Source: Wenzhouxiangella marina (GTDB lineage: Bacteria > Pseudomonadota > Gammaproteobacteria > Xanthomonadales > Wenzhouxiangellaceae). Taken from it: DNA of 64,000 nucleotides. The position numbers were made by a program, and so were the translations under genes. The stretch's first letter is position 1; the number at the start of each line of letters is the position of its first letter. Below, piece by piece: positions 1 to 64,000 of this stretch. The stretch lies in contig NZ_CP012154.1 of NCBI RefSeq assembly GCF_001187785.1, forward strand, positions 1,358,501-1,422,500, written 5' to 3'. Below the pieces are notes generated by a model. That model saw only the letters and a program-made list of their open reading frames with translations. It was not told the origin of the DNA and searched no databases.

Positions 1-65
1 GTGTGAGGCAGTCGGTGGATCAGGGGCCTTCGACCGGCCAGTGCACATTGAGTCAATTGGCTGCT

Positions 66-413
66 ATTAACCCGGCAACCATTTAGATCGCATTCAGGGC
101 ATCAGGAATGGCGCGAATCAAGGCGTCGCTCGCCGGCAAGGGTCGTTCCCTTGGCAAGAGCGAGAACGCAGAGTCGGGCCATTCCTGGTGCCCCTAACTC
201 GTTGAATCCAAATGATAGGCCGCGCTGTGCCTGACGATGGACGGCGTTAGCGAAACTTGCTGTAGAACGACTACAGCGGCGTTCCAGCGCAGGCGAGAGC
301 GCAAGGGCGACTTGCCCATCGGGAATGAAGCCCTGTAGCGAAGCCGTTGCGCGTGCCTTGCCCTCGTCAGGCACAGCGCGGCTGAATGCGATCTAAATGG
401 TTGCCGGGTTAAT
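66..413. mobile_element. Miniature inverted-repeat element (MITE-like), two-lobed
   Basis: Perfect 32-bp inverted repeats lie at 66-97 and 382-413. Inside, lobe 1 has a 16-nt stem at 97-112 pairing with 178-193 (15 of 16 match). Lobe 2 has a perfect 18-bp stem at 220-237 pairing with 364-381. The outermost bases include TTAA at 67-70 and 409-412, which fits a palindromic 4-bp target duplication of the YTAR type known for IS5-group elements. There is no transposase. A 90-codon open frame inside (102-374, minus) has no recognisable product and is probably not a gene. The right end contains the TAA stop of the neighbouring minus-strand gene. The element is seen directly; descent from an IS is inferred. 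Confidence 0.8.
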
Positions 414-1545
414 TTCTCGCTACTTCGTTCAATTCGAAGCGGTCGCTGAAGACTTCGACGGGGTCTGCTCGATAGATGGCACTCGTCTCGTCGGTGAATA
501 CGGCCAGAAAGGCGATCGCGCCTTTGTCATTGAGCCCGCCTCGAACGAAGCCAAGCCCGCTGGACGGGCTGATGATCGTTTTCCCCTCGAGGGTATCACC
601 GGTTCCGACGATCTCCCTGATCGTCCCCTCTTGCCAGACATTGATCGTGCTTCGACCATCGTCCAGCGCCGCGGAGAAGGCGATAAGGCCGGCGTCGTTC
701 AGCGCTGGAGTGCCGAACTGGGCAATTGGTCCGGCGCCAGTGGCGATGAGCTGCGAAGACAGGCCGTCGAAGAGATAAAGCTCATTCCCCTCGAGGCCGC
801 GATTTCCGACATAGGCAATCTCACCCGAGTCGTTGAGTGAGATGCCGCCAATGCTGCTGAAGACCCCGCTGTTGTCTGCAATGGTTGAAGCCGAGGATCC
901 GTCAAAGAATCTGAGCGCACGAAGCCGGACGCCGTCGACAATTTCGTCGGCAACGGCCAGGTACGCGACCTGGCCACCTGAATTGATGTCCGCTGCCCCG
1001 AAGAATCCAAAGGGACCGGTTTCATCCTCGATCGCGGAAAACGCGCTGCCATCGTAGGTCATGATGGTCGAGCCGTTGGGGCCGATGTCGGCGAAGAACG
1101 CCACCGTGCCTTGATTGTTGATTGATGTGACGTTGCCGAAAGCGTCATAGGGTGAATTTGCCGCTGCGATGGTCGATATCGAACCCGCCGAGCCAAAAGC
1201 GACCGCGTCCGGTCCGGCATCGAGGATCAATCGGAATGACACCTGGCTGGATTCGTTGAGCGCTGGTTGAGCGAATGCTGTGAAGGGACCTGCGGTATCT
1301 GCGATTGTGGTCAAAGTGCTTCCATCGGAAATGACCACGGCTCGGTCCGTCCCGCGCTGTGTGGTAAAGGCCACTGAACCCATATCATTGAGCGACGGGG
1401 GTCCATAGATGCTGGTGGGCACTGGCGTATCCAGCGGCTCGAACGGCGTCACCCTGACGAAACGATAGTCGGCTGACTGCGCCAGGACTGCTGAGGCCAG
1501 TCCGAACGTTGAGATCAGCCCAAGCATGAGCAGGCGTGGCCGCAT
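409..1545 (-). CDS. Secreted NxxGxxAF-repeat protein with C-terminal DRFE motif
   Basis: 378 residues with a signal peptide at about 1-22 (cleavage near VLAQ-SA). The rest is tandem blades of about 50-60 residues carrying N-x-x-G-x-V-A-F/Y cores (LNDMGSVAF, INNQGTVAF, INSGGQVAY, LNDSGEIAY, LNDAGLIAF, LNDKGAIAF). This is the 'choice-of-anchor tandem repeat NxxGxxAF' family, probably an extracellular beta-propeller of unknown ligand. The tail VFSDRFELNEVARN carries the DRFE signature shared by many exported proteins here. A GAGG ribosome-binding site precedes the ATG. The TAA stop lies in the TTAA at the edge of the 66-413 element, so the insertion left the protein intact. Function unknown; export is confidently inferred. 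Confidence 0.85.
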   Translation of the reverse strand: MRPRLLMLGLISTFGLASAVLAQSADYRFVRVTPFEPLDTPVPTSIYGPPSLNDMGSVAFTTQRGTDRAVVISDGSTLTTIADTAGPFTAFAQPALNESSQVSFRLILDAGPDAVAFGSAGSISTIAAANSPYDAFGNVTSINNQGTVAFFADIGPNGSTIMTYDGSAFSAIEDETGPFGFFGAADINSGGQVAYLAVADEIVDGVRLRALRFFDGSSASTIADNSGVFSSIGGISLNDSGEIAYVGNRGLEGNELYLFDGLSSQLIATGAGPIAQFGTPALNDAGLIAFSAALDDGRSTINVWQEGTIREIVGTGDTLEGKTIISPSSGLGFVRGGLNDKGAIAFLAVFTDETSAIYRADPVEVFSDRFELNEVARN

Positions 1546-2113
1546 GGTTTCTACCTCTTCGTTATTCGAATGAGCCCATGTGGCTCAGGATGATATGCCG
1601 TGTTGCCAATGATTGATTCTCATAAAGACTTGAAGCGGCGATTCAGGCCTCTGAATGCACTATACCTCATGGTCGGCGATTCGAAATCACGGCAGTTCGT
1701 GTCCGCGGGCGCGAAGGGAAACCTGCTGCGTTTCAAGGCCAATCGAGCCATGAGTGGGGTTTGCGACAAGAGAGCCACGATGGATCCTGGCGGCAGAGAG
1801 TTGTTGTCGATGCATAGGTGATGGGATGGACGCCTCGACCGGAACCCCGGGAACTCGATGAGACCGTTCCACCGTCGCCGATGGGGGACGCGGCCTTCAA
1901 GCCACAGCCATGGGTCTCGTTGAACAGTCTCCCGGTGCTCAGCTGCTGGCAAGGCAAGCGCGTCACCCCACGACCAAGGTCGAAGCCATCGCGCCGGCAC
2001 GGGCGAGCGCGTAAAGCTATAATGGGGGGGTAACCGTTCGATGCGGCGTAGCGGCGCGCATCGGCACCCTAACCTGCTGAATTCATGCCCTTTTCGAGGA
2101 GCCCTGGAAACCG
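1546..2113. other. Intergenic region between divergent genes; acnB leader
   Basis: 568 bp with no convincing gene; the short frames here have no start signal and no family resemblance. The right part holds a perfect TATAAT at 2018-2023 followed by a run of seven G. It would serve as the -10 box for acnB with a leader of about 85 nt. No good -35 hexamer is visible. Confidence 0.5.
2018..2023 (+). promoter_or_regulatory. Putative -10 box of acnB
   Basis: TATAAT at 2018-2023 on the coding strand, 91 bp before the acnB ATG. The -35 region (CGGCAC at 1995-2000 with 17-bp spacing) is poor, so the promoter may need an activator. Only the -10 is well supported. Confidence 0.4.
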
Positions 2114-4906
2114 ATGAGCCTGTACACCGACTACCTCGCCGAGATCGAAAAACGCAAACTCGAAGGCCTGCACCCCAAGCCGATCGATGACGGGGCCCTG
2201 ACCCTCGAAATCATCGAGCAGATCAAGGACCCGAACCACGAGCACCGGGCCGACTCGCTGCAGTTCTTCATCTACAACACCCTGCCAGGCACGACCTCGG
2301 CCGCAGGTGAGAAGGCGAAGTTCCTGAAGGCCATCATTCTCGGTGACGCCGAGGTCGAGGAAATTTCCGTCGATTTCGCCTTCGAACTGCTGTCCCATAT
2401 GAAGGGTGGCCCCTCGGTCGAGGTGCTGCTGGACCTGGCCCTGGGCGAAAACGCCGAGCTCGCGCAGAAGGCCGCCGAGGTGCTCAAGACGCAGGTTTTC
2501 CTGTACGAAGCGGACACGGACCGCCTCGAGGCGGCCCATGCCGCCGGCAACACCGTTGCCACCGACATCCTCGAAAGCTACGCCAAGGCCGAGTTCTTCA
2601 CCCGACTGCCCGAGGTCGACGAGGAAATCAAGGTCGTGACCTACATCGCCGCGGAAGGCGACATTTCCACCGACCTGCTCTCGCCGGGCAACCAGGCCCA
2701 CTCGCGCTCCGACCGTGAACTGCACGGCAAGTGCATGATCTCCCCGGAAGCCCAGGCCGAGATTCAGGCCCTCCAGGCCCAGCATCCGGACAAGCGCGTG
2801 ATGCTGATCGCCGAGAAGGGCACCATGGGCGTTGGCTCCTCGCGCATGTCCGGCGTCAACAACGTCGCCCTGTGGACCGGCAAGCAGGCCAGCCCCTACG
2901 TGCCCTTCGTCAACATCGCTCCGGTCGTCGCCGGCACCTACGGCATCTCGCCGATCTTTCTGACCACCGTCGATGTGACCGGCGGCATTGGCCTGGACCT
3001 GCGCAACTGGGCCCGCAAGACCGACGCCGACGGCAAACCGGTGCTGGACGCCGACGGCAACCCGGTCCTGGAGGAGGTCTACTCGGTCGCCACCGGCACC
3101 GTGCTGACGATCAATTCGAAAACCAAGAAGCTCTATGACGAGAGCGGCGAGACGGAACTGGCCGACATCAGCACCGCCTTCACCGATCGCAAGATGGAAT
3201 TCATGCGCGCCGGCGGCTCCTACGCCGTGGTCTTCGGCAAGAAGCTGCAGACCCTGGCCGCCGACGTGCTGGGCATCGAAGCACCGGCCGTGTTCGCCCC
3301 GTCGCGCCTGGTCAGCCACGAAGGTCAGGGCCTGACCGCCGTCGAGAAGATCTTCAACAAGAACGCCCTGGGCGTCCCCGAGGGCCAGGTCCTGCACGCC
3401 GGTTCCGACGTCCGCGTCAAGGTCAATATCGTCGGTTCGCAGGACACGACCGGCCTGATGACCTCGCAGGAACTCGAGGCCATGGCGGCCACGGTGATCT
3501 CGCCGACCGTCGACGGCGCCTTCCAGTCGGGTTGCCACACGGCCTCGGTCTGGGACCTGAAGGCACAAAAGAACACGCCGAAGCTGATGGCCTTCATGAA
3601 CAAGTTCGGCCTGATCACGGCGCGTGATCCGAACGGCGAGTACCACCCGCTGACCGATGTCATCCACAAGGTGCTCAACGACATCACCGTCGACGATTGG
3701 TCGATCATCATCGGTGGTGACTCGCACACGCGCATGTCCAAGGGCGTGGCCTTCGGCGCCGACTCCGGCACCGTCGCCCTGGCCCTGGCCACCGGTGAGG
3801 CCTCGATGCCGATTCCGGAATCGGTCAAGGTCACCTTCAAGGGCAAGATGGCAGACCACATGGACTTCCGTGACGTTGTCCATGCGACTCAAATGCAGAT
3901 GCTCAAGGCCTTCGGCGAGAACGTCTTCCAGGGCCGCGTCATCGAAGTCCACATCGGCACGCTGCTGGCCGATCAGGCCTTTACCTTCACCGACTGGACC
4001 GCCGAGATGAAGGCCAAGGCCTCGGTCTGTATCTCCGAAGACGACACGCTGATCCAGTCCCTGGAGCTTGCCAAGTCGCGCATCCAGGGCATGATCGACG
4101 CCGGCATGGACAACGACAAGCGGATGCTCCAGGGCCTGATCGATCGCGCCAACCAGCGCATCGAGGAAATCCGCTCGGGCGCCGTGCCGGCGCTGCGTCC
4201 GGACGACAACGCGAAGTACTTTGCCGAAGTCGTCATCGACCTGGACCAGATCGTCGAGCCGATGATCGCCGACCCGGACGTGCACAACCCGGACGTCTCC
4301 AAGCGTTACACCCACGACACGATTCGACCGATTTCTTTCTATAAAGCAGAGAAGAAGGTCGACCTCGGCTTCGTCGGCTCCTGCATGGTCCACAAGGGTG
4401 ACATGAAGATCGTCGCCCAGATGCTGCGCAACCTCGAGAAGGAGAAGGGCGAAGTGACCTTCAAGGCCCCGCTGGTCGTCGCTGCGCCGACCTACAACAT
4501 CATCGACGAACTGAAGGCCGAAGGCGACTGGGACGTGCTGCAGAAGTACTCGGGTTTCGAGTTCGACGACAACGCACCCAAGAGCCAGGCGCGCACGGAG
4601 TATGAAAACATCCTCTACCTGGAACGCCCGGGCTGCAACCTGTGCATGGGCAACCAGGAAAAGGCCGCCAAGGGCGATACGGTGCTGGCCACCTCGACCC
4701 GCCTGTTCAAGGGCCGCGTCGTCGAAGACTCCGAAGACAAGACCGGCGAATCACTGCTCGCCTCGACACCGGTGGTGGTCCTGTCGGCCATCCTCGGCCG
4801 CACGCCGACGCTGGAGGAATACATCAAGGCCGTCGAAGGCATCGACCTGACCAAGTTCGCGCCGCCGAAGCAGAAGCCGCTGGATCCGAAGTCCGTGCAC
4901 TTCTGA
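2114..4906 (+). CDS. acnB: Aconitate hydratase B (2-methylisocitrate dehydratase)
   Basis: 930 residues. It isomerises citrate and isocitrate in the TCA cycle and, in this family, also hydrates 2-methyl-cis-aconitate; cytoplasmic, with a [4Fe-4S] cluster. The order is that of AcnB: N-terminal HEAT-like helical domain (about 1-165), swivel domain (HGKCMI onward), then the catalytic core. The expected cluster ligands are visible: Cys757 (GSCMVHKGDM) and Cys841/Cys844 (ERPGCNLCMGNQ). It is about 65 residues longer than the 865-residue E. coli enzyme. The ATG at 2114 follows GAGGAG (2096-2101) and a closer GGAAA. It is followed by a strong terminator and appears monocistronic. Confidence 0.97.
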   Translation: MSLYTDYLAEIEKRKLEGLHPKPIDDGALTLEIIEQIKDPNHEHRADSLQFFIYNTLPGTTSAAGEKAKFLKAIILGDAEVEEISVDFAFELLSHMKGGPSVEVLLDLALGENAELAQKAAEVLKTQVFLYEADTDRLEAAHAAGNTVATDILESYAKAEFFTRLPEVDEEIKVVTYIAAEGDISTDLLSPGNQAHSRSDRELHGKCMISPEAQAEIQALQAQHPDKRVMLIAEKGTMGVGSSRMSGVNNVALWTGKQASPYVPFVNIAPVVAGTYGISPIFLTTVDVTGGIGLDLRNWARKTDADGKPVLDADGNPVLEEVYSVATGTVLTINSKTKKLYDESGETELADISTAFTDRKMEFMRAGGSYAVVFGKKLQTLAADVLGIEAPAVFAPSRLVSHEGQGLTAVEKIFNKNALGVPEGQVLHAGSDVRVKVNIVGSQDTTGLMTSQELEAMAATVISPTVDGAFQSGCHTASVWDLKAQKNTPKLMAFMNKFGLITARDPNGEYHPLTDVIHKVLNDITVDDWSIIIGGDSHTRMSKGVAFGADSGTVALALATGEASMPIPESVKVTFKGKMADHMDFRDVVHATQMQMLKAFGENVFQGRVIEVHIGTLLADQAFTFTDWTAEMKAKASVCISEDDTLIQSLELAKSRIQGMIDAGMDNDKRMLQGLIDRANQRIEEIRSGAVPALRPDDNAKYFAEVVIDLDQIVEPMIADPDVHNPDVSKRYTHDTIRPISFYKAEKKVDLGFVGSCMVHKGDMKIVAQMLRNLEKEKGEVTFKAPLVVAAPTYNIIDELKAEGDWDVLQKYSGFEFDDNAPKSQARTEYENILYLERPGCNLCMGNQEKAAKGDTVLATSTRLFKGRVVEDSEDKTGESLLASTPVVVLSAILGRTPTLEEYIKAVEGIDLTKFAPPKQKPLDPKSVHF

Positions 4907-4943
4907 GCCTGCGATCTGACCTGTCGCGGCGCGTCCGCCACGC

Positions 4944-4980
4944 AAAAGGGGCACTCCTCGCGAGCGCCCCTTTTTGTTTC
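4944..4980 (+). terminator. Rho-independent terminator of acnB
   Basis: A 9-bp stem AAAAGGGGC (4944-4952) pairs with GCCCCTTTT (4966-4974), with a 13-nt loop that is itself partly palindromic (CTCGCGAG). A T-rich tail follows, 38 bp after the acnB stop. Confidence 0.9.
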
Positions 4981-5144
4981 GCTGACAAAGCGATGTGCGG
5001 ACAATCATGCCTTTGCCAGGCAAAAGCGTGACAGCCACAGCCATCATGGTGGCGAAGAGTGTGGGTGCCCCAGGACTGGTGTCCACGCTCGAGCAAGGCT
5101 TATACTCAGCGAATTCTGAGCTCGGGGCCCAAGGGGAGGACGCG

Positions 5145-6704
5145 ATGAACCAACTTCATTCACTCGGCAAGCGGGCTGCGGCCCTGGCCTTGCTCGCCGC
5201 AGTCTGGTCCGGAGCGGCTCTCGCCGGCGGGCCATCCTTCGATGCGGTCGAAGCCTATTCCTGGGGGAATGTGGGCGGCTCAACCGACAGCGTCATGATG
5301 AGTCCGATCGTCACCCAACTCGACGATGACAATACGGATGGCGTGGTCGACCGGAACGACGTGCCGGACATTGTCTTCATCACCTTCAACGGCAGTGACT
5401 ACAACAACAACACCGGCACCGCCGCGACCCTGCGCGCCGTGAGCGTCTCCAACGGCAAGCTCGAGCCGAAGTTAAGCGTCAGCCTGACCTCGTCGCCGGA
5501 CTGGCCCGCACGTCAGATCGCAGCCGGCAATATCGACGGGCTGCCGGGCAACGAGATTCTGACCGTGACCCGCGATGGAAGGATCCGGGCCTACACATCT
5601 GCCGGCGTGGAGCTCTGGCTGAGCAACCCGCTTGCCCCCCAACTGGTGGCGCCGGCCATCGCTGACCTCGATCAGGACGGTGACGTCGAAGTCATCACCC
5701 TTGGAGGGGTTCTCGATGGGGTCAACGGCTCGCTCGAGGCGCCCTTGACGATCACCGGCCCCAGGCAGGTGATGGCGGTCGATGTCGATGGTGACAACAG
5801 CCTGGAGGTGGTGACTCCGGGCGCGGCCTACGATGCGACGGGAAACCTCATCGTGGATAGCGGTGTCGCCGGATCGCATGGTGCCGTCGCCGATCTCGAC
5901 CTGGACGGCGTGCCCGAGATCATTGCCGTCGACGAACAGAGCCATACGATGACGATCTGGCGACTGGCCGACAACCCCGACAACTTCGAAATCATCCGTT
6001 CGGGCGTGGATCTCCATGTGGGCGTCGATCCGAACCCCTGCTGCATCGCCAATCCGAACTCCTTTGGCTGCCTGCGTGGCGGGGGCTCGCCTGTGGTCGC
6101 GGACTTCAACGGTGATGGTCTGCCCGATGTGGGCGTCTCTTCGGGGCCGGTGCTCGCGGTTTTCAGTGGCGCATTGCTGATGGACAGCCAGGTCGTCAAC
6201 GAAAACACGGCGCTGTGGTCGACGCCGATCCAGGATTGTTCCTCGGCACAGAGCGGGGCCGTCGCCTTCGACTTTCTCGGTAACGGGAGGGCGGAGCTGG
6301 TCCATGCCGACGAGACCGAATTCGCGGTGTTCGATGGATCCACCGGCTTCAAGGTTCTGGCTGCCTGCAACACGAATGGAACGCTGTGGGAAAGTCCGGT
6401 GATCGCTGATGTCGATGCCGACGGAAGCGCCGATATCGTGGTCCCGAGCAATAACTACTCTTCCTTGACCTGCGCAGGCCAGAAGAACACCGGTGTTCGA
6501 GTGTTCAGCAGCACCACCGGATCCTGGGCAGCCTCGCCGACGAGTTGGAATCAGCACTCCTTCCACATTACCAATATCGACGATGACGGCAGTGTCCCGG
6601 TGTCCGAGCGTCCTCACTGGCTTTTCTCCGCCACCAATGGATTCCGTTTCACGATGATGCCCGTCGACGCCTTGTTCTGGGACCGTTTCGAACCAGAGCC
6701 CTAG
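5145..6704 (+). CDS. Secreted FG-GAP/VCBS beta-propeller protein with DRFE tail
   Basis: 519 residues from the ATG at 5145, chosen because AGGGGAGGA lies just upstream and a signal peptide follows (MNQLHSLGKRAAALALLAAV...ALAG). A TATACT at 5101-5106 would make an upstream start untranscribed. The mature part carries FG-GAP-type calcium-binding loops (DDDNTDGVVDRNDVPD, DLDQDGDVEV, DVDGDNSLEV, DLDLDGVPEI, DFNGDGLPDV, DVDADGSADI), implying a beta-propeller. The C-terminus LFWDRFEPEP has the DRFE signature. No enzymatic motif seen; extracellular role unknown. Confidence 0.85.
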   Translation: MNQLHSLGKRAAALALLAAVWSGAALAGGPSFDAVEAYSWGNVGGSTDSVMMSPIVTQLDDDNTDGVVDRNDVPDIVFITFNGSDYNNNTGTAATLRAVSVSNGKLEPKLSVSLTSSPDWPARQIAAGNIDGLPGNEILTVTRDGRIRAYTSAGVELWLSNPLAPQLVAPAIADLDQDGDVEVITLGGVLDGVNGSLEAPLTITGPRQVMAVDVDGDNSLEVVTPGAAYDATGNLIVDSGVAGSHGAVADLDLDGVPEIIAVDEQSHTMTIWRLADNPDNFEIIRSGVDLHVGVDPNPCCIANPNSFGCLRGGGSPVVADFNGDGLPDVGVSSGPVLAVFSGALLMDSQVVNENTALWSTPIQDCSSAQSGAVAFDFLGNGRAELVHADETEFAVFDGSTGFKVLAACNTNGTLWESPVIADVDADGSADIVVPSNNYSSLTCAGQKNTGVRVFSSTTGSWAASPTSWNQHSFHITNIDDDGSVPVSERPHWLFSATNGFRFTMMPVDALFWDRFEPEP

Positions 6705-6942
6705 TCCCAGCGAACCAAGACGAGCACAGACTGGATTACTCGATTCCACGCTGATGCAGAATTGAGGCGAGGGTGCCTTCATCCACGCCTGACGGCATTC
6801 CCCAGTCGCTCTTTCCGCATGCTGCGGCTGATGGTTTACAGAGTACTCAGGAGGCCCCGACTTCAGGGGCTCAGCGCCCTCTTGTCGCACTCTCCATGGA
6901 TGGCCGCGGGGCCCGATTCCGGGGTGCTCGTCGATCCGGGGC

Positions 6943-6986
6943 TTGCATGTATTACGTTTGTAGGATATATTGACTACAGATGTAAT
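6943..6986 (+). promoter_or_regulatory. Promoter and BlaI-type operator of the repressor/M56 operon
   Basis: TTGCAT (6943-6948), a 17-bp spacer and TATATT (6966-6971) make a near-consensus sigma-70 promoter. Two inverted copies of a 13-mer overlap it: ATTACGTTTGTAG at 6951-6963 in the spacer and CTACAGATGTAAT at 6974-6986 at the expected start site (11 of 13 positions agree after inversion). The second contains the dyad TACA-GA-TGTA, the half-site type recognised by BlaI/MecI repressors. Autorepression follows from family knowledge. Confidence 0.75.
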
Positions 6987-6999
6987 CCAGAGCCGAGTC

Positions 7000-7386
7000 A
7001 TGCCCGAGTATCCGATCACCGAATCCGAACGCCTGATCATGGAGGCCGTCTGGGCTTCCTCTCCCAGAACGTCGGCCGAAATCGTCACTGCGGTCATGCA
7101 GAACGAAGACTGGTCGCCGAAGACGGTACACACCCTGATCGGCCGCCTGGTCAAGAAGGGCATGCTGCGGCGCGAGGGCGAAGGTCGTAGCTACCAGTAC
7201 GAGGCGTGCATCTCCCGAGATGAGTACGTGCGATCGAAGAGCCGAGGTCTGGTGGAGACCCTTTTCCGAGGTCGTGTCGCGCCACTGGTTGCCGCCTTCG
7301 CCGAAGACGAAGCCATTTCCCGAGAGGATCTGGACGAGCTGCGCGCCGTGCTGGACGAGTTCGAGAAACGTGGGGGTGGTCAGTGA
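7000..7386 (+). CDS. BlaI/MecI/CopY-family transcriptional repressor
   Basis: 128 residues. N-terminal winged-helix domain (ITESERLIMEAVWAS...TSAEIV...WSPKTVHTLIGRLVKKGMLRREGEGRSYQYEA), then a C-terminal dimerisation helix region. In this family the repressor binds TACA/TGTA dyads and is cleaved when a partner M56 protease senses a signal. The start at ATG 7000 is preferred because an in-frame TTG at 6970 lies inside the -10 box. The next gene starts at 7383, overlapping the stop, so repressor and protease are translationally coupled. The inducing signal is unknown. Confidence 0.93.
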   Translation: MPEYPITESERLIMEAVWASSPRTSAEIVTAVMQNEDWSPKTVHTLIGRLVKKGMLRREGEGRSYQYEACISRDEYVRSKSRGLVETLFRGRVAPLVAAFAEDEAISREDLDELRAVLDEFEKRGGGQ

Positions 7387-8570
7387 ACGCCGCGAGCTTC
7401 CTGGATGCCCTGTTGACGGCGACCTTGTGGGCCTCGGTTCTGGTCGTGCTGGTGCTGTTGTTGCGGGTCCCCGTGGCTCGGCGCCTTGGTTCGATGGCCG
7501 CCTATGGGCTCTGGCTTTCTATCCCTGTGCAGTTACTGGCCTTCCTGCTGCCAGGATCGAACTCGACGACCGCCGTTAGCCTGCCGTCCGTGCAGGCGGT
7601 GACGTCGGCCACAGGCGAAAGCGCCGCGCTTGGCGCGTTGGGCAATGTACTGTTTGCCGGCTGGCTTATCGGCCTTGCCGTGCTCGCGGTAGGTCTTTTG
7701 CTTCAGCTTGTTCGCGCTCACAGGCTTGTTCGATCCGCGCAGCGGCTCCCCGATGATCCTCCTCGAGGGCTGCCCCTGTTCTGCACGGATGGCGTTCGCT
7801 CGCCAGCGGTCGCCGGCCTGTTCCGACCCGTTCTTCTCGTGCCAGTGGACTTCGGTCGCGGACAGGACGCGGCATGCCTGGATCGAATCATTCGTCACGA
7901 GCAGTGTCACGCGCGTCGCCGGGACAATCTGGCCAATCTGCTGGCCTATGCGATTCGAGCCGTCTTCTGGTTCAACCCGCTGATCTGGATCGCGCTGCGT
8001 GCGTTCCGCGCCGATCAGGAGCTGAGCTGCGATGAATACGCATTGGCCGATGCGGATATGAAGGAAAGGCTGGGCTATGGCCGTGAGTTGTTGCGCGCCA
8101 GCGTCGATTCGACCCTGCCCGGCGGCACCGTCTCTTCCTGGACCTCAAAACCAACCACACGTAGGAGAATTGAAATGCTCGCACTTCATCGATCATCCAG
8201 AACCCACCGTGCCGGCGGGATCGCCCTGGCTTGTTTCATCGCGGCGCTATCGGGCGCCACCGCCGCCGATATTTCTCGGGACTCGGGCGAGCCCCTGGCG
8301 TCGGTCGAGCCGCGAGCGGTAGAGCTTGTCAATCCACGCTATCCAGTGTCGGCGTTCAACGAGCGCATCGAAGGTGAAGTCCAACTCGAATTCCGTGTCC
8401 GGACCGACGGCTCCGTGGATCAGATCCAGATTCTGAACTCCGCACCCGATGGCGTCTTCGACGACGCGGCCGTTCGTGCGCTCGCGCAGTGGAAGTTCGA
8501 GCCGGCCATGCTCGATGGTCAGCCGATTGCGCGTCGGGCCACGCAAGTCATGGAGTTCCGGCTGGACTGA
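7383..8570 (+). CDS. M56 (BlaR1-like) membrane metallopeptidase with C-terminal TonB domain
   Basis: 395 residues from a GTG overlapping the repressor stop. Predicted membrane segments near 10-30, 35-58, 83-107 and a fourth around 278-298. The zinc motif H-E-x-x-H is present (IIRHEQCHARR), with a downstream acidic ligand candidate in ELSCDEYA. Instead of a penicillin-binding sensor, the periplasmic C-terminus is a TonB_C-type domain (NPRYPVSAF..IEGEVQLEFRVRTDGS...DDAAVRALAQWKFEPA). It probably cleaves or inactivates the adjacent repressor on a periplasmic signal. Beta-lactam sensing should not be assumed because the sensor domain differs. Confidence 0.9.
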   Translation: MNAASFLDALLTATLWASVLVVLVLLLRVPVARRLGSMAAYGLWLSIPVQLLAFLLPGSNSTTAVSLPSVQAVTSATGESAALGALGNVLFAGWLIGLAVLAVGLLLQLVRAHRLVRSAQRLPDDPPRGLPLFCTDGVRSPAVAGLFRPVLLVPVDFGRGQDAACLDRIIRHEQCHARRRDNLANLLAYAIRAVFWFNPLIWIALRAFRADQELSCDEYALADADMKERLGYGRELLRASVDSTLPGGTVSSWTSKPTTRRRIEMLALHRSSRTHRAGGIALACFIAALSGATAADISRDSGEPLASVEPRAVELVNPRYPVSAFNERIEGEVQLEFRVRTDGSVDQIQILNSAPDGVFDDAAVRALAQWKFEPAMLDGQPIARRATQVMEFRLD

Positions 8571-8581
8571 CCGCCCGCCAG

Positions 8582-8661
8582 CGATGGCCTCGCGTTTGGC
8601 TAGGCCATCGAGGATCATCCGCTTCTGGATATCGGGCGCCACGCCGGCGTCCGATATCCAG
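8582..8661. repeat. Tandem hairpins downstream of the M56 gene
   Basis: Hairpin 1: CGATGGCCT (8582-8590) pairs perfectly with AGGCCATCG (8602-8610). Hairpin 2: 16-nt arms at 8625-8640 and 8646-8661 match at 15 of 16 positions around a 5-nt loop. They start 12 bp after the stop codon and lack a T-tract, so they may stabilise the mRNA end or act as a weak terminator. Confidence 0.6.
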
Positions 8662-8976
8662 TACCAGACCGGCGGTATCGTCCTTAAGCAGCCCTTCGCT
8701 CTGGAAGCGAGCTCCGAGTAGACCAATCCGAGGAGAGAGGGTGCACTGTGATGGTTCACGAATTCACGATGTGCCCGATCGCCGCCACTACTTATAAACG
8801 TTCAAAGAGCGCTCGAACCGATTCTCGCGATCCTGGTTGCGATTGACCTTGCATGCTTGATTCGCCTCGCACCAGATCCGATGCGGGGACCATCGACGCT
8901 GTGTGTATTTGAATATACATCCAGCCTTTTGCGTTCACTTAAACATCCATACGTGGATGCCTGCTTGTTCGCTGGC

Positions 8977-9093
8977 CGGCAGTTCCTGAACCCCTTCTGC
9001 ACGCAAGGCCTCGGCGAAGCGCACCAGGCGCTCAAGAAACGTTTCGACGAGGCAAGAGCACGCATCATCGGTCAAAGCGAGCGGCGCTCATGA
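8977..9093 (-). pseudogene. Decayed gene fragment, copy 1
   Basis: This 117-bp segment is related to 14624-14740 along its whole length without an indel. On the minus strand both copies read as a similar peptide with ALTDDA near the start and AEAL-x-A-x-GVQE-x-P near the end. No start codon or full-length frame survives. The same block is also open on the plus strand in both copies, so the original coding strand is not certain. Parent gene not recognised. Confidence 0.5.
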
Positions 9094-9247
9094 TGGGTGC
9101 CGGCGAGGTGGAAGCGATACGAGGACAGCCTGAGGCGCTCCGCCCGGAACGGCCGTTTCGATAAGCGGACATCCGGGCCTGCAATGGGTTTTGATCGTCC
9201 AGGCCCCTTCGGGTCATGTCGCCTGGCCGGCCGCGCGGTCCCTCCAT

Positions 9248-9874
9248 TCAACCTCGTCGGCAGAGTACGCCCAGCTCGGTCTGCACTCTGGCGATTTCCG
9301 TGGCTTGCAGCTTTTCGTTGGGCAGGACGAAGAAGTCCTGCAGCGCGGGGATATGACCCGCGTGCAGGCCGTCGATGCGCTCGATCCGGTTGCGCGAAAC
9401 GTAGAGTGTCTGCAAACGGGTCAGGCCTTCGATCGGCGCCAGGCTGGTGATGCGGTTGCCCTGGCAGTAAAGCGACTCGAGTCGCGTCAGGTCTTCGATC
9501 CCGTCCAGCGACTCGAGCGCATTGTCGTTGACGAACAGGTGTTGCAAGGCGGTCAGGCCGGCAATTGGCCGAAGGCTCGTGATCTGCATGCCGGTCACGC
9601 TCAGGAAGCTGAGCGAGCGCAGGCCGGCCACACCGCTCAGGTCTGTCAGCTCGAAGGCGAGGTCGGGGTAGGGCGAGTTCGGGCCGGCCAGGCGTAGGGT
9701 TTCGCGCGAGAACAGCGCAAGCAGCGCATCGGCGTCGGGGCCCCCCGTAGGGCTCACAAGATCCGGGACAATGGCCTCGAAGGCGCTTCGCCACGCTTCA
9801 TCGAGGCCGTCCCACCAGGCTCGGGCGTCGTGCAGCTGGGCCGATCGGTGGGGGTCTGCTGGCGTGTCACTCAT
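9248..9874 (-). CDS. Leucine-rich-repeat protein
   Basis: 208 residues, no signal peptide, so probably cytoplasmic. About four to five SDS22-like LRR units of 22 residues lie at roughly 75-175 (LRSLSFLSVTGMQITSLRPIAGL, LQHLFVNDNALESLDGIEDL, LESLYCQGNRITSLAPIEGL, LQTLYVSRNRIERIDGL). ATG at 9874 is chosen for its GAGGAAG site 7 nt upstream. It overlaps the 3' end of the sulfotransferase gene by 8 bp, so the two are coupled. LRRs usually bind proteins; the partner is unknown. A near-identical 143-bp piece of this gene lies at 14199-14341. Confidence 0.85.
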   Translation of the reverse strand: MSDTPADPHRSAQLHDARAWWDGLDEAWRSAFEAIVPDLVSPTGGPDADALLALFSRETLRLAGPNSPYPDLAFELTDLSGVAGLRSLSFLSVTGMQITSLRPIAGLTALQHLFVNDNALESLDGIEDLTRLESLYCQGNRITSLAPIEGLTRLQTLYVSRNRIERIDGLHAGHIPALQDFFVLPNEKLQATEIARVQTELGVLCRRG

Positions 9875-10664
9875 GCGTGCTTCCTCGTGGTCGATCTGCC
9901 GGGTCTCCGGCCCGGGACCGGACCCATTGCTGTTCTTCATCGCTCAGCGGGGCAGGGGCCTGGTGACGGCGATCGTGGTCGTTGATGCGATGCGCCAGGA
10001 CGTCGGCATCGATCCTGCCGACGCCGGCAAAGGCCTCGATCGTCTGAAGCATGGGTTCCGGCTCGTCGCAAAGCCTGCCGTAGTCGATCCAGAGTACGCG
10101 ATTGCCCGGGCAGCGGCGCATGACTTCGGTCTGGTGGTCGCGCCAGGCCTCGACGAAGTCGGCGATCCCCTGCAGGTCCTTGCAGGCGCCGATCAGGCGC
10201 GCCGAGCGGACCGTATCCTCGGGATTCCGAACGATGTAGAGCAAGCGTGCATCGGGCATCCACTCGAGCAGCTGGGCCAGCATCGGCGGCGGCCAGGCCG
10301 GCAGCTTGGCGCCCCAGCGCCGTCGGCCGTGCCGGGCTGCCAGCTCAGCATGGCTTTCGAGATAGCTTCTGACCGTTTCAGCGAAACGCTCCAGTATCCA
10401 ATCACCGCCGGGATGCAGGTCGGCGATCCAGTCGTTGACCTCGCCGGACAGCACCGCGTCGAACTGGCGCTGATGCTGGCCCTGATCAGTGCTGAGCACC
10501 ATCGCCTTGTTGTGCAGCATCGAGATGAACAGGTTCAGGTCGTGGGCCACCGATTCACCGTAGATCAGTGCCTCGGGTGACGAGCAGAGCAGCCGCTGCA
10601 GCAGCGTGGTGCCGCTTCGGGGTGCGGGAGCGGCGATCAGCAGGGGGGCGAGGCTGTGGAGCAT
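9867..10664 (-). CDS. Sulfotransferase-family protein
   Basis: 265 residues from ATG 10664. The 5'-phosphosulfate-binding loop sits at the N-terminus (IAAPAPRSGTTLLQRLL) and a 3'-phosphate-binding segment is visible (LLYIVRNPEDTVRSARL). The family transfers sulfate from PAPS to a hydroxyl or amine acceptor; the acceptor cannot be told from sequence. The frame stays open to 10772, so the start is uncertain; 10664 is preferred because the PAPS loop normally lies near the N-terminus. Upstream member of a two-gene operon with the LRR protein. Confidence 0.82.
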   Translation of the reverse strand: MLHSLAPLLIAAPAPRSGTTLLQRLLCSSPEALIYGESVAHDLNLFISMLHNKAMVLSTDQGQHQRQFDAVLSGEVNDWIADLHPGGDWILERFAETVRSYLESHAELAARHGRRRWGAKLPAWPPPMLAQLLEWMPDARLLYIVRNPEDTVRSARLIGACKDLQGIADFVEAWRDHQTEVMRRCPGNRVLWIDYGRLCDEPEPMLQTIEAFAGVGRIDADVLAHRINDHDRRHQAPAPLSDEEQQWVRSRAGDPADRPRGSTHE

Positions 10665-10891
10665 GCAGTCTGGCTTGCGCGGTCCTTGATGTTTTCTCTT
10701 CGTGCGGACCAGCGCCGATGCGAGCGGACGCCGCACAAGAGTCCGAAGCGGCATTGTAGCGCTGCCGATCAAGTCCTAATCGAAGCATAGTCGTGATCAC
10801 TAGCCAAGCGCAGGCCAGGGCGCACTTCTCAGGGGGCAGGGGGCGTGCTACGCTCCGGTCTCCATGGGCATTTCCCTTGAAGGGGTTTGAA

Positions 10892-11218
10892 ATGCATCGA
10901 CGCCATCTGCTGCTCGGTCTGGCCTTCGCCGCCGCTGTCCCAGCGTATTCACTGGCCGGCATCCCCGCCGCGCCGGCATCCCGGTTCCGCTGGACTGCCG
11001 ATGGACGGGTGCTGCGCAGGCATGGGGCGGGTTGGGTCGATTCGATCAATCTCGGGCCCAATATCGAGATTCTCGACATCGATGAGACGGGGCCGATCGC
11101 GCGCCTGCTGGTCCGCCATGCCGGCCATCGCTTCGAGCTTCATTCCTCGGACGGACGTCGCTGGATGACGCCCGGAGCCGCAGCGTCCTTTTCGTCTTCG
11201 GAGGCCATTTCCTCATGA
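10892..11218 (+). CDS. Small exported protein with twin-arginine-like leader
   Basis: 108 residues from ATG 10892, preceded by GAAGGGG. The leader MHRRHLLLGLAFAAAVPAYSLA has a paired arginine followed by a hydrophobic stretch, reminiscent of a short Tat signal although the full consensus is not met. The mature part (about 85 residues) is unrecognised; it has a WTADGRVLRRHGAGWVDS segment and a serine-rich end. The stop overlaps the next ATG (ATGA, 11215), so it is coupled to the tail-collar gene. No DRFE tail. Confidence 0.7.
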   Translation: MHRRHLLLGLAFAAAVPAYSLAGIPAAPASRFRWTADGRVLRRHGAGWVDSINLGPNIEILDIDETGPIARLLVRHAGHRFELHSSDGRRWMTPGAAASFSSSEAISS

Positions 11219-11754
11219 CGCCATTCATCGGCCAGATCATCATCGTCGGCTTCAACTTCGCGCCGCAGGGCTACGCGCTGTGCAACGGTCAGCTGCTGCC
11301 GATCTCGCAGAATCAGGCCTTGTTCTCCTTGCTCGGGACCTTCTACGGCGGCAACGGGCAGACCAACTTCGCGCTGCCGGACCTGCGGGGGCGCTTCCCG
11401 ATGCACGCCGGGCAAGGGAACGGCCTCACGCCCCGGCCGCTCGGCTCGAGGGGCGGCTTGGAGACCACCACCCTGACAGTGCAGAACCTGCCGTCGCATT
11501 CCCATGCCGCGTCTGGCCGTCAGGGGGTTCTTGGCCAGCAGGGCAGTTCCACCGATCCTACGGGTCGGATACCCGCTCAACTGGTTCGAGAGACGGCCTA
11601 CGGCGCTGGTCCTCCGACGGCCTTTCACGCCGATGGGAGCGTGGAGGTGACGGTAAACCCGGCCGGAGGCAACCAGGCCTTCAACCACATGCCACCGTTC
11701 CAGGTGGTCAATTTCGCCATTGCGCTTCAGGGCATCTTCCCGAGTCCGTCCTGA
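11215..11754 (+). CDS. Phage tail-collar domain protein (MdpB-like)
   Basis: 179 residues. The N-terminal tail-collar core is clear: PFIGQIIIVGFNFAPQGYALCNGQLLPISQNQALFSLLGTFYGGNGQTNFALPDLRGRFP. The end, FNHMPPFQVVNFAIALQGIFPS, is typical of the family called 'phage tail protein / microcystin-dependent protein'. There is no signal peptide although both flanking genes encode exported proteins. No other phage genes are near, so this is a chromosomal collar-domain gene and not a prophage remnant. Function in bacteria is unsettled. Confidence 0.9.
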   Translation: MTPFIGQIIIVGFNFAPQGYALCNGQLLPISQNQALFSLLGTFYGGNGQTNFALPDLRGRFPMHAGQGNGLTPRPLGSRGGLETTTLTVQNLPSHSHAASGRQGVLGQQGSSTDPTGRIPAQLVRETAYGAGPPTAFHADGSVEVTVNPAGGNQAFNHMPPFQVVNFAIALQGIFPSPS

Positions 11755-11757
11755 GCC

Positions 11758-12909
11758 ATGCCGAGCGCAGCCTCCGATTCGACCGGTGCCGTAGCTGCGG
11801 CACTCGCCTTCGCCTTGCTCGCGTTGCTGGTCATTGGTCCGGTCGTTGCCGCACCGCCGACCTGTCCGACGCCTGCCCAGGGTTACGAGATCGCGGGTTG
11901 CTTCGTCGATGGGAACGGTGACGAGTATCCTGCCGGCGGGTCGGTGGACGTTTACGACCTCGCCTTCGGTCAGTCGCTGAGCGCGTCATTCCCGGCCGGC
12001 ATCTTCGTCACCGATGCCTTTCAGGTGGCCCCTCCGTCTTCGCCGCCCGCTTCCTGTGGATCCTGTGGACCGATCGACTTCTGCGTCGTGGTCGCCTTCG
12101 AAGCTTCGGCGGCGGGGGCGCCGATTCCGCAGTCCTTCTGTGCGCCGGGCGATCCGACCGTCAATCAGGGCGGATTCGACCTTCGGAGCCTGGCCGGTGA
12201 CGCCCCGATTCCCGTGATCATCCCCGCCTACACCGTCGGCGGCGAGGTCACCGGTCTGGAAGGGTCCGGTCTGGTCCTGACGAACAACGGCGTCGACGCG
12301 CTTCCGATCGCGATCGATGGTGATTTCACCTTTCCGACGCCGGTGAACGACGGCCTGGGCTACGACGTTGCCGTCGCCAGCCAGCCCACCGGCCCCAGCC
12401 AGGACTGCACCGTCACCAACGAGACCGGCACCATCGACGGCGCGGACGTGACCGACGTGAGCGTCGTCTGCGTCACGCGGACCGCCGATCTATCCGTAAG
12501 CAAGACCGATGGCACCAATTTCATCCCGCCCGGTGAACCCGTGGTCTACACGATCACGGTCGCGAACGCCGGGCCCCAGGACGTGGTCGGCGCCCGTGTG
12601 CTCGACGTGCTGCCGGCAACGCTGTCCAGCGCCTCATGGAGTTGCGTGGCCGATGCCGGCGCGAGTTGTCCTGTCTCGGGCAGCGGCGATATCGATGCCT
12701 TCGTCGACCTCGCGGCGGGCAGTGCGGCCGTGTTCACGCTGACGGCGACGACGGTGGCGGACCCCGATGCGGTGGTGATCAATACCGTCGAGCTCATCGA
12801 GCCGAATGACGTCATCGATCCGGATTCGTCGAACAACAGCGCGACCGACACCACCATCCTCGACCCCGTCATCTTCCAGGACCGTTTCGAGACCGCCAAT
12901 CCCCGGTAG
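11758..12909 (+). CDS. Secreted DUF11-domain protein with DRFE tail
   Basis: 383 residues, starting 3 bp after the tail-collar gene. The signal/hydrophobic segment spans about 10-32 (AAALAFALLALLVIGPVVAA). A cysteine-containing N-terminal region (about 35-150) is unrecognised. A short beta domain follows (VGGEVTGLEGSGLVLTNN...), then a DUF11 domain at about 240-365 (ADLSVSKTDGTNFIPPGEPVVYTITVANAGP). The C-terminus DPVIFQDRFETANPR has the DRFE signature. DUF11 domains are common in large surface proteins, so a surface location is likely. Last gene of the 10892-12909 operon. Confidence 0.85.
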   Translation: MPSAASDSTGAVAAALAFALLALLVIGPVVAAPPTCPTPAQGYEIAGCFVDGNGDEYPAGGSVDVYDLAFGQSLSASFPAGIFVTDAFQVAPPSSPPASCGSCGPIDFCVVVAFEASAAGAPIPQSFCAPGDPTVNQGGFDLRSLAGDAPIPVIIPAYTVGGEVTGLEGSGLVLTNNGVDALPIAIDGDFTFPTPVNDGLGYDVAVASQPTGPSQDCTVTNETGTIDGADVTDVSVVCVTRTADLSVSKTDGTNFIPPGEPVVYTITVANAGPQDVVGARVLDVLPATLSSASWSCVADAGASCPVSGSGDIDAFVDLAAGSAAVFTLTATTVADPDAVVINTVELIEPNDVIDPDSSNNSATDTTILDPVIFQDRFETANPR

Positions 12910-12985
12910 CCGCCGCGCTGAGTCGGCCCCTGCTCATCGCCTCCACCGGCAGCCGTCGCTGTCGCCGGTTCTGATCCGAACACTC

Positions 12986-13014
12986 TTGACGGGGTGCGGT
13001 GCGATCGGTATCTA
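12986..13014 (+). promoter_or_regulatory. Sigma-70-type promoter upstream of the paired small secreted genes
   Basis: TTGACG (12986-12991), a 17-bp spacer and TATCTA (13009-13014), overlapping an alternative TATACT at 13013-13018. The predicted start is about 45 bp before the ATG at 13067. It separates the two small paralogues from the preceding operon. Confidence 0.55.
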
Positions 13015-13066
13015 TACTCGACCTCATCTTCGAACCCCCTCAAGCCGATCTTCCATGGAGACTGTC

Positions 13067-13528
13067 ATGAGAAAGCTTTGGATGGTGATCGCCGTCGCGG
13101 TGGCGCTGACGGCCGGGCCGGGCCAGACCCTGGCCGCTCCGCCTGGCGCGGTCCCGGTCTACTGCACCGGCGTCGCGTTCCAGGCCTCGGAAAGCAACCT
13201 GACCTGCCGAAGGGGGGACACGCGCGCCACGGTGAGCACGGTGCCGGAGGGCATGTTCCTGCACATCACCGATATCGTCGTGAACCCGAACAATACGGCC
13301 ACCAGCGGAACGTATTCGATTCTGGTGGGCCGTGACGACGGCACGGAATTCCCGGGGACCCCCTCGGTCGAGCTGCTGGGCGAGGCGGCGGGTTCCTATC
13401 ATTTCTCCACGCCTTACATCGTGCTCTCGAGCGGTGAAGCGGTCGCGGCCAGGGTGCAGTCGAATTCCGTCCTGAGCGCGATGGACGTCCGGGCGTCGGG
13501 CTATCTGGCAAGCACGGCCAGCCCCTGA
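13067..13528 (+). CDS. Small secreted protein, paralogue A (no DRFE tail)
   Basis: 153 residues from ATG 13067, with GGAG six bases upstream. Signal peptide MRKLWMVIAVAVALTAGPGQTLA. The mature region is a probable beta-sandwich of unknown family with two cysteines. It shares a colinear pattern with the next gene: VP-x-YC, C-R-R-x-DTR, VP-x-G-x-FL-x-ITD, GRD, FPGTPS, F-x-TPY, L-x-x-GE, VRASGYL. It ends in VRASGYLASTASP and lacks the DRFE tail its neighbour has. Possibly co-transcribed with 13541. Confidence 0.78.
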   Translation: MRKLWMVIAVAVALTAGPGQTLAAPPGAVPVYCTGVAFQASESNLTCRRGDTRATVSTVPEGMFLHITDIVVNPNNTATSGTYSILVGRDDGTEFPGTPSVELLGEAAGSYHFSTPYIVLSSGEAVAARVQSNSVLSAMDVRASGYLASTASP

Positions 13529-13540
13529 CCGGTCCCTCCG

Positions 13541-14065
13541 ATGTCTTCGTTTCGTTGCAGCACTGCGGCGGGTACCGCGCTTGTCCTGGTGGCCCTCCTG
13601 ATATCCCCGTCAACGCCGGCGACGCCTCCGGTGGATGCGGTGCCCTTCTACTGCGCCGCCACCGTGGAGCCTGGAAGCGAGGCACTGCTGGAATGTCGGC
13701 GCAGCGACACGCGCGAACTGATTCCGGTGGTTCCCCCGGGGCTGTTCCTGTTCATCACGGACGTGATGACGCAGCCCGCCTCCGAGGCGGTCGAGGGCGT
13801 CTTCACGGCGTCCTTCGGACGCGACCAGCAAGGCTCCGATTTCCCGGGCACGCCCAGCCTGGACCTGATCGGCCATCCGTTCCAGATGCTCAATTTCACC
13901 ACGCCTTACGTGATCCTCGCCGAAGGAGAGGCCCTTGCGGTGGCGAACTCCGCGCAGTCGGATTTCGCCATCGAAGTGCGCGCTTCGGGGTATCTTTCAG
14001 GGACCTTCGTCGAGCCTCCCCCGGCGGTGATTTTCCTGGATCGATTCGAGGAAACCCAGGACTAG
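13541..14065 (+). CDS. Small secreted protein, paralogue B (with DRFE tail)
   Basis: 174 residues, 12 bp downstream of its paralogue. Signal peptide at about 1-27 (ALVLVALLISPSTPA). The mature domain aligns with paralogue A from VDAVPFYC to VRASGYL. After that shared end it alone continues with a proline-containing linker and IFLDRFEETQD. No strong ribosome-binding site is visible, so it may depend on coupling to paralogue A. Function unknown. It is useful as an internal comparison for what the DRFE tail adds. Confidence 0.8.
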   Translation: MSSFRCSTAAGTALVLVALLISPSTPATPPVDAVPFYCAATVEPGSEALLECRRSDTRELIPVVPPGLFLFITDVMTQPASEAVEGVFTASFGRDQQGSDFPGTPSLDLIGHPFQMLNFTTPYVILAEGEALAVANSAQSDFAIEVRASGYLSGTFVEPPPAVIFLDRFEETQD

Positions 14066-14198
14066 CAAGCGGCCTTCCGCCCTGCATCGAAGCTCGCCTG
14101 TCAGTGCTGGCACCAGGAGGACTGGAAAGGAACGGCGGGCTGTACGATGAGGGAAGCCATGGTCCCGCGAGCCGCAGGCCGAGCTGGTTCGAGAGATG

Positions 14199-14341
14199 CT
14201 GAGCGAGCTCAGGCCGGCCACACCGCTCAGGTCCGTCAGCTCGAAGCCGAGGTCGGGGTAGGGCGAGTTCGGGCCGGCCAGGCGAAGGGTTTCGCGCGAG
14301 AACAGCGCGAGCAGCGCATCGGCGTCGGGGTCCCCCGTAGG
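14199..14341 (-). pseudogene. Partial copy of the LRR gene
   Basis: 143 bp nearly identical (roughly nineteen in twenty bases) and colinear with 9609-9751, the middle of the LRR gene, at a constant offset of 4590. On the minus strand it reads GDPDADALLALFSRETLRLAG and on through LTDLSGVAGL, then loses similarity. Neither start nor stop is present. Recent segmental duplication followed by truncation. Confidence 0.85.
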
Positions 14342-14430
14342 ACAACTCGGCCAACCAGGCCGGCGCAGTCTATGTGTTCGCAGTGCCGGGCTCCACCGTC
14401 TTCGCCCATCGGTTCCGGACGGCGAACTGA
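14341..14430 (+). pseudogene. 3' remnant of an FG-GAP-type secreted protein with DRFE-like end
   Basis: Reads DNSANQAGAVYVFAVPG then STVFAHRFRTAN and a TGA at 14428-14430. The first part is the characteristic N-x-A-G-A-V-Y-V-F blade of FG-GAP repeat proteins. The end, VFAHRFR, is a decayed match to [LIV]F-x-DRFE at the expected distance from the stop. It joins directly to the LRR fragment at 14341, so a recombination breakpoint lies there. No upstream coding part remains. Confidence 0.6.
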
Positions 14431-14623
14431 GCGCTGCCGACTGGATCTGCCATCACCATGATCCCAGGCTCGAACACGAAGCGATTCGGGCGATGCTGAT
14501 CGAGAGCGAGAACCTGAGGGCCACGCTGGCCGATGGCCTGACGGTCACGGAGACTTTCATGTGAGCCAAGTCCAGGCCCCAGGCTCATCGCGGAGCAGAT
14601 CGAAACCATCCCGCAAAGCGGGT
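14431..14623. other. Remnant DNA without an assignable gene
   Basis: One plus-strand frame reads DPRLEHEAIRAMLIESENL, then LADGLTVTETFM and a TGA. It has plausible coding composition but no start and no family match I recognise. It lies between two duplicated fragments and is probably another gene relic. Confidence 0.35.
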
Positions 14624-14740
14624 CGGCGGTTCCTGAACCCCTGCTGCATGCAAGGCCTCAGCGTGGCACCTGAGGCGCTCGCTGTCAGGTGCGTGGGGGC
14701 GCGCGCCCGCATCATCGGTCAAAGCGGGCAGCGCGCATGA
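14624..14740 (-). pseudogene. Decayed gene fragment, copy 2
   Basis: Indel-free relative of 8977-9093, ending 19 bp before the stop of the large repeat protein gene. The plus-strand block ends ATCATCGGTCAAAGCG...TGA as in copy 1. On the minus strand it reads ALTDDAGARPH... then AEALHAAGVQEPP. Similarity continues weakly a few bases beyond the block toward the neighbouring gene end. Parent gene unknown. Confidence 0.5.
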
Positions 14741-14759
14741 AGGATGCGGGCGAGATCCG

Positions 14760-17700
14760 CTACTCGAAGCGGTCAGCAAACAGGCCGAACTCCCGGAGCA
14801 GGCGCAGGTCGAGGTCATCGATCTGGACTGGCTGGCTGCCCGCCATGACACGCAGTTCGATCCGCACGGTCAGGGTGCCTGGGGGCGTCGTGGTGGTCCC
14901 GGAGAGGCGCTCCCAGTTTACCGTTGTCGAGCCCGTAGCGACCCGCGCTTCCTCCAGGGCTGCACCTGAGCAGGCGTGTTGAGCGTAGGAGCGAACCCAG
15001 AGCTCCAGTCCGGCCGTATCGCCGCTTCGATGGGATGCGACGGCGCGGACGTTCTGCCGCCCGTCGATCGCGGTGCACTGGCTCACGTTCACGGTTCGAC
15101 CCGCCGAGACCTCCAGCGAGCCCGAGTCGGGGCTGGCGAAAACGTCGGACTCGGAGAACGCGACTGCAGTCTCATCGGAGGTGGTCCAGCCCAGGATGCT
15201 GCTGTTGAAATCGACGTTGGCGGCCTGGCCGTCTTCTTCGAGATCCCCGAGGACGGCGTCGATTCCGGTCGTCACCTGGCCGGCGTTCAGGGCCACATCG
15301 CTGGCGCCGTCCAGATCGGGCGAGTCGTCATGGAACTCGATGTCCGGGTTCTGGATGCCGGCCAGGCTGCTGCCGCGGAACTGGACGCGATAGGTGCCGG
15401 CGGGTACGCCATCGATCCGGTAGTTGCCGTCGTCAAGTTGCGTACGGCCGCTGACGAAGGTCCAGTCTCCGGAGCCCGGGTGCTGGCGCAGCAGGCTGAT
15501 CGAGGTGATTGGATAGAAGCCACCCTCGACGCGCGTCACGGTGCCTTCGATCGAGGCACCGACCGCCATTTCCACGTCCACGCCGGCGGTCTCGCTACCG
15601 ACCGTGACCGCGACGGGATCGGCGTCCTGCCGAAGGATGCGGTCATCGAAGTATTCGGTGGCGTAGGTCCGGTCGGGGTCGCTGAATCGGAGCCGATAGT
15701 CGCCGCTCAGCAGGCGACCGCCGATCGCATACTCTCCGGCAGCATCCGTGGTGCCGAAGCAGGGCAGGCGGTCGAAGGCACCGCCCTCTGCGGGTTCGCA
15801 GCTGACTCGGATACCCTCCAGCGGCTGCCCACCTGCAGCGGACACCCGACCCGAGATCAATCCGCCGCCGATCGTGGACTGGGCCCCGTCAAGGACCGCG
15901 TCGATACCGCTGATCGGGTCATCGCCGACCAGAATGGGGGTTGCGCGTTCAAAGTCGGCAACGTCGAGATAGAACTCGCCGGGCAGGGTCCCGCCGCTGT
16001 CCTCGAACTCGATGAAGTAGACGCCTGAATTCAACGGGGTGAACTCGTACTGCCCGGCCGCGTCGGTCAGGGTCAGAGCTTCGGGCGCGTCCTCGTCGTA
16101 CAGGCGAACGGTAATACCCGCCGCCGGCTGGCCAGCCCCATCGGTCACCGTGCCCGAGATCGAGCCGCCGGGAATCGCGCCGAGCACGGCATCGATCATG
16201 CCTGTGTCCGATCCGGCCGTCACGGTGATGTCCGTGGCCGATGCCAGGTCGGGAACGTCATCGTAGAACTCGGAGTCGTTGTTGCCAGTCCAGCCGCCGC
16301 CGGTGAAGGCCACCCGGTAGGTGCCCGTCGGCAGGCGCGTGATCCGATATTCCGTGTCGTCGAATTCGGTCGTCGAGCGCTCGAACCGGTATTCGCCATC
16401 GACCAGGCGGAAAGCACTGACCGTCAGCCAGTCGAAGGCGTCGCCGAAGGCATTGGACACCACGCCGGAAATCGATCCAGCCTCCGGCAGGGAGGCGTCG
16501 ATTCCCGCGGTGACGCCCGGCGCCGTCACGGTGACCGGCGTGGCGGTTTCCAGGCTGTCGGCGCCGAGATGGTAGCGGGTCAGGTAGGCCCCGCCCTGAT
16601 CCGAAAACTGGACCAGGTACTCGCCGGAGGTCAGGTCGCGCAATCGATAGCTGCCGTCGGACGACGTTTCCGTGCGGCCGACCAGCTCGCAGACCGGCGT
16701 TTCATTCGAGAAATCGCAGGGTGCTTCGTAGGCGAGAACGAGCACTCCTTCGAGCGCTTGATCCTGCTCATCGGTCACGATCCCTGAGATGCTGCCGGGC
16801 GGATTCGCCGCTGGATCAAGGGCGATATCGATGCCGTCGACCGCACCGGCCACGGGAACGCGTTGCGCGCCGGACGGGCTGGCGGCGCCTGCGTACCAGA
16901 CGTTGCCGAGTGCACCCGTCGGGTCGTAGAAACGAAGGAAGTATTCCTCGGGCCAGAGTTCGGGCACGGTGTAGTCGCCGTTCACGTCGGTCACGGCAAT
17001 CTGATCCGAGAGGAAGGACAGGGATCGGTCGAAGGCCAGCACCTCGATGCCGGCAGCCGGATTGCCCTGCGCATCGGCCACGGTGCCTGAGATGCTGCCG
17101 GTCGAGTACGAGCCAAGGTGCTCATCGATACCCGTCAGGGCATCGCCGGTCGCAACGGTCAGGTCGGACGCGGATTCGATCGACGTTGCGTTCGGGAAGA
17201 ATTCGCTTTCCAGTTGTCCGTCCGGCGCCAGGAAGGAACCGCCGTCGAACCTCAGACGATAGGTCCCCGCCGGCACGTCCAGCAGGTAATCGTAGTCATC
17301 GTCCTGGTAGAAGGCCTGGACGCTGGACACTTCGACCCATTGGCCGTTGTTCCAGTTCAGCGCCGTCACCCTGGCGATGTCCAGCTCCTCGCCGTAGCGG
17401 TCGCGCAGCCGTCCGCGGATCGTTCCGCCCGGCCCGAGACCCATCACGGCGTCGATCCCGGTGGAAGCCTCGCCGACCTGAACCGCAACCGGGACGGCGC
17501 TCTGCGCATCCGGTGCATCATCGTAGTACTCGAGATAGCTGCGATTGTTGCTCTGCTGGCCAGTGAAACGAACCAGATAGTCGCCGGTCGGCAGGCCGCC
17601 GATGTCGTAGTCCGAACCAGTGGGTTGCTGCACGAACAAGACCTGGCCGGGGTCCCAGGTCCCGAAGACCGCGATCAGTGGATTGAACAGGGGGCGGCCA

Positions 17701-18695
17701 GCGGGGTCGGTCAGCGAGCCGGTAATCCGGCCGGCGGCGCGCATGGTCGCATCGACGATCTGGCTGGAATCGTCCAGCACGACGGTCTGGCCGTCATTCA
17801 GGGTCGTGCCATCGGGCCAGTACTGGAACGCGTGAACACCACTCCAGTCCCGGAACAGGACGCGATAATCACCCGCAGGAAGGTCGTTGAAGGCGTAGGA
17901 GCCGTCGGCCGGTGTCTCGACGTAATCCAGGTAGTCCCACTCCAATCCGGTCCAGCGGTAGATGGAAACCTCGATGCTGTCGAGGGGAGCGCCCGTCGGG
18001 TCACTCACCGTTCCAGTCAGGTCCAGTCCGGAGCTTTCACCGAGTACGACGTCGATGGCCGTCGTTTGCCCGGCCGTGACGCTAATCGGTGTCGCGAAGG
18101 CGACATCGGGCGTGTTGTCGAAGAATTCGAGCCGCCCCTGGCCATCGACCTGGCCGGAAAAGCGCGCAATGTACTCGCCCGTCGCGAGCCCGCCGATGTC
18201 GTAGGTCGATACGCCCGCGTTGAGCTGCTGGATGAAGAGTACGTTGCCGAGAGGCACCTGGTTTTCGAAGACCGCGACAAAGCCCGAGCTGACGGGGGCA
18301 CCGGATGGGTCGAGCAGTTCGCCCGATATCCGGCCGGCATCGAGCAGCGCGGCATCGTAGGTGGTCGATCCTGTGACCGCGATGGTCGCGGCACCCTCCA
18401 GCGTCGTGGAGTCGCCGCTGTATTCGAAGGCATAGACCTGGCTCCAATCGCGGAACAGTAGGCGGTAGTCGCCGCCCTCGATTCCTGCGAAGGCATAGGA
18501 GCCTTGCGCATCAGTGTTCGTGAACGCAGAAAAGGTCCAGCCGTCCCCGGACGGCACGTACAGGCTGACCTCGATATCGGCCAGCGCAGCGCCGTCGGAG
18601 TCTGCGACAACTACTCCGCTCAGGTCGGCGGCCCAGGCTGCGGGTCCGAACGGTCCAAGAAGGAGAACAGCAATACTGCCTAGGAATCGCCGCAT
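14760..18695 (-). CDS. Large secreted carboxypeptidase-regulatory-like repeat protein ending in DRFE
   Basis: 1311 residues with signal peptide MRRFLGSIAVLLLGPFGPAAWA. The body is about eleven tandem beta-sandwich units beginning G-x-I-S-G-x-V-x-D-x-x-G-x-P (GRISGELLDPSG, GSISGTVADAQG, GSISGTVTDGAG, ASIEGTVTRVEG and others), each with a G-x-Y-R-V/L-x-F strand. This is the carboxypeptidase-D regulatory/SdrD-B-like superfamily. Many units carry a D/E-Y-Y/F-D-D-x-P-D insertion. The last 170 residues form a different jelly-roll-like domain (DLDLRLL). The very last residues are LFADRFE, the purest form of the signature. Probably a long surface fibre; ligand unknown. Confidence 0.88.
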   Translation of the reverse strand: MRRFLGSIAVLLLGPFGPAAWAADLSGVVVADSDGAALADIEVSLYVPSGDGWTFSAFTNTDAQGSYAFAGIEGGDYRLLFRDWSQVYAFEYSGDSTTLEGAATIAVTGSTTYDAALLDAGRISGELLDPSGAPVSSGFVAVFENQVPLGNVLFIQQLNAGVSTYDIGGLATGEYIARFSGQVDGQGRLEFFDNTPDVAFATPISVTAGQTTAIDVVLGESSGLDLTGTVSDPTGAPLDSIEVSIYRWTGLEWDYLDYVETPADGSYAFNDLPAGDYRVLFRDWSGVHAFQYWPDGTTLNDGQTVVLDDSSQIVDATMRAAGRITGSLTDPAGRPLFNPLIAVFGTWDPGQVLFVQQPTGSDYDIGGLPTGDYLVRFTGQQSNNRSYLEYYDDAPDAQSAVPVAVQVGEASTGIDAVMGLGPGGTIRGRLRDRYGEELDIARVTALNWNNGQWVEVSSVQAFYQDDDYDYLLDVPAGTYRLRFDGGSFLAPDGQLESEFFPNATSIESASDLTVATGDALTGIDEHLGSYSTGSISGTVADAQGNPAAGIEVLAFDRSLSFLSDQIAVTDVNGDYTVPELWPEEYFLRFYDPTGALGNVWYAGAASPSGAQRVPVAGAVDGIDIALDPAANPPGSISGIVTDEQDQALEGVLVLAYEAPCDFSNETPVCELVGRTETSSDGSYRLRDLTSGEYLVQFSDQGGAYLTRYHLGADSLETATPVTVTAPGVTAGIDASLPEAGSISGVVSNAFGDAFDWLTVSAFRLVDGEYRFERSTTEFDDTEYRITRLPTGTYRVAFTGGGWTGNNDSEFYDDVPDLASATDITVTAGSDTGMIDAVLGAIPGGSISGTVTDGAGQPAAGITVRLYDEDAPEALTLTDAAGQYEFTPLNSGVYFIEFEDSGGTLPGEFYLDVADFERATPILVGDDPISGIDAVLDGAQSTIGGGLISGRVSAAGGQPLEGIRVSCEPAEGGAFDRLPCFGTTDAAGEYAIGGRLLSGDYRLRFSDPDRTYATEYFDDRILRQDADPVAVTVGSETAGVDVEMAVGASIEGTVTRVEGGFYPITSISLLRQHPGSGDWTFVSGRTQLDDGNYRIDGVPAGTYRVQFRGSSLAGIQNPDIEFHDDSPDLDGASDVALNAGQVTTGIDAVLGDLEEDGQAANVDFNSSILGWTTSDETAVAFSESDVFASPDSGSLEVSAGRTVNVSQCTAIDGRQNVRAVASHRSGDTAGLELWVRSYAQHACSGAALEEARVATGSTTVNWERLSGTTTTPPGTLTVRIELRVMAGSQPVQIDDLDLRLLREFGLFADRFE

Positions 18696-18868
18696 GATCG
18701 AGAGTCCCTGGTACGAATCTTCTCAGACTACGGTAGCACCGTGCATGTCGCATTGATGTGCGCTTGCGGGGGACGGCCGCTTCGACCTGCATTTGCTGGC
18801 GACAAATGGATCTGCCCAATTTCAGGAGAGGGCCATGGCAGTCCTGACGGTCACTGGGGCGAGGAGTG

Positions 18869-19657
18869 CTAGGACAGCTTCCATCGCCAGCGCAGGAAAA
18901 GCGCGCTGATGAACATGATGAGCAGGTAGCAGAACAACCAGCCGCGCAACCAGCCCGGACCGAAGCCATGGAGTTCGCGCGTCGGCATGTCCAGATGCAG
19001 CGCATCCAGCGGGGCATTGTCCGGCAGGTAGCCGGCCGGATTGCCAATCAGCAGATTGAACACCGGGCGCCGACGGTGGACGATCGCGGCCGGCTGCTCG
19101 CCGGGCAGCTGATAGAGGGTCTCGCCGTTCCATCGCAGCGCCACGCTTGCTGCATCGGCAGGCCAGGGAATTGTCCAGGTCTGCGTTTCCGGCGTCCATT
19201 GAGCGGTGGGATCGGTCCACTGGGGAAGGTCTGCGGTAGCCGACAGGCCCGTTGCCTGGATAGTGACCGTGCTGCCGGCTTCCGGAACGCTCAGACTGAA
19301 CTGGTTGGAAAGCCACGGCAGGATCAGCAACAGTGGCAGGCCGGCCAGCAGGGCGGGAACAAAGCTCAGGCGCAGGTGGCGGCTGTTGAGCTTGAGCAGT
19401 TTGAGCGCGCGTTCGAGCAAACCATCGAAGGGTCCGTCGTAGGCGGCCAGCTCGCGACGGACCGCGCGTGTGGCCTCGCTCAGTTCGGCCAGCTCACGCT
19501 GACGCGACCAGTGCCGGTACAGGACCATGCTCAGCCAGCCCGACGCAATCCCATAGAGCACCACGCGCAGAAGCGCCGGCAGGCCGAGGCCCGCCAGGCC
19601 TTGATCGAACAGGGCCAGTAGCGGTGACGGAAGATCGAGCAGGCCCAGGCCATTCAT
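18869..19657 (-). CDS. Membrane protein of unknown function, last gene of phosphodiesterase operon
   Basis: 262 residues. Hydrophobic segments at about 25-47, 98-116 and near the C-terminus (about 238-257). A charged amphipathic stretch (YRHWSRQRELAELSEATRAVRRELA) follows the first segment and a loop of about 115 residues lies between segments two and three. The helix / cytosolic coiled region / helix-pair arrangement is reminiscent of the Oxa1-superfamily DUF106/EMC3 group, but I cannot confirm it. The start overlaps the stop of the phosphodiesterase gene by 4 bp (ATGA), so the products probably act together in the inner membrane. Confidence 0.75.
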   Translation of the reverse strand: MNGLGLLDLPSPLLALFDQGLAGLGLPALLRVVLYGIASGWLSMVLYRHWSRQRELAELSEATRAVRRELAAYDGPFDGLLERALKLLKLNSRHLRLSFVPALLAGLPLLLILPWLSNQFSLSVPEAGSTVTIQATGLSATADLPQWTDPTAQWTPETQTWTIPWPADAASVALRWNGETLYQLPGEQPAAIVHRRRPVFNLLIGNPAGYLPDNAPLDALHLDMPTRELHGFGPGWLRGWLFCYLLIMFISALFLRWRWKLS

Positions 19658-21567
19658 GGCGACGCCAGACCCTCCGGTGTGTGCTTGAGAAGGAAATGGG
19701 CCAATGCAGCAATGTCCTCCACCGGTTCATCCGGTGGGAAGGATAGAAAGAGCACGCCGGGAACCAGTGCCGGATCAATGCAGTGGTCACCGCTCCAGGG
19801 CTGCAGATTGTTCTCCAGCAAGGGCAGGGGGGCACCGCCGAGCGTGGTCTGCCAGGAGGCCCGGTAGCCCGAGGCGTAGCCGATGACCAGATCGGGTGCC
19901 TGGTCCTGGAAGGGTCCGGGATAGATTTCCTGGCCGAGGAAGGTGTTGCTTACGACAGGGCTGCCGTCCTCGTCGCGCCATGTCGCCAGGCCGCGGCTCA
20001 GCTCATCGAGCAGGTCCTCGCGTTCGTCGGCCGCGACGATGCCCCGGGCCTCGCGGCCCTGCTGATTCAAGTACAGGCCGTTCAGTCCCAAAGCATAGGC
20101 GCGAGTACGACCGAGATCGACTTGAGCAAAGAGCGGTTCTGATTCGCTGGCACCTTCCTTCAGCATCATCCAGCCATTCTCGATCAACCAGCGATTGAGA
20201 TGGGCGGCGCGGCGAAAGGGTGCAAAGCCGTGATCACTGAGCACCACGAGACGATCCTCCGGTCCCATCCGGCCGCGCACCTCGCCGAGAATGCGGTCCG
20301 CCTCCCGGTAGATCCAGGGGATGGCTTCGCGCGCCAATTGGGAGCTCTCGGCGTGCAATGGATGCTCGGGGTCGAGGCCCCGCCAGAACATGTGGCTGAC
20401 CCGGTCGGTCTGTACGAACACCTTGATGACCAGTTCACTGTCATAGGCTTCCAGCGCATCATCGAGCATGGCCTCGCCCTCGGCCAGGGTGGTGGCGATC
20501 ATGTCGAGGAAGCCCTGTTCGTCGAGGTGGCCCTGATTCAGCGACCAGGTCTCCTCCGGCATGCCCAGCGTATGGAAGCGGCCGATGCGTTCGGCCAGTT
20601 GAGGGGCGTAGTCGGCTGGCGAGGTCAGCGGCAGCACGGGCTCCACCGGGTCCGCGTGGATCGGTGATACGTACAGCTGCGGCCTCGGCAGGCCCGCGAT
20701 CAGGCGCAGGCGCACCATGCCGGGGATGCTGCCCAGGCCGTGGTCGAAGCGAACGGGCCACCAATCGCTCCATTCACCCAGGGGCAGGGTCTCGCGCTGA
20801 TCGGCCAGCGTCACCTCGACCGAATCGGCGCTGAACTGCAGAGCCATGGGCAGGCCGAGCGCCGAGCCATCCGATCTCAGCGGATGGAACGGGCCCTCGA
20901 GTATCGTCTCCACCTGTCCGTTGGTATCGATCGGCATGTGGACGATGCGCCCGCCGCTGTCGGCGGTGGCCTGGCGGCGCGTGGTGTAGAGCGTGTAGGT
21001 GCCCTGGCTGCCAAGCAGGTCCGGCACACCCATCCCCGAAAGCATTCGTTGCACCGGCTCGGGCGGGTAGGTGACCGGCACCCGAAGCACGGTCGCGCGC
21101 TGGCCCGCGTCCTGTGCCTGACTCCAGAAGCTTTCGCCCTGCCGCAGATTCTCCAGCGTGCCCGCACCGATCGGCAGTTGCCAGCCACCAAGGCCGACGC
21201 TGCGTGGTGGGGTGAATCGGGCGACCGAAAAATCGGGCAGATAGGTGGCCGGGTCGCGCCGGAGGAAGTCATGAATTCCATGATGGCCAGGCCCGGTGCC
21301 GGTGGCAAAGCTGGACCAGGCGACCGGTGATTGTGGGGGATTGCTTGTGGCCAGCGGCTGGAAGTAGCCCTCGCGGCGCAGCGCTTCGAAATTAGGCAGC
21401 TCGCCGCTCGCCATCCAGCGCTGCACCAGTTCCGGGTCCATGCCGTCGAAGCCCAGCACGATCATGCGAGCCTGGGCCGGGGCGGGTTCGGGCCGATCGC
21501 CGCAAGCCGAGATCCCGAGAGCCAGAATCAGCAGCGCGGCGACCGCAATGGGGTTTGGTCGAATCAA
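19654..21567 (-). CDS. Alkaline-phosphatase-superfamily (type I phosphodiesterase-like) lipoprotein
   Basis: 637 residues. The N-terminus ending LALGISACGD has a lipobox with Cys22. Superfamily metal motifs are present: LGFDGMDP, the nucleophile region NPPQSPVAWSSFATGTGPGHHGIHDF, and VVLSDHGF. The position usually held by Thr before P-A-W appears to be Ser (QSPVAW). A TTG start at 21567 is required because the next Met lies beyond the lipobox; it overlaps the previous stop (TTGA). Likely hydrolyses a phosphoester in the periplasm; substrate unknown. Sits between two membrane-protein genes with 4-bp overlaps on both sides. Confidence 0.85.
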   Translation of the reverse strand: MIRPNPIAVAALLILALGISACGDRPEPAPAQARMIVLGFDGMDPELVQRWMASGELPNFEALRREGYFQPLATSNPPQSPVAWSSFATGTGPGHHGIHDFLRRDPATYLPDFSVARFTPPRSVGLGGWQLPIGAGTLENLRQGESFWSQAQDAGQRATVLRVPVTYPPEPVQRMLSGMGVPDLLGSQGTYTLYTTRRQATADSGGRIVHMPIDTNGQVETILEGPFHPLRSDGSALGLPMALQFSADSVEVTLADQRETLPLGEWSDWWPVRFDHGLGSIPGMVRLRLIAGLPRPQLYVSPIHADPVEPVLPLTSPADYAPQLAERIGRFHTLGMPEETWSLNQGHLDEQGFLDMIATTLAEGEAMLDDALEAYDSELVIKVFVQTDRVSHMFWRGLDPEHPLHAESSQLAREAIPWIYREADRILGEVRGRMGPEDRLVVLSDHGFAPFRRAAHLNRWLIENGWMMLKEGASESEPLFAQVDLGRTRAYALGLNGLYLNQQGREARGIVAADEREDLLDELSRGLATWRDEDGSPVVSNTFLGQEIYPGPFQDQAPDLVIGYASGYRASWQTTLGGAPLPLLENNLQPWSGDHCIDPALVPGVLFLSFPPDEPVEDIAALAHFLLKHTPEGLASP

Positions 21568-21779
21568 TCGTCAGACGCAGGCGTGTCCTGCCGCGAGGCG
21601 CGCATGCGTCGCAGCATCCAGCGCAGGGGCCAGGCCAGGATGGTCAGCAGCACCACGACGATCCCGACCAGCCATACCCAGAGTGAGCCGAGCAGGCCGA
21701 TGCCGGAGCCTGGTCCGATATAAGCCAGGGCCGGTGCGGTCAGCAGCAACAGGGAAAGGGTAGCGAGTATCCGGGTCAT
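21564..21779 (-). CDS. Small membrane protein with YIGPGSG motif
   Basis: 71 residues: a cleavable-looking leader (LATLSLLLLTAPALA), then YIGPGSGIGLLGS, one transmembrane segment (LWVWLVGIVVVLLTILAW) and a basic cytosolic tail (RWMLRRMRASRQ). Short proteins with an Y-I-G-P-G-x-G motif next to phosphodiesterase genes are familiar, but no function is established that I know of. It overlaps the downstream lipoprotein gene by 4 bp and lies 103 bp after the PPIase gene, suggesting one four-gene minus-strand operon (23388 to 18869). Confidence 0.8.
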   Translation of the reverse strand: MTRILATLSLLLLTAPALAYIGPGSGIGLLGSLWVWLVGIVVVLLTILAWPLRWMLRRMRASRQDTPASDD

Positions 21780-21882
21780 GCAGTGTGCTCGAAAATAGCC
21801 AGGAGACCAGTATAACCTTCATCGCCCTGGGCCCGGAATCTGCCTGCAGCCGCGGATCCATCGGAATCAGCGGCTGGCGCCG

Positions 21883-23388
21883 TCATAGGTGGGCGGCAGC
21901 GGCAGTGTCGGCCAGTTCCAGCTCGCGGCTGATTTCAGTTCTGATCGCGCGCCGCAAGGCCCGTGTCAGGTGGTCCCCCAGGCGCTGTTCGAGTTCGCTT
22001 CGAACATCTTCGAATCGGACCTGATCCCCGCTTTGTCGGGCGAGCAGGCGATAGATCCACAATCCATCATCGGAGTGAATCAGACCGCTGAGTTCGCCGG
22101 GCTCGATGCTCCGGATCGCACGCATCATCATCCAGTCGCGCGCGGCCAGTGTGCTGACATTGAACCAGCCAAGATCGCCACCGGACCGGCCGCTGGGGTC
22201 AACGGACCAGCGGCGGGCTGCCTCCTCGAAAGACAGCTCGCCCTCTTCGATGCGCGCCAGCAGCCGCCTTGCTTCGTCGAGCCGTTCCGCGCTTGACGGG
22301 CCCAGGGCGATGCCGCCGACCCGAAAGCGGACCATGCCTTCGCCCCGACTCTGCATGCGCGCAAAGGCCTCCCGCAGGATGCCTTCGTCCGTTGCACCAC
22401 GACGGCTTTCGATCTGCCGGTTCATCTCTCGGCCTGCCCGGGCATGCATGAGCTGCCAGCGGATCTCCCGTGCGATATCGGCGGAGTCGTTCAGCCCGAT
22501 CTCGAGGGCCCTTTGTGCCCGAAGTTCGCGCAATTGGCGTGCGGCCTGTGGCGTGCCGGGCGTCAGATCGTGTTCGGCGAGCAGTTCCCGATCAAGGGCG
22601 GCGCGCGCCTCGGCGATCGCCGCATGGTGAAGCTGCATCCTGATCCGTCGTTCCAGTTCGGCAGGGTTCGGTGCTGCCGCCTCGACGATGCGTTCGCAAT
22701 AGAAGATCGACAGTCCGCCGCCGACTTCGACGATCGAACTGATGTCTCCGGCCTCCAGGGGTTCAACCGCCTCGGCGACTGCAGCAGGCAGGCGAGTGAG
22801 AGGCAGAAGGCCCAGGCGACCCTCGCGGAAGCGCGTCTGCGACTGCGAGTATTCGGTCGCGAGGGCGGCAAAGTCCTCGCCGGCCAGGGCCCGTCGACGC
22901 AAGGCTTCGATCTGCGCTCGTGTCGCTGTCTGCTCATCGCTGTCCTGCGGCAAAGCGAGGAATAGATTGCGCAACTGGTAGCGGCGGCTTGGCGGGTCAT
23001 CTTCCATCGCTGCAGCCAGGGCACTCTCCAGGCGGCTCTCGTCGACCTCGGCGGTGGCATCGATCCGAGCCAGCAAGGCCTCGCCGAGCACGCGCTGGCG
23101 CACCTGTTGTTCAAGCCTGGGGTCCGGGTCGTTTTCCTGCCCTAGTTGGGCCAGTACCTGGGTGATGGCGAATTCGCTCAGATGCTGGGGCTCCGGCTCC
23201 AGGCCTCGCCAGCTCAGCCACGAAGCGTAGTCGTCGCCATGAATCTCGATGCGATCGTTCCACGTCGCGAGCAGGTCACTGGATTGGGCCGGCCTTGTGC
23301 CGTAAGCATCGGGGGCGGAACCGGGTGTGCAGGCGGCAAGACAGATCAGCAGGAGTATTCCGCTCAGGCGGGTGCATATTGATGTCAT
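21883..23388 (-). CDS. Parvulin-type peptidyl-prolyl isomerase lipoprotein
   Basis: 501 residues. Lipoprotein signal MTSICTRLSGILLLICLAAC (Cys20). Two rotamase-like regions: one at about 140-215 (AREDFAALATEYSQ...GRLGLLPLTRLP) and one at about 340-450 (SFEEAARRWSVDPSGRSGGDLGWFN...GLIHSDDGLWIYRLL). They are set among SurA-like helical segments. Probably a periplasmic folding factor for exported proteins. Divergent from a second lipoprotein PPIase at 23638 with a shared 249-bp control region, and first gene of the phosphodiesterase operon. Confidence 0.85.
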   Translation of the reverse strand: MTSICTRLSGILLLICLAACTPGSAPDAYGTRPAQSSDLLATWNDRIEIHGDDYASWLSWRGLEPEPQHLSEFAITQVLAQLGQENDPDPRLEQQVRQRVLGEALLARIDATAEVDESRLESALAAAMEDDPPSRRYQLRNLFLALPQDSDEQTATRAQIEALRRRALAGEDFAALATEYSQSQTRFREGRLGLLPLTRLPAAVAEAVEPLEAGDISSIVEVGGGLSIFYCERIVEAAAPNPAELERRIRMQLHHAAIAEARAALDRELLAEHDLTPGTPQAARQLRELRAQRALEIGLNDSADIAREIRWQLMHARAGREMNRQIESRRGATDEGILREAFARMQSRGEGMVRFRVGGIALGPSSAERLDEARRLLARIEEGELSFEEAARRWSVDPSGRSGGDLGWFNVSTLAARDWMMMRAIRSIEPGELSGLIHSDDGLWIYRLLARQSGDQVRFEDVRSELEQRLGDHLTRALRRAIRTEISRELELADTAAAAHL

Positions 23389-23637
23389 TCGGAAACTCCG
23401 CTGCTGGTGTTGAAGTGGGACGGGGGCATAGGTTAACCCGTGCCTCGATCTGGCTCGGGGTTTTTCCAGTCTGGGGGTGTCCAGGCCTCAGGGGCTCTCG
23501 TTCGCGCCCGGATCCTGCCGCAATATGGCCCGCGAAGAGCCACCCGGCAAAGGCATTGCCAGCGGCGCGATCCTCGTGCAACCCGGTTCGGAATCTGCTA
23601 GCTTGATCGACCCTTGAATCACGATACGCACCTGCCC

Positions 23638-25419
23638 ATGCTCGCCCCCCGATCTGCCCGTTTTTCCAACGTCCTCTGCGGCGGTTTGGCGCTGTTCAGC
23701 CTTATCGTTTTTGCCACCGCTTGCAGTCCACGGTCGGGCGGCGATGACACGCCTTCCGGGACAGAATGGGCGCCCGGCGAGATCGCTCGTTTCGGGGACT
23801 TCCGGCTTGATCGCGAGACGCTGGATCGCTTTATCGTGGAGCGCCTGGCCGAGGAGCGACCGGTTCCCGGAACCGACCTCGAGACCTGGTATCGGGAGCG
23901 GATCAGCGAGTACATGATCGAAGTGCAGTTGCTGCAGCAGGCCCGGGAGGCTGGGCGGGATCGCAGTCCGGAATTCATTGCCAGCCGGGCGTCGGCTCGC
24001 TCCCAGATCGAGACCGAGCTCTGCCTGCGTCACCAGACCAGCCAGCTGCCGCCGATCGAGCGAGCAGATCTGGAGGCCGAGTATGAGCGCAATCTCGATC
24101 TGTTCAACAAGCCCGAGCGCCGCCTGACATTGCACCTGTACCGACGTGCTGGTGATGAAGAAGCTCGAGCGACTGCCCGCGCTGAACTTGATCGCTTGCG
24201 AGATCGGATCCTTCAGGGCGATGATTTCGGGCGACTGGCCCGCGCGCATTCGGATTCCGAGTCGCGCCACCGCGGCGGAGAGCTGGGGTGGCTGTTTCAA
24301 GGTGAGCTGCCCGATGCCATCGACAGGGTGGTATTCGGCCTGGAGGAAGGGGTTCCCAGTCGGCCGCTCGTGACCGAGGATGGTGTCCATCTTCTGATGG
24401 TGCAAACGATCACTCCGGCGCGCGCAGTCAGCCTGATCGAGGCGCTACCGATATTGCACGAGCAAATCCTCCAGGAGCGCGTCGAGGAAGTCATCCGGCC
24501 GATCGTGGAGCGCGATTCGAGCGATTTCGGGATGCCTGATCAGGCCGAGCTGCTTGCATTGCTGCGGTCCGGCGATGCGGAAGCCCTGCTGTTGCAGGAT
24601 GGTGACTACCAGCTTGACGTGGGGGATTTCCGCCGCCGCCTGGCACTCCTGTCGGAGCAGCAATCGACGGAGGCTCGCGCCCAGCCAGCGCATCCATGGA
24701 GCGTGCTTCAGGCCCTGCGGACACGCGAGAAACTGCGTCGGGTCTGCGAGCAGGAAGCCTGGCTTGCCGAAGGAGCATTGGCGGCTGCCGTTGAGCGATG
24801 GGAACGCGAGCAGCTGGTCAGCGCGCAACGGCGTCAGGTGCTGCGCGATCAGGCGGCGGCTGACGAAGCCAGGCTGCGTCTCTATCACAGCCAGAATCCG
24901 GATCAGTTCAGTACGCCGGTGCGGTGGAACCTGCGTCGACTGCGGATTGCTCTCGACGCCGAGGCCAGCGCAACCATGGCGGCGCTGGAAGCCGCTTCAC
25001 AAGACGATCAGGCCAGTGTTGACAGCCTGCAGATGGCACTCGGTGGCCAGGTGGAGAGTCTTCCCCCGCAACGTGTGCTTGAACTGCGCCAGATCGCATC
25101 CGTGCTACCGGCGCTGATCGCGCCGCTGGAGCCTGGCCAGCTTTCCGCTCCGCTGCGAACGCTCGAGCACCTGGAAATCTACCAGCTGGTCTCGCGGGAA
25201 GAGCCCGTGCCGGCCAGCTTCGAGGCTGCCCGCGAGCGGGTCATCACGAACTTCGTTCGCCAGCACGCGGCAGCGCTCTACCAGCAGTACCTTGATCAGA
25301 CCTTCGCAGAGCAGGCCCTGCGGATCGATGCCGAAGCCCTTGCGCAGCTGGTCGAGGCCGAACTGCCTCAGCCCGATATCAGTGCGGAACGACTGTCGCA
25401 GCTGCTGGAGGCCCTATGA
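23638..25419 (+). CDS. Second parvulin-type peptidyl-prolyl isomerase lipoprotein
   Basis: 593 residues from ATG 23638 (an in-frame TTG at 23614 is also possible; neither has a clear ribosome-binding site). Lipobox FATACS follows a hydrophobic leader. A rotamase domain lies at about 160-270 (RRLTLHLYRRAGDEEARAT...GELGWLFQGELPDAIDRVVFGLEEG...LVTEDGVHLLMVQTI). A long helical C-terminal half ends in another weaker parvulin-like segment. The stop overlaps the next ATG (25416), coupling it to the sulfatase-fold lipoprotein. Probably folds or escorts exported substrates of this cluster. Confidence 0.82.
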   Translation: MLAPRSARFSNVLCGGLALFSLIVFATACSPRSGGDDTPSGTEWAPGEIARFGDFRLDRETLDRFIVERLAEERPVPGTDLETWYRERISEYMIEVQLLQQAREAGRDRSPEFIASRASARSQIETELCLRHQTSQLPPIERADLEAEYERNLDLFNKPERRLTLHLYRRAGDEEARATARAELDRLRDRILQGDDFGRLARAHSDSESRHRGGELGWLFQGELPDAIDRVVFGLEEGVPSRPLVTEDGVHLLMVQTITPARAVSLIEALPILHEQILQERVEEVIRPIVERDSSDFGMPDQAELLALLRSGDAEALLLQDGDYQLDVGDFRRRLALLSEQQSTEARAQPAHPWSVLQALRTREKLRRVCEQEAWLAEGALAAAVERWEREQLVSAQRRQVLRDQAAADEARLRLYHSQNPDQFSTPVRWNLRRLRIALDAEASATMAALEAASQDDQASVDSLQMALGGQVESLPPQRVLELRQIASVLPALIAPLEPGQLSAPLRTLEHLEIYQLVSREEPVPASFEAARERVITNFVRQHAAALYQQYLDQTFAEQALRIDAEALAQLVEAELPQPDISAERLSQLLEAL

Positions 25420-27554
25420 AAAAGCGGAGTTTCCTGGCGGTTCTGGTGTCCGGGCTATTGTTGTCAGGCTGCGGGAGTGACCAGCCGCCTCGCTGGAACG
25501 TGGTGCTGGTGACCTTCGACACCACTCGAGCAGATTATCTGGAGCCCTATGGCCACCCGCGGACCCGAACACCGACCCTGCAGGGCCTGGCGGAGCAGGG
25601 CGCGCTGTTCGAACAGGCGTTTTCCGTGGCGCCGATTACGGCACCTTCCCACGCGAGCATTCTGACCGGCCGTTATCCGATCGCCCACGGCGTGCGCGAC
25701 AACGGTTTGTTCGTGCTGGGCGATGGTGAATCCACGCTGGCCGAGATACTTGGCTCCAACGGCTATGCCACGGCCGGCGCGATCGGCGCGTTCCCGGTGA
25801 TCTCCCGCTTCGGATTCGACCAGGGATTCGACCTGTTCGACGATGAACTGACCGGTCATCTCGAGGACTACACGGGCGATCGGGTCATCCCCAAGACCCG
25901 AATGTTCTTCGACGAGCGTCGCGCGGGGCAGGTCAATGAAGCCGTCTTGCCGTGGTTGGGTGAACAGAGCCGGACCGAGCAACCCTTCTTCCTCTGGCTG
26001 CATTATTTCGACCCGCACCAGCCATTCGAACCACCCGCACCCTTCGACCAGCAGTACGCCGATGATCTGTATGCAGGAGAAATCGCCTACACGGATCAGG
26101 CCCTGGGCCGTTTGCTGGCCCACCTGGATGAGCTGGGAGAGCTCGAAAGAACCCTCGTCATCATGACCGCCGACCATGGCGAGGGCCTGGGCGAACATGG
26201 TGAATTGACGCATGCGGTCCTGGCCTACAACAGCACCCTGCGCGTGCCGCTGATCATGCGCCTGCCCGATGGCCTGGCGGCAGGCAAGCGGGTCACCGAA
26301 CGGGTCGGAACGGTCGATATTGTGCCGACGGTGCTGGATCTGCTGGACATCGAAATGCCGGCGGAGGTACAGGGGCGATCCCTTGCACCGCTACTTCGCG
26401 GTGAGCCCGGGGAGTGGCGGCAGTACTATGCCGAGAACCTGTCGCCTCATCTGTCCCATGGCTGGGGCAAGCTTCGCGTCCTGTTCGATGGTGATTACAA
26501 GTACATCCATGGCCCCCGGCCGGAGCTGTACGACCTGAGCAATGACCCGAACGAACTGGATGATCTCCTGGCTGCGCTGCCGGACGAGTCCGCTCGCATG
26601 CACGAGGAACTGGGCTTCTTCCTCGAGGATTATGCCGGCGCCGTTAGCGTCAGCACTCCGCTGGACGACGACACCCTGCGCCGGCTGCAGTCTCTGGGTT
26701 ATCTGCAAGGTGGCTCCACCTCGGAGGTGACCGTGACCGAGGCGCTGGAGGAGGGGGGTGTTCCACCTCATCGCCATGTATCGCTGATCAACGACATGAG
26801 CGCCGCCAAGCATCTGCTGTGGTCGCGCCGCTACTCCGACGCCGAGATCTACACGCGCAAGCTCATCGAAGCGTCTCCAGACAGTCCCAACCATGTGGAG
26901 ATGCATCTGGCAGCGCTGCTGGGCTCGGGGCGCAGCGATGAAGCCTGGCAATTCCTGCTTCAGCCTCGTGAGATCGACTACCGGCCCGCCGATGAGATCG
27001 TGACCGCGCTGGCGCTGGCACGCTTTGCCCAGGGCTTGCGCATCGAGGCGCGAGACATGCTTGAGGAGCATGCTCGAGGACATTGTGTCGCCCAAGCCTG
27101 GTGGACCCTGGCCGGTTTCGAGGGTGCGATGGGCAATGTCGACGCGGCCATTGCCGCGCTCGATGCTGCGCTGGAATGTGATCCGCTGCACCTGCGCGCC
27201 CGCATCGACCGGGCCATCGCTTTCGACCAGCTGGGAGACCCCGGGTCGGCCGAGAGCCAGTTTCTGCGTGCGCTGCATGACGCGCCTTTCGAGCCCCGAG
27301 TGACTTACAACTATGCGACCTTCCTGCACGCGCAGGGCCGGGTCGAGGAGGCGAGAGAGCTCTTCGAACGAACCATCGTTCTGGCCCCCGACTACCATAG
27401 GGCCCTGCTGGCCCTGGTGATCCTGTCCGTTGACGAGGGTCAGCGACCTGAGGCGGAAAGCTGGTTGGCGAAATTGCTTGCGCAGGCGCCCCATGGACCC
27501 GAGGCCAGCGCGGCCCGCGCAGCGCTTGGGGCGCTGTCGGAGAGCGACGGCTGA
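25416..27554 (+). CDS. Sulfatase-fold lipoprotein with C-terminal TPR domain, Thr nucleophile
   Basis: 712 residues. Lipobox LLLSGCGSD (Cys19). Sulfatase/phosphatase-fold domain at about 28-390: VTFDTTRADYLEPYG, then T75-APSHASILTG at the catalytic site, IMTADHGEGLGEHGE and a later LYDLSNDPNE. The position equivalent to the formylglycine Cys of sulfatases is Thr75 and the following Arg is absent, so it should not be matured as a classical sulfatase. A phosphotransferase or phosphodiesterase activity is as likely. Residues 450-712 are TPR-like helical repeats (GNVDAAIAALDAALECDP, GRVEEARELFERTIVLAPDY). Coupled to the upstream PPIase. Confidence 0.88.
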   Translation: MKKRSFLAVLVSGLLLSGCGSDQPPRWNVVLVTFDTTRADYLEPYGHPRTRTPTLQGLAEQGALFEQAFSVAPITAPSHASILTGRYPIAHGVRDNGLFVLGDGESTLAEILGSNGYATAGAIGAFPVISRFGFDQGFDLFDDELTGHLEDYTGDRVIPKTRMFFDERRAGQVNEAVLPWLGEQSRTEQPFFLWLHYFDPHQPFEPPAPFDQQYADDLYAGEIAYTDQALGRLLAHLDELGELERTLVIMTADHGEGLGEHGELTHAVLAYNSTLRVPLIMRLPDGLAAGKRVTERVGTVDIVPTVLDLLDIEMPAEVQGRSLAPLLRGEPGEWRQYYAENLSPHLSHGWGKLRVLFDGDYKYIHGPRPELYDLSNDPNELDDLLAALPDESARMHEELGFFLEDYAGAVSVSTPLDDDTLRRLQSLGYLQGGSTSEVTVTEALEEGGVPPHRHVSLINDMSAAKHLLWSRRYSDAEIYTRKLIEASPDSPNHVEMHLAALLGSGRSDEAWQFLLQPREIDYRPADEIVTALALARFAQGLRIEARDMLEEHARGHCVAQAWWTLAGFEGAMGNVDAAIAALDAALECDPLHLRARIDRAIAFDQLGDPGSAESQFLRALHDAPFEPRVTYNYATFLHAQGRVEEARELFERTIVLAPDYHRALLALVILSVDEGQRPEAESWLAKLLAQAPHGPEASAARAALGALSESDG

Positions 27555-27942
27555 GCGGGTGCCGGATGGTAGGAGGCCGGTTCGAGTCGCTGCGTCCCCT
27601 TCTTCAAGCAAGATGGTATTCCCGTTAGAGCGGGAACTGCTGGATGCATTCCCGGCGCGGCGGGCTTTCCTCCACTGGTCGTAGTCAGCGCCGCGAGCGC
27701 ATGACAGCCTGGCGTATCGGCCCGCATCGCCCCCACCGGGTCGCCCGACTCGTGCCGGAAGTTCTGTCGAAATGGAAGGCGGCGGCAAAGCTGCGGTCGC
27801 TACGAAAAAGCCGGCACAGGGTTGGCTGTGCCGGCTTTCACTTGTTTCGGTGTTTCTACTGGGATCAGGAACCGATGGCCGAGTTCCTGTCTCCTTCGCT
27901 CGCTGCGGTCACCAGAGGCTCCCGCAGACGTAGGCGATGCGG
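27555..27942. other. Convergent intergenic region
   Basis: 388 bp between converging genes. It contains one strong bidirectional hairpin at 27807-27838 and a small stem TTCCCG/CGGGAA near 27620. No gene seen. Confidence 0.6.
27807..27838. terminator. Bidirectional rho-independent terminator
   Basis: A 13-bp perfect stem AAAGCCGGCACAG (27807-27819) / CTGTGCCGGCTTT (27826-27838) with a 6-nt loop. It is flanked by A residues on the left and a T-rich stretch on the right, so it can serve both converging genes. Confidence 0.9.
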
Positions 27943-28764
27943 TTACTCCGGGTTTGGCAGAAGCTCGACGGGAAGAATGGTTCCGCTTGCGCGAACCAGA
28001 CTGTTGAACTGGCCGCCGAAATCGAAGGTGCTGGTGATGTTCGGACCCATGCCGCCGGTGTAGCCGACCACGCCATGCCGACCCTGGCCCATCGTGGTGC
28101 CGGGGCCGAATGCTGGCACGTAGACGCTGGCGAAGTCTCCGAACAGTACGTAGAAGCTACCGCCGGTGGGGTTGTTGAGGCCCACGAAATCCAGCGTGTC
28201 AGTGGCGCCGCTGGCCAGCGTGAAGGAGCTGAACAGCGCCATTGCGCCGCCGCCACCCGTTTGCGGTCCCAGCAGGACGAAACCTGCTGAACTGGTGGTG
28301 TTGGCCGGGCCGGGGACCACAACCGCCTGGATGGCCGTTAACGTCGCGCTGTCAATGGCTCGGCCGGCGACCGTGTCGAAGCGGTTTCCAATGATCGCGC
28401 CGCCGCCAAAGGTAATGGTCGTGGGGCCCGAATCGTATTGGATCAATCCTGACTGTGCAACGCCGCGACCGGCTGCGGCGGTGCGTTCGGCGGGTGCTGC
28501 ACCTTCGGGCGTTGCTGCCCGATAGCTTCCGGGGACAAGCTGTTGGGCGTTCCGGTTGGCGCGCACTTCGGACATCACGGCAAACCAGAGGCCGCGCCGT
28601 TGGGCAGGATCCATCGCCTGCAACTCGGCCCGACGCTCCGCCGGCGCCAGGGCGGCGAGACGCTCGACTTCCGCATCAGTGAAAGACGTGCCCCCGCCAG
28701 TGTCGTTCTGAGCGAACGCCACCGACATCAACATCCCGCAGACCACTCCCAGCTTCCAGCGCAT
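27943..28764 (-). CDS. Secreted protein of unknown function
   Basis: 273 residues from ATG 28764, chosen for the AAGGA site just upstream and the signal peptide MRWKLGVVCGMLMSVAFAQ. A helical N-terminal stretch (about 25-70: DAEVERLAALAPAERRAELQAMDPAQRRGLWFAV) precedes a glycine-rich beta region (GPTTITFGGGAIIGNRF, LGPQTGGGGAMALFSSFTLA). It ends SGTILPVELLPNPE without a DRFE motif. Family not recognised. Confidence 0.75.
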   Translation of the reverse strand: MRWKLGVVCGMLMSVAFAQNDTGGGTSFTDAEVERLAALAPAERRAELQAMDPAQRRGLWFAVMSEVRANRNAQQLVPGSYRAATPEGAAPAERTAAAGRGVAQSGLIQYDSGPTTITFGGGAIIGNRFDTVAGRAIDSATLTAIQAVVVPGPANTTSSAGFVLLGPQTGGGGAMALFSSFTLASGATDTLDFVGLNNPTGGSFYVLFGDFASVYVPAFGPGTTMGQGRHGVVGYTGGMGPNITSTFDFGGQFNSLVRASGTILPVELLPNPE

Positions 28765-28852
28765 CGCTAATTCCTTAAGTAACCGATTTTGAGTTTGAGC
28801 CAGCCCACGCAACATCACCACGAGTACTGTAGCAACGGCGACTCCCTCGGCA

Positions 28853-28880
28853 AAGATAGCACAGCACCGGGTGCTTTCAA
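28853..28880 (-). promoter_or_regulatory. Putative promoter of the 27943-28764 gene
   Basis: On the minus strand TTGAAA (28880-28875), a 16-bp spacer and TATCTT (28858-28853). The predicted start is about 80 nt before the ATG. Sequence match only. Confidence 0.4.
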
Positions 28881-29048
28881 CATATTCATGCACATAATGT
28901 TGGCTTGGGGCGGTCGTGAGGTCGGGAATATCTGTCCGTGCGGCGCTTCACGTGGTAATCTTCGCCACTGTGCAGGAAAAGTCGGCTGATTCGGCGCTCG
29001 TCGGTCCAGCCTTTGTCGTTCGACGAAACCAGGGAGTGGAGACTGTCG

Positions 29049-31526
29049 ATGAGCTGCTTTAAACGCGTTTTCGTATCTATCTTGTTCGCATGCGCTTCGG
29101 CAGCCACGGCGGCTCCCGGGGACTTGGATCCCGACTTCGGGACCGGTGGCGTTGCAGTGGTCGGGGCCGGCAACGGGACTTTTGCCTCCCTGACCATTGA
29201 TGGCGCTGGCGACGTCGTGGCAGCCGGCTTCACCGGAGGCTTCCACAACGGCAATTTCTTTGTGGCGCGATTCAGCGATACGGGCGTCCTGGGCGATACG
29301 GCCAGCACGAGTTTCGTTGCCAATCCAGGCAACGGGCACAATGCTCAGGCGGTTGTTGTCGATAACTCGGGCCGCTTCGTGGTGGTTGGATCGGTCAACG
29401 GTCGCGCCGGGGACGCAGAAATGGGTGTGGCCCGCTATGACAGCGGCGCCCTGGCCCTGGACCCTGCCTTCGACACCGATGGCCTCCTCGAACTCGATCT
29501 TGCTGCCGATGACCGGGCGAATGACGTCGCGGTCGATGGTTCCAATCGCATCGTGCTGGCAGGGACGAGTGCAAACACGGCAACGGTCGTGAGGCTGACC
29601 GATGCGGGCGCATTGGATCCGGCTTTCGACGCGGATGGCGTTCTGACGGTGCCCGGCGTGGTAGCGAATGCGGTCGCGGTCGACGGCAGTGGCCGCATCC
29701 TCGTCGCCAGCAACAGCTCGGCTGACGGTAATTCGAATATTCTCGTGTCCCGCTACGATTCGGCCGGTGTGCCGGACGCCGGCTTTGGCGCCGCGGGAAC
29801 GGCAACGATCGATCTGGGCGGCAAGGAGCATGCGTTCGATCTGACCGTTGACGGCAGCGGTCGGATCATCGTGGTGGGTTCCGGTGGGGAGGGCAGCACG
29901 GCTGACTTTCTCGTCGCACGCTTGACCGACGCGGGCGCGCTGGACAATTCCTTCGCCGGTACCGGCGTCGCTTCGATTGACATCACTGGCGGCGCGGATG
30001 TTGCCTATGGCGTAGACCTGGCCAGCGATGGCAGCATTCTCGTCGGCGGCTCTGCCGGCGGCAACACCGGTGTGGCCAAGCTTCTGGACAATGGCACGCT
30101 GGATGCGGGTTTCGGCACCGGCGGTATCGTTGATCTGGACTCGATCAGCGGTTCCCTCGATGCAGGGTTTGATCTGGTCGTCGATGCACTGGACCGGGTT
30201 CTGGTTGCGGGCCATGTCCACAATGGCTTTCTGGGTCATGACATGATGGTGGTACGTCTGCAGGGCGGCGGCAATTCGGTTGATCTGTCGATCACCAAGG
30301 ACGATGGCGTCGCCGACGTGACCGCGGGGACCAGCACCATCTACACCATTGTTGCCGCGAACGCCGGGCCTTCAGACGCCATTGCTGCGACGGTGACGGA
30401 TACCTTCCCGGTTGCTTGCGACAGCGTTTCCTGGAGTTGCGTTGCCGCTGGCGGTGCGACCTGTACGGCTGGCCCGGTGGCGGGCGATATCAATGATGTG
30501 ATCAATCTTCCGGCCGGCGGCAGCGCCACCTACACGGCGACCTGCGCGGTCAGCGCGGCCGCAAGCGGCTCGCTCGTGAACACGGCCAGCATTACGGCGC
30601 CGGGAGATGTAGTTGACATCGACCCGCTCAACGACTCCGCCACTGACACGAATTCCATCAGTGTCGACGCAGACCTGGCCATCAGCAAGACCAACGGGAC
30701 GGCAGCCTCGGTGCCCGGTAGCGACACGGTCTATACGATCGTGGCCAGCAACTCGGCCGGCCCGTCCGATATCGTTGGGGCTACGGTTACTGACAACTTC
30801 CCGGCGGCCTGCACCAGCGTCAGCTGGAGCTGTGTGGCCGCTGGCGGTGCGACATGCACGGCCGGACCGGGCGTAGGAAATATCGCTGACGTGATCGACC
30901 TGCCGGTCGGTAGCTCGGCCACCTACACCGCGACCTGTAGCATTGACGCGGCGGCTGTGGGCACGCTCGACAACACGGCGACGGTTTCGGCTCCCATGGG
31001 TGCAACGGATCCTGTTGCCGTCAACAACTCCGCCACCGACAGCGATACGCTGGGCGCTTCCGCTGACCTCTCGATGAGCAAGCAAGCGGTTAGCGTGCCG
31101 GATCCCCTTCAGGTCGGTTCGACGATTCAGTACGAGCTCATCGTCAGCAATGCCGGACCGTCGACGGCCACGGATGTCGTTGTGACTGACGCGATCCCGG
31201 CTAACTTGACCTACGCCAGCGACAATTGCGGTGCCAGCGTGGTCGGTACGGATCTGGTCTGGAATGTCGGTAGTCTGGCATCTGGTAACAGCGCCAGCTG
31301 TCTGGTCGACTTTGTGGTCGCAGACGCCGGTCCGATCGTGAACACGGCGACGGTCAGCTCCTCGTCGTCCGACCCGAACGGAGCCAACGACACCGGTTCC
31401 AGCCAGCTGGCTGGTGTGGCGCTGGGGCCGATGCTCCCGGTGCCGACGCTCGGTTGGCAGGCTCTGGCGCTGCTGATGATGCTGATGGCGGCTCTCGGCA
31501 CCTTGTTCGTCCGACGTCACGCCTGA
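29049..31526 (+). CDS. Secreted delta-60 repeat / DUF11 protein with IPTL-CTERM anchor
   Basis: 825 residues from ATG 29049 (GGAG eight bases upstream; signal peptide MSCFKRVFVSILFACASAATA). About six delta-60 repeats follow (DPDFGTGG, DPAFDTDG, DAGFGAAG, DNSFAGTG, DAGFGTGG cores), then three DUF11 domains at about 415-770. The C-terminus is VPTLGWQALALLMMLMAAL then GTLFVRRHA: a P-T-L-x-W motif, one membrane helix and a basic end. This is the IPTL-CTERM sorting signal, normally handled by an exosortase H-type enzyme. No such enzyme is in the window. This protein has the known anchor and lacks the DRFE tail. Confidence 0.92.
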   Translation: MSCFKRVFVSILFACASAATAAPGDLDPDFGTGGVAVVGAGNGTFASLTIDGAGDVVAAGFTGGFHNGNFFVARFSDTGVLGDTASTSFVANPGNGHNAQAVVVDNSGRFVVVGSVNGRAGDAEMGVARYDSGALALDPAFDTDGLLELDLAADDRANDVAVDGSNRIVLAGTSANTATVVRLTDAGALDPAFDADGVLTVPGVVANAVAVDGSGRILVASNSSADGNSNILVSRYDSAGVPDAGFGAAGTATIDLGGKEHAFDLTVDGSGRIIVVGSGGEGSTADFLVARLTDAGALDNSFAGTGVASIDITGGADVAYGVDLASDGSILVGGSAGGNTGVAKLLDNGTLDAGFGTGGIVDLDSISGSLDAGFDLVVDALDRVLVAGHVHNGFLGHDMMVVRLQGGGNSVDLSITKDDGVADVTAGTSTIYTIVAANAGPSDAIAATVTDTFPVACDSVSWSCVAAGGATCTAGPVAGDINDVINLPAGGSATYTATCAVSAAASGSLVNTASITAPGDVVDIDPLNDSATDTNSISVDADLAISKTNGTAASVPGSDTVYTIVASNSAGPSDIVGATVTDNFPAACTSVSWSCVAAGGATCTAGPGVGNIADVIDLPVGSSATYTATCSIDAAAVGTLDNTATVSAPMGATDPVAVNNSATDSDTLGASADLSMSKQAVSVPDPLQVGSTIQYELIVSNAGPSTATDVVVTDAIPANLTYASDNCGASVVGTDLVWNVGSLASGNSASCLVDFVVADAGPIVNTATVSSSSSDPNGANDTGSSQLAGVALGPMLPVPTLGWQALALLMMLMAALGTLFVRRHA

Positions 31527-31542
31527 CGGATTGTCGCTACGG

Positions 31543-31581
31543 GGCGTGCGCGGGGCCATGCGGTTCCGCGCACGCCTTTTT
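31543..31581 (+). terminator. Rho-independent terminator
   Basis: An 11-bp perfect stem GGCGTGCGCGG (31543-31553) / CCGCGCACGCC (31566-31576) followed by TTTTT, 17 bp after the stop of the IPTL-CTERM gene. Confidence 0.92.
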
Positions 31582-31738
31582 CGTTTGGACGGGCTTCTGC
31601 CCCCCCGGTAAGGTCTGATTGAGGCTTGAATCGGTTTCTGCCACTGGACCCTGAGTCTGAACCTTCGCAGGATGATGTCCCCAAGCAGAGCCATCCACCA
31701 GAATGGCGGTTTTTCCTTCCCAGCAGACGGTGCGAGAA

Positions 31739-33427
31739 ATGCGGGCTAGCGATGGTTTGAAGGCCGCTTCCGATTTCCAACGGGTGAGCCTGCGGACCAG
31801 CGTTCTGTTCTTACTGTGCTGGCTGGTGCTGCTCCTCAGCGCCTGCTCCTCTGATCCACTCCCGTTGGAGGTCGTCGAAGCGCCGCAGGATCTGGGCGAA
31901 ATGGACCGGTCAGTTCGCTCGCAGTTCGAGCAGCTGTGGCTCGATGGGGGACAGTCGTCGCCATCCCCGGCCTTGCGTGGCAACTGGGGTGCTTTGGCCC
32001 AGTGGTTTCATGCCTACCGCTATCCCGACAGTGCAGCGCGTAGCTACGCCAATGCCATACTGGTCGAGCCGGCCGAGCCTCGTTGGCCCTATCTGCTGGC
32101 AGTGCTGTTGGCCGAGCAGGGCGAATCGGCTCGGGCCCGGGAACTGTTTCAAGCCGCGCTGGAGCTTGCTCCTAGGGTGCAGTCGATCCACGTGCGCCTC
32201 GGCGACCTTGCCCGACAGGGGGGCGATCTGGACGCTGCCGAGGCTTACTATCGACAGGCGCTCTCCCTGAGTTCAACGGACGCTGGCGCTCGATTTGGCC
32301 TGGGGCAGCTGGCACTGCTGCGGGGCGATGCGGAGATGGCTCTGCATTGGCTGGAGCCTCTCAGCCGGGAACAGCCAGACGCTGCGGTACTGAATTATGC
32401 GATGGCCACGGCCTTGCGTTTGAGCGGTGATCTGGCGGGTGCACAGGACCTGCTTGAGCGTGTGCCGGACGAGAACCTGCATCAGATCGGTCTGCGTCAG
32501 GACGACCCCTGGTGGACTGAACTGCTGCGCATCGAGCAGGGATCGAGAGAGGTGTCGCGTCGCGCCGTGCAGGCCGTTCGGCGCGGGGAGCATCAGCGAG
32601 CCGCCGTCTTGTTCGGTATCGCGGTTCAGCGCGATCCCGAAGGCGCAGAGGAACGCCTGAACTGGGCGCTGGCGCTGTCCCGCCTGGGCCACCACCAGCA
32701 GGCATTGGAGCAGATTCAGGAAGCCGTTGCACGCGCGGAGCCCGGATCCGATCTGCACGCTCGGGTTCGAACCGAGGCCGCTCGTCTGCAGACCCAGGCC
32801 GGGCGACCCCGACAGGCACTGGCGATACTCGAAAACCTGCTCGGCGAGCGTCCGGAGCAGACCCGCGCACGGGTGCAACTGGCAAGTCTGCTGCACAGTT
32901 TCGGCGATCTTCAGGGCGCGCTGCGGCAGTACGAGACGCTGCGCGAGCTCGGCGACTTCAGCGCAGATTTGGCCTTCTGGCAGGTCGCTGCCCATCTGGC
33001 GCTTGATCGGCGCGACCGGGCGGCCGAGCAATTGATCGAGGACCTGAGCAACTATCCCGAGGCGAGGCAGCTTCGCCTGTTGCAGTGGCGTCTGATGGCG
33101 ACCGAAGTGTCGACCGATCAGGATTTGCTTCAATCGGTGCTGAGGCAGGCGGTGCAGGCCATGGGCGATCCGCCGGGGCTGCTCGAAGCTGAGACTCAGG
33201 CCATGCTGTACGCGGCACTCGATGAGTACGAGGCTGCCATCGCCTGGCAGGAGGCCGTTACGGACGCACTGTCCGCCGAGTCCGAAGCTGCTTCCCTGCA
33301 GATTGCGCGGCGTCGGCTGACACTTTACCGGGAAGGCAAGCGTCCCAGCAGGGCATGGGAGGCGAACGAACGCCTGATCGCCGTGCCTTTGCAGAACTCC
33401 CCGGCCGAGCTACCCTCCCTTCACTGA
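31739..33427 (+). CDS. TPR-repeat lipoprotein
   Basis: 562 residues from ATG 31739 (an in-frame ATG at 31703 is also possible). Lipobox LLLSACSS at about 32-39. The mature protein is almost wholly TPR-like helical repeats (SAARSYANAILVEPAEPRWPY, ARARELFQAALELAPRVQS, LDAAEAYYRQALSLSSTDAG, RQALAILENLLGERPEQT). This suggests a periplasmic scaffold. First gene of a three-gene set with a CRTAC1-like lipoprotein and a sulfotransferase; TPR proteins commonly accompany CRTAC1/UnbV genes. Confidence 0.85.
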   Translation: MRASDGLKAASDFQRVSLRTSVLFLLCWLVLLLSACSSDPLPLEVVEAPQDLGEMDRSVRSQFEQLWLDGGQSSPSPALRGNWGALAQWFHAYRYPDSAARSYANAILVEPAEPRWPYLLAVLLAEQGESARARELFQAALELAPRVQSIHVRLGDLARQGGDLDAAEAYYRQALSLSSTDAGARFGLGQLALLRGDAEMALHWLEPLSREQPDAAVLNYAMATALRLSGDLAGAQDLLERVPDENLHQIGLRQDDPWWTELLRIEQGSREVSRRAVQAVRRGEHQRAAVLFGIAVQRDPEGAEERLNWALALSRLGHHQQALEQIQEAVARAEPGSDLHARVRTEAARLQTQAGRPRQALAILENLLGERPEQTRARVQLASLLHSFGDLQGALRQYETLRELGDFSADLAFWQVAAHLALDRRDRAAEQLIEDLSNYPEARQLRLLQWRLMATEVSTDQDLLQSVLRQAVQAMGDPPGLLEAETQAMLYAALDEYEAAIAWQEAVTDALSAESEAASLQIARRRLTLYREGKRPSRAWEANERLIAVPLQNSPAELPSLH

Positions 33428-33550
33428 GCTTTTCCAATCATGAATAGACCACCAGGCTGCATCTTTCGCACTGGCGCACGAAAAGGCCCGGTATTTCGAA
33501 GCCGCGCTGGAGATGCCGAACAAAGCACCTTGCGCCAGCCGGTCCGGTCC

Positions 33551-35395
33551 ATGAGCGTGTCTTGCCGCGCCCATGGCGTGGCTGTATCAGGGGGCGGGCT
33601 GTTGCTGGTTCTTTCCTTGCTCCTTGCTGCGTGCTCGCCGCCGCCCGAACCGACCGTCGATACGAGCCCCGTAGACGCCGCCGCGCAGGGCTCGGATGAG
33701 CCCCGCTGGCGCTTCGAGGATATCGCTCAGGAAAGCGGCCTTGACTTCGTTCACTGGAACGGCATGTCCGGCGAGCTGTACTTTCCGGAACCCGTTGGTG
33801 CCGGAGGCGGTCTGGTCGACTTCGATGGCGACGGCGACCTCGACGTGATTCTGGTTCAAGGCGGTCCGCTGCAAAGCCCGGAGAGCAGTGATCCAACCGT
33901 CTTTCCACCGCCGGAAAGGCCGGGATTCCGCGTCTTCAGAAATGATCTTACGGCTGCTGCCGATGGCAGGCTCGAGCCGAACTTCGTCGATGTCACCGAA
34001 TCCAGCGGCTTGCGCTCGCTTGGCTACGGCATGGGCGTGGCCAGCGGTGATTACGACAACGATGGCCGCATCGATCTGTACCTGACGAACTTCGGCCATA
34101 ACGAGCTTTGGCGAAACGTATCGCGCGACGGTGTCATCGCCTTCGAGGATGTGACCGCGAGCGCCGGTGTCGATGATGCGCGTTGGTCCACCAGTGCGAG
34201 CTTCGTTGACCTGGATGGTGACGGTTGGCTGGATCTCTACGTCGCCAACTACGTGGAATTCAGCCTGGCGCTGCATCGTGAGTGCCGTTCGGGTTCGGGC
34301 CGGGAGGACTACTGTGGTCCGAACTCCTATGACGGTGTGGCTGACAGTCTTTTTCGAAATCTTGGCAACGGTCGTTTCGAAGACATCAGCGCCGAGACGG
34401 GAATTGCCGATGCGCCATCAAGCGGTCTGGGTGTCGTGACCGCCGATCTCGATCGCGATGGCCTCATCGACATCTACGTGGCCAATGATCTGAAGCGCAA
34501 TTTCCTGTGGCGCAACCTGGGGGTCATCGATGGACGCCTGCGTTTCGAGGAAATCGCATTGCTGAGTGGAACCGCCGTGTCCATGGAGGGCAGGGCTCAG
34601 GCGTCAATGGGTATCGTGGCTGGCGATGTGGACGGTGACGCCGACGATGATCTGTTCATGACTCACCTGAGCAGCGACTACAACACGCTCTATCTCAACG
34701 ATGGAAGCGGCCATTTCATCGATGCCTCGATGAACACGGGAATGGCAGTTCCCAGCCTTCCACATACGGGGTTCGGCACCGTTCTGATCGACATCGATAA
34801 CGATGGTGCTCTGGATGTTGCGATCGCGAACGGTGAAGTCCGCGTCATCGAATCACAGGTCGTCGCCGGCGACCCACTGCCACTCAAACAGACCAACCAG
34901 CTGTTGATGAATGACGGCCATGGCAGTTTCGAGGATGTCAGTACGCGGGCTGGAATCGAGTTTTCCCGCCTGGAAGTCAGTCGCGCCCTGGCCATCGGAG
35001 ATATCGACAACGACGGACGCAGCGATCTGCTGCTGACCAACAACAGTGGCCCGGCCCGCCTGCTGCTCAATCGCAGTGACAGTCAGCATCATTGGATCGG
35101 TTTGCGTTTCATCAATGCCCAAGGGCGCGACGCGCTCGGTCTGCGTGTGGGTGTTCGTCGCGCGGATGGGCAATGGGCCTGGCGCCGGGTTGCTACCGAT
35201 GGCAGCTATCTCGCTGCCAATGACCCGAGGTTGCTGTTCGGTCTGGGCGAGTCCGACGGTCCCGTGGAGGTGCAGGCGATCCTTCTCGATGGCAGCATTC
35301 GAAACTGGACCGACCTGACGCCGGATCGATACCACACCCTGTATCTCGAGATGACGCAGCCGCCTTCGCCAGCGCTCGGCTCGCAGCCACGATGA
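33551..35395 (+). CDS. CRTAC1-like FG-GAP lipoprotein with ASPIC/UnbV C-terminal domain
   Basis: 614 residues from ATG 33551. The leader GGGLLLVLSLLLAACSPPP has a lipobox. Calcium-binding FG-GAP loops recur (DFDGDGDLDV, DYDNDGRIDL, DLDGDGWLDL, DLDRDGLIDI, DVDGDADDDL, DIDNDGALDV, DIDNDGRSDL), implying a seven-bladed propeller. The last 80 residues match the ASPIC/UnbV domain (GRDALGLRVGVRRADGQWAWRRV). A second, truncated relative lies at 62937. Outer-membrane or periplasmic; ligand unknown. 44 bp upstream of the sulfotransferase gene. Confidence 0.9.
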   Translation: MSVSCRAHGVAVSGGGLLLVLSLLLAACSPPPEPTVDTSPVDAAAQGSDEPRWRFEDIAQESGLDFVHWNGMSGELYFPEPVGAGGGLVDFDGDGDLDVILVQGGPLQSPESSDPTVFPPPERPGFRVFRNDLTAAADGRLEPNFVDVTESSGLRSLGYGMGVASGDYDNDGRIDLYLTNFGHNELWRNVSRDGVIAFEDVTASAGVDDARWSTSASFVDLDGDGWLDLYVANYVEFSLALHRECRSGSGREDYCGPNSYDGVADSLFRNLGNGRFEDISAETGIADAPSSGLGVVTADLDRDGLIDIYVANDLKRNFLWRNLGVIDGRLRFEEIALLSGTAVSMEGRAQASMGIVAGDVDGDADDDLFMTHLSSDYNTLYLNDGSGHFIDASMNTGMAVPSLPHTGFGTVLIDIDNDGALDVAIANGEVRVIESQVVAGDPLPLKQTNQLLMNDGHGSFEDVSTRAGIEFSRLEVSRALAIGDIDNDGRSDLLLTNNSGPARLLLNRSDSQHHWIGLRFINAQGRDALGLRVGVRRADGQWAWRRVATDGSYLAANDPRLLFGLGESDGPVEVQAILLDGSIRNWTDLTPDRYHTLYLEMTQPPSPALGSQPR

Positions 35396-35439
35396 CGCTT
35401 TCCTTTCGGATCGGCCTGTTCTGACTCGTCGGTTGTCAG

Positions 35440-36570
35440 ATGGATACGAGGTCGCCTCAACCGCCCGATTTTCAACCGCCGAGTTGGTCAGCGAGGCTGG
35501 GCAGCTGGATGTTACAGGCCGGGCGCCCCGGCCTGGCGTGGCTGGCGGGGCTTGAAACGCGACAGCTGACCGAGGAAATCGCTGCGAACCCGCCCCGCGC
35601 GCCAATCTTCATTGCCGGTGTGGCCCGCTCGGGCAGCACGATCCTGCTTCAGGCCCTGGCCTCGCTGCCGGGCCTGGCGAGCCCTCGATACCGCGACTAC
35701 CCGCCGGTCTGGCTTCCCTACTGGTGGGACCGGTTACGTCAGCAGCTCCCTTTGCCGTCGACCAGGCCGAAGCCCCGAGCGCACGCCGATGGCATCGATG
35801 TGACGCCGGACAGCCCGGAGGCGCTGGACGAGATCTTCTGGATGCACTTCTTTCCTCGGCGGCATGATCCTGGTCTGGACCAGCGCCTCGGGCCGGGCCA
35901 GGAACGGGCCGATTTCACCGCCTTCTACCGGGCCCATATCAGCAAGCTCCTGCACACACGCGGAGCCGAGCGCTACCTGTGCAAAGGCAACTACAACCTG
36001 CTCCGCCTGCCACTCTTGTTGCGCATGTTTCCGGACGCGCGTCTGGTCGTCCCCATCCGTTCTCCCTACACGCAGGTGCCGTCCTTGCTCCGGCAACATC
36101 GGCGCTTCAGCATGCTGAGCCAGCACTGGCCCAGCGTGGCCAGGCAACTCGCTCGTAGCGGCCATTTCGAGTTCGGGCCGCAGCGGCGCGCAGAATGTGC
36201 CGGCGACCTGGCCGAGGCTCAGCGGATTGAAGCCGAGTTTTCCGCCGGTGATGATCTGGCGGCCTATGCCCGCCAGTGGGCTTCGAGCTATGGCGCGTTG
36301 GCCGATTGCCTGTCTCGCCACGACGACCTGGCTGAGGCGGTCTTGCTGGTGCATCACGAGCAGCTCTGTTCAGAGCCCGAGACAACGCTGAACCGCTTGT
36401 CGGCACACTGCCGCCTCGATCATCGACAGCACCAGCAGCTGCTGGAAACCTGGCCGGCCCGCCTGCGCTCGCCGTCCGAAGGTCCACCGCTCTCATCGGC
36501 GGAGCGCGACATTATTACCGCTCACTGCGCCGGGATTGCCGACCACTTCGCTTGCTCCTCGACGCCCTAG
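35440..36570 (+). CDS. Sulfotransferase-family protein
   Basis: 376 residues. PAPS 5'-phosphosulfate loop at about 58-72 (IFIAGVARSGSTILLQ) and a 3'-phosphate-binding-like segment FPDARLVVPIRSPYTQVPSLLRQH. It is longer than the 9867 sulfotransferase and only distantly similar. No signal peptide, so cytosolic, unlike the two lipoproteins encoded upstream. It may modify a precursor that the lipoproteins later handle; the acceptor is unknown. Confidence 0.86.
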   Translation: MDTRSPQPPDFQPPSWSARLGSWMLQAGRPGLAWLAGLETRQLTEEIAANPPRAPIFIAGVARSGSTILLQALASLPGLASPRYRDYPPVWLPYWWDRLRQQLPLPSTRPKPRAHADGIDVTPDSPEALDEIFWMHFFPRRHDPGLDQRLGPGQERADFTAFYRAHISKLLHTRGAERYLCKGNYNLLRLPLLLRMFPDARLVVPIRSPYTQVPSLLRQHRRFSMLSQHWPSVARQLARSGHFEFGPQRRAECAGDLAEAQRIEAEFSAGDDLAAYARQWASSYGALADCLSRHDDLAEAVLLVHHEQLCSEPETTLNRLSAHCRLDHRQHQQLLETWPARLRSPSEGPPLSSAERDIITAHCAGIADHFACSSTP

Positions 36571-36719
36571 GCGGAAGGGCTTTCGACTCGCCGGGGAGCG
36601 ATTGCAGTAGCGGCCTTCAGGCGCGGGCCAATCGAAGCCGAGTGCTTTGGCTCTGCTCGCTTCAGCAGGTGTCGCAGATCGCTGACGTCCAGGGTCAGGG
36701 CATCGAAGGCGGTGCTGGA

Positions 36720-38108
36720 TCAGTCGGACTGAAAACGGTCACTGAACAGCTGGTCCTGGTCGGCGCTCCACTCGTAGGCGCCGCAATCGACGGTCGTGCC
36801 GACGACCCGTGCTTCGAAGTCGGCATCGATCAGCCCGATGCCGCCGACGGGTGCATTGATGCAGCTGTCGATTGCCGAGGAGCCCGTGGAAAGCCGGTAA
36901 TTGCCGTTGGCGAAATCGATCACTCCGGGATCGATGGCGACGATATTGCCGGCGCTCAGGTTGTTGCCGTTGCCGTCGTCACCGAACACGAATTGCGCTA
37001 CACCGTTGCCGAAAGCCACCGCGTTGTATTGAGTTTGGGTGTTGTTGCTGCCGTCTTCGTGGCGGATGCCGTCGACGTCGTTGTTGACCGCCGTGGTATT
37101 GATCGCATATACCTGAGCCGTTGATACGGCGTCGATACCGAGCCCCGACACATTGTTTCCATCCACCACGGCGATGCTGCGAAGCGTGACGTTGCCATCC
37201 GCTGCGTCGACCTCGAGCTGTGACGCGCCCGTCGCGCTGCCATCGCGGCGATTGCCGCGGAACTCCGCACCCTCGATGGTCACGAAGGGACCGGACGCGC
37301 TGGGGTTGTTGATCACGCGCATCCCGGCGCCTTCGCTGACAGCGTCTGACACGACCTGATTGTTTCGTACCGACAAGCGCGTCAACGTCGCCGATGGATC
37401 ACCGCCGCCGCCCACGTCCACGGCGAGACCGCCTCCTCTTGCGACGACGGAACCGAAAGCGGAATTGTTGATGAAGGTCAGGCCGTTACCAGTAAAGCTT
37501 CCGTCGTCGGCCGTCACCAGCAGACCGCCGCCGGATACGGTCCCCCCGGACACCAGGTTCTGGGCGAACAGGCATTGACCCACTTCAGCGGTCGAATTGC
37601 CCAGCTGCTGGATTCTCACACCACCGCCTCCACCGGTGCCCGTTGACGCGTTGGCCGCGTTGCGGAGCACGCGACATTGAGCCAGCTCGAAGCTGGCATT
37701 GCCATCGACGACGATGTCGGCGCCGGCACCGCCGACATTGGCAGAACCGTCGGCAAGGGTCAGGTTGCGTACCAGCACCTGGCCGGCGTTGATGGTCAGG
37801 GAAAGGACCCGCTGGCTCTGAGACCCCGTCAGCTCGGTCGCGCTGGGGTCATCGACGCCGCTACTGAAGCTGGAATTCCAGCCTCCGATGATCTCCAGAA
37901 AGAAGTTCTCGTTCAGGGTGGCCGTCGCAGAGGTCTGGAGTAGTCCGGCCTGAATCCGGATTTCATCATCCTCGCCGTTGTTCTGCGCCACATTCAGCGC
38001 TGCCTGAAGGCTCGGATACGTGCCGTTCGGACCCACCGTCAGGACCTCCGCCGAGACCGATGCGCCGGCGCCCATCGCCAGCAAAAGAGTGCAGATTCTG
38101 AAGTTCAT
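36720..38108 (-). CDS. Secreted right-handed beta-helix protein (choice-of-anchor Q type) with DRFQ tail
   Basis: 462 residues from ATG 38108 (signal peptide MNFRICTLLLAMGAGASVSA). In-frame TTG/GTG codons upstream make the start slightly uncertain. Repeated beta-helix rungs run from about 60 to 370. The final domain (YRLSTGSSAIDSC...IDADFEARVVG...VDCGAYEW) is the 'choice-of-anchor Q' domain. After a short acidic linker the protein ends LFSDRFQSD, the DRF[E/Q] signature. Probably surface-exposed, possibly polysaccharide-binding; no catalytic residues are evident. Confidence 0.88.
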   Translation of the reverse strand: MNFRICTLLLAMGAGASVSAEVLTVGPNGTYPSLQAALNVAQNNGEDDEIRIQAGLLQTSATATLNENFFLEIIGGWNSSFSSGVDDPSATELTGSQSQRVLSLTINAGQVLVRNLTLADGSANVGGAGADIVVDGNASFELAQCRVLRNAANASTGTGGGGGVRIQQLGNSTAEVGQCLFAQNLVSGGTVSGGGLLVTADDGSFTGNGLTFINNSAFGSVVARGGGLAVDVGGGGDPSATLTRLSVRNNQVVSDAVSEGAGMRVINNPSASGPFVTIEGAEFRGNRRDGSATGASQLEVDAADGNVTLRSIAVVDGNNVSGLGIDAVSTAQVYAINTTAVNNDVDGIRHEDGSNNTQTQYNAVAFGNGVAQFVFGDDGNGNNLSAGNIVAIDPGVIDFANGNYRLSTGSSAIDSCINAPVGGIGLIDADFEARVVGTTVDCGAYEWSADQDQLFSDRFQSD

Positions 38109-38250
38109 TTCCTGAAGACCCACTGACAAGCCGCGCCGCTAATGTACTGGCATCGAACTCGAGCGTCCACCGCCTGTGCCTCGCGGATAAAAAAGATCAC
38201 GCGTAATGAGGCACCGAAACGAGGGTCAGGCCGAGACGAGGGCAGCCACA

Positions 38251-38278
38251 TTGGCGGCCGAGCTTTGGGGGCTATACT
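38251..38278 (+). promoter_or_regulatory. Putative promoter of the SnoaL-like lipoprotein gene
   Basis: TTGGCG (38251-38256), a 16-bp spacer and TATACT (38273-38278), about 25 bp before the predicted ATG at 38310. It supports 38310 over the far-upstream in-frame start at 38142. Confidence 0.5.
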
Positions 38279-38309
38279 GCCATTTCCATTCCCTTCGGCC
38301 GCCTTGACC

Positions 38310-38771
38310 ATGATCCGCAGCTGCGCTCTCCTGATTCTGATCCTTCTCCTTCCTGCTTGCTCGTCTCAGCTCCCTCTCGCCGAGTCGAATCGCGCGCTGG
38401 TCGATCAGGCCTACAAGGACTTCGCCAACGGCGACGTCGAATCCTTCCTGTCAATTCTCGATCCTGAAGTTTCATGGACCGACGCCGAAGGTTATCCCTA
38501 TGCTGGTACCTACGTCGGGCCCGACGCGTTGCTGGAGGGTCTGATTGCGCGCATCGGTTCGGAATGGGACGATTACGTGGTGCGTTCGGACGTCCTGGTT
38601 GCGGACGGCGATCGTGTCGTTGCCATCGGGGTCTACAGCGGCACCTACAAGGCCACGGGGAAGACCGTCGAAGCGCCGTTTGCCCACGTATGGCAACTGC
38701 GCGATGGCAAGGTCATCACCTTCCGTCAGTTCACCGATGGACCGCCTTGGCAGCGAGCGCTCGAGCCATGA
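38310..38771 (+). CDS. SnoaL-like (NTF2 fold) lipoprotein
   Basis: 153 residues. Lipobox LLLPACSS with Cys16. The mature part is one NTF2-like alpha+beta domain (VDQAYKDFANGDVESFLSILDPEVSWTDAEG...GPDALLEGLIARIGSEWDDYV...HVWQLRDGKVITFRQFTD), the SnoaL-like pattern. Such domains bind small hydrophobic ligands or act as isomerases; the role here is unknown. The start at 38310 is supported by the signal peptide and nearby promoter. Divergent from the beta-helix gene. Confidence 0.82.
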   Translation: MIRSCALLILILLLPACSSQLPLAESNRALVDQAYKDFANGDVESFLSILDPEVSWTDAEGYPYAGTYVGPDALLEGLIARIGSEWDDYVVRSDVLVADGDRVVAIGVYSGTYKATGKTVEAPFAHVWQLRDGKVITFRQFTDGPPWQRALEP

Positions 38772-38888
38772 TGGTTCACTGAATCCGGCTCGGGACTGAC
38801 GCGAGACGAGTGCCGCAAGGCGAGCGTCGACCCTGGCCGATTTCAGCGCTATGCTTCGAGCATGCCTGAAGCCTCGTGGAATGTCTGA

Positions 38889-40157
38889 ATGAAAGTCGCC
38901 ATCGTCGGCGCGGGCATCGTTGGCGCGACTACCGCTCTCGTGCTCGCCGAGCGCGGCCTCGAGGTCACGCTCATCGATGCCGAGGCCGAGGCGGGGCTCG
39001 GGACCAGCTACGCCAACGGCAGCAGCATCACGCCGATCCACGCCGAACCCTGGAACCCACCCGGCACGATCCGGAAGCTTCCGGGCGCGCTGTTCAATCC
39101 CCGCTCGCCGGTCCGGATCTCGCTGCGGGCGCTGCCCGGCTTGTTCCATTGGGGGCGCCGCTTCATTCGCGAATCCGACTCCGCGCGCTATCAGGCCAAT
39201 GCCCGCCATAGCATCCGCCTGGCGCTCTACGCCAAGCGCTGTCTGGTCGAGCTGCGCAAGCGTTATGACTTCAGCTATGACCAATGGGCAGACGGCTCCA
39301 TGGAGCTGTATCGCAGCCGCGACGCGCTGGACGGGATCATCGAGTTCCGTCGCCAGCTCGATCTGCCGGGCATCGAGTTTCAAACACTGGATCGAGATGA
39401 GATCGTCGCCCGAGAACCGACGCTCGAACCCGTAGCCGTAGATTTCCATGGCGGGCTCTGGATGCAGGCGCACGAATCGGGCGACGCGCGCCGCTTCAGT
39501 GCCGAAGCGGCTCGCGTGGTACAGGGCCTCGGTGCCGATGTGCGCTTCGGAACACCCGTCGACGCCATCGAGCTGAGCGCGGGCTCCATCCCGACCCTGC
39601 GCATCGGGACGGACCGACTGCAGGTCGATCGCATCGTCCTCTGCACCGGTACCGCCACGAATCGACTGCTGGAGCCCCTTGGCCTGAAGGTGCCGATCTA
39701 TCCGATCCGTGGCTACTCACTCACCGTGCCGCTCCCGCCGAAGGCGAGCGCGCCACAGGTTCCGCTGCTGGACGCCGAACGCCGCTTCGTCGTTGCACGG
39801 CTCGGGCCGGAGCGCCTGCGTATCGCCGGCTTTGCTGATTTCTGCGGCCCGCGGCGCGGTCTCCCCAAGGCCAGGCTGAACCTGCTGCGGGATTCGGCGG
39901 AAGCGCTGCTCCCCGGCCTGGCGAAAGACCTCCGGTGCGAGGCCGTCGAGCCCTGGTGCGGCCTCCGACCGATGACCCCCGATGGCCCGCCCCTGATCGG
40001 CCCGACGCCCATCGATGGGCTCTGGCTGAACACCGGGCATGGGGCGATGGGCTGGACCCAGGCGGCCGGCTCGGCGGCACTGCTGGCCGACCTACTCACC
40101 GGTCAGACCCCGGCCATCGAACCGGACGGGCTCGATGCTCGACGTGCCTTTCGGTGA
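38889..40157 (+). CDS. dadA: D-amino-acid dehydrogenase family FAD oxidoreductase
   Basis: 422 residues, close to the usual length of about 430 for DadA. N-terminal FAD-binding Rossmann motif KVAIVGAGIVGATTALVLAERGLEVTLID. The family block at about 30-45 is GTSYANGSSITP, and the C-terminal FAD block is PWCGLRPMTPDGPPLIGPTPIDGLWLNTGHGAMGWTQAAGSA. It oxidatively deaminates D-amino acids at the membrane. The usual partner racemase gene is not adjacent, so substrate specificity is inferred from family only. Confidence 0.9.
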   Translation: MKVAIVGAGIVGATTALVLAERGLEVTLIDAEAEAGLGTSYANGSSITPIHAEPWNPPGTIRKLPGALFNPRSPVRISLRALPGLFHWGRRFIRESDSARYQANARHSIRLALYAKRCLVELRKRYDFSYDQWADGSMELYRSRDALDGIIEFRRQLDLPGIEFQTLDRDEIVAREPTLEPVAVDFHGGLWMQAHESGDARRFSAEAARVVQGLGADVRFGTPVDAIELSAGSIPTLRIGTDRLQVDRIVLCTGTATNRLLEPLGLKVPIYPIRGYSLTVPLPPKASAPQVPLLDAERRFVVARLGPERLRIAGFADFCGPRRGLPKARLNLLRDSAEALLPGLAKDLRCEAVEPWCGLRPMTPDGPPLIGPTPIDGLWLNTGHGAMGWTQAAGSAALLADLLTGQTPAIEPDGLDARRAFR

Positions 40158-40273
40158 TCGGGGCGGGTTCAGACGATCAGTAAGGGAACTGGGCCCGAAA
40201 TGGCGGGTGCGCCCTGCCTTTCAGTCTTCGCCACCGGGCACCGCTCGAGCGCTCGAGCGAGCCAATTCGATGT

Positions 40274-40302
40274 TTGCCCGGGTCTTCCTTTGGCGCTAGA
40301 GT
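40274..40302 (+). promoter_or_regulatory. Putative promoter of the large beta-helix gene
   Basis: TTGCCC (40274-40279), a 17-bp spacer and TAGAGT (40297-40302), about 31 bp before the ATG at 40334. A perfect 16-bp palindrome GCTCGAGCGCTCGAGC (40243-40258) lies just upstream and could be a binding site. Confidence 0.4.
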
Positions 40303-40333
40303 GTGGCGTTGACAAAGGGGAGACCCACTTCGC

Positions 40334-43300
40334 ATGCTGAAGGCAATGTTCGCCCGCGTTGGACGCGGCCTCCACGGGCGCTTGAATGGGTGGTCCCCTT
40401 CCCACGGGCGCAGGGTTTTCATTCCTGGCTTCGCGCTCCTGTGTGTCTGTGTCACAGCGCCTGCGCAGGTCTGGGCCCGTTTGGATCCTGCGCCTCTCCC
40501 CTCGATTCAGGACATCCCAGCCCACGATGCGCTTCGGACGGGCGAATCGCAGTCGAAAGCGGCGTCAGGCGCTGCGCAGATCATCGACGAGGCCTCGTCG
40601 GCGAATCGATCGGCAATCGAGCGTATGAACGCCACGGCTCGCCGCGCCGCGGCCGCTTCGACGATGCCGGCCTGGTACGCTGCTGCCGGCGGTGCGGCAA
40701 CGATCACGGTCAACACGCTCGCTGGTGATGACGACGGGGTCTGCGGGACCAACCCGGTCGACCCGGTTCAGGACTGCTCGGTGCTGGAGGCCGTGACCCT
40801 CGCCAACAGCGGTGCAGGTGCCGACGTGATCGCCTTCAGCGTCTCGGGAACGATCCCGCTCAGCGCCGCGCTCGTGCTGCTGGAAACGGTCCATCTCGAC
40901 GGTACGACCGCGCCCGGTGGCGCTGGATCGGTCTTTCTCGATGGGCAGGACCTGGTCCAGAACGTCGTGACCGTCTCCGGCGGGGTCGGCTCGGTCATCG
41001 AAGGGCTGACGATCGGGCAGTCGGCGAGGTCGGGGATTCTGATCGCTTCGCCAGCCGCGAATGTCTCCGTCCTGGGCAACTTCATCGGGACGAATGCGGC
41101 CGGGGACGACCTCGGCAACGACACGACGACCTTGGGCAGCGCGGGCGTGCGGATCGAGGGCGCCAGCGGCACCGTGATCGGGAGTATGTCCGCGAACGAG
41201 GCCAACGTCATCGGCTTTGGCCGCAGTGGGATCACCAATACGGCGGACACTTCGGACACGCTGATCGTCGGCAACTTCATCGGGACCAATGCGGCAGGGG
41301 CCGATCTTGGTAACACGCTTTCCGGTCTTTTTATGACGGGCTCGACTGCCATCGTGGGCGGGTCTGCGCCTGGCGCGGCCAATGTCATCGGCTTCAACGG
41401 AAGTTCAGGCATCGCATTTTCGGGGCCGAGTGCCACGGGGAACGTCGTGGTCGGCAACTTCGTTGGCACGAATGCATCGGGGGCCAACCTCGGCAATGGG
41501 ACCAATGGCATTGCGCTCGTCGATGCGTCGAACAATACGGTCGGTGGCACGGCGCCGGGCGAGGGCAATACCGTTGGATTCAGCTTCGGTGATGGGATCA
41601 TCATTGCGCAATTCGGCGCCGCGGCGACGGGCAACCTCGTGCAGGGCAATTTCGTGGGGACCGATGCCACGGGGACGAACCTGGGCAATGGCGCGAGTGG
41701 CGTCGTCATCCAGGACGCCTCGGGCAATACGATCGGTGGGAGCCTCCCCGGCGCGGGCAATGTCATCGGAGCCAATGCCGGCAGCGGGGTGTTCATCGGG
41801 GGCTTCAGCCAGGTCACCACGGGCAACGTGATCTCGGGGAACTACATCGGTACGAACGCGGCCGGCGCGGCCCTGGGCAATGGCAGCGACGGAATCTTCA
41901 TCCAGAACGCCTCGGACACGATCGTCGGCGGGAGCGGATCCGAGGCAGGAAACACGATTGGGTTCAACGCGAGCCATGGGATCCGGATCGGGGCCTTCGA
42001 TGGTCAGACAGCGTCGGGCAATCTCGTCCAGGGCAATCTTGTGGGAACCAGCGAAGGCGCTGCCAATCTCGGCAACTTGGCCGCTGGCGTGTTCATCCAG
42101 AATGCCTCAGGGAACACCGTGGGCGGCACCGCGCCTGGTGAGGGGAACACGATCGGCTTCAACGCAAGCCACGGCATCTGGATCGCGTCCCAGGACGGCC
42201 AAGCGACGGCGGGCAATCTGGTTCAGGGAAACTTCGTCGGGACGAATGAAACTGGCGCCGATCTTGGCAACGGCGCCATCGGTATTCTCAACCGGGACGC
42301 ATCGGATAACCTGATCGGTGGGACCATGCCGGGCGCAGGCAATGTGGTCGGCTTCAACAGCTCGGGAATCGTCGTCAGCGGTCTGGCTGCCACTGGGATC
42401 ACGGTGCAGGGCAACTTCGTCGGGACCGATGCGGCGGGAGCCGATCTTGGCAACGACGGCTCGGGCATTTCCATCGAGAACGCCTCGAGCAGTTTGATTG
42501 GCGGGACCGTGGCCAGCGCAGGCAACGTGGTCGGCTTCAATCAGGATGGAATCGCCTTCATCGGCCAGACGGCCACCGGGAATACCGCCCAGGGCAACTT
42601 CGTCGGGACCAATGCAACCGGCGGCAATCTCGGAAATGCGGCCAGCGGCATTGTCATCGTGAATGCCTCGACCAATACGGTCGGTGGCACCGCGCCCGGC
42701 GCAGGCAACGTCGTGGGCTTCGGTTCCATCGGCGTCGCCATCGCCCGAACGGCTTCGTCGACGACGAACAACACGGTTCAGGGTAATTACATCGGCACCA
42801 ACTCAGCGGGGGCCGAGCTTGGTAATGCCAGCTACGGCATTCTCGTTCAGGATGCGTCGGACAACTTTGTCGGTGGGGCAGCGCCCGGCGCGGGCAATAT
42901 CCTGGGCTTCAGTGCTTACGGTATCGTGGTGGTCTCATTCGGTCCGCCGGCGACGGGCAACGCGATTGCAGGCAACTTCGTGGGAACGAATTCGAGCGGG
43001 GCGAACCTGGGCCATATGAACGATGGCATCTACCTTCAGGACGCCACCGACAACCTTGTCGGCGGGACCGCACCCGGCGCAGGCAATACGATTGCCTTCA
43101 GTGGCGGCAACGGTGTTTTGGCCGAGACTGCCGGTACCACGGGCAATGCCCTGATCGGAAATTTCATCGGAACCAACGCCACTGGCGACGATCTGGGCAA
43201 CGCAGGTGATGGCATTCGCCTCCGTGGCGGTTCCTCGGGCAACATCGTGGGCGGGGCCGCAGCGGGTGAAGGCAACACGATCGGCTTCAATGTATTCGGC

Positions 43301-44407
43301 GTCACCCTCGAGGATGCAGGAACCACGGGCAACATACTCCTGGGTAACTTCATCGGCACCAACGCCGCCAATGATCAGAACCTGGGCAATGGCTTCCACG
43401 GGATTCTTGTTCGCGGCGGCGCTTCAGACAACGTCATCGGCGCAGCAGGGGCGGGCAACACCATCGCTTTCAGTACCGCTGATGGCGTGTTCATTCAGGG
43501 TAAGGGGACGACGGGCAACGCGCTGCTAGGAAACTTCATCGGCACTGGCACCCAGGGCCAGAATCTGGGCAACGGGCGCTTCGGTGTCGTGGTCACGACC
43601 GGTGCTGCCGACAACGCCATCGGTGCGCCGGGGGCTGGCAATACCATTGGCTTCAGCGGCGTCGACGGCGTGCTCTTCCAGCTTCCGGGCACGACGGGCA
43701 ATGTGCTCGAGGGCAATTTCATCGGGACCGATGCCGCGGGCCAGAATCTCGGTAACACCCGCCATGGCGTCCTGGCGACGGCTGGCGCTTCGGGCAATAC
43801 CCTTGGCGGGGTGGAGGCCGGCACGAGCAATACGATCCGCTTCCATACCGGCGTGGGTGTGCTCGTGTCCGACTCGACCACCCAGAGCAATGCCATCCTT
43901 GGCAATGCGATCTTCGACAACGACGCGCTGGGGATCGATCTGTCCGGCGTGATCGACGTCGGTGACGGTGTGACGGCCAACGATGGCTGCGGCGATTCGG
44001 ATGCGGGGCCCAACGGCGTCCAGAACTTTCCGACCCTCCTTTCGGCGCGAGCGGGTGGCAGCGTCACGAGCATTGACTTCGACCTCGACACGAGCGCTGG
44101 AGACTACCGTGTCGAGTTCTTCTCGGTACTCGCTGGCGATCCCTCCGGTCATGGAGAGGGACGCAGCTTCCTGGGGGCCGAGCAGGTCACCGTGTCCGCG
44201 AGCTGCGACGAGGCTTTCCAGGTCGAAGTCCCGCTGGCGGTGCCGGACGGCGCCTTGATCACCGCCACGGCCACGCGCCTGGATGCAGTCGAGGCGAGTG
44301 GCTTCGGAGGCACGAGCGAGTTCTCGGCGGTGCTGGCCGTCGAGCTCGTTGACGGACTCTTCGAGGATCGTTTCGAGTCGAACGCAGTGGCGTCAATGAA
44401 AGAATGA
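40334..44407 (+). CDS. Very large secreted beta-helix repeat protein with DRFE tail
   Basis: 1357 residues. Long signal peptide at about 1-48 (FALLCVCVTAPAQVWA). A CSLREA-like start (ITVNTLAGDDDGVCG...DCSVLEAVTLANSGAGADVI) precedes about 15 tandem units of 55-60 residues built on N-x-V-Q-G-N-F-V/I-G-T-N/D, then L-G-N, then I/V-G-G-T-x-P-G-x-G-N-x-I-G-F. These units stack as a right-handed beta-helix. A final beta-sandwich (about 1255-1345) ends LFEDRFESNAVASMKE. The repeats are also near-repeats in DNA, so copy number may vary. Probably a surface fibre or adhesin-like protein. Confidence 0.88.
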   Translation: MLKAMFARVGRGLHGRLNGWSPSHGRRVFIPGFALLCVCVTAPAQVWARLDPAPLPSIQDIPAHDALRTGESQSKAASGAAQIIDEASSANRSAIERMNATARRAAAASTMPAWYAAAGGAATITVNTLAGDDDGVCGTNPVDPVQDCSVLEAVTLANSGAGADVIAFSVSGTIPLSAALVLLETVHLDGTTAPGGAGSVFLDGQDLVQNVVTVSGGVGSVIEGLTIGQSARSGILIASPAANVSVLGNFIGTNAAGDDLGNDTTTLGSAGVRIEGASGTVIGSMSANEANVIGFGRSGITNTADTSDTLIVGNFIGTNAAGADLGNTLSGLFMTGSTAIVGGSAPGAANVIGFNGSSGIAFSGPSATGNVVVGNFVGTNASGANLGNGTNGIALVDASNNTVGGTAPGEGNTVGFSFGDGIIIAQFGAAATGNLVQGNFVGTDATGTNLGNGASGVVIQDASGNTIGGSLPGAGNVIGANAGSGVFIGGFSQVTTGNVISGNYIGTNAAGAALGNGSDGIFIQNASDTIVGGSGSEAGNTIGFNASHGIRIGAFDGQTASGNLVQGNLVGTSEGAANLGNLAAGVFIQNASGNTVGGTAPGEGNTIGFNASHGIWIASQDGQATAGNLVQGNFVGTNETGADLGNGAIGILNRDASDNLIGGTMPGAGNVVGFNSSGIVVSGLAATGITVQGNFVGTDAAGADLGNDGSGISIENASSSLIGGTVASAGNVVGFNQDGIAFIGQTATGNTAQGNFVGTNATGGNLGNAASGIVIVNASTNTVGGTAPGAGNVVGFGSIGVAIARTASSTTNNTVQGNYIGTNSAGAELGNASYGILVQDASDNFVGGAAPGAGNILGFSAYGIVVVSFGPPATGNAIAGNFVGTNSSGANLGHMNDGIYLQDATDNLVGGTAPGAGNTIAFSGGNGVLAETAGTTGNALIGNFIGTNATGDDLGNAGDGIRLRGGSSGNIVGGAAAGEGNTIGFNVFGVTLEDAGTTGNILLGNFIGTNAANDQNLGNGFHGILVRGGASDNVIGAAGAGNTIAFSTADGVFIQGKGTTGNALLGNFIGTGTQGQNLGNGRFGVVVTTGAADNAIGAPGAGNTIGFSGVDGVLFQLPGTTGNVLEGNFIGTDAAGQNLGNTRHGVLATAGASGNTLGGVEAGTSNTIRFHTGVGVLVSDSTTQSNAILGNAIFDNDALGIDLSGVIDVGDGVTANDGCGDSDAGPNGVQNFPTLLSARAGGSVTSIDFDLDTSAGDYRVEFFSVLAGDPSGHGEGRSFLGAEQVTVSASCDEAFQVEVPLAVPDGALITATATRLDAVEASGFGGTSEFSAVLAVELVDGLFEDRFESNAVASMKE

Positions 44408-44421
44408 GTGAAGGGGACAGG

Positions 44422-45060
44422 ATGAAACACGTGATCATGGCCGCAGTTGTTCTGGCATCCGCGACCGCGGCAGTGCAGGCGCAGGACAGTGTCTACACCC
44501 CGCTCGACAAGGAGCGCTGTCAGATCCTTCTGGAGGAAACGGAAGCGCCCGGCGCCTATACCGAATCCCGATGCACCGGTCATGGCGGCTGGTCCCTCTT
44601 TCTTCGCTCGGGCGAACACGGTGAGTCATCGGCCTACAGCCAGGGAAGCGCGATACCGAAGGATTTCGAGTACGGTGGTTATGTCGGCAACTTCGGCAAC
44701 TACCACGACGTCGTGGAATGGCGGCTCGACTCGGATGGCGTTCCCTTCGCCACGATCCACCGGTACCACAGCGCGGTCGTGGTGGAGAACGGCGACATGG
44801 CACCGACCTCGGTCCTGATCGTCACCGGGCTTCGACCCGGCGGCGAACGCGAGTCCTGTCACATCGGATACATCCTGGCATCGGAAGTCGCTGATGCGAA
44901 TGTACAGGCTCGTCGGATGGCCGATGAAATCGCACCGTTGATCGATTGCGAGGACCATCAGCCGTTCCGCATCGACACCTCGGTGCCCGACGTCCACCAG
45001 CTGATGTCACTGCACCCTCGACTTGGCAAGTCGAGCGGTCAGGACGAAGACCGCTCCTAG
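44422..45060 (+). CDS. Secreted protein of unknown function
   Basis: 212 residues from ATG 44422, preceded by AAGGGGACAGG (an ATG at 44404 overlapping the previous stop is less likely). Signal peptide MKHVIMAAVVLASATAAVQAQ. Four cysteines in the mature part could form two disulfides (RCQILL, SRCTGHGG, ESCHIGY, LIDCEDH). No recognised family. It lies immediately after the large beta-helix gene and may share its transcript. No DRFE tail. Confidence 0.75.
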   Translation: MKHVIMAAVVLASATAAVQAQDSVYTPLDKERCQILLEETEAPGAYTESRCTGHGGWSLFLRSGEHGESSAYSQGSAIPKDFEYGGYVGNFGNYHDVVEWRLDSDGVPFATIHRYHSAVVVENGDMAPTSVLIVTGLRPGGERESCHIGYILASEVADANVQARRMADEIAPLIDCEDHQPFRIDTSVPDVHQLMSLHPRLGKSSGQDEDRS

Positions 45061-45097
45061 CCGCGGCCTCGTACGCTGATACCGTGGCGGATCACGC

Positions 45098-45625
45098 TCA
45101 TCCTGAACTCCCGAGGCCTGGCTCGAGTGCCTGCCAGTAACCGATGTCGATCCAGCGGCCGAACTTGAAGCCGACCTCACGGAGCACGCCGGCTGGCCGG
45201 AAACCGAGCCGTTCGTGCAACCCGATGCTGGCGGCGTTCGGCAGGGCAATCCCTGCCAGGGCCGCGTGGTAGCCCTGCGACCAGATGTTGTCCAGGAGCT
45301 GGCCGTACACGGCCTTTCCGAAGCCGCGGCCCTGATGTTCGGTGTCGAGGTAGACCGAGGTTTCCACGGTCCGCGCGTAGGCGCCGCGCGGCTTCCAGGG
45401 CGCGACGCTCGCATAGCCGGCGATGCGCTTCGATGTCGATTCCACCACCAGCCAGCGAAGGCCCGGCGGGCTCCCGGCCATGCGTTCGGCGATGGTTGCG
45501 GCATCGACCGGGCTCAGTTCGAAGGTGGCCGTGGATTCGAGGACGTAGCGGTTGTAGAGGGTCGCGATCGCCGATGAGTCCTCGGGCTCGGCAGCGCGGA
45601 TGATGGGTGATTCGGCAGCGGTCAC
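45098..45625 (-). CDS. GNAT N-acetyltransferase, phosphinothricin/L-amino-acid acetyltransferase type
   Basis: 175 residues, cytoplasmic. The family signature is clear: IRAAEPEDSSAIATLYNRYVLESTATFE near the N-terminus, the acetyl-CoA loop HQGRGFGKAVYGQLL at about 104-118, and NAASIGLHERLGFRPAGVLREVGFKFGRWIDIGYWQ. Members acetylate phosphinothricin, methionine sulfone/sulfoximine or related amino acids; resistance cannot be inferred. Standalone gene, converging on 44422-45060 with only 37 bp between. Confidence 0.9.
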   Translation of the reverse strand: MTAAESPIIRAAEPEDSSAIATLYNRYVLESTATFELSPVDAATIAERMAGSPPGLRWLVVESTSKRIAGYASVAPWKPRGAYARTVETSVYLDTEHQGRGFGKAVYGQLLDNIWSQGYHAALAGIALPNAASIGLHERLGFRPAGVLREVGFKFGRWIDIGYWQALEPGLGSSG

Positions 45626-45776
45626 CGCGCCATTCTAGCCGGGCAGGCATTCATGAGGGTGACTCGTCCGTTCGCGGGCGAACCGTTGCTGGTTTCATCG
45701 CCTCGGTTCTCGCCGCGACGTTGACAAGCTTCAGGCCCTGGGCCATGTTGCTGGTCTGGAAGGAGGAAGGCGTTGC

Positions 45777-48509
45777 ATGGAATCCCTGATTGCGCTGTTC
45801 GTACTGGCCTGCCTGGTGACCTTCATCGGCGGCATTCTGGGCATTGTCGCCTTCGCGAAGACGGGTACGCTCAGCAGGGAGGTACAGGAGCTCAAGGCTC
45901 GCGTGGCGGATCTGAAGCGCCGGCTGTCGGCCGAACAGGCGGGCGAGGAAGCGCCTGGCAACGCGCGCCCGCCCAGCGAGGATTCGCCCGAAGTCCATCG
46001 GGATCTGCGACCCGCGGCGCCGCCAGAGGTCTCGGTGAGCGAGCCGGTGTCGGTCAGGAGCGAAGCGTCCGTGCAGGCACCCAAGGCCGATGTTCCTTCT
46101 GACGCCAGCGCGTCAGCGCCCAAGGCCAGCCCGCCACCGCATCGGCCGGCGGCCAATTCCACGCCAGCGCTCCAGCTGGATCCCTCGCCGTTCTTCCGGG
46201 CTTTGCAGCGCAACTGGATGGCCTGGCTCGGTGGTTTCTGCATTGCCCTTGCCGGGATCTTCCTGGCCAAGTACTCGATCGAGCAGGGTCTGGTGGGCCC
46301 CGGCCTGCGCATCACGATGGGAATTCTTACGGGCCTGGCCCTGCATGGGGTCGCGGCGTGGCTGCGGCTGAGCAAGGGTGCCCATCCCGCTCTGGCGGCG
46401 ATGGCCGGTGGCGGCAGCATCACCCTGTTCGCCACCCTGCTGGCCGCCTTGCATCTCTATCAGATGTTCAGTCCGACGCTGGTGTTCGTGCTGCTGGCCC
46501 TGGTCGCACTCGCGACGATGTGGCTGGCCCTGTCCCATGGCCCCTTGATGGCGGTCATCGGCATGCTCGGCGCCTACGCGGTGCCGGCGCTCGTTTCCAC
46601 AGGCAGCGGCAATATGCTGGCCGCATTGATCTACGCCCAGATCATCACCGTGTCGGTGCTGCTTCTGGCTCGTGTGGTTCGCATGGGCTGGCTCTGGTCG
46701 GGCGCCGTCCTGGGTGCGCTCGGCTGGTGGTGGTTGTCGTTGACCAGCTCCCAGGTCGACGGCCTGCGCGGGCTCTATCTGGCGCTGCTGGCCTACCAGT
46801 TGATGGCGATCTGTTCCGGTAATTGGCGGCTCCTGCAGCGGCATTCGGATGGCGTCTGGAGCTTTGGTCATGGGGCGGATCAGGCCACGGGCGAGTCCGC
46901 GGCCAACCAGGCCATCCCGGTTTGGGAACGTGGATTACCCATGGCGCTTCTCGGCATCGTCCTGGCGCAACTGGTGTCCATCCTGAACAGCGGCTGGGTC
47001 GCCCATTGGCTGGCCTTCCTGGCCCTGCCAGCCCTGCTGTTGTTCGCCAGCCTGCGCCAGCCGCGTCTGCTGTCGCTGGTCTGGACGCTGCTGCTTGGCA
47101 GCCTGGCCTGTATCGTCATGCTCTACACCTCATTCCCGAGCCTGGACATCGGTTGGCGAAAGGCGCCTCTGATGCAGCCCGACATCCTGTTGTTCTCGCT
47201 GGCGAACCTGGGTCTGCTGGTCATGATCGCGGCACTCTGGGCGTATCGACTCGGTCAACAACGGGCCTGGTGGGCATCCTTGCTGGCGATGACGCCGGTG
47301 ATGTCCTTTCTGTGCGCTTATCTGACGGTCAGTCAGTTCGCCAGCCAGGCCAACTGGGCCCTGCTGTTCGCCGGGCTTGCGGCGGTTCAGATGGCCATCG
47401 CGGTGATGACCACGCATCGGCAGCGCGAACGCTGGATCGGCATCTGGCATTTCATCGCCGGGCACTGCGGCTACGCCCTGGCGGTGGCCGTTGCCTTCGA
47501 GGCCGCCACGCTGACCCTGGCGCTGGCCGCGCAGGTGCTGTCGCTGGCCTGGCTGATCAAGCGTTTCGACGTGACCGCCATCGGCTGGCTGTTGAAGCTG
47601 GTCGTGCTGCTGGTGGTCCTGCGCCTGACCGCAAACCCCTGGTTGTTCGATTACCCCGCGATCTGGCACTGGCCGCTGTGGACCTATGGTGGCGCCACGC
47701 TGCTGTGCTGGCTGAGTAGTCGGCAGTTGGTCGACCACCCGAAGCTTCGCCAGTGGACCGAGGTCGCCAGCCTGCATCTGTTCGTGCTGACGGTCTGGGC
47801 GGAGACGCGTTACCTGCTTCATGACGGTCGGGTCTTCTTTACCGAGTACAGCTTCACCGAGGCGACGCTGTACATCGGCCTCGCCGGTGCATTGAGCCTG
47901 GTCTATCATCAGCGTGCCCGAATCAGCCATGGATTGAGCCGCTGGTACCAGGGCTACTCCGTCCTGCTGCTGGTGTTCGCATCTCTCAACTACCTGGGTA
48001 TCCTGCTCAACCTGATGAACAGCGAGAGCTGGGCCCTGAGGGCCATCAGCGCGCAGCCCGTGTTCAACATGCTGACCCTGTCGCTGGGCTTTCCGGTGCT
48101 GCTGGGGCTGCTGTTTGCCCGTTACTACCGAGGCGCGAAGAAGCCGGCGGCCCTGCTCGTGGGTGTGGCCAGCTTCATCTTCGTCTCGTTTCAGGTCCGC
48201 CACCTATGGCAGGGCACGGTGTCGCTGCAGACCAGCACGTCGGCCGGCGAGCTCTACACCTATTCGGCGGTCTGGCTGCTGATGGCCGTGGCGGCGATGC
48301 TCTGGGGTGGCATGCGCCAATGGCAGAACATGTATCGCGGCGGCCTGGCCGTGCTCTCGATCGTGATCCTGAAGATCTTCTTCATCGATCTCTCCGACCT
48401 CGATGGCCTGCTACGCGTCGCTTCCTTCATGGGACTGGGCCTGGCCCTGGTGGGGATCTCCTTTCTGCATCAGAAACTCAAGCCGGGTGCCAGGGCCGGG
48501 GCAGGGTGA
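45777..48509 (+). CDS. DUF2339 multi-pass membrane protein
   Basis: 910 residues. An N-terminal membrane anchor (about 3-27) is followed by a coiled-coil stretch (SREVQELKARVADLKRRLSAEQ) and a proline/alanine-rich linker to about 135. The rest is more than twenty hydrophobic segments beginning NWMAWLGGFCIALAGIFLAKYSIEQG, the typical DUF2339 block. Charged or aromatic residues recur in loops. Function of DUF2339 proteins is not established; a transport or envelope role is a guess. Standalone gene converging on the kinase gene. Confidence 0.88.
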   Translation: MESLIALFVLACLVTFIGGILGIVAFAKTGTLSREVQELKARVADLKRRLSAEQAGEEAPGNARPPSEDSPEVHRDLRPAAPPEVSVSEPVSVRSEASVQAPKADVPSDASASAPKASPPPHRPAANSTPALQLDPSPFFRALQRNWMAWLGGFCIALAGIFLAKYSIEQGLVGPGLRITMGILTGLALHGVAAWLRLSKGAHPALAAMAGGGSITLFATLLAALHLYQMFSPTLVFVLLALVALATMWLALSHGPLMAVIGMLGAYAVPALVSTGSGNMLAALIYAQIITVSVLLLARVVRMGWLWSGAVLGALGWWWLSLTSSQVDGLRGLYLALLAYQLMAICSGNWRLLQRHSDGVWSFGHGADQATGESAANQAIPVWERGLPMALLGIVLAQLVSILNSGWVAHWLAFLALPALLLFASLRQPRLLSLVWTLLLGSLACIVMLYTSFPSLDIGWRKAPLMQPDILLFSLANLGLLVMIAALWAYRLGQQRAWWASLLAMTPVMSFLCAYLTVSQFASQANWALLFAGLAAVQMAIAVMTTHRQRERWIGIWHFIAGHCGYALAVAVAFEAATLTLALAAQVLSLAWLIKRFDVTAIGWLLKLVVLLVVLRLTANPWLFDYPAIWHWPLWTYGGATLLCWLSSRQLVDHPKLRQWTEVASLHLFVLTVWAETRYLLHDGRVFFTEYSFTEATLYIGLAGALSLVYHQRARISHGLSRWYQGYSVLLLVFASLNYLGILLNLMNSESWALRAISAQPVFNMLTLSLGFPVLLGLLFARYYRGAKKPAALLVGVASFIFVSFQVRHLWQGTVSLQTSTSAGELYTYSAVWLLMAVAAMLWGGMRQWQNMYRGGLAVLSIVILKIFFIDLSDLDGLLRVASFMGLGLALVGISFLHQKLKPGARAGAG

Positions 48510-48670
48510 ACTCCGGCTCTCGCCGGTGATCGGCGTGGGAAAGGAGACTGCAGGGACTGCTCCATCCAGGTCTGCCGGGACTGACTTCGTACATCGCGGC
48601 GTCCTGACGGCCTGGGCCATCGACGCCCGAACCATGCTGAACCATTCGGCCGACCAGAATCCGACGTCGC

Positions 48671-51433
48671 CTACCGGGCGGAGTTCAATGACTGAAGTTC
48701 GCGCAGTCGGATCCGCTGGGCTGCCTGCGGCGCCAGGGTACGATCCAGGATGGTCTCGGAGCGCGACAATGCGTCGCCCACAAGATCGACTCGTCCAAGA
48801 CGTAGCGCGAGCTGTGCGAGTTCGAGCTCGGTCTGTGCGGCGCGTACCGAGGTGCTGCCTTGAAACTCGCGCAGCGCATCGGCCACGGTGCGCAATCGGT
48901 CCAGGTCCTCGGCCTCGCCGTTGTCGGCGGCGAGCAACCAGGCGTAGCGCATGCTTCGAACGATCTGACTGGCGCCCTGGCTCATGTAATGCCGGTATCG
49001 ATCCAGCAGCCAGTCGCGATCCGGTGTCGGGCTGAGGCTTTCCACCAGGGCCCGGCTGTCGTCGGTTTCCGCGGAGGACTCGCCGAGAAAGCGACGGCGA
49101 CGCTCGAAGATCTCGGCGGCACAGGCTTGTGCGGCATCGCCCTCCTGCTGGAGGCGCACGCGGCAGAGATTGTGTTCCACGCGCAGGGTGTTGACATCGT
49201 CGGGGCCGAAAATCACCTGGCGAAGCGCCAGGGACTCGCGCAGCAGCGCTTCCGCCGAGGCCAGATCCCCGCGCTGTTCCTGCAGGGAGGCCATGTTGTT
49301 CAGGGTTCTCGCCACGTCCCCGGATTCGGGCGCCACGCGCCGGCCGATCTCCAGGGCCTCCTGATAATTGGCGAGGGCCTGATCGAACTCGCCCTGGTCA
49401 TGCTGGAGAAAGGCCAGTTCCTTGAGGGCGAAGAGCGTGTCCATGCTGTCATTGCCGTTGACCCGGCGGCGACCTTCCACGGCGCGTTCCATCCACTCGA
49501 TGCCGGCGGCGGTATCACCGTTATCAGCCAGGGACTGGGCCAGGGGCACCATGCTGAACAGGGTGCGCGGGTCATCCCAGCCATACAGCTCGGTCTTGTT
49601 GTCGACGGCCTGTTGCAGGCGGCGGATCGCCAGCGGGTAGTCGCCTCGGCGCTGGGCGATCCAGCCCAGGTTGTGGCGCGATGAAGCCAGGCCCCCGAGG
49701 TCCGGCGGTTCCTGACTGGCGAAAATGGCTTCGGCGCGCCGGAACAGCGCTTCGGCCTCGTCGCTTCGTCCCAGTCGTTGGATCGGAACGGCCAGGGACT
49801 GGAGCGCATGACCGACCGCCAGGGCATCGGGCCCCAGAACGCGCTCGCGCAGTGCAAGGGCTTCGCGTGCTGCTGCCTCGGCCGGGGCCTCCCGGTCCAG
49901 GGCGGACTGCGCCCGAGCCAGCTCGTGCAGCAGATCGGCGCGCTGCAGAGGGTCCAGCGGTTCCGTCGATTCCAGTGCCAGGCCGGCTTCGAACTGAGCG
50001 ATGGCCGCTTCTCGGTCGCCGATCTGCGCCAGCAGTTCTCCCATCGTGAAGCGCAACTGAGCATCGATGGCGACATCGCCGCTGAGTTGCGTGTTCAGTC
50101 GCTCGGCGCCGCGTTCCAGCAGGGCTCTGGCGCTGAGGTCGGCATTCCGCGCGATTCTCGGATCGGCGCCCTCGAACAGATCCGTCATCAGATCGGCCAC
50201 CGCCTGCGCGGTTCTCGCTTCACGCTGGGCGGTTTCCTCGGCGAGCAGGGCGCGGTTCAGCGCGGTCTGCAGTTGCACGACGAAGAACACGGTACCGACA
50301 AGTGCGGTGGCCGCCACGGTGGCGCCCCAGCGGTGCCGTCGCAACCACTTGCGGCTGCGATAGGCCAGGCTGTCCGGCATGGCGTGGACGGGCAGCCCCT
50401 GCTGCCAGCGCTCGATGTCCGCGGCCAGCTCGGCGGCCGAGCGATAGCGCCGTTCGGGTTCCTCGCGAAGGGCCATGGCGACGATCCGGTCGAGCTCGAC
50501 GTCGATGCCACTCGCGTCGCGGCGGACCCAGCTGCGGTCCGAATCTCTTGCGATGCCGCTGGGCTGCGTGCGCAGGGCCCTGTGGGCATCCTTTCTCGCC
50601 GGCTCGCCGCAGAGGATCTCGAACAGCAGCAGCCCGAGAGCGTAGACATCGGTGGCGACGGTCACGGGCTCGCCGGCCAGCTGCTCGGGCGCAGCGTAGG
50701 TCGGCGTGTAGATTCGGGTCGACGTGGCCCGGCCTGGTTCTTCGTCGGCAAGCAGCTTGGCGATGCCGAAGTCCAGCAGCACCGGGCTGTCGTCGCTGCG
50801 CACCAACAGGTTGGCCGGCTTCAGGTCACGATGGACGACCAGCCTGCCATGGGCATGATCAACGGCTCGAGCCAGGGCCACGAGCAGGGTCAGGCGTTGT
50901 TGCAGGCTCGGCTGCCGCTCTTCCAGCCAGCGGGCCAGGGACTGGCCCTCGATGTACTCCATGGCGAGGTAGCGCTGGCCATCGACGGTGCCCGCATCGA
51001 GGAAGCGGGCGATGTTGGGGTGTTGCAGGCTCGCCAGTACGGAACGTTCGCGTTGAAAAAGCTCGACGGCGGTGGCCTGATCGCTGCCGGGCACCAGCTT
51101 CAGGGCGACCTGCTGGGTCACGCCGTCGACATCGCGCTCGGCCAGGTAGACCCAGCCCATGCCGCCGCTGCCGAGGAGGCGGAGAAGGCGATAGGGTCCG
51201 AGTTGCCCGCTGGGCAGCGGCGTCGACTCCAGGCTTCGAAGGACGCGACGGGCGATGGGATCCGCCGTATCGCCCGCGCCGGTCGTGTCCGCGGGCAGCA
51301 GTGCCCGCAATTGTTCGCCAAGTTCCGGGTCCTCGGCCAGCAGCTCGTTCAAGGCCCTGGCTCGCTCCTCGGGCGCCATCTCGATCAGGCGATCGAACTG
51401 CTCGCGCAGGCCCTTCGCACCGTCCCCGCTCAT
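48671..51433 (-). CDS. Membrane Ser/Thr protein kinase with periplasmic TPR domain
   Basis: 920 residues. Kinase domain at about 80-345: Gly-rich loop LLGSGGMGWVYLAE, Lys112 in VALKLV, catalytic HRDLKPANLL (201-210) and DFG (221-223), with APEQL in the activation segment. One membrane segment at about 369-387, then TPR-like repeats to the end (GDREAAIAQFEAGLALES, GEFDQALANYQEALEIGRR, GDLASAEALLRESLALRQ). The kinase faces the cytosol and the TPRs the periplasm. Its start overlaps the ECF sigma stop by 4 bp, so the kinase probably modulates that sigma factor or shares its regulon. Confidence 0.93.
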   Translation of the reverse strand: MSGDGAKGLREQFDRLIEMAPEERARALNELLAEDPELGEQLRALLPADTTGAGDTADPIARRVLRSLESTPLPSGQLGPYRLLRLLGSGGMGWVYLAERDVDGVTQQVALKLVPGSDQATAVELFQRERSVLASLQHPNIARFLDAGTVDGQRYLAMEYIEGQSLARWLEERQPSLQQRLTLLVALARAVDHAHGRLVVHRDLKPANLLVRSDDSPVLLDFGIAKLLADEEPGRATSTRIYTPTYAAPEQLAGEPVTVATDVYALGLLLFEILCGEPARKDAHRALRTQPSGIARDSDRSWVRRDASGIDVELDRIVAMALREEPERRYRSAAELAADIERWQQGLPVHAMPDSLAYRSRKWLRRHRWGATVAATALVGTVFFVVQLQTALNRALLAEETAQREARTAQAVADLMTDLFEGADPRIARNADLSARALLERGAERLNTQLSGDVAIDAQLRFTMGELLAQIGDREAAIAQFEAGLALESTEPLDPLQRADLLHELARAQSALDREAPAEAAAREALALRERVLGPDALAVGHALQSLAVPIQRLGRSDEAEALFRRAEAIFASQEPPDLGGLASSRHNLGWIAQRRGDYPLAIRRLQQAVDNKTELYGWDDPRTLFSMVPLAQSLADNGDTAAGIEWMERAVEGRRRVNGNDSMDTLFALKELAFLQHDQGEFDQALANYQEALEIGRRVAPESGDVARTLNNMASLQEQRGDLASAEALLRESLALRQVIFGPDDVNTLRVEHNLCRVRLQQEGDAAQACAAEIFERRRRFLGESSAETDDSRALVESLSPTPDRDWLLDRYRHYMSQGASQIVRSMRYAWLLAADNGEAEDLDRLRTVADALREFQGSTSVRAAQTELELAQLALRLGRVDLVGDALSRSETILDRTLAPQAAQRIRLRELQSLNSAR

Positions 51434-51981
51434 TCGCTCAACGCCTGCCGGAGCCAGGCCTGCCCGAAGCGCAGGGCGCGGAACACGGAGGAGACCGAGC
51501 AGCCCATGGCTTCGGCGACTTCATCTCGTTTGAGACCGCCGAAGTAGCTCAGTTCGATGACTCGGGCGGCGTCGGCATCGACGGCTTCCAGCTGCTCGAG
51601 AGCCTCGTGCAACTCGATGATGCCGAGATCGGCCGAGGTCGCGGCCAACTCGTCGCCGAGTGTGACCTGCAGTTGGTTTCCGCCCCGGCGTTGCGCGCGC
51701 CGGGCGCGAGCCTGGTCCACGAGAACGCTGCGCATGTGCAGGGCCGCAAAGGCAAAGAAATGGCTCCGATCCTTCCAGTCCACATCGCCGCCCATCAGGC
51801 GCAGCATGGCCTCGTTGACCAGCGCCGTCGGCTGCAAGGTGACTTGTCGCTCGCCGCGAAGACGGCTCGAGGCCAATTCTCGCAACTGGCCCTCCACGAG
51901 TCCGGCCAGTTCTTCGAATGCGTCCTGATCCCCGCCTCGCCAGCGCTGCAGGCATTGAGTGATCGCGGCCGGGTCTTGCAT
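51430..51981 (-). CDS. ECF-type RNA polymerase sigma factor
   Basis: 183 residues from ATG 51981, with GGAGGCG upstream (the frame extends to 52071 without good signals). Region 2 is visible (LQPTALVNEAMLRLMGG...SHFFAFAALHMRSVLVDQARARRAQRRGG) and region 4 (RVIELSYFGGLKRDEVAEAMGCSVSSVFRALRFGQAWLRQAL). It matches the ECF subgroup usually encoded beside Ser/Thr kinases and lacking an anti-sigma gene. Regulation by phosphorylation is an inference from this pairing. Divergent from the 52209 secreted-protein gene. Confidence 0.92.
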   Translation of the reverse strand: MQDPAAITQCLQRWRGGDQDAFEELAGLVEGQLRELASSRLRGERQVTLQPTALVNEAMLRLMGGDVDWKDRSHFFAFAALHMRSVLVDQARARRAQRRGGNQLQVTLGDELAATSADLGIIELHEALEQLEAVDADAARVIELSYFGGLKRDEVAEAMGCSVSSVFRALRFGQAWLRQALSE

Positions 51982-52144
51982 GGAACGCCTCCGGTTGGAA
52001 TCTGCCGGGCAAATCGAATTCGAGTCTTGCTCGAGGGGCGAACCAGGCCCCAGGCTCTGGCCTTCGGCCACGCAGCCTCATGCCCGGTCGGGATATCGAG
52101 AATAGCAGAACACGAAGGCCGCGCTCACGGCCGTGTATCGGGTC

Positions 52145-52208
52145 TTGACCGATTCTCGCCCGGTCTTCCGCTTACCCCCGTAGAACCCTATCGAAGCGAG
52201 ACTCGAAG
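52145..52208 (+). promoter_or_regulatory. Conserved leader shared by the tandem secreted-protein genes
   Basis: Upstream of 52209 and 53598 the sequence TTGA(A)CC, then TTCCGCTTACC, GTAGAACCC and GAGACTC is kept in the same order (52145-52208 and 53544-53597) although the coding regions have diverged. It includes the ribosome-binding zone and probably promoter elements. Its position beside a divergent ECF sigma gene makes an ECF promoter possible, but no clean -35/-10 pair is evident. Confidence 0.4.
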
Positions 52209-53366
52209 ATGCTTTTTTCTGCGCGATTTCAAAGATCGATCTATGTGCTGACCAGGTCTGTAGGGGCGATGCTTCTTGTTGCTGGCTTGGCCAGCCATGC
52301 CCTTGCGGCCAATGATCGAGCCGGGGGGGCACCCGCTATCGCGGGCTGGGGCGGCGGCGTGGGGCCGCAGATTCAGAATCCTTCCTTCGAGCTGAACGGC
52401 TTCAGCGTGTACCCGGGCTACGCGCGGGACAATGGGCCTGTGATCGGCTGGACCGGGGGCGCCATCGACACCTCGGGCTTGAACCCCATCAGCGATGGAC
52501 AATCCCCCTTTGCCGACAACGGCGCCATTCCCGCAGGCAGTCAGGTCGGATTCCTGCAGAGCCTGGCGCTGGTTGACGCCACGCTGTCGACGACGATCGC
52601 CGGGTTGGAGATCGGGTCGACCTATCGAGTGGTTTTTCGTGCCAATGCACGCAGCAGCGGCTCGGTGCAGATCAGGGTCCTGATAGATGGCGACACGATG
52701 AACAGCGCCTTGAACGGCGGCGCACCCCAGCCGTTTCAGATCATCGCCCCCGTTGGCGGCCTGAACCCCTATCATCGCCTCGCCTTCGTCTTTACCGCAT
52801 CCGCCATCAGTCAGACCCTGACCATCGTCAACGAAGAGAGCAGTGACCGAACCGTGCTCCTCGATGACTTCCAGGTGCTGGGGGACCAGGTGTTCTCGGA
52901 TCGATTCAATTCGAACGTTCTGGGATTCGATGGCCTGGCCCAGGGTCCGCTCGTTCCGGGCGTGATCAATAGTGAAGGCCCGTTCCTGATCGAGAATATC
53001 TCTGGGGATACATGGGCGGTGGAGTTCGGTGGCAACCCCGACCAAGCACTCTGGCTGGGTAGAGGAGGGCTCCCGACGGTTGGCGATACCTTGTCGATTC
53101 GCCTGACCGGTGGCGGTCGCTTTGAATTGCAGAGCCTCGACTATCGGTCCATGAGCAACATGCAGAGTGATGGCCTGGACTTGGTCGGCCTTGTCGATGG
53201 TCAGGAAGTCGTGATGTTCGGAGGGTTGAACAGCAACGTGGGAACCTGGCAGACCCTGCAGCCTGTCTTCGGTGTTTTTGTCGACGAAGTACGCCTGGTC
53301 GCAGCGTCCATCGGTGAAACCTCCTTCCTGCTTGACAACCTGGTGGTTCGACCGGTGGGTGATTGA
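52209..53366 (+). CDS. Secreted two-domain protein, tandem copy 1, with internal DRF motif
   Basis: 385 residues with signal peptide at about 1-34 (SVGAMLLVAGLASHALAA). Domain 1 (about 50-230) is a jelly-roll of the kind found in exported proteins: QNPSFELNGFSVYPGYARDNGPVIGWTGG...GINPISDG-type block, then VLLDDFQVLGD. Immediately after comes VFSDRFNSNV, the DRFE-like signature, but here followed by a second beta domain of about 145 residues ending SFLLDNLVVRPVGD. The signature is therefore internal. Paralogous to the next gene over its whole length. Confidence 0.8.
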   Translation: MLFSARFQRSIYVLTRSVGAMLLVAGLASHALAANDRAGGAPAIAGWGGGVGPQIQNPSFELNGFSVYPGYARDNGPVIGWTGGAIDTSGLNPISDGQSPFADNGAIPAGSQVGFLQSLALVDATLSTTIAGLEIGSTYRVVFRANARSSGSVQIRVLIDGDTMNSALNGGAPQPFQIIAPVGGLNPYHRLAFVFTASAISQTLTIVNEESSDRTVLLDDFQVLGDQVFSDRFNSNVLGFDGLAQGPLVPGVINSEGPFLIENISGDTWAVEFGGNPDQALWLGRGGLPTVGDTLSIRLTGGGRFELQSLDYRSMSNMQSDGLDLVGLVDGQEVVMFGGLNSNVGTWQTLQPVFGVFVDEVRLVAASIGETSFLLDNLVVRPVGD

Positions 53367-53597
53367 CAGGGGCTCGGTTTCCGACCGGTCCAGTCCAAGG
53401 CAGACAGGGGGCGGTACCCGATGAACCCGTGCCGCTCGACAAACGCTGAGTACCAGCCCGATACTGGCCCGCTGCAGACTCCAGGTCATCGGGGCGCCGC
53501 GGCTGTCGACCATGGTTCTGGTCGTCGATTCGAGCCTGAACGATTGAACCAGGATTTTCCGCTTACCTTGGTAGAACCCATGCTGAAAGAGACTCCG

Positions 53598-54761
53598 ATG
53601 ATCCAGGTTTCGATATTCAAGGAAGTGCGCTCGGCTTCGGCCCCGTTGCTGTGGTCGCTGGTGATCGCGCTGGGGTGGCCGGGTCCTGCTGCGGCGGGCG
53701 GTGATCTTCTCGGGGAGCAGAGCCTGAACGAGGCTCTCGGAGTCGTTGTTCCAGAGCCGCAGATCGTCAATCCGTCATTTGAAGTGGGGTCCTTCCAGAT
53801 CTGGCCGGGTTATGTGGCGGACAACGGTGGCGTGTCGGGCTGGGAGGGTAGTTCCGTGGGCAACTGGGGCTTGAACCCCATCAGCAACGGGCAGTCCCCG
53901 TTTGCCGACAACGGCGCGATTCCCGATGGCACCCAGGTCGGGTTTCTCCAGAGCAGTCCAGGCGGTGAGTCGAGGCTTTCGACCCTGATGACCGGACTGC
54001 TTCCAGGGTCGAGCTATGTCGTCCGATTTCGAGCGAACGCGCGAAGCAGCAACTCGGTCCTTGTCCAGGTCGCGGTTTCCGGCGAGCTGAGGGAAATCTC
54101 CTTGAACGGAGGGCCACCGGCTCTGAGTCAGACCATCAGTCCTGTCGGTGGCTCGAACCCCTATCACCGTGTCTCACTGGTCTTCACGGCGGTCGTCGCG
54201 AGTCAGGCGCTGACGATCATCAACGGGCAGGGTGGAGACAATACGGTGCTCATCGATGATTTCGAGCTCCTTGGCGATCGCGCGTTCGCGGATCGCTTCA
54301 TTGCGGTTCCGGAAAGGCTGGGATTCGAAAATCTGGCCAGCGAGCTGCTTCCTCCTGGTGCGGTTCGGAACGATGGACCCTTCGTGCTCCAGGTGCTCAG
54401 TGGGGACGACTGGGAAATCCTTCCTGAAGGAAATCCTGGTCAGACCCTGAGTACGGGCTTTCAATTCCCCGATATCGGAGACAGCTTATCGATTCGCCGA
54501 TCCGATGGCGGCCGATTCCTGTTCTCGAGACTGGACCTGCGCACGCTGACCACAGAGCCGAGTGACGGGCTCGAGCTTCAGGGTCGATTGAATGGTCAGG
54601 TGCTTTTCTCCGTCGGCGGGATCAGCAGTTCCGAGCCTGCATGGCAGACCCTGGAGCCGGGATTCGACGTGGCCATCGACGAAGTGCTGCTGCGCATAGA
54701 CTCGCGCGGAGCGGAAATGCTCATGCTTGACAATCTGGTGTTCGGATTCTTGAGCAATTGA
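53598..54761 (+). CDS. Secreted two-domain protein, tandem copy 2, with internal DRF motif
   Basis: 387 residues from ATG 53598. This start aligns with the start of copy 1 through the conserved leader; an ATG at 53580 in the same frame is less likely. Signal peptide at about 8-28 (ASAPLLWSLVIALGWPGPAAA). Domain 1 (NPSFEVGSFQIWPGYVADNGGVSGWEGSS...GLNPISNGQSPFADNGAIPDGTQVGFLQS) and domain 2 parallel copy 1. The junction reads LLGDRAFADRFIAVPERLGFE, keeping DRF but not the terminal E. Product of an old tandem duplication; function unknown. Confidence 0.8.
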   Translation: MIQVSIFKEVRSASAPLLWSLVIALGWPGPAAAGGDLLGEQSLNEALGVVVPEPQIVNPSFEVGSFQIWPGYVADNGGVSGWEGSSVGNWGLNPISNGQSPFADNGAIPDGTQVGFLQSSPGGESRLSTLMTGLLPGSSYVVRFRANARSSNSVLVQVAVSGELREISLNGGPPALSQTISPVGGSNPYHRVSLVFTAVVASQALTIINGQGGDNTVLIDDFELLGDRAFADRFIAVPERLGFENLASELLPPGAVRNDGPFVLQVLSGDDWEILPEGNPGQTLSTGFQFPDIGDSLSIRRSDGGRFLFSRLDLRTLTTEPSDGLELQGRLNGQVLFSVGGISSSEPAWQTLEPGFDVAIDEVLLRIDSRGAEMLMLDNLVFGFLSN

Positions 54762-55112
54762 ATATGGCAGGGCCTTGTGGCTGCACTGTCGCCGAACATT
54801 CAAGGCAGACGCTGCAGAGGAGGAGGGCTGCAGTGAGCGATCTTCCACGCTCGTCTTGAATCGTTGATGGTTCCCTGGATGGGATCTCTCAGTAGCTTGT
54901 CCACACGGACCATCCAGGACAGATTGGTGCTGGACTTGCCATCCGACAACAGGGTACTCGTGTAATCGTGCCCTCGGACGTTGGGAGGTCGATGGCTCTT
55001 CGATTCAATTGCAGGGCTACCGGTAAATCAGCTCTCGTCCGCAACTTCGACCGTCGCCGCGGGTCACACCCTGTTGATGGGCTCGGCACCCGGCGAAGAG
55101 CCCCCGCAATCC
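54762..55112. other. Intergenic region upstream of the DsbC-like gene
   Basis: 351 bp. No gene supported. A weak TTGCCA (54936-54941) / TGTAAT (54961-54966) pair has a 19-bp spacer, too long for a confident promoter. An in-frame TTG at 54981 extends the downstream frame but would place the signal peptide internally. Confidence 0.4.
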
Positions 55113-55853
55113 ATGGACCCTTTGATGATGAAACCGGTACACCTGCTGCTTGCCCTCGGGGCGATGCTGATCTCCCATTCCGCCCTGGCCGACGACTTCC
55201 AGCGGGTCCAGGAACGACTGGCCACCCTGGTCGGCGGCGATGTCGAAGTTTCCGTGGCCAGCACCAGGATCGATGGCATCGTCCAGGTCACCGCCGGCAC
55301 CGAAGTCTTCTTCATGACCGACGACGGGCAGTATTTCATTCAGGGCCGGCTGGTTGATCTGAACACCCAGGATGATCTGACCGAGCTGGGCAAACAGGGC
55401 GTCCGCCGGCAGCTCATGCGCGATCTGGATACCTCGACGCTGATCACCTACGGGCCGACCGATCCGGACCACGAAGTGCTGGTGTTCACGGACACCGATT
55501 GCGGCTACTGCCGCCGACTCCATGGCATGATCGATGAATACATCGACGCGGGCATCGCGGTCCGCTACGCGGCCTTCCCGCGGGCCGGCATCGGAAGCTC
55601 GACCTATGATGATCTGGTGTCCGTCTGGTGCGCCGCCGATGTCAACGCCGCCATGGATCAGGCCCAGCTCGGACGCAGCCTCCCGGCACAGGACTGCGAT
55701 TCACCGGTCGAGCGCCACTTCGAGCTCGGCCGGATGATGGGTGTCAACGGCACGCCCTACATCATCACCGCGAACGGCGAGATGTTCGGAGGCATCGTGG
55801 CTGCGGAGGATCTGCGTCGACACCTGGATGAGACAGGCGCTGACGGGCCCTGA
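55113..55853 (+). CDS. dsbC: DsbC-like thiol:disulfide isomerase
   Basis: 246 residues from ATG 55113 (ATGs at 55125 and 55128 are equally plausible). Signal peptide ends HSALA. The N-terminal dimerisation domain (about 30-85) reads DGQYFIQGRLVDLNTQDDL. The thioredoxin-like domain has active site Cys130-Gly-Tyr-Cys133 (FTDTDCGYCRRLH) and the cis-proline loop GVNGTPYII. It rearranges disulfides in the periplasm. Several exported proteins here have paired cysteines and could be clients. Isolated gene. Confidence 0.92.
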   Translation: MDPLMMKPVHLLLALGAMLISHSALADDFQRVQERLATLVGGDVEVSVASTRIDGIVQVTAGTEVFFMTDDGQYFIQGRLVDLNTQDDLTELGKQGVRRQLMRDLDTSTLITYGPTDPDHEVLVFTDTDCGYCRRLHGMIDEYIDAGIAVRYAAFPRAGIGSSTYDDLVSVWCAADVNAAMDQAQLGRSLPAQDCDSPVERHFELGRMMGVNGTPYIITANGEMFGGIVAAEDLRRHLDETGADGP

Positions 55854-55996
55854 GGATCGAGTCACGATCTTGCGACTGGTGAAGACCAGGGCGGCAGCCG
55901 CTTTTTGTCCGATCTGTCAGGAGTTCTGCCAGGGGCGAGGCGTCCAAGTCCAGTCTCGTGTCACTGTGTTTCGTAGCGAGGGTGAATGGCTGGCCA

Positions 55997-56266
55997 TCAT
56001 CCATCGCTGCCTTGTGGGTCCGGTCTGACGGGTCCGCGGCGTTTCCAGCCGGACCAGGCGTCGAGCCTGGATCGGTAGAGCGCCGGCCCTGCGGGATCGT
56101 AATCGGCGAGGTCGACGGTGAGGGTGCCGTCGAAGCGGTAGCCTTCCGGCCTCGGGTCGACGCGGATGGCGCGGAAGCGCACGCCGGCGTCGGCGACGAA
56201 GCGGTCGTAGCGGGCCACCAGGCGGCATTCGCGCAGCGCGTGGAGATGGGGGATCAGCAGGCTCAT
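55997..56266 (-). CDS. Small hypothetical protein
   Basis: 89 residues from ATG 56266. No signal or membrane segment; a mixed charged sequence with many arginines (RECRLVARYDRFVADAGVRFRAIRVDPRPEGYRFDG...). Codon use is strongly biased to G/C at third positions like neighbouring genes, which supports coding. Ribosome-binding site weak; an in-frame start at 56320 exists. No family recognised. The DRF here (YDRFVAD) is mid-protein and unrelated to the C-terminal tag. Confidence 0.55.
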   Translation of the reverse strand: MSLLIPHLHALRECRLVARYDRFVADAGVRFRAIRVDPRPEGYRFDGTLTVDLADYDPAGPALYRSRLDAWSGWKRRGPVRPDPQGSDG

Positions 56267-56483
56267 CGGTGCAAGGTGGTGAACGCTCGAATCAGAGTGT
56301 AGCCGGCACGCGGCAGGCATCGGGTCGAGGCGCGGGAACGCAAGGAGTAACGGGGGCTTCCTCGGGCGAGCATTCGAGGGCTCGGGTATTTGGTGTACGA
56401 TTTTTCGAGCACAGCATCGTCTATGGTGCTTGTTGGGTTTTTCGCCGGCGTGCGTTGATCAGCGCTTTCAGGAGGATTCGAAC

Positions 56484-57017
56484 ATGTTTTCATCACGAAT
56501 AGGGGTAACGGGTTTCTTGCTCGGAGGACTGAGCTTTCTCGTGGGGTTTGGCGTTCTGGTGGCGCTTTCGCCGCTTGCGTTTGCCGAGCAGGTGGATGCA
56601 CCCGAAGGGATGTGGACGAGCGAATCGACGCGAGGCTTCGACCCGATCGTCAGATTGCTGGATGGAACGACGAAGACGGTTCAGATCGTTGATTTCCAGG
56701 CCGCACCAAGCGCCCTCGTTCCCCTGGGGGCGGAGGACGAGATGTATCTGAGAAAGATCTATATCCAGAATGGCAGCTTCAGTGACCTGAGTTTCAATAC
56801 CGGCGGCGTCGGAATCAACCCGGGCGGGGATATCTGGCACTACTTCTACCTGAACAGCTATGAGCGCCAGGAACACACCTTCGACCCGCCGATCCGTATC
56901 GGCGCGGGAACGATCATCCAGACCAACCTGTCCACGGGCTCGGGGGCGGCCCTGCAGATCACCTTGCTCGGGAGCACCGACCCGACCATCTTCTTCGACC
57001 GATTCCAGCAGGACTAG
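56484..57017 (+). CDS. Small secreted protein with DRFQ tail
   Basis: 177 residues from ATG 56484, with AGGAGGA upstream. Signal peptide/hydrophobic leader at about 1-34 (FLLGGLSFLVGFGVLVALSPLAFA). The mature part is a single probable beta-sandwich (LRKIYIQNGSFSDLSFNTGGVGINPGGDIWHYFYLNS...FDPPIRIGAGTIIQTNLSTGSGAALQITLLGS). Its outline resembles the 13067/13541 pair, but similarity is too weak to claim homology. C-terminus DPTIFFDRFQQD carries the signature. Confidence 0.82.
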   Translation: MFSSRIGVTGFLLGGLSFLVGFGVLVALSPLAFAEQVDAPEGMWTSESTRGFDPIVRLLDGTTKTVQIVDFQAAPSALVPLGAEDEMYLRKIYIQNGSFSDLSFNTGGVGINPGGDIWHYFYLNSYERQEHTFDPPIRIGAGTIIQTNLSTGSGAALQITLLGSTDPTIFFDRFQQD

Positions 57018-57110
57018 AACAGCAGGGATTGGTCGGGGCCTCAGGTCTTTGGCGCCCTGGAGCCTGCAGAGCGAGGACTTGCCTCGACAGGCGGCTGCTC
57101 GTGGCGAGCG

Positions 57111-58031
57111 CTATTCCGCTTCGAAGCGGTCGCGGAACAGGGCGGCTCCCGGGAAGATGCTTTCCGCCAGCATCCGGAAAAAGACAGGGTAGTCGTCGGC
57201 CTGGCACGAGGGGAAGCGCAGACCTCCGGTGAGGACGCTGAGCGATTGGTGGCCGGTCCCGGGATCGACGCCCACGGGGCACAGCAGGGTGGACACGGCC
57301 GATGAAGGTGGCCAGGGCGCGGTCGACGGGCTATTCGGCCCCATGCCGATGAGGCTGTGCACGATGTAGTTGCGTGCCACCGAGGTGCCGAAGTCGGCGG
57401 GAGACAGGGCCAGCAGGTCGGCGTCGAAGGACGTCGCAGCGGCGCCGCCGCTGACGACGTTGTCCGCGTCATTGTAGCTGTCGCAGATCACTCCGTCGTC
57501 ACTGACGACCAGAATCACGCGATACGCGTCGGGCTGCAGCCAGGCCTGCCAGCCGGCGGGCGCCAGCCCGAATTCGTCCGGGACGCTGCCGCCATAGGTA
57601 TCCCTGAGAAGGCACCAGGCATTGTGCGAGCCCACTTCGACGCTGTACTGACGGTACAGCGCCGTGTTGCCCGGCTGTGGGGGAGGAGTTGCGCAGCCTC
57701 CCGAGGGAATGCTGCTCAAAGGCGCTTCGATGCAGACCGACTCGCTGGGCAGGTCACCGTGTCGCGCCACCATGATCACCTGAATGCCGACGTCCGCTGC
57801 GAGCAGCGGCCCGACCAGGTGGTCGTAGAGTCCGTTCTGGAGACTCTCGATTTCATCGGTCATCGAGGCGGAATTGTCGACGACGATAATCAGATCCACC
57901 GTCGGAGGCACGCCAGTGGAGGAACCGCGTTCCTGAATGCTCGAAGCCGGGGCCGCCGAGATCGCCTGGCCGGCCGCTAAGCTGCAGATCATCAGGGCGA
58001 TCCAGGCCCATTCCATTCCGTAGCGTCGCAT
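57111..58031 (-). CDS. Secreted von Willebrand factor A-domain protein with DRFE tail
   Basis: 306 residues from ATG 58031 (CAGGAG upstream). Signal peptide ends near ISA. VWA domain at about 40-260 with MIDAS motif D-N-S-A-S (DLIIVVDNSASMTDEIESLQ), a later VILVVSDDGVI strand and a disulfide-prone cysteine set. VWA domains bind protein ligands through a divalent cation. The C-terminus GAALFRDRFEAE bears the signature. Probably a surface adhesion or scaffold protein; converges on 56484-57017. Confidence 0.88.
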   Translation of the reverse strand: MRRYGMEWAWIALMICSLAAGQAISAAPASSIQERGSSTGVPPTVDLIIVVDNSASMTDEIESLQNGLYDHLVGPLLAADVGIQVIMVARHGDLPSESVCIEAPLSSIPSGGCATPPPQPGNTALYRQYSVEVGSHNAWCLLRDTYGGSVPDEFGLAPAGWQAWLQPDAYRVILVVSDDGVICDSYNDADNVVSGGAAATSFDADLLALSPADFGTSVARNYIVHSLIGMGPNSPSTAPWPPSSAVSTLLCPVGVDPGTGHQSLSVLTGGLRFPSCQADDYPVFFRMLAESIFPGAALFRDRFEAE

Positions 58032-58227
58032 TCTCGACTCCTGACCGGCCATGTAAAGCAAGGGACTGAAGTATAAGTCTCGACCCTGCGGGCTTCAAAC
58101 CAGCGGTCTGCCGCGCGCCCTTGCTGATCGACGGGCATGCCGGGTGACCCTGGTGGATGGGTGTCCGGCATGTCGATTGGCATGTCGATTACACTGGTTC
58201 ATTCACCGGATTCTTCAGAGGCCTGCC

Positions 58228-60297
58228 ATGCGTTTTTCCTTCTGCCTTGCCATCTTGCTGGTACTGATTGCTCCCGTCAGCAACGCGGAGCCGTTCAACG
58301 CCGAACACCTGGTGACGATCGACCGGATCGGTGCGCCCGTGGTGTCGCCGGACGGGCAGTCGGTGGTCTACACCCTGCGTCGGACCGACCTGGACGCAGA
58401 CACGGGTCGATACGATCTCTGGATCAGTCCGGTGGCCGGCGGGGAGGCGCGGCAGTTGACGTCGCATCCTGCCAACGACACCTCACCGGCCTGGTCGCCG
58501 GACGGGCGCCACGTGCTGTTCCTGTCCAATCGCGGCGAGGCCACCCAGGTCTGGCGTATTCCGGTGAATGGCGGCGAGGCAGAGCCGGTGACCGATCTGC
58601 CCCTGGGGGTCGGTTCCTTCCGGATCGCGCCGACGGAGAATCGTCTTGTGGTCTCGATGTCGGTCTACCTCGACTGCGACGATCTGACCTGCACCGTGGA
58701 GCGCAAGGCCGCCGAGGCGAACAGCCCGATCTCCGCGAAGTCCTATGACCAGCTCTTCATGCGCCACTGGGATCACTGGCTGGACGAGACGCGATCGCAG
58801 CTGTTCTCGATCCAGCTCGACGAGGCGGGGATCGCCGATGGAACCCCCGCTCGGGTGACGATGCTCGATGCGGACATTCCCTCTCGCATCTGGGGCGGCA
58901 ACGAGGAATATGCGATTTCTCCCGATGGAGAAACCCTGTTCTTCGCCGCGCGACTTCGTGACGCCAACGAGCCCACGTCGACCAATTTCGATATCTATAC
59001 GACGTCGCTGGACGATTCTGGTGACGATTCTGGCGACAATCGTGGCAGCCCCGAGAACCTCACGGAAGGGAATCCTGCCTGGGACACGGCGCCCGTCGTG
59101 AGTCCGGACGGTCGCTACCTCGCCTACCTGGCCATGTCGCGGCCGGGCTTCGAAGCCGACCAGTACCGGATCGTCCTGCGCGATCTGCGCGCCGGCGACA
59201 ACCGAGTGCTGACGGAGGGCTGGGATCGCTCGCCATCCAGCATCGCCTTCACGGCCGATGGGCAATCGATTCTGGCGGTGGCCCAGGATGTCGGTCACCG
59301 AACGCTCTGGCGCTTCGGCCTCGACGGGGCCGCGCCGGTCAAGCTCGTGGATAGCGGAACCGTGGCTGGGCTCGACGTGGCCGGTGAGGACATCGTCTAC
59401 GCCATGAACAGCCTGGGCTCTCCGAGCGAGCTCCATGTGCTCGATACTGACACGGGAGCCAGCCGCAGAATCACCGACGTGTCCTCGCGCACCCTGGCCG
59501 GTGTGGAGATGGGCGAGTACGAGCAGTTCTCTTTCGAGGGCGCGGACGGCGCGACCGTCTACGGCTTCGTGGTCAAGCCCGTGGGCTTCGAGGCGGGGGC
59601 GACCTACCCGGTGGCATTTCTCATCCATGGTGGACCGCAGGGGAGTTTTTCGAACAACTTCCACTACCGCTGGAACCCACAGACCTATGCGGGTCAGGGT
59701 TTCGCCGCGGTCATGATCGACTTCCACGGCTCGACCGGTTATGGCCAGGCCTTCACCGATAGCATCTCGGGGGATTGGGGCGGAAAGCCGCTGGAGGATC
59801 TCCAGCTCGGCCTGGCCGCGGCGCTGGAGCGCTACCGCTTCCTGGATGGCGATCGTGTCTGTGCCCTCGGCGCCTCCTACGGGGGCTACATGATCAACTG
59901 GATCGCCGGCCAGTGGCCCGAGCGCTTCCGCTGTCTCGTGAACCACGACGGTATTTTCGACAATCGATCGATGTACTACACGACCGAGGAGCTGTGGTTC
60001 CCGGAATGGGAGCATGGCGGTCCGTATTTCAGCAACCCCGAAGGCTACGAATTACACAATCCAGCCCTCTACGTGGACCGGTGGCAAACGCCGATGCTGG
60101 TCATTCACGGAGAGCTGGATTACCGCGTGCCGGTGACCCAGGGCATCGCGACCTTCACCGCGCTGCAGCGCCGGGGGATCGAAAGCCGCTTCCTGTACTT
60201 TCCTGACGAGAACCACTGGGTGTTGAAACCGAACAACTCGATCCACTGGCACGAGCAGGTCAACGAATGGCTGCACAAGTACCTGAGCGAGAACTAG
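58228..60297 (+). CDS. Exported S9-family prolyl oligopeptidase-type peptidase
   Basis: 689 residues from ATG 58228 (signal peptide MRFSFCLAILLVLIAPVSNA). N-terminal beta-propeller with WD40-like/TolB-type repeats (APVVSPDGQSVVYTLRR, SPAWSPDGRHVLFLSN, APVVSPDGRYLAYLAM). The C-terminal alpha/beta hydrolase has Ser550 in GASYGGY, Asp631 in HGELDYRVP and His663 in DENHWV. It belongs to the dipeptidyl/acylaminoacyl-peptidase type and cleaves short peptides, probably in the periplasm. Its TAG stop lies in the CTAG that borders the 60298 miniature element. Confidence 0.93.
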   Translation: MRFSFCLAILLVLIAPVSNAEPFNAEHLVTIDRIGAPVVSPDGQSVVYTLRRTDLDADTGRYDLWISPVAGGEARQLTSHPANDTSPAWSPDGRHVLFLSNRGEATQVWRIPVNGGEAEPVTDLPLGVGSFRIAPTENRLVVSMSVYLDCDDLTCTVERKAAEANSPISAKSYDQLFMRHWDHWLDETRSQLFSIQLDEAGIADGTPARVTMLDADIPSRIWGGNEEYAISPDGETLFFAARLRDANEPTSTNFDIYTTSLDDSGDDSGDNRGSPENLTEGNPAWDTAPVVSPDGRYLAYLAMSRPGFEADQYRIVLRDLRAGDNRVLTEGWDRSPSSIAFTADGQSILAVAQDVGHRTLWRFGLDGAAPVKLVDSGTVAGLDVAGEDIVYAMNSLGSPSELHVLDTDTGASRRITDVSSRTLAGVEMGEYEQFSFEGADGATVYGFVVKPVGFEAGATYPVAFLIHGGPQGSFSNNFHYRWNPQTYAGQGFAAVMIDFHGSTGYGQAFTDSISGDWGGKPLEDLQLGLAAALERYRFLDGDRVCALGASYGGYMINWIAGQWPERFRCLVNHDGIFDNRSMYYTTEELWFPEWEHGGPYFSNPEGYELHNPALYVDRWQTPMLVIHGELDYRVPVTQGIATFTALQRRGIESRFLYFPDENHWVLKPNNSIHWHEQVNEWLHKYLSEN

Positions 60298-60571
60298 GGA
60301 GCCTCTGAATAATCCTGCTCGGGCGCGACAGGTCTTTGCGGGAGTCTCCGGCTTGGCTTGGGTGAGCGCGGTTTGGTCATTCCAAATAAGCTGGCCCAAA
60401 CGAGGCGGAGGCCCCGCAAAGGCCTGTCCCTAAAGGGTTTCGCCGGAAAGGCCGCATCTCGCGCGTCGCGCCACTCGGCCGTAGCGACGGCTACTGTCAC
60501 TCGCGTCGCGCCGCACGATCTGCGGCTTTTCCGACTGAAACGCGATCCGAGCAGGATTATTCAGAGGCTCC
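60298..60571. mobile_element. Second miniature inverted-repeat element, CTAG-flanked, two-lobed
   Basis: Perfect 25-bp inverted repeats (GGAGCCTCTGAATAATCC...) at 60298-60322 and 60547-60571 are flanked by CTAG on both sides (60294-60297, 60572-60575), consistent with a YTAR-type 4-bp duplication of IS5-group elements. Inside are two hairpin lobes: 60327-60342 pairing with 60413-60428 (15 of 16) and about 60437-60456 pairing with 60521-60541 (imperfect). No transposase. The left CTAG contains the TAG stop of the S9 peptidase gene. Sequence differs from the 66-413 element but layout is the same. Confidence 0.85.
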
Positions 60572-60696
60572 CTAGAAGTAGTCCGGTCTTCGGATCATTC
60601 CCGGACCGGCCCATGGGCATCGAGCCCATGGGTCGGACCAGGCGTCCTGGCAGATCGCTCCCAGCGGCAGTCGAGCCTGGCGTCGCCAGCCAGCGC

Positions 60697-62052
60697 TCAG
60701 TTCGCGGATGCCTCGCGCCGGTAGCTGCCTTCGAAGTCGCCCTGAGTCATGGTGACGGACTGCCCGTCCTCCGAGAAGGAGAACACCATCGGGGCAGCGT
60801 ACATCTGCTCGAACACGAAGCGACCGTCGCCCCGGTAGGTCAGGGGTTCCTCGAATTCATTCATGACGAGCAGGATCAGCGAGCCATCCCTTTCGATGAA
60901 TGCGAACGTGTCCGAGGAACCGTCCGTGGCCGCATAGATGCCTGCATAGGTGCTGGCTTCGCCCTCGGCCAGGGGGTGTTCCTCATCGCCGAAGTAAGCC
61001 TCTTCGATGCGAGACACCAGACCGTTCAGGCCTTCGGTCGTCGCGTTGGCGGTGATCGCGATCACCAGCTTCTCTTCCGGCAAGAACAGCGCGAGGGACT
61101 CGAAGCCGTCGACCATGCCGCCATGACCGTAGGCCGTGCGTGAGCCGACGGACAGCTGCTGAAGGCCCATGCCATGTCCCCCTCTCGTGCTCTGCATCAG
61201 CGACAGTGATTCCGCGGAAACGATGCTGCCCTCCATCAATGCGTTCATGAAGCGGGCAAGTTCGCTGGTGGTCGCCACGATGGAGCCCGCGCCGAAGGAG
61301 GACGAGGGATGAGTCGTGGGCATCGTGATCCAGTCCTCCTCGCGTTCGTAGGACAGCGCTTCTTGGGCGCTGCTGCCGACCTCGGTGGGATGAAAGGTGT
61401 TGGTCAAGCCCAGGGGTTCGGCGATCAATGATTGAATCAGCTCCGCATAGCTCTGTTCGTAGAGCGCTTCCAGGATCAGCGCCAGGAGGAAGTAGTTGGA
61501 ATTGCTGTATCGTGCGTCCTCGCCGGGAGCGAACTCGCGGGGCAGGCGCTCGATGAGGCGCAGCAAGTCCTCCCTGGCGATCCCCTCGACGTGGTAATCC
61601 CTGAACGATGCATCACCCGTGTAGTTCGCGATGCCGCTGCGATGCTGGAGCAGGTGTTCGATGCTGATTCCTTCGGCTTCGGGGATCGTCGGAAAGAAGT
61701 CCGACAATGAAGCATCCAGCGCAAGTCTCTCCTGCTCGATGGCCCTGAAGACCATCGCTGCCGTGTAGGGCTTGGAAATCGAGGCGATCCGGTACAGGGT
61801 GTGCTGATCATTGGGTACGGACTGGGACAGGTTCGCGTAGCCAACCGATGCGTCGAAAATGGTTTCGCCGTCTTCTAGGATCACGACGCTACCCATGAAA
61901 TTCGTGCGCTCCGCATAGTCCTGCAGCAGCTGAGCAGCCGTATCCTCAAAGGCTTCGGCCTGATTGGCTTCTGGAAGGGCAGGGTCATTCTCCGAGCAAG
62001 CCGCAAGCCAGAAGAGGCCTGCAACAAGGATTGAAAATCTGATCGGCGTCAT
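60697..62052 (-). CDS. Serine hydrolase lipoprotein, beta-lactamase class C/D-alanyl esterase fold
   Basis: 451 residues from ATG 62052 (AAGAGCG upstream; earlier in-frame ATGs lack a signal). Lipobox FWLAACSE with Cys19. Catalytic S-x-x-K (IASISKPYT), Y-S-N (ARYSNSNYF) and H-G-G (AYGHGGMVDGF) are all present. The C-terminal 90 residues are a lipocalin-like domain often appended to such esterases. Likely acts on D-amino-acid peptides or esters in the envelope; beta-lactam resistance cannot be inferred. 125 bp from the miniature element. Confidence 0.9.
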   Translation of the reverse strand: MTPIRFSILVAGLFWLAACSENDPALPEANQAEAFEDTAAQLLQDYAERTNFMGSVVILEDGETIFDASVGYANLSQSVPNDQHTLYRIASISKPYTAAMVFRAIEQERLALDASLSDFFPTIPEAEGISIEHLLQHRSGIANYTGDASFRDYHVEGIAREDLLRLIERLPREFAPGEDARYSNSNYFLLALILEALYEQSYAELIQSLIAEPLGLTNTFHPTEVGSSAQEALSYEREEDWITMPTTHPSSSFGAGSIVATTSELARFMNALMEGSIVSAESLSLMQSTRGGHGMGLQQLSVGSRTAYGHGGMVDGFESLALFLPEEKLVIAITANATTEGLNGLVSRIEEAYFGDEEHPLAEGEASTYAGIYAATDGSSDTFAFIERDGSLILLVMNEFEEPLTYRGDGRFVFEQMYAAPMVFSFSEDGQSVTMTQGDFEGSYRREASAN

Positions 62053-62266
62053 GTTCGCTCTTGATCTTGCTTCTGGGGTATCCATGGTCTCAGAGCATTC
62101 CTGGGTCCACCAGGGTCGAAGGTCATGTCGGATTCCGGATCCATCGATCTGCGGAGACGGCTTTCTGTGCATCCATGCGGCCAAGGCGTGGCCGAATCAG
62201 TCGCTGGAAATCAGGGGTTTACGGGCCTATACTCGGTCGGCAGGGGTTCGACAGGAGGAGGCTTTT

Positions 62267-62935
62267 ATGAGGAATTTGATGGTCAGCTCGCTGGGCGCGT
62301 TCGCCCTTGCCGCGCTGTCGTCGCTGGCGGTTGGCCAGACGGTAAGCTTCCCTGGCGCTGGTGTCGGGCCGATCCCTGATCGTGGCGCGGCCGGCTGCGG
62401 TCCACCGGCGGGCCTTTCCCTCAACGTGGTTTTCGCTGCCTCGGGATTGGTCGCCTCCGGCAATGAGCTTGAGGGCATCGAGGTCGATCTGGACATGACC
62501 CACACCTGGGTCGGTGACGTGACGGCCGAGCTCTATGCCCCGGACGGCGTGACCTCGCATGTTCTTTTCGGGCGCGTCGGTACGACCACGGCGACTGGCT
62601 GCGGGGACTCGTCGAACCTCGATGGGGTCTATACCTTCAGCACCAGCAGCTTCGGTGATCTATGGGCCGCGGCGACAAGTGTCGGCGGCGCGGACATCGT
62701 CCCCGATGGCCTGTTCGGAACCAGCGAGCCGGGTGGTTCGGAAGCTGGCGGCAGCTTTACCGACATGCTGGCCAGCTTTGCCAGCGTGGGGGATCTGAAT
62801 GGTAACTGGATCCTCAGTGTCACCGACCAGGGTGGCGGTGATACGGGTGAGGTGCGGGCAGCGACGCTGCGATTCATTCAACCGCCGTCCGATCTGCTCT
62901 TCGACGACAGCTTCGAAGTCCTGCCGCCGCCCTGA
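62267..62935 (+). CDS. Secreted proprotein-convertase P-domain protein with DSFE-type tail
   Basis: 222 residues from ATG 62267 (AGGAGG six bases upstream; TATACT at 62228 supports this start). Signal peptide MRNLMVSSLGAFALAALSSLAVGQ. A P/Homo-B domain occupies about 45-205 (LEGIEVDLDMTHTWVGDVTAELYAPDG...SFASVGDLNGNWILSVTDQGGGDTGEVRAATLRF). No protease domain is attached. The C-terminus LLFDDSFEVLPPP is a variant of the signature with Ser in place of Arg. The next gene starts 1 bp after its stop. Confidence 0.87.
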   Translation: MRNLMVSSLGAFALAALSSLAVGQTVSFPGAGVGPIPDRGAAGCGPPAGLSLNVVFAASGLVASGNELEGIEVDLDMTHTWVGDVTAELYAPDGVTSHVLFGRVGTTTATGCGDSSNLDGVYTFSTSSFGDLWAAATSVGGADIVPDGLFGTSEPGGSEAGGSFTDMLASFASVGDLNGNWILSVTDQGGGDTGEVRAATLRFIQPPSDLLFDDSFEVLPPP

Positions 62936-62936
62936 T

Positions 62937-64000
62937 ATGGATCGATTGGCCGCTTCCCTGGCGGCAGCGGTGCTTTGCGTGCTCGCCGGAGGCTGCGCGC
63001 GTGAAGAGCCTGCGGGGGCGGCGCTCGAGGAGCTGCTGCCCGGCGATTCGGGCGTGATCTTCGAGCACCGCAACGGATCCGACGGCACTCTGTCCATCGT
63101 TTCGATCATGGGGTCCGGCGGTGCGCTTGTCGATCTGGACCGGGACGGCGATCTCGATCTCTTCCTGCGCCAGGGCGCCGTCGAGGACGGTGCTGGTGAT
63201 CAGCTCTTCCGTAATCTGCTGCGCGAGACCGGGCAGCTGCGTTTCGAGCGGGCCCAGACCTTGCCTCTCGGCCCAAGCGCGCGACACGGGATGGGCGTTG
63301 CCGTCGGGGATCCGAACGGCGATGGCTGGCCGGATCTGTTTCTCACTAACGCAGGTGAGGATGTGCTGCTGATCAACGAGGAGGGCTTCCTGCGGGAGGT
63401 CGACGGTCCGTGGAAGGAGGCGCGCTGGTCGACGGCCGCGTCCTTCTTCGACGCCGATGGTGACGGTGATGAGGATCTGTTCGTGGCGCGCTACGTCGAC
63501 TACAGCGACGAGGCGCCGGTCCGCTGCACCACGCCCGATTCCAGACCCGATTACTGCGGCCCCCAGAGCTATCCCTCAGCACCGGACGCGTTCTATGAAA
63601 ACCGGAATGGCACGTTCCTGGATCGGAGCGTCGCGTCCGGGATCGGCGCATCACGCCGCGCCGGCCTGGGTGCCGTCGTCCTCGACATCGATCGGGACGG
63701 ACGTCCGGACCTGCTGGTCGCCAATGACGCTGACGAGAACCAGGTCTGGATCAACCAGGGCGGGTTGCGCTTCGTCGATGAGGGCGTGATCCGCGGGCTG
63801 GCCGTGAACGCCGATGGCAAGCGTGAGGCAAGCATGGGCATCGCGGTGGCCGACGTGGTGGATGAAGGCGAATTCCGTATTCTGATGACGCACCTCGAAT
63901 CGGAATCGAACACGCTCTATGTCGCGGATCGACCCGGGATGTTCCGAGATCGGACGAACGGCAGCGGCCTGGCGATTCCCTCGCTGCCCTACACGGGCTT
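62937..64000 (+). CDS. CRTAC1-like FG-GAP lipoprotein (cut by window end)
   Basis: At least 354 residues; the frame is open to the last base. Start ATG 62937, directly after the P-domain gene. Leader MDRLAASLAAAVLCVLAGGC is a lipoprotein signal (Cys20). FG-GAP loops recur (DLDRDGDLDL, DPNGDGWPDL, DADGDGDEDL, DIDRDGRPDL). The order VARYVDYSDEAPVRCTTPDSRPDYCGPQSY matches the CRTAC1-like lipoprotein at 33551 (VANYVEF...YCGPNSY), so the two are paralogues. The ASPIC/UnbV domain expected next lies beyond the window. Confidence 0.9.
   Translation, partial: MDRLAASLAAAVLCVLAGGCAREEPAGAALEELLPGDSGVIFEHRNGSDGTLSIVSIMGSGGALVDLDRDGDLDLFLRQGAVEDGAGDQLFRNLLRETGQLRFERAQTLPLGPSARHGMGVAVGDPNGDGWPDLFLTNAGEDVLLINEEGFLREVDGPWKEARWSTAASFFDADGDGDEDLFVARYVDYSDEAPVRCTTPDSRPDYCGPQSYPSAPDAFYENRNGTFLDRSVASGIGASRRAGLGAVVLDIDRDGRPDLLVANDADENQVWINQGGLRFVDEGVIRGLAVNADGKREASMGIAVADVVDEGEFRILMTHLESESNTLYVADRPGMFRDRTNGSGLAIPSLPYTG

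Follow-up and report, generated by a model that had tools for sequence, protein, structure and literature searches.

C-terminal signals are the rule in type I, type IX and exosortase/rhombosortase systems, and type I substrates lack Sec signal peptides. Choice-of-anchor domain families occur with PEP-CTERM-type tags. It has long been asked how type II secretion systems (T2SSs) recognise their clients. According to the available parts of PMC13393428 and PMC6219818, GlyGly-CTERM clients reach the surface by a T2SS, and the accessible text of PMC11980579 describes MYXO-CTERM as a tag used throughout a phylum and found on dozens of surface proteins, likewise carried by T2SS. In the available portions of PMC7949064 and PMC12369372, recruitment relies on exposed flexible or structural elements, such as the PelI/Pel3 loops and the Ig fold of VesB, which are recognised by GspC/GspD, and no common linear T2SS recruitment signal is known.

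Here we describe a short C-terminal motif of Wenzhouxiangella marina that may be an undescribed address label directing proteins to the outside or to the surface of the cell. It was noticed in a 64,000-nucleotide stretch of the genome (the window). As the first-pass annotation had stated, it has neither the membrane helix nor the basic end of the known CTERM signals, which we confirmed on the tails of 79 tagged proteins.

The motif in the Wenzhouxiangella marina genome

The ten tags listed for the window were all present and in frame, 0–9 residues ahead of the stop codon (Table 1); nine follow [LIV]FxDRF[EQ] and one reads LFDDSFE. A broader regular expression run over the six frames of the window found one extra match, FYLNSYE at 56844, inside the tagged ORF 56430-57017. 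All ten proteins had been described as exported; nine have a signal peptide, and that of the tenth (61964/62267-62935) is unclear. The VWA fold claimed for one of them found no support in Pfam or NCBIfam. For the protein at 36720..38129, the predicted structure consists of a beta-rich body with a low-confidence C-terminal end (mean pLDDT 62.6) and is thus of little informative value.

Table 1. Tagged proteins of the window and their tags, in window positions.
Feature	Position	Strand	Remark
Exported NxxGxxAF-repeat protein (choice-of-anchor type)	409..1545	-	NCBIfam TIGR05002, E 1.6e-28
Tag VFSDRFE	433..453	-	7 residues ahead of stop
Exported FG-GAP protein	5145..6704	+	ORF opens 4995; start 5145 is the gene-prediction call
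Tag LFWDRFE	6672..6692	+	3 residues ahead of stop
Exported DUF11 protein	11758..12909	+	Family scan
Tag IFQDRFE	12871..12891	+	5 residues ahead of stop
Exported protein, no family match	13541..14065	+	Pfam/NCBIfam scans
Tag IFLDRFE	14030..14050	+	4 residues ahead of stop
Exported carboxypeptidase-regulatory/SdrD_B repeat protein, 1311 aa	14760..18695	-	Family scan
Tag LFADRFE	14763..14783	-	At very end
Exported protein	36720..38129	-	choice_anch_Q match just under cut-off, E 5.4e-05
Tag LFSDRFQ	36729..36749	-	2 residues ahead of stop
Exported protein, 1357 aa	40334..44407	+	Weak CSLREA match, E 0.019
Tag LFEDRFE	44357..44377	+	9 residues ahead of stop
Exported protein, no family match	56484..57017	+	ORF opens 56430
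Tag IFFDRFQ	56988..57008	+	2 residues ahead of stop
Exported protein, no family match	57111..58061	-	Pfam/NCBIfam scans
Tag LFRDRFE	57120..57140	-	2 residues ahead of stop
P-proprotein domain protein	62267..62935	+	ORF opens 61964; 62267 is the first-pass start
Variant tag LFDDSFE	62897..62917	+	5 residues ahead of stop

In the whole genome (3.68 Mb), FxD[RS]F[EQ] occurred 97 times (51 forward, 46 reverse) against two matches of the reversed pattern, and the genome-wide search thus bore out the first observation. The 97 matches gave 98 ORF records, at least one of them a duplicate (a 54-aa piece in L083 repeats L084), and in 79 of these the motif lay within the last 7–21 residues of an ORF longer than 120 aa. 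The 79 were kept because at most 16 residues and then a stop followed the motif, the ORF exceeded 120 aa and a start was found; left out were copies inside ORFs, ORFs that were short or continued beyond the stretch, and L071 (551 aa), for which no start was called. The Sec/Tat signal peptide of T2SS substrates was found in 76 of the 79 C-terminally tagged proteins by a permissive hydrophobicity rule.

The fuller consensus is D-x-[ILV]-F-x-[DN]-[RGS]-F-[EQ]-x(0-14)-COOH, with the D two residues upstream of the motif in 49 of the 79 proteins. The 79 tails after the motif are variable and often end in proline. Arg, originally given for the fifth motif position, dominates there in W. marina; among the relatives with listed matches Gly is commonest, and the residue ahead of it is Asp or Asn. 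A few motif copies are internal or directly follow the signal peptide, and one protein has two in tandem.

Among 337 predicted genes from the window and 20 evenly spaced 20-kb stretches, 20 had the tag within their final 24 residues, whereas shuffling the tails predicts 0.05. Under a crude rule for localisation, the tag was carried by 15/96 exported, 4/164 cytoplasmic, 1/55 membrane and 0/22 lipoprotein genes. The absence from lipoproteins agrees with the claim for the window. For cytoplasmic proteins the rule gives four tagged genes; all five non-exported calls were judged start-site or locus-edge errors, since the ORFs in question passed the test for a signal peptide. The estimate that about half of the exported proteins are tagged described the window well (10/21 after three start corrections) and failed elsewhere, with about one in eight (10/80 after two start corrections) in the other sampled stretches.

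A protein-level tag on unrelated proteins

After removal of the tag, the 79 proteins fell into 45 BLAST clusters. Synonymous codon differences occur at the conserved residues of the motif, whose third position is free. Together with the upstream Asp, these observations support well the earlier description of a tag on exported, non-lipoprotein, unrelated proteins. A functionless repeated DNA element or gene-fusion hitch-hiker, adding the same codons each time, would suit the occurrence in many unrelated genes and the tandem copies in one protein; it is extremely improbable in view of the synonymous differences, the free third position and the confinement of most copies to the C-termini of exported proteins.

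Many of the tagged proteins are adhesin-like or of choice-of-anchor types, and family matches among the 79 included choice-of-anchor Q (14), D (3) and J (3) and NxxGxxAF (3). In two of these proteins, a few residues separate the end of the choice_anch_J domain from the tag. An M36-protease identity considered for two tagged proteins was rejected, as the matches fell in the shared choice_anch_J domain. Scans of the ten window proteins, of the final 620 residues of the 79 tagged proteins and of 36 tails against protein families yielded no model for the tag; the motif is without a match in NCBIfam and Pfam. The literature search, in sources available in part, found no paper describing it.

Co-distribution with a second type II secretion system

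In the order Lysobacterales we observed two T2SSs with separable secretins of A and B types. T2SS-A is encoded in two places, gspC-D-E-F in one locus and gspG-N in another; its GspC-A combines a T2SSC with a PDZ domain, and its GspD-A has an N0 domain. The PDZ domain was dropped as a mark of tagged genomes, because PDZ-type ends occur in GspC-A whether or not the genome has the tag. The general GspD model (TIGR02517) was uninformative as a correlate because 120/121 genomes have a match; the general model also splits the W. marina GspD-A into pieces, and therefore alignment A2 was built.

A genome was called tag-rich when its matches exceeded those of the reversed pattern by 15 or more. In the first genome set, 66/70 genomes with T2SS-A were tag-rich against 6/51 without it, G118 being scored positive from a contig-edge fragment. 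In the larger set the counts were 105/123 against 20/235, where contig-edge fragments (G448, G424, G399, G497, G463) and weaker full-length matches (G427, G447, G500, G545) were scored positive, and intermediate secretins (mostly in family f2, E ~1e-69 to 1e-149, also G438, G483, G579 and G586) and genomes absent from the matches listed were scored negative, the non-matching genomes being listed in part. These counts cover the genomes irrespective of completeness, which for many of the first 121 stood at a default of 95. The pattern recurred within families f2 (2/3 with T2SS-A against 1/105 without) and f12 (15/18 against 2/87), both counted by hand. Mere presence of a T2SS does not explain the tag, because GspD exceeded the family cut-off in 115/121 genomes and 26 of the 49 genomes in the B-type secretin tree lack T2SS-A.

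The phylogenetic independence of this co-occurrence is poor. In the tree built from the B-type secretins of 49 genomes, five changes of T2SS-A are seen, and across four supported independent pairs the tag follows T2SS-A in 2.4 on average (1–3) and opposes it in 0.1; with four pairs and few independent changes, the sign test is not significant (median p 0.5). T2SS-A occurs without tag richness in 18/123 genomes, a state also shown by Rehaibacterium terrae (3 matches vs 1 reversed) and a Rhodanobacter bin (6 vs 4). In family f8, tag richness is seen in 9/33 genomes where no T2SS-A was detected and in 2/6 that have it. The tags kept there are real: in one such genome (G063, 97% complete) five distinct proteins begin like a signal peptide and carry the tag at the C-terminus.

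Mapping the taxonomic range placed the tag in much of the order Lysobacterales, with genome G051 (T2SS-A present) reaching 37 tags vs 0 reversed; in the rest of the class it is rare, 6/271 genomes reaching the tag-rich threshold (counted by hand). Of 11 named genomes from beyond the order that have a related secretin, nine are not tag-rich. A Woeseiaceae bin (22 vs 5 reversed) and a Desulfobulbaceae bin (25 vs 8), both with a related secretin, pass the threshold.

Possible roles of the tag

Tentatively, we read the motif as a sorting tag at the C-termini of proteins exported via T2SS-A and perhaps retained at the surface. Of the roles first proposed, sorting or secretion is favoured by the co-distribution with T2SS-A, and nothing speaks for cleavage. 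Tagged proteins would be exported by Sec, fold, and then cross the outer membrane via T2SS-A; the tail would be read as a linear motif by T2SS-A itself or by a receptor at the cell surface, which would hold the protein there. The users would be Sec-exported, often beta-rich proteins in much of Lysobacterales. The choice-of-anchor matches among the tagged proteins, the T2SS route of GlyGly-CTERM and MYXO-CTERM proteins to the surface and the cell-bound proteinase activity of Wenzhouxiangella AB-CW3 (PMC7691419) also count in favour of this reading. That T2SS-A reads the tag directly as a linear recruitment signal, e.g. through the GspC PDZ/HR or GspD N0 domains, is the more specific and an unlikely version.

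The f8 genomes that keep tags would also suit a surface-retention or envelope-binding motif, with an outer-membrane protein, LPS or S-layer as receptor, that works independently of the export system, T2SS-A having been lost in the same lineages by coincidence. The adhesin-like and choice-of-anchor types among the tagged proteins point the same way, as does the proteinase activity of Wenzhouxiangella AB-CW3, which the accessible part of PMC7691419 reports as cell-bound and not in the supernatant. We consider this possible, if somewhat doubtful: tag richness is nearly absent from f2 and f12 genomes without T2SS-A, though the sampled ones have a B-type secretin, and inspection by eye of the T2SS-A loci that were read showed no gene recognisable as a dedicated receptor.

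A processing or quality-control site, at which the tag is clipped or shields the C-terminus from periplasmic tail-specific proteases, would be compatible with a short C-terminal motif, its variable tail, and the low confidence of the tag region in the one structure model. Its conservation, we infer, exceeds the need of a protease-resistant end, a few copies are internal or just after the signal peptide, and the loss in most of f2 and f12 would be left unexplained; we regard this role as quite improbable.

Comparison with known systems

The C-terminal location recalls type I, type IX and exosortase/rhombosortase systems. A tag of one of these routes is nevertheless very unlikely, as no sorting-signal model in NCBIfam matched the 36 tails at E up to 10, the tag has no helix or basic end, and the tagged proteins have the Sec signal peptides that type I substrates lack. 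None of the 36 tails matched TIGR04183, the T9SS C-terminal domain (Por_Secre_tail-type); one of the ten window proteins did so internally and below the cut-off (18.3 vs 23 bits, residues 882–903 of 1311). PEP-CTERM/exosortase resembles the present case in that choice-of-anchor families also occur with the FxDRFE-type tag; its PEP motif, helix and basic end are absent from the tag, and no PEP-CTERM model matched the window proteins, the 79 tagged proteins or the 36 tails.

Like the tag, GlyGly-CTERM/rhombosortase (VesB of Vibrio cholerae) marks the C-termini of several exported proteins per genome, and MYXO-CTERM/myxosortase (Myxococcus) those of dozens. The former has a Gly/Ser motif, a hydrophobic helix, a basic end and cleavage by a rhomboid protease, the latter an invariant Cys, a helix, an Arg-rich end and predicted lipidation. 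The tag has none of these features, and neither anatomy was found in the 79 tails read or the 36 scanned with NCBIfam. The PelI/Pel3 loops and the VesB Ig fold, as presented in the accessible text on them, are structural and protein-specific, whereas the tag is a linear motif common to dozens of proteins.

If T2SS-A does read the tag, a short sequence motif shared among proteins would, for the first time, be doing a job for which structural signals have so far been considered necessary. Recognition is testable here, as the genomes of the order differ in which of the two T2SSs they carry and the tag sits on dozens of unrelated proteins. If it is an anchor instead, it would be a C-terminal sorting signal with neither membrane helix nor lipid. 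Either reading would help with the annotation of surface proteins in Wenzhouxiangella, Dokdonella, Aquimonas, Marinicella and relatives. By analogy, the tag would play in these bacteria the role that GlyGly-CTERM and MYXO-CTERM play elsewhere.

The tag in the window and in the complete genome

The first-pass annotation had reported nine exported proteins of the window that end in [LIV]FxDRF[EQ] and a tenth with the variant LFDDSFE. All ten were recovered by a six-frame scan, with every motif 0–9 residues ahead of the stop codon. The Wenzhouxiangella marina genome is a single contig of 3,675,202 bases. A genome-wide search, as proposed in that annotation, with a DNA pattern encoding FxD[RS]F[EQ] returned 97 matches vs 2 for the reversed pattern; for the 87 matches outside the window, flanking sequence was retrieved for ORF reading. 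In 79 of 98 ORF records, the motif lay within the last 7–21 residues of an ORF longer than 120 aa. A permissive signal-peptide rule was passed by 76 of these 79 tagged ORFs, and two contained a lipobox-like stretch. Asp occurred two residues ahead of the motif in 49/79 (background 0.081) and Ile, Leu or Val at its first position in 74/79 (background 0.216), neither feature being part of the DNA pattern. Synonymous codons for the conserved tag residues varied among the 79 proteins, which, once the tag was removed, fell into 45 BLAST clusters (E 1e-4; the biggest with 21 and 13 members), as expected from the earlier claim that the proteins beneath the tag are unrelated. Because of the residue enrichment, the codon variation and the 45 clusters, we conclude that many unrelated proteins are under selection on one tag peptide, D-x-[ILV]-F-x-[DN]-[RGS]-F-[EQ]-x(0-14).

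The frequency by protein class was estimated from 337 predicted genes in the window and 20 evenly spaced 20-kb stretches of the genome. The tag was present in the last 24 residues of 20 genes, vs 0.05 for shuffled tails. By a crude localisation rule, it was carried by 15/96 exported, 4/164 cytoplasmic and 1/55 membrane proteins and by 0/22 lipoproteins, the last in line with its reported absence from that class. The five tagged non-exported genes look like start-site or locus-edge errors, since those ORFs pass the signal-peptide test. After correction, 10/21 exported proteins were tagged in the window and 10/80 in the other stretches; the estimate that about half of them bear the tag thus holds for the window and fails elsewhere.

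What the tagged proteins are

Six of the ten window proteins had a Pfam or NCBIfam match of some weight (NxxGxxAF/DUF7453, FG-GAP, DUF11, carboxypeptidase-regulatory, P-proprotein and, just under the cut-off, choice_anch_Q), one had a weak CSLREA match, and three had none. An NCBIfam scan of the last 620 aa of the 79 proteins (E up to 0.01, some matches below curated cut-offs) gave, among the best 25 of 56 families, choice_anch_Q (14), DUF11 repeat (5), CSLREA (4), choice_anch_D, choice_anch_J and NxxGxxAF (3 each), one ExeM/NucH nuclease, and others. Pfam added HYDIN-type Ig, beta-helix, carboxypeptidase-regulatory, FG-GAP and reprolysin domains. The "choice-of-anchor" families take their name from co-occurrence with various C-terminal anchors; two of the tagged proteins had a choice_anch_J domain that ended a few residues ahead of the tag. 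No sorting-signal model matched in 36 tails scanned with NCBIfam and Pfam at E up to 10. For the window protein at 36720, the predicted structure shows a beta-rich body and pLDDT <50 over the final 72 residues, which include the tag; this would agree with a flexible tail but may come just from the shallow alignment (13 rows).

Several individual C-termini were also recorded. One (locus L018) carries a tandem double tag, ILQDRFE...IFRDRFE. In a 147-aa frame on the reverse strand (L068), the tag PIFCDRFE immediately follows the signal peptide. Two similar exported paralogues have 87 residues beyond the tag. A multiheme-cytochrome-like exported protein (NF040886, below cut-off), encoded near the gspG-N cluster of T2SS-A (one of two type II secretion systems of the order), has a classical CTERM-like tail made up of a hydrophobic stretch and GLGRRATR; this tail and the tag occur in one genome.

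Positions of the features discussed, on the single contig (C1) of the W. marina genome unless stated otherwise
Feature	Locus	Position	Strand
xps-like operon of T2SS-B	L138	~572-583 kb	
gspG-H-I-J-K-L-M-N of T2SS-A		~654.7-659.9 kb	
Multiheme-cytochrome-like protein	L198:16317-18032	~661,317-663,032	-
Window		1,358,501-1,422,500	
Exported protein with structure model		36720..38129 of the window	-
Two exported paralogues	L048, L049	~1,939-1,946 kb	
gspC-D-E-F of T2SS-A		~2,263.9-2,269.4 kb	

Taxonomic range

Range scans used the wider pattern Fx[DN]-x-F-E on 121 and then 358 genomes of the order Lysobacterales; genomes with an excess of at least 15 over the reversed pattern were called tag-rich. 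The tag was enriched in families f1, f3-f7, f9 and f11, in part of f12, and weakly in the sole f10 genome. In f2, it was enriched in 2/108 genomes, G091 (87 against 1) and G507 (104 against 1); G558, also of f2, was just at the threshold, with a convincing tag in 0/6 loci read. Among genomes of the class outside the order, 6/271 passed. Match position in relatives was read at 45 loci from five genomes, and C-terminal matches made up 6/7 rows in G507, 7/8 in G421 and 3/10 in G107.

Matches to the tag pattern and to the reversed pattern in individual genomes
Genome	Tag pattern	Reversed	Remark
Dokdonella fugitiva, first assembly	41	4	
Dokdonella fugitiva, second assembly	60	5	
Dokdonella BIN16	64	4	
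Aquimonas voraii	74	3	
Chiayiivirga bin	55	0	
Rudaea bin	47	4	
Marinicella bin	61	16	
Wenzhouxiangella, first isolate	30	0	
Wenzhouxiangella, second isolate	53	0	
Rehaibacterium terrae	3	1	low
Rhodanobacter bin	6	4	low
G367	48	24	class, match counts only
G250	20	2	class, match counts only
G210	26	9	class, match counts only
G362	24	8	class, match counts only
G257	18	3	class, match counts only
G204	17	2	class, match counts only

Co-distribution with a type II secretion system

The secretin GspD (TIGR02517) had a match in 120/121 genomes, over the cut-off in 115, and locus reading revealed two systems, T2SS-A and T2SS-B, whose secretins are cleanly divided by BLAST scores. The gspC-D-E-F genes of T2SS-A adjoin rhlB, trxA and rho (recognised by eye); in some genomes, no gspF was apparent next to C-D-E. 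Pfam confirmed GspC-A (T2SSC and PDZ domains), GspD-A and GspF-A, and TIGR01710 confirmed GspG-A; the remaining T2SS-A gene names come from inter-locus homology, gene order and length. Some f2 genomes, G061, G501 and G519 among them, have an intermediate, presumably Xcs-like secretin (E ~1e-107 to 1e-149 against the GspD-A model) and no tags. G019 (f9, 4.7 Mb, 100% complete) has no GspD match and few tags (19 against 7), unlike most f9 genomes, which have both.

When twelve aligned GspD-A proteins served as the query, 70/121 genomes were positive, counting in a contig-edge fragment in G118. Tag-rich genomes made up 66/70 of the positives vs 6/51 of the negatives, and 105/123 vs 20/235 in the larger set. 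Hand-counted within families, the tag-rich fractions with vs without T2SS-A were 2/3 vs 1/105 in f2, 15/18 vs 2/87 in f12, 27/29 vs 2/4 in f9, and 2/6 vs 9/33 in f8. The 20 tag-rich negatives comprise nine f8 genomes, six assemblies of f1, f4 and f11 that are 73-90% complete, two of f9 (96 and 81% complete), two of f12 and one of f2.

The genomes are related by descent, and independence was checked on a B-type secretin tree of 49 genomes, on which 5 changes of the T2SS-A label and 9 of the tag label were counted. Four independent pairs with support differ in T2SS-A. On average, the tag differs in the same direction in 2.4 of them (1-3) and in the opposite direction in 0.1; with four pairs, significance cannot be reached. 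Family f8 is the main counter-example to the pairing. Its genome G063, 97% complete and with no GspD-A detected, has five distinct, clear cases of signal-peptide-bearing proteins with a C-terminal match, out of 17 rows that include some repeats or very short ORFs. Of the 123 genomes with T2SS-A, 18 were not tag-rich, some of them small or incomplete. Among the 18, G527, G545 and G500 (f12) and G605 (f2), all 99-100% complete, have a GspD-A-like secretin and no tag enrichment; their systems were possibly acquired horizontally. Outside the order, 9/11 named genomes with a GspD-A-related secretin were not tag-rich, and two passed the threshold by match counts only: a bin of Woeseiaceae with 22 against 5 and one of Desulfobulbaceae with 25 against 8. 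Given the f8 tags with no T2SS-A detected and the T2SS-A genomes without tag richness, T2SS-A does not seem to suffice for the tag, nor to be an absolute requirement for it.

Interpretation and comparison with known systems

The safest statement is that the motif is a putative order-level C-terminal sorting tag. The best-supported mechanism is export via T2SS-A: tagged proteins would leave the cell through this system, and the tag itself would mediate recognition or keep the protein at the surface. Several published reports offer precedents. MYXO-CTERM proteins reach the surface by a T2SS, and TraA without its MYXO-CTERM tag is released into the medium (PMC11980579). In V. cholerae, GlyGly-CTERM clients use the T2SS (PMC13393428). 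Secretion of VesB needs the EpsC PDZ domain, with the information sitting in an Ig fold (PMC12369372), and PelI/Pel3 use flexible loops (PMC7949064). Proteinase activity of Wenzhouxiangella AB-CW3 stays on the cell, for which its authors' guess was a T2SS combined with outer-membrane anchoring (PMC7691419). We found no description of the tag in the open-access literature searched. The tag lacks the defining anatomy of each of GlyGly-, MYXO- and PEP-CTERM, although it occupies the equivalent place in the protein and may depend on the same machine.
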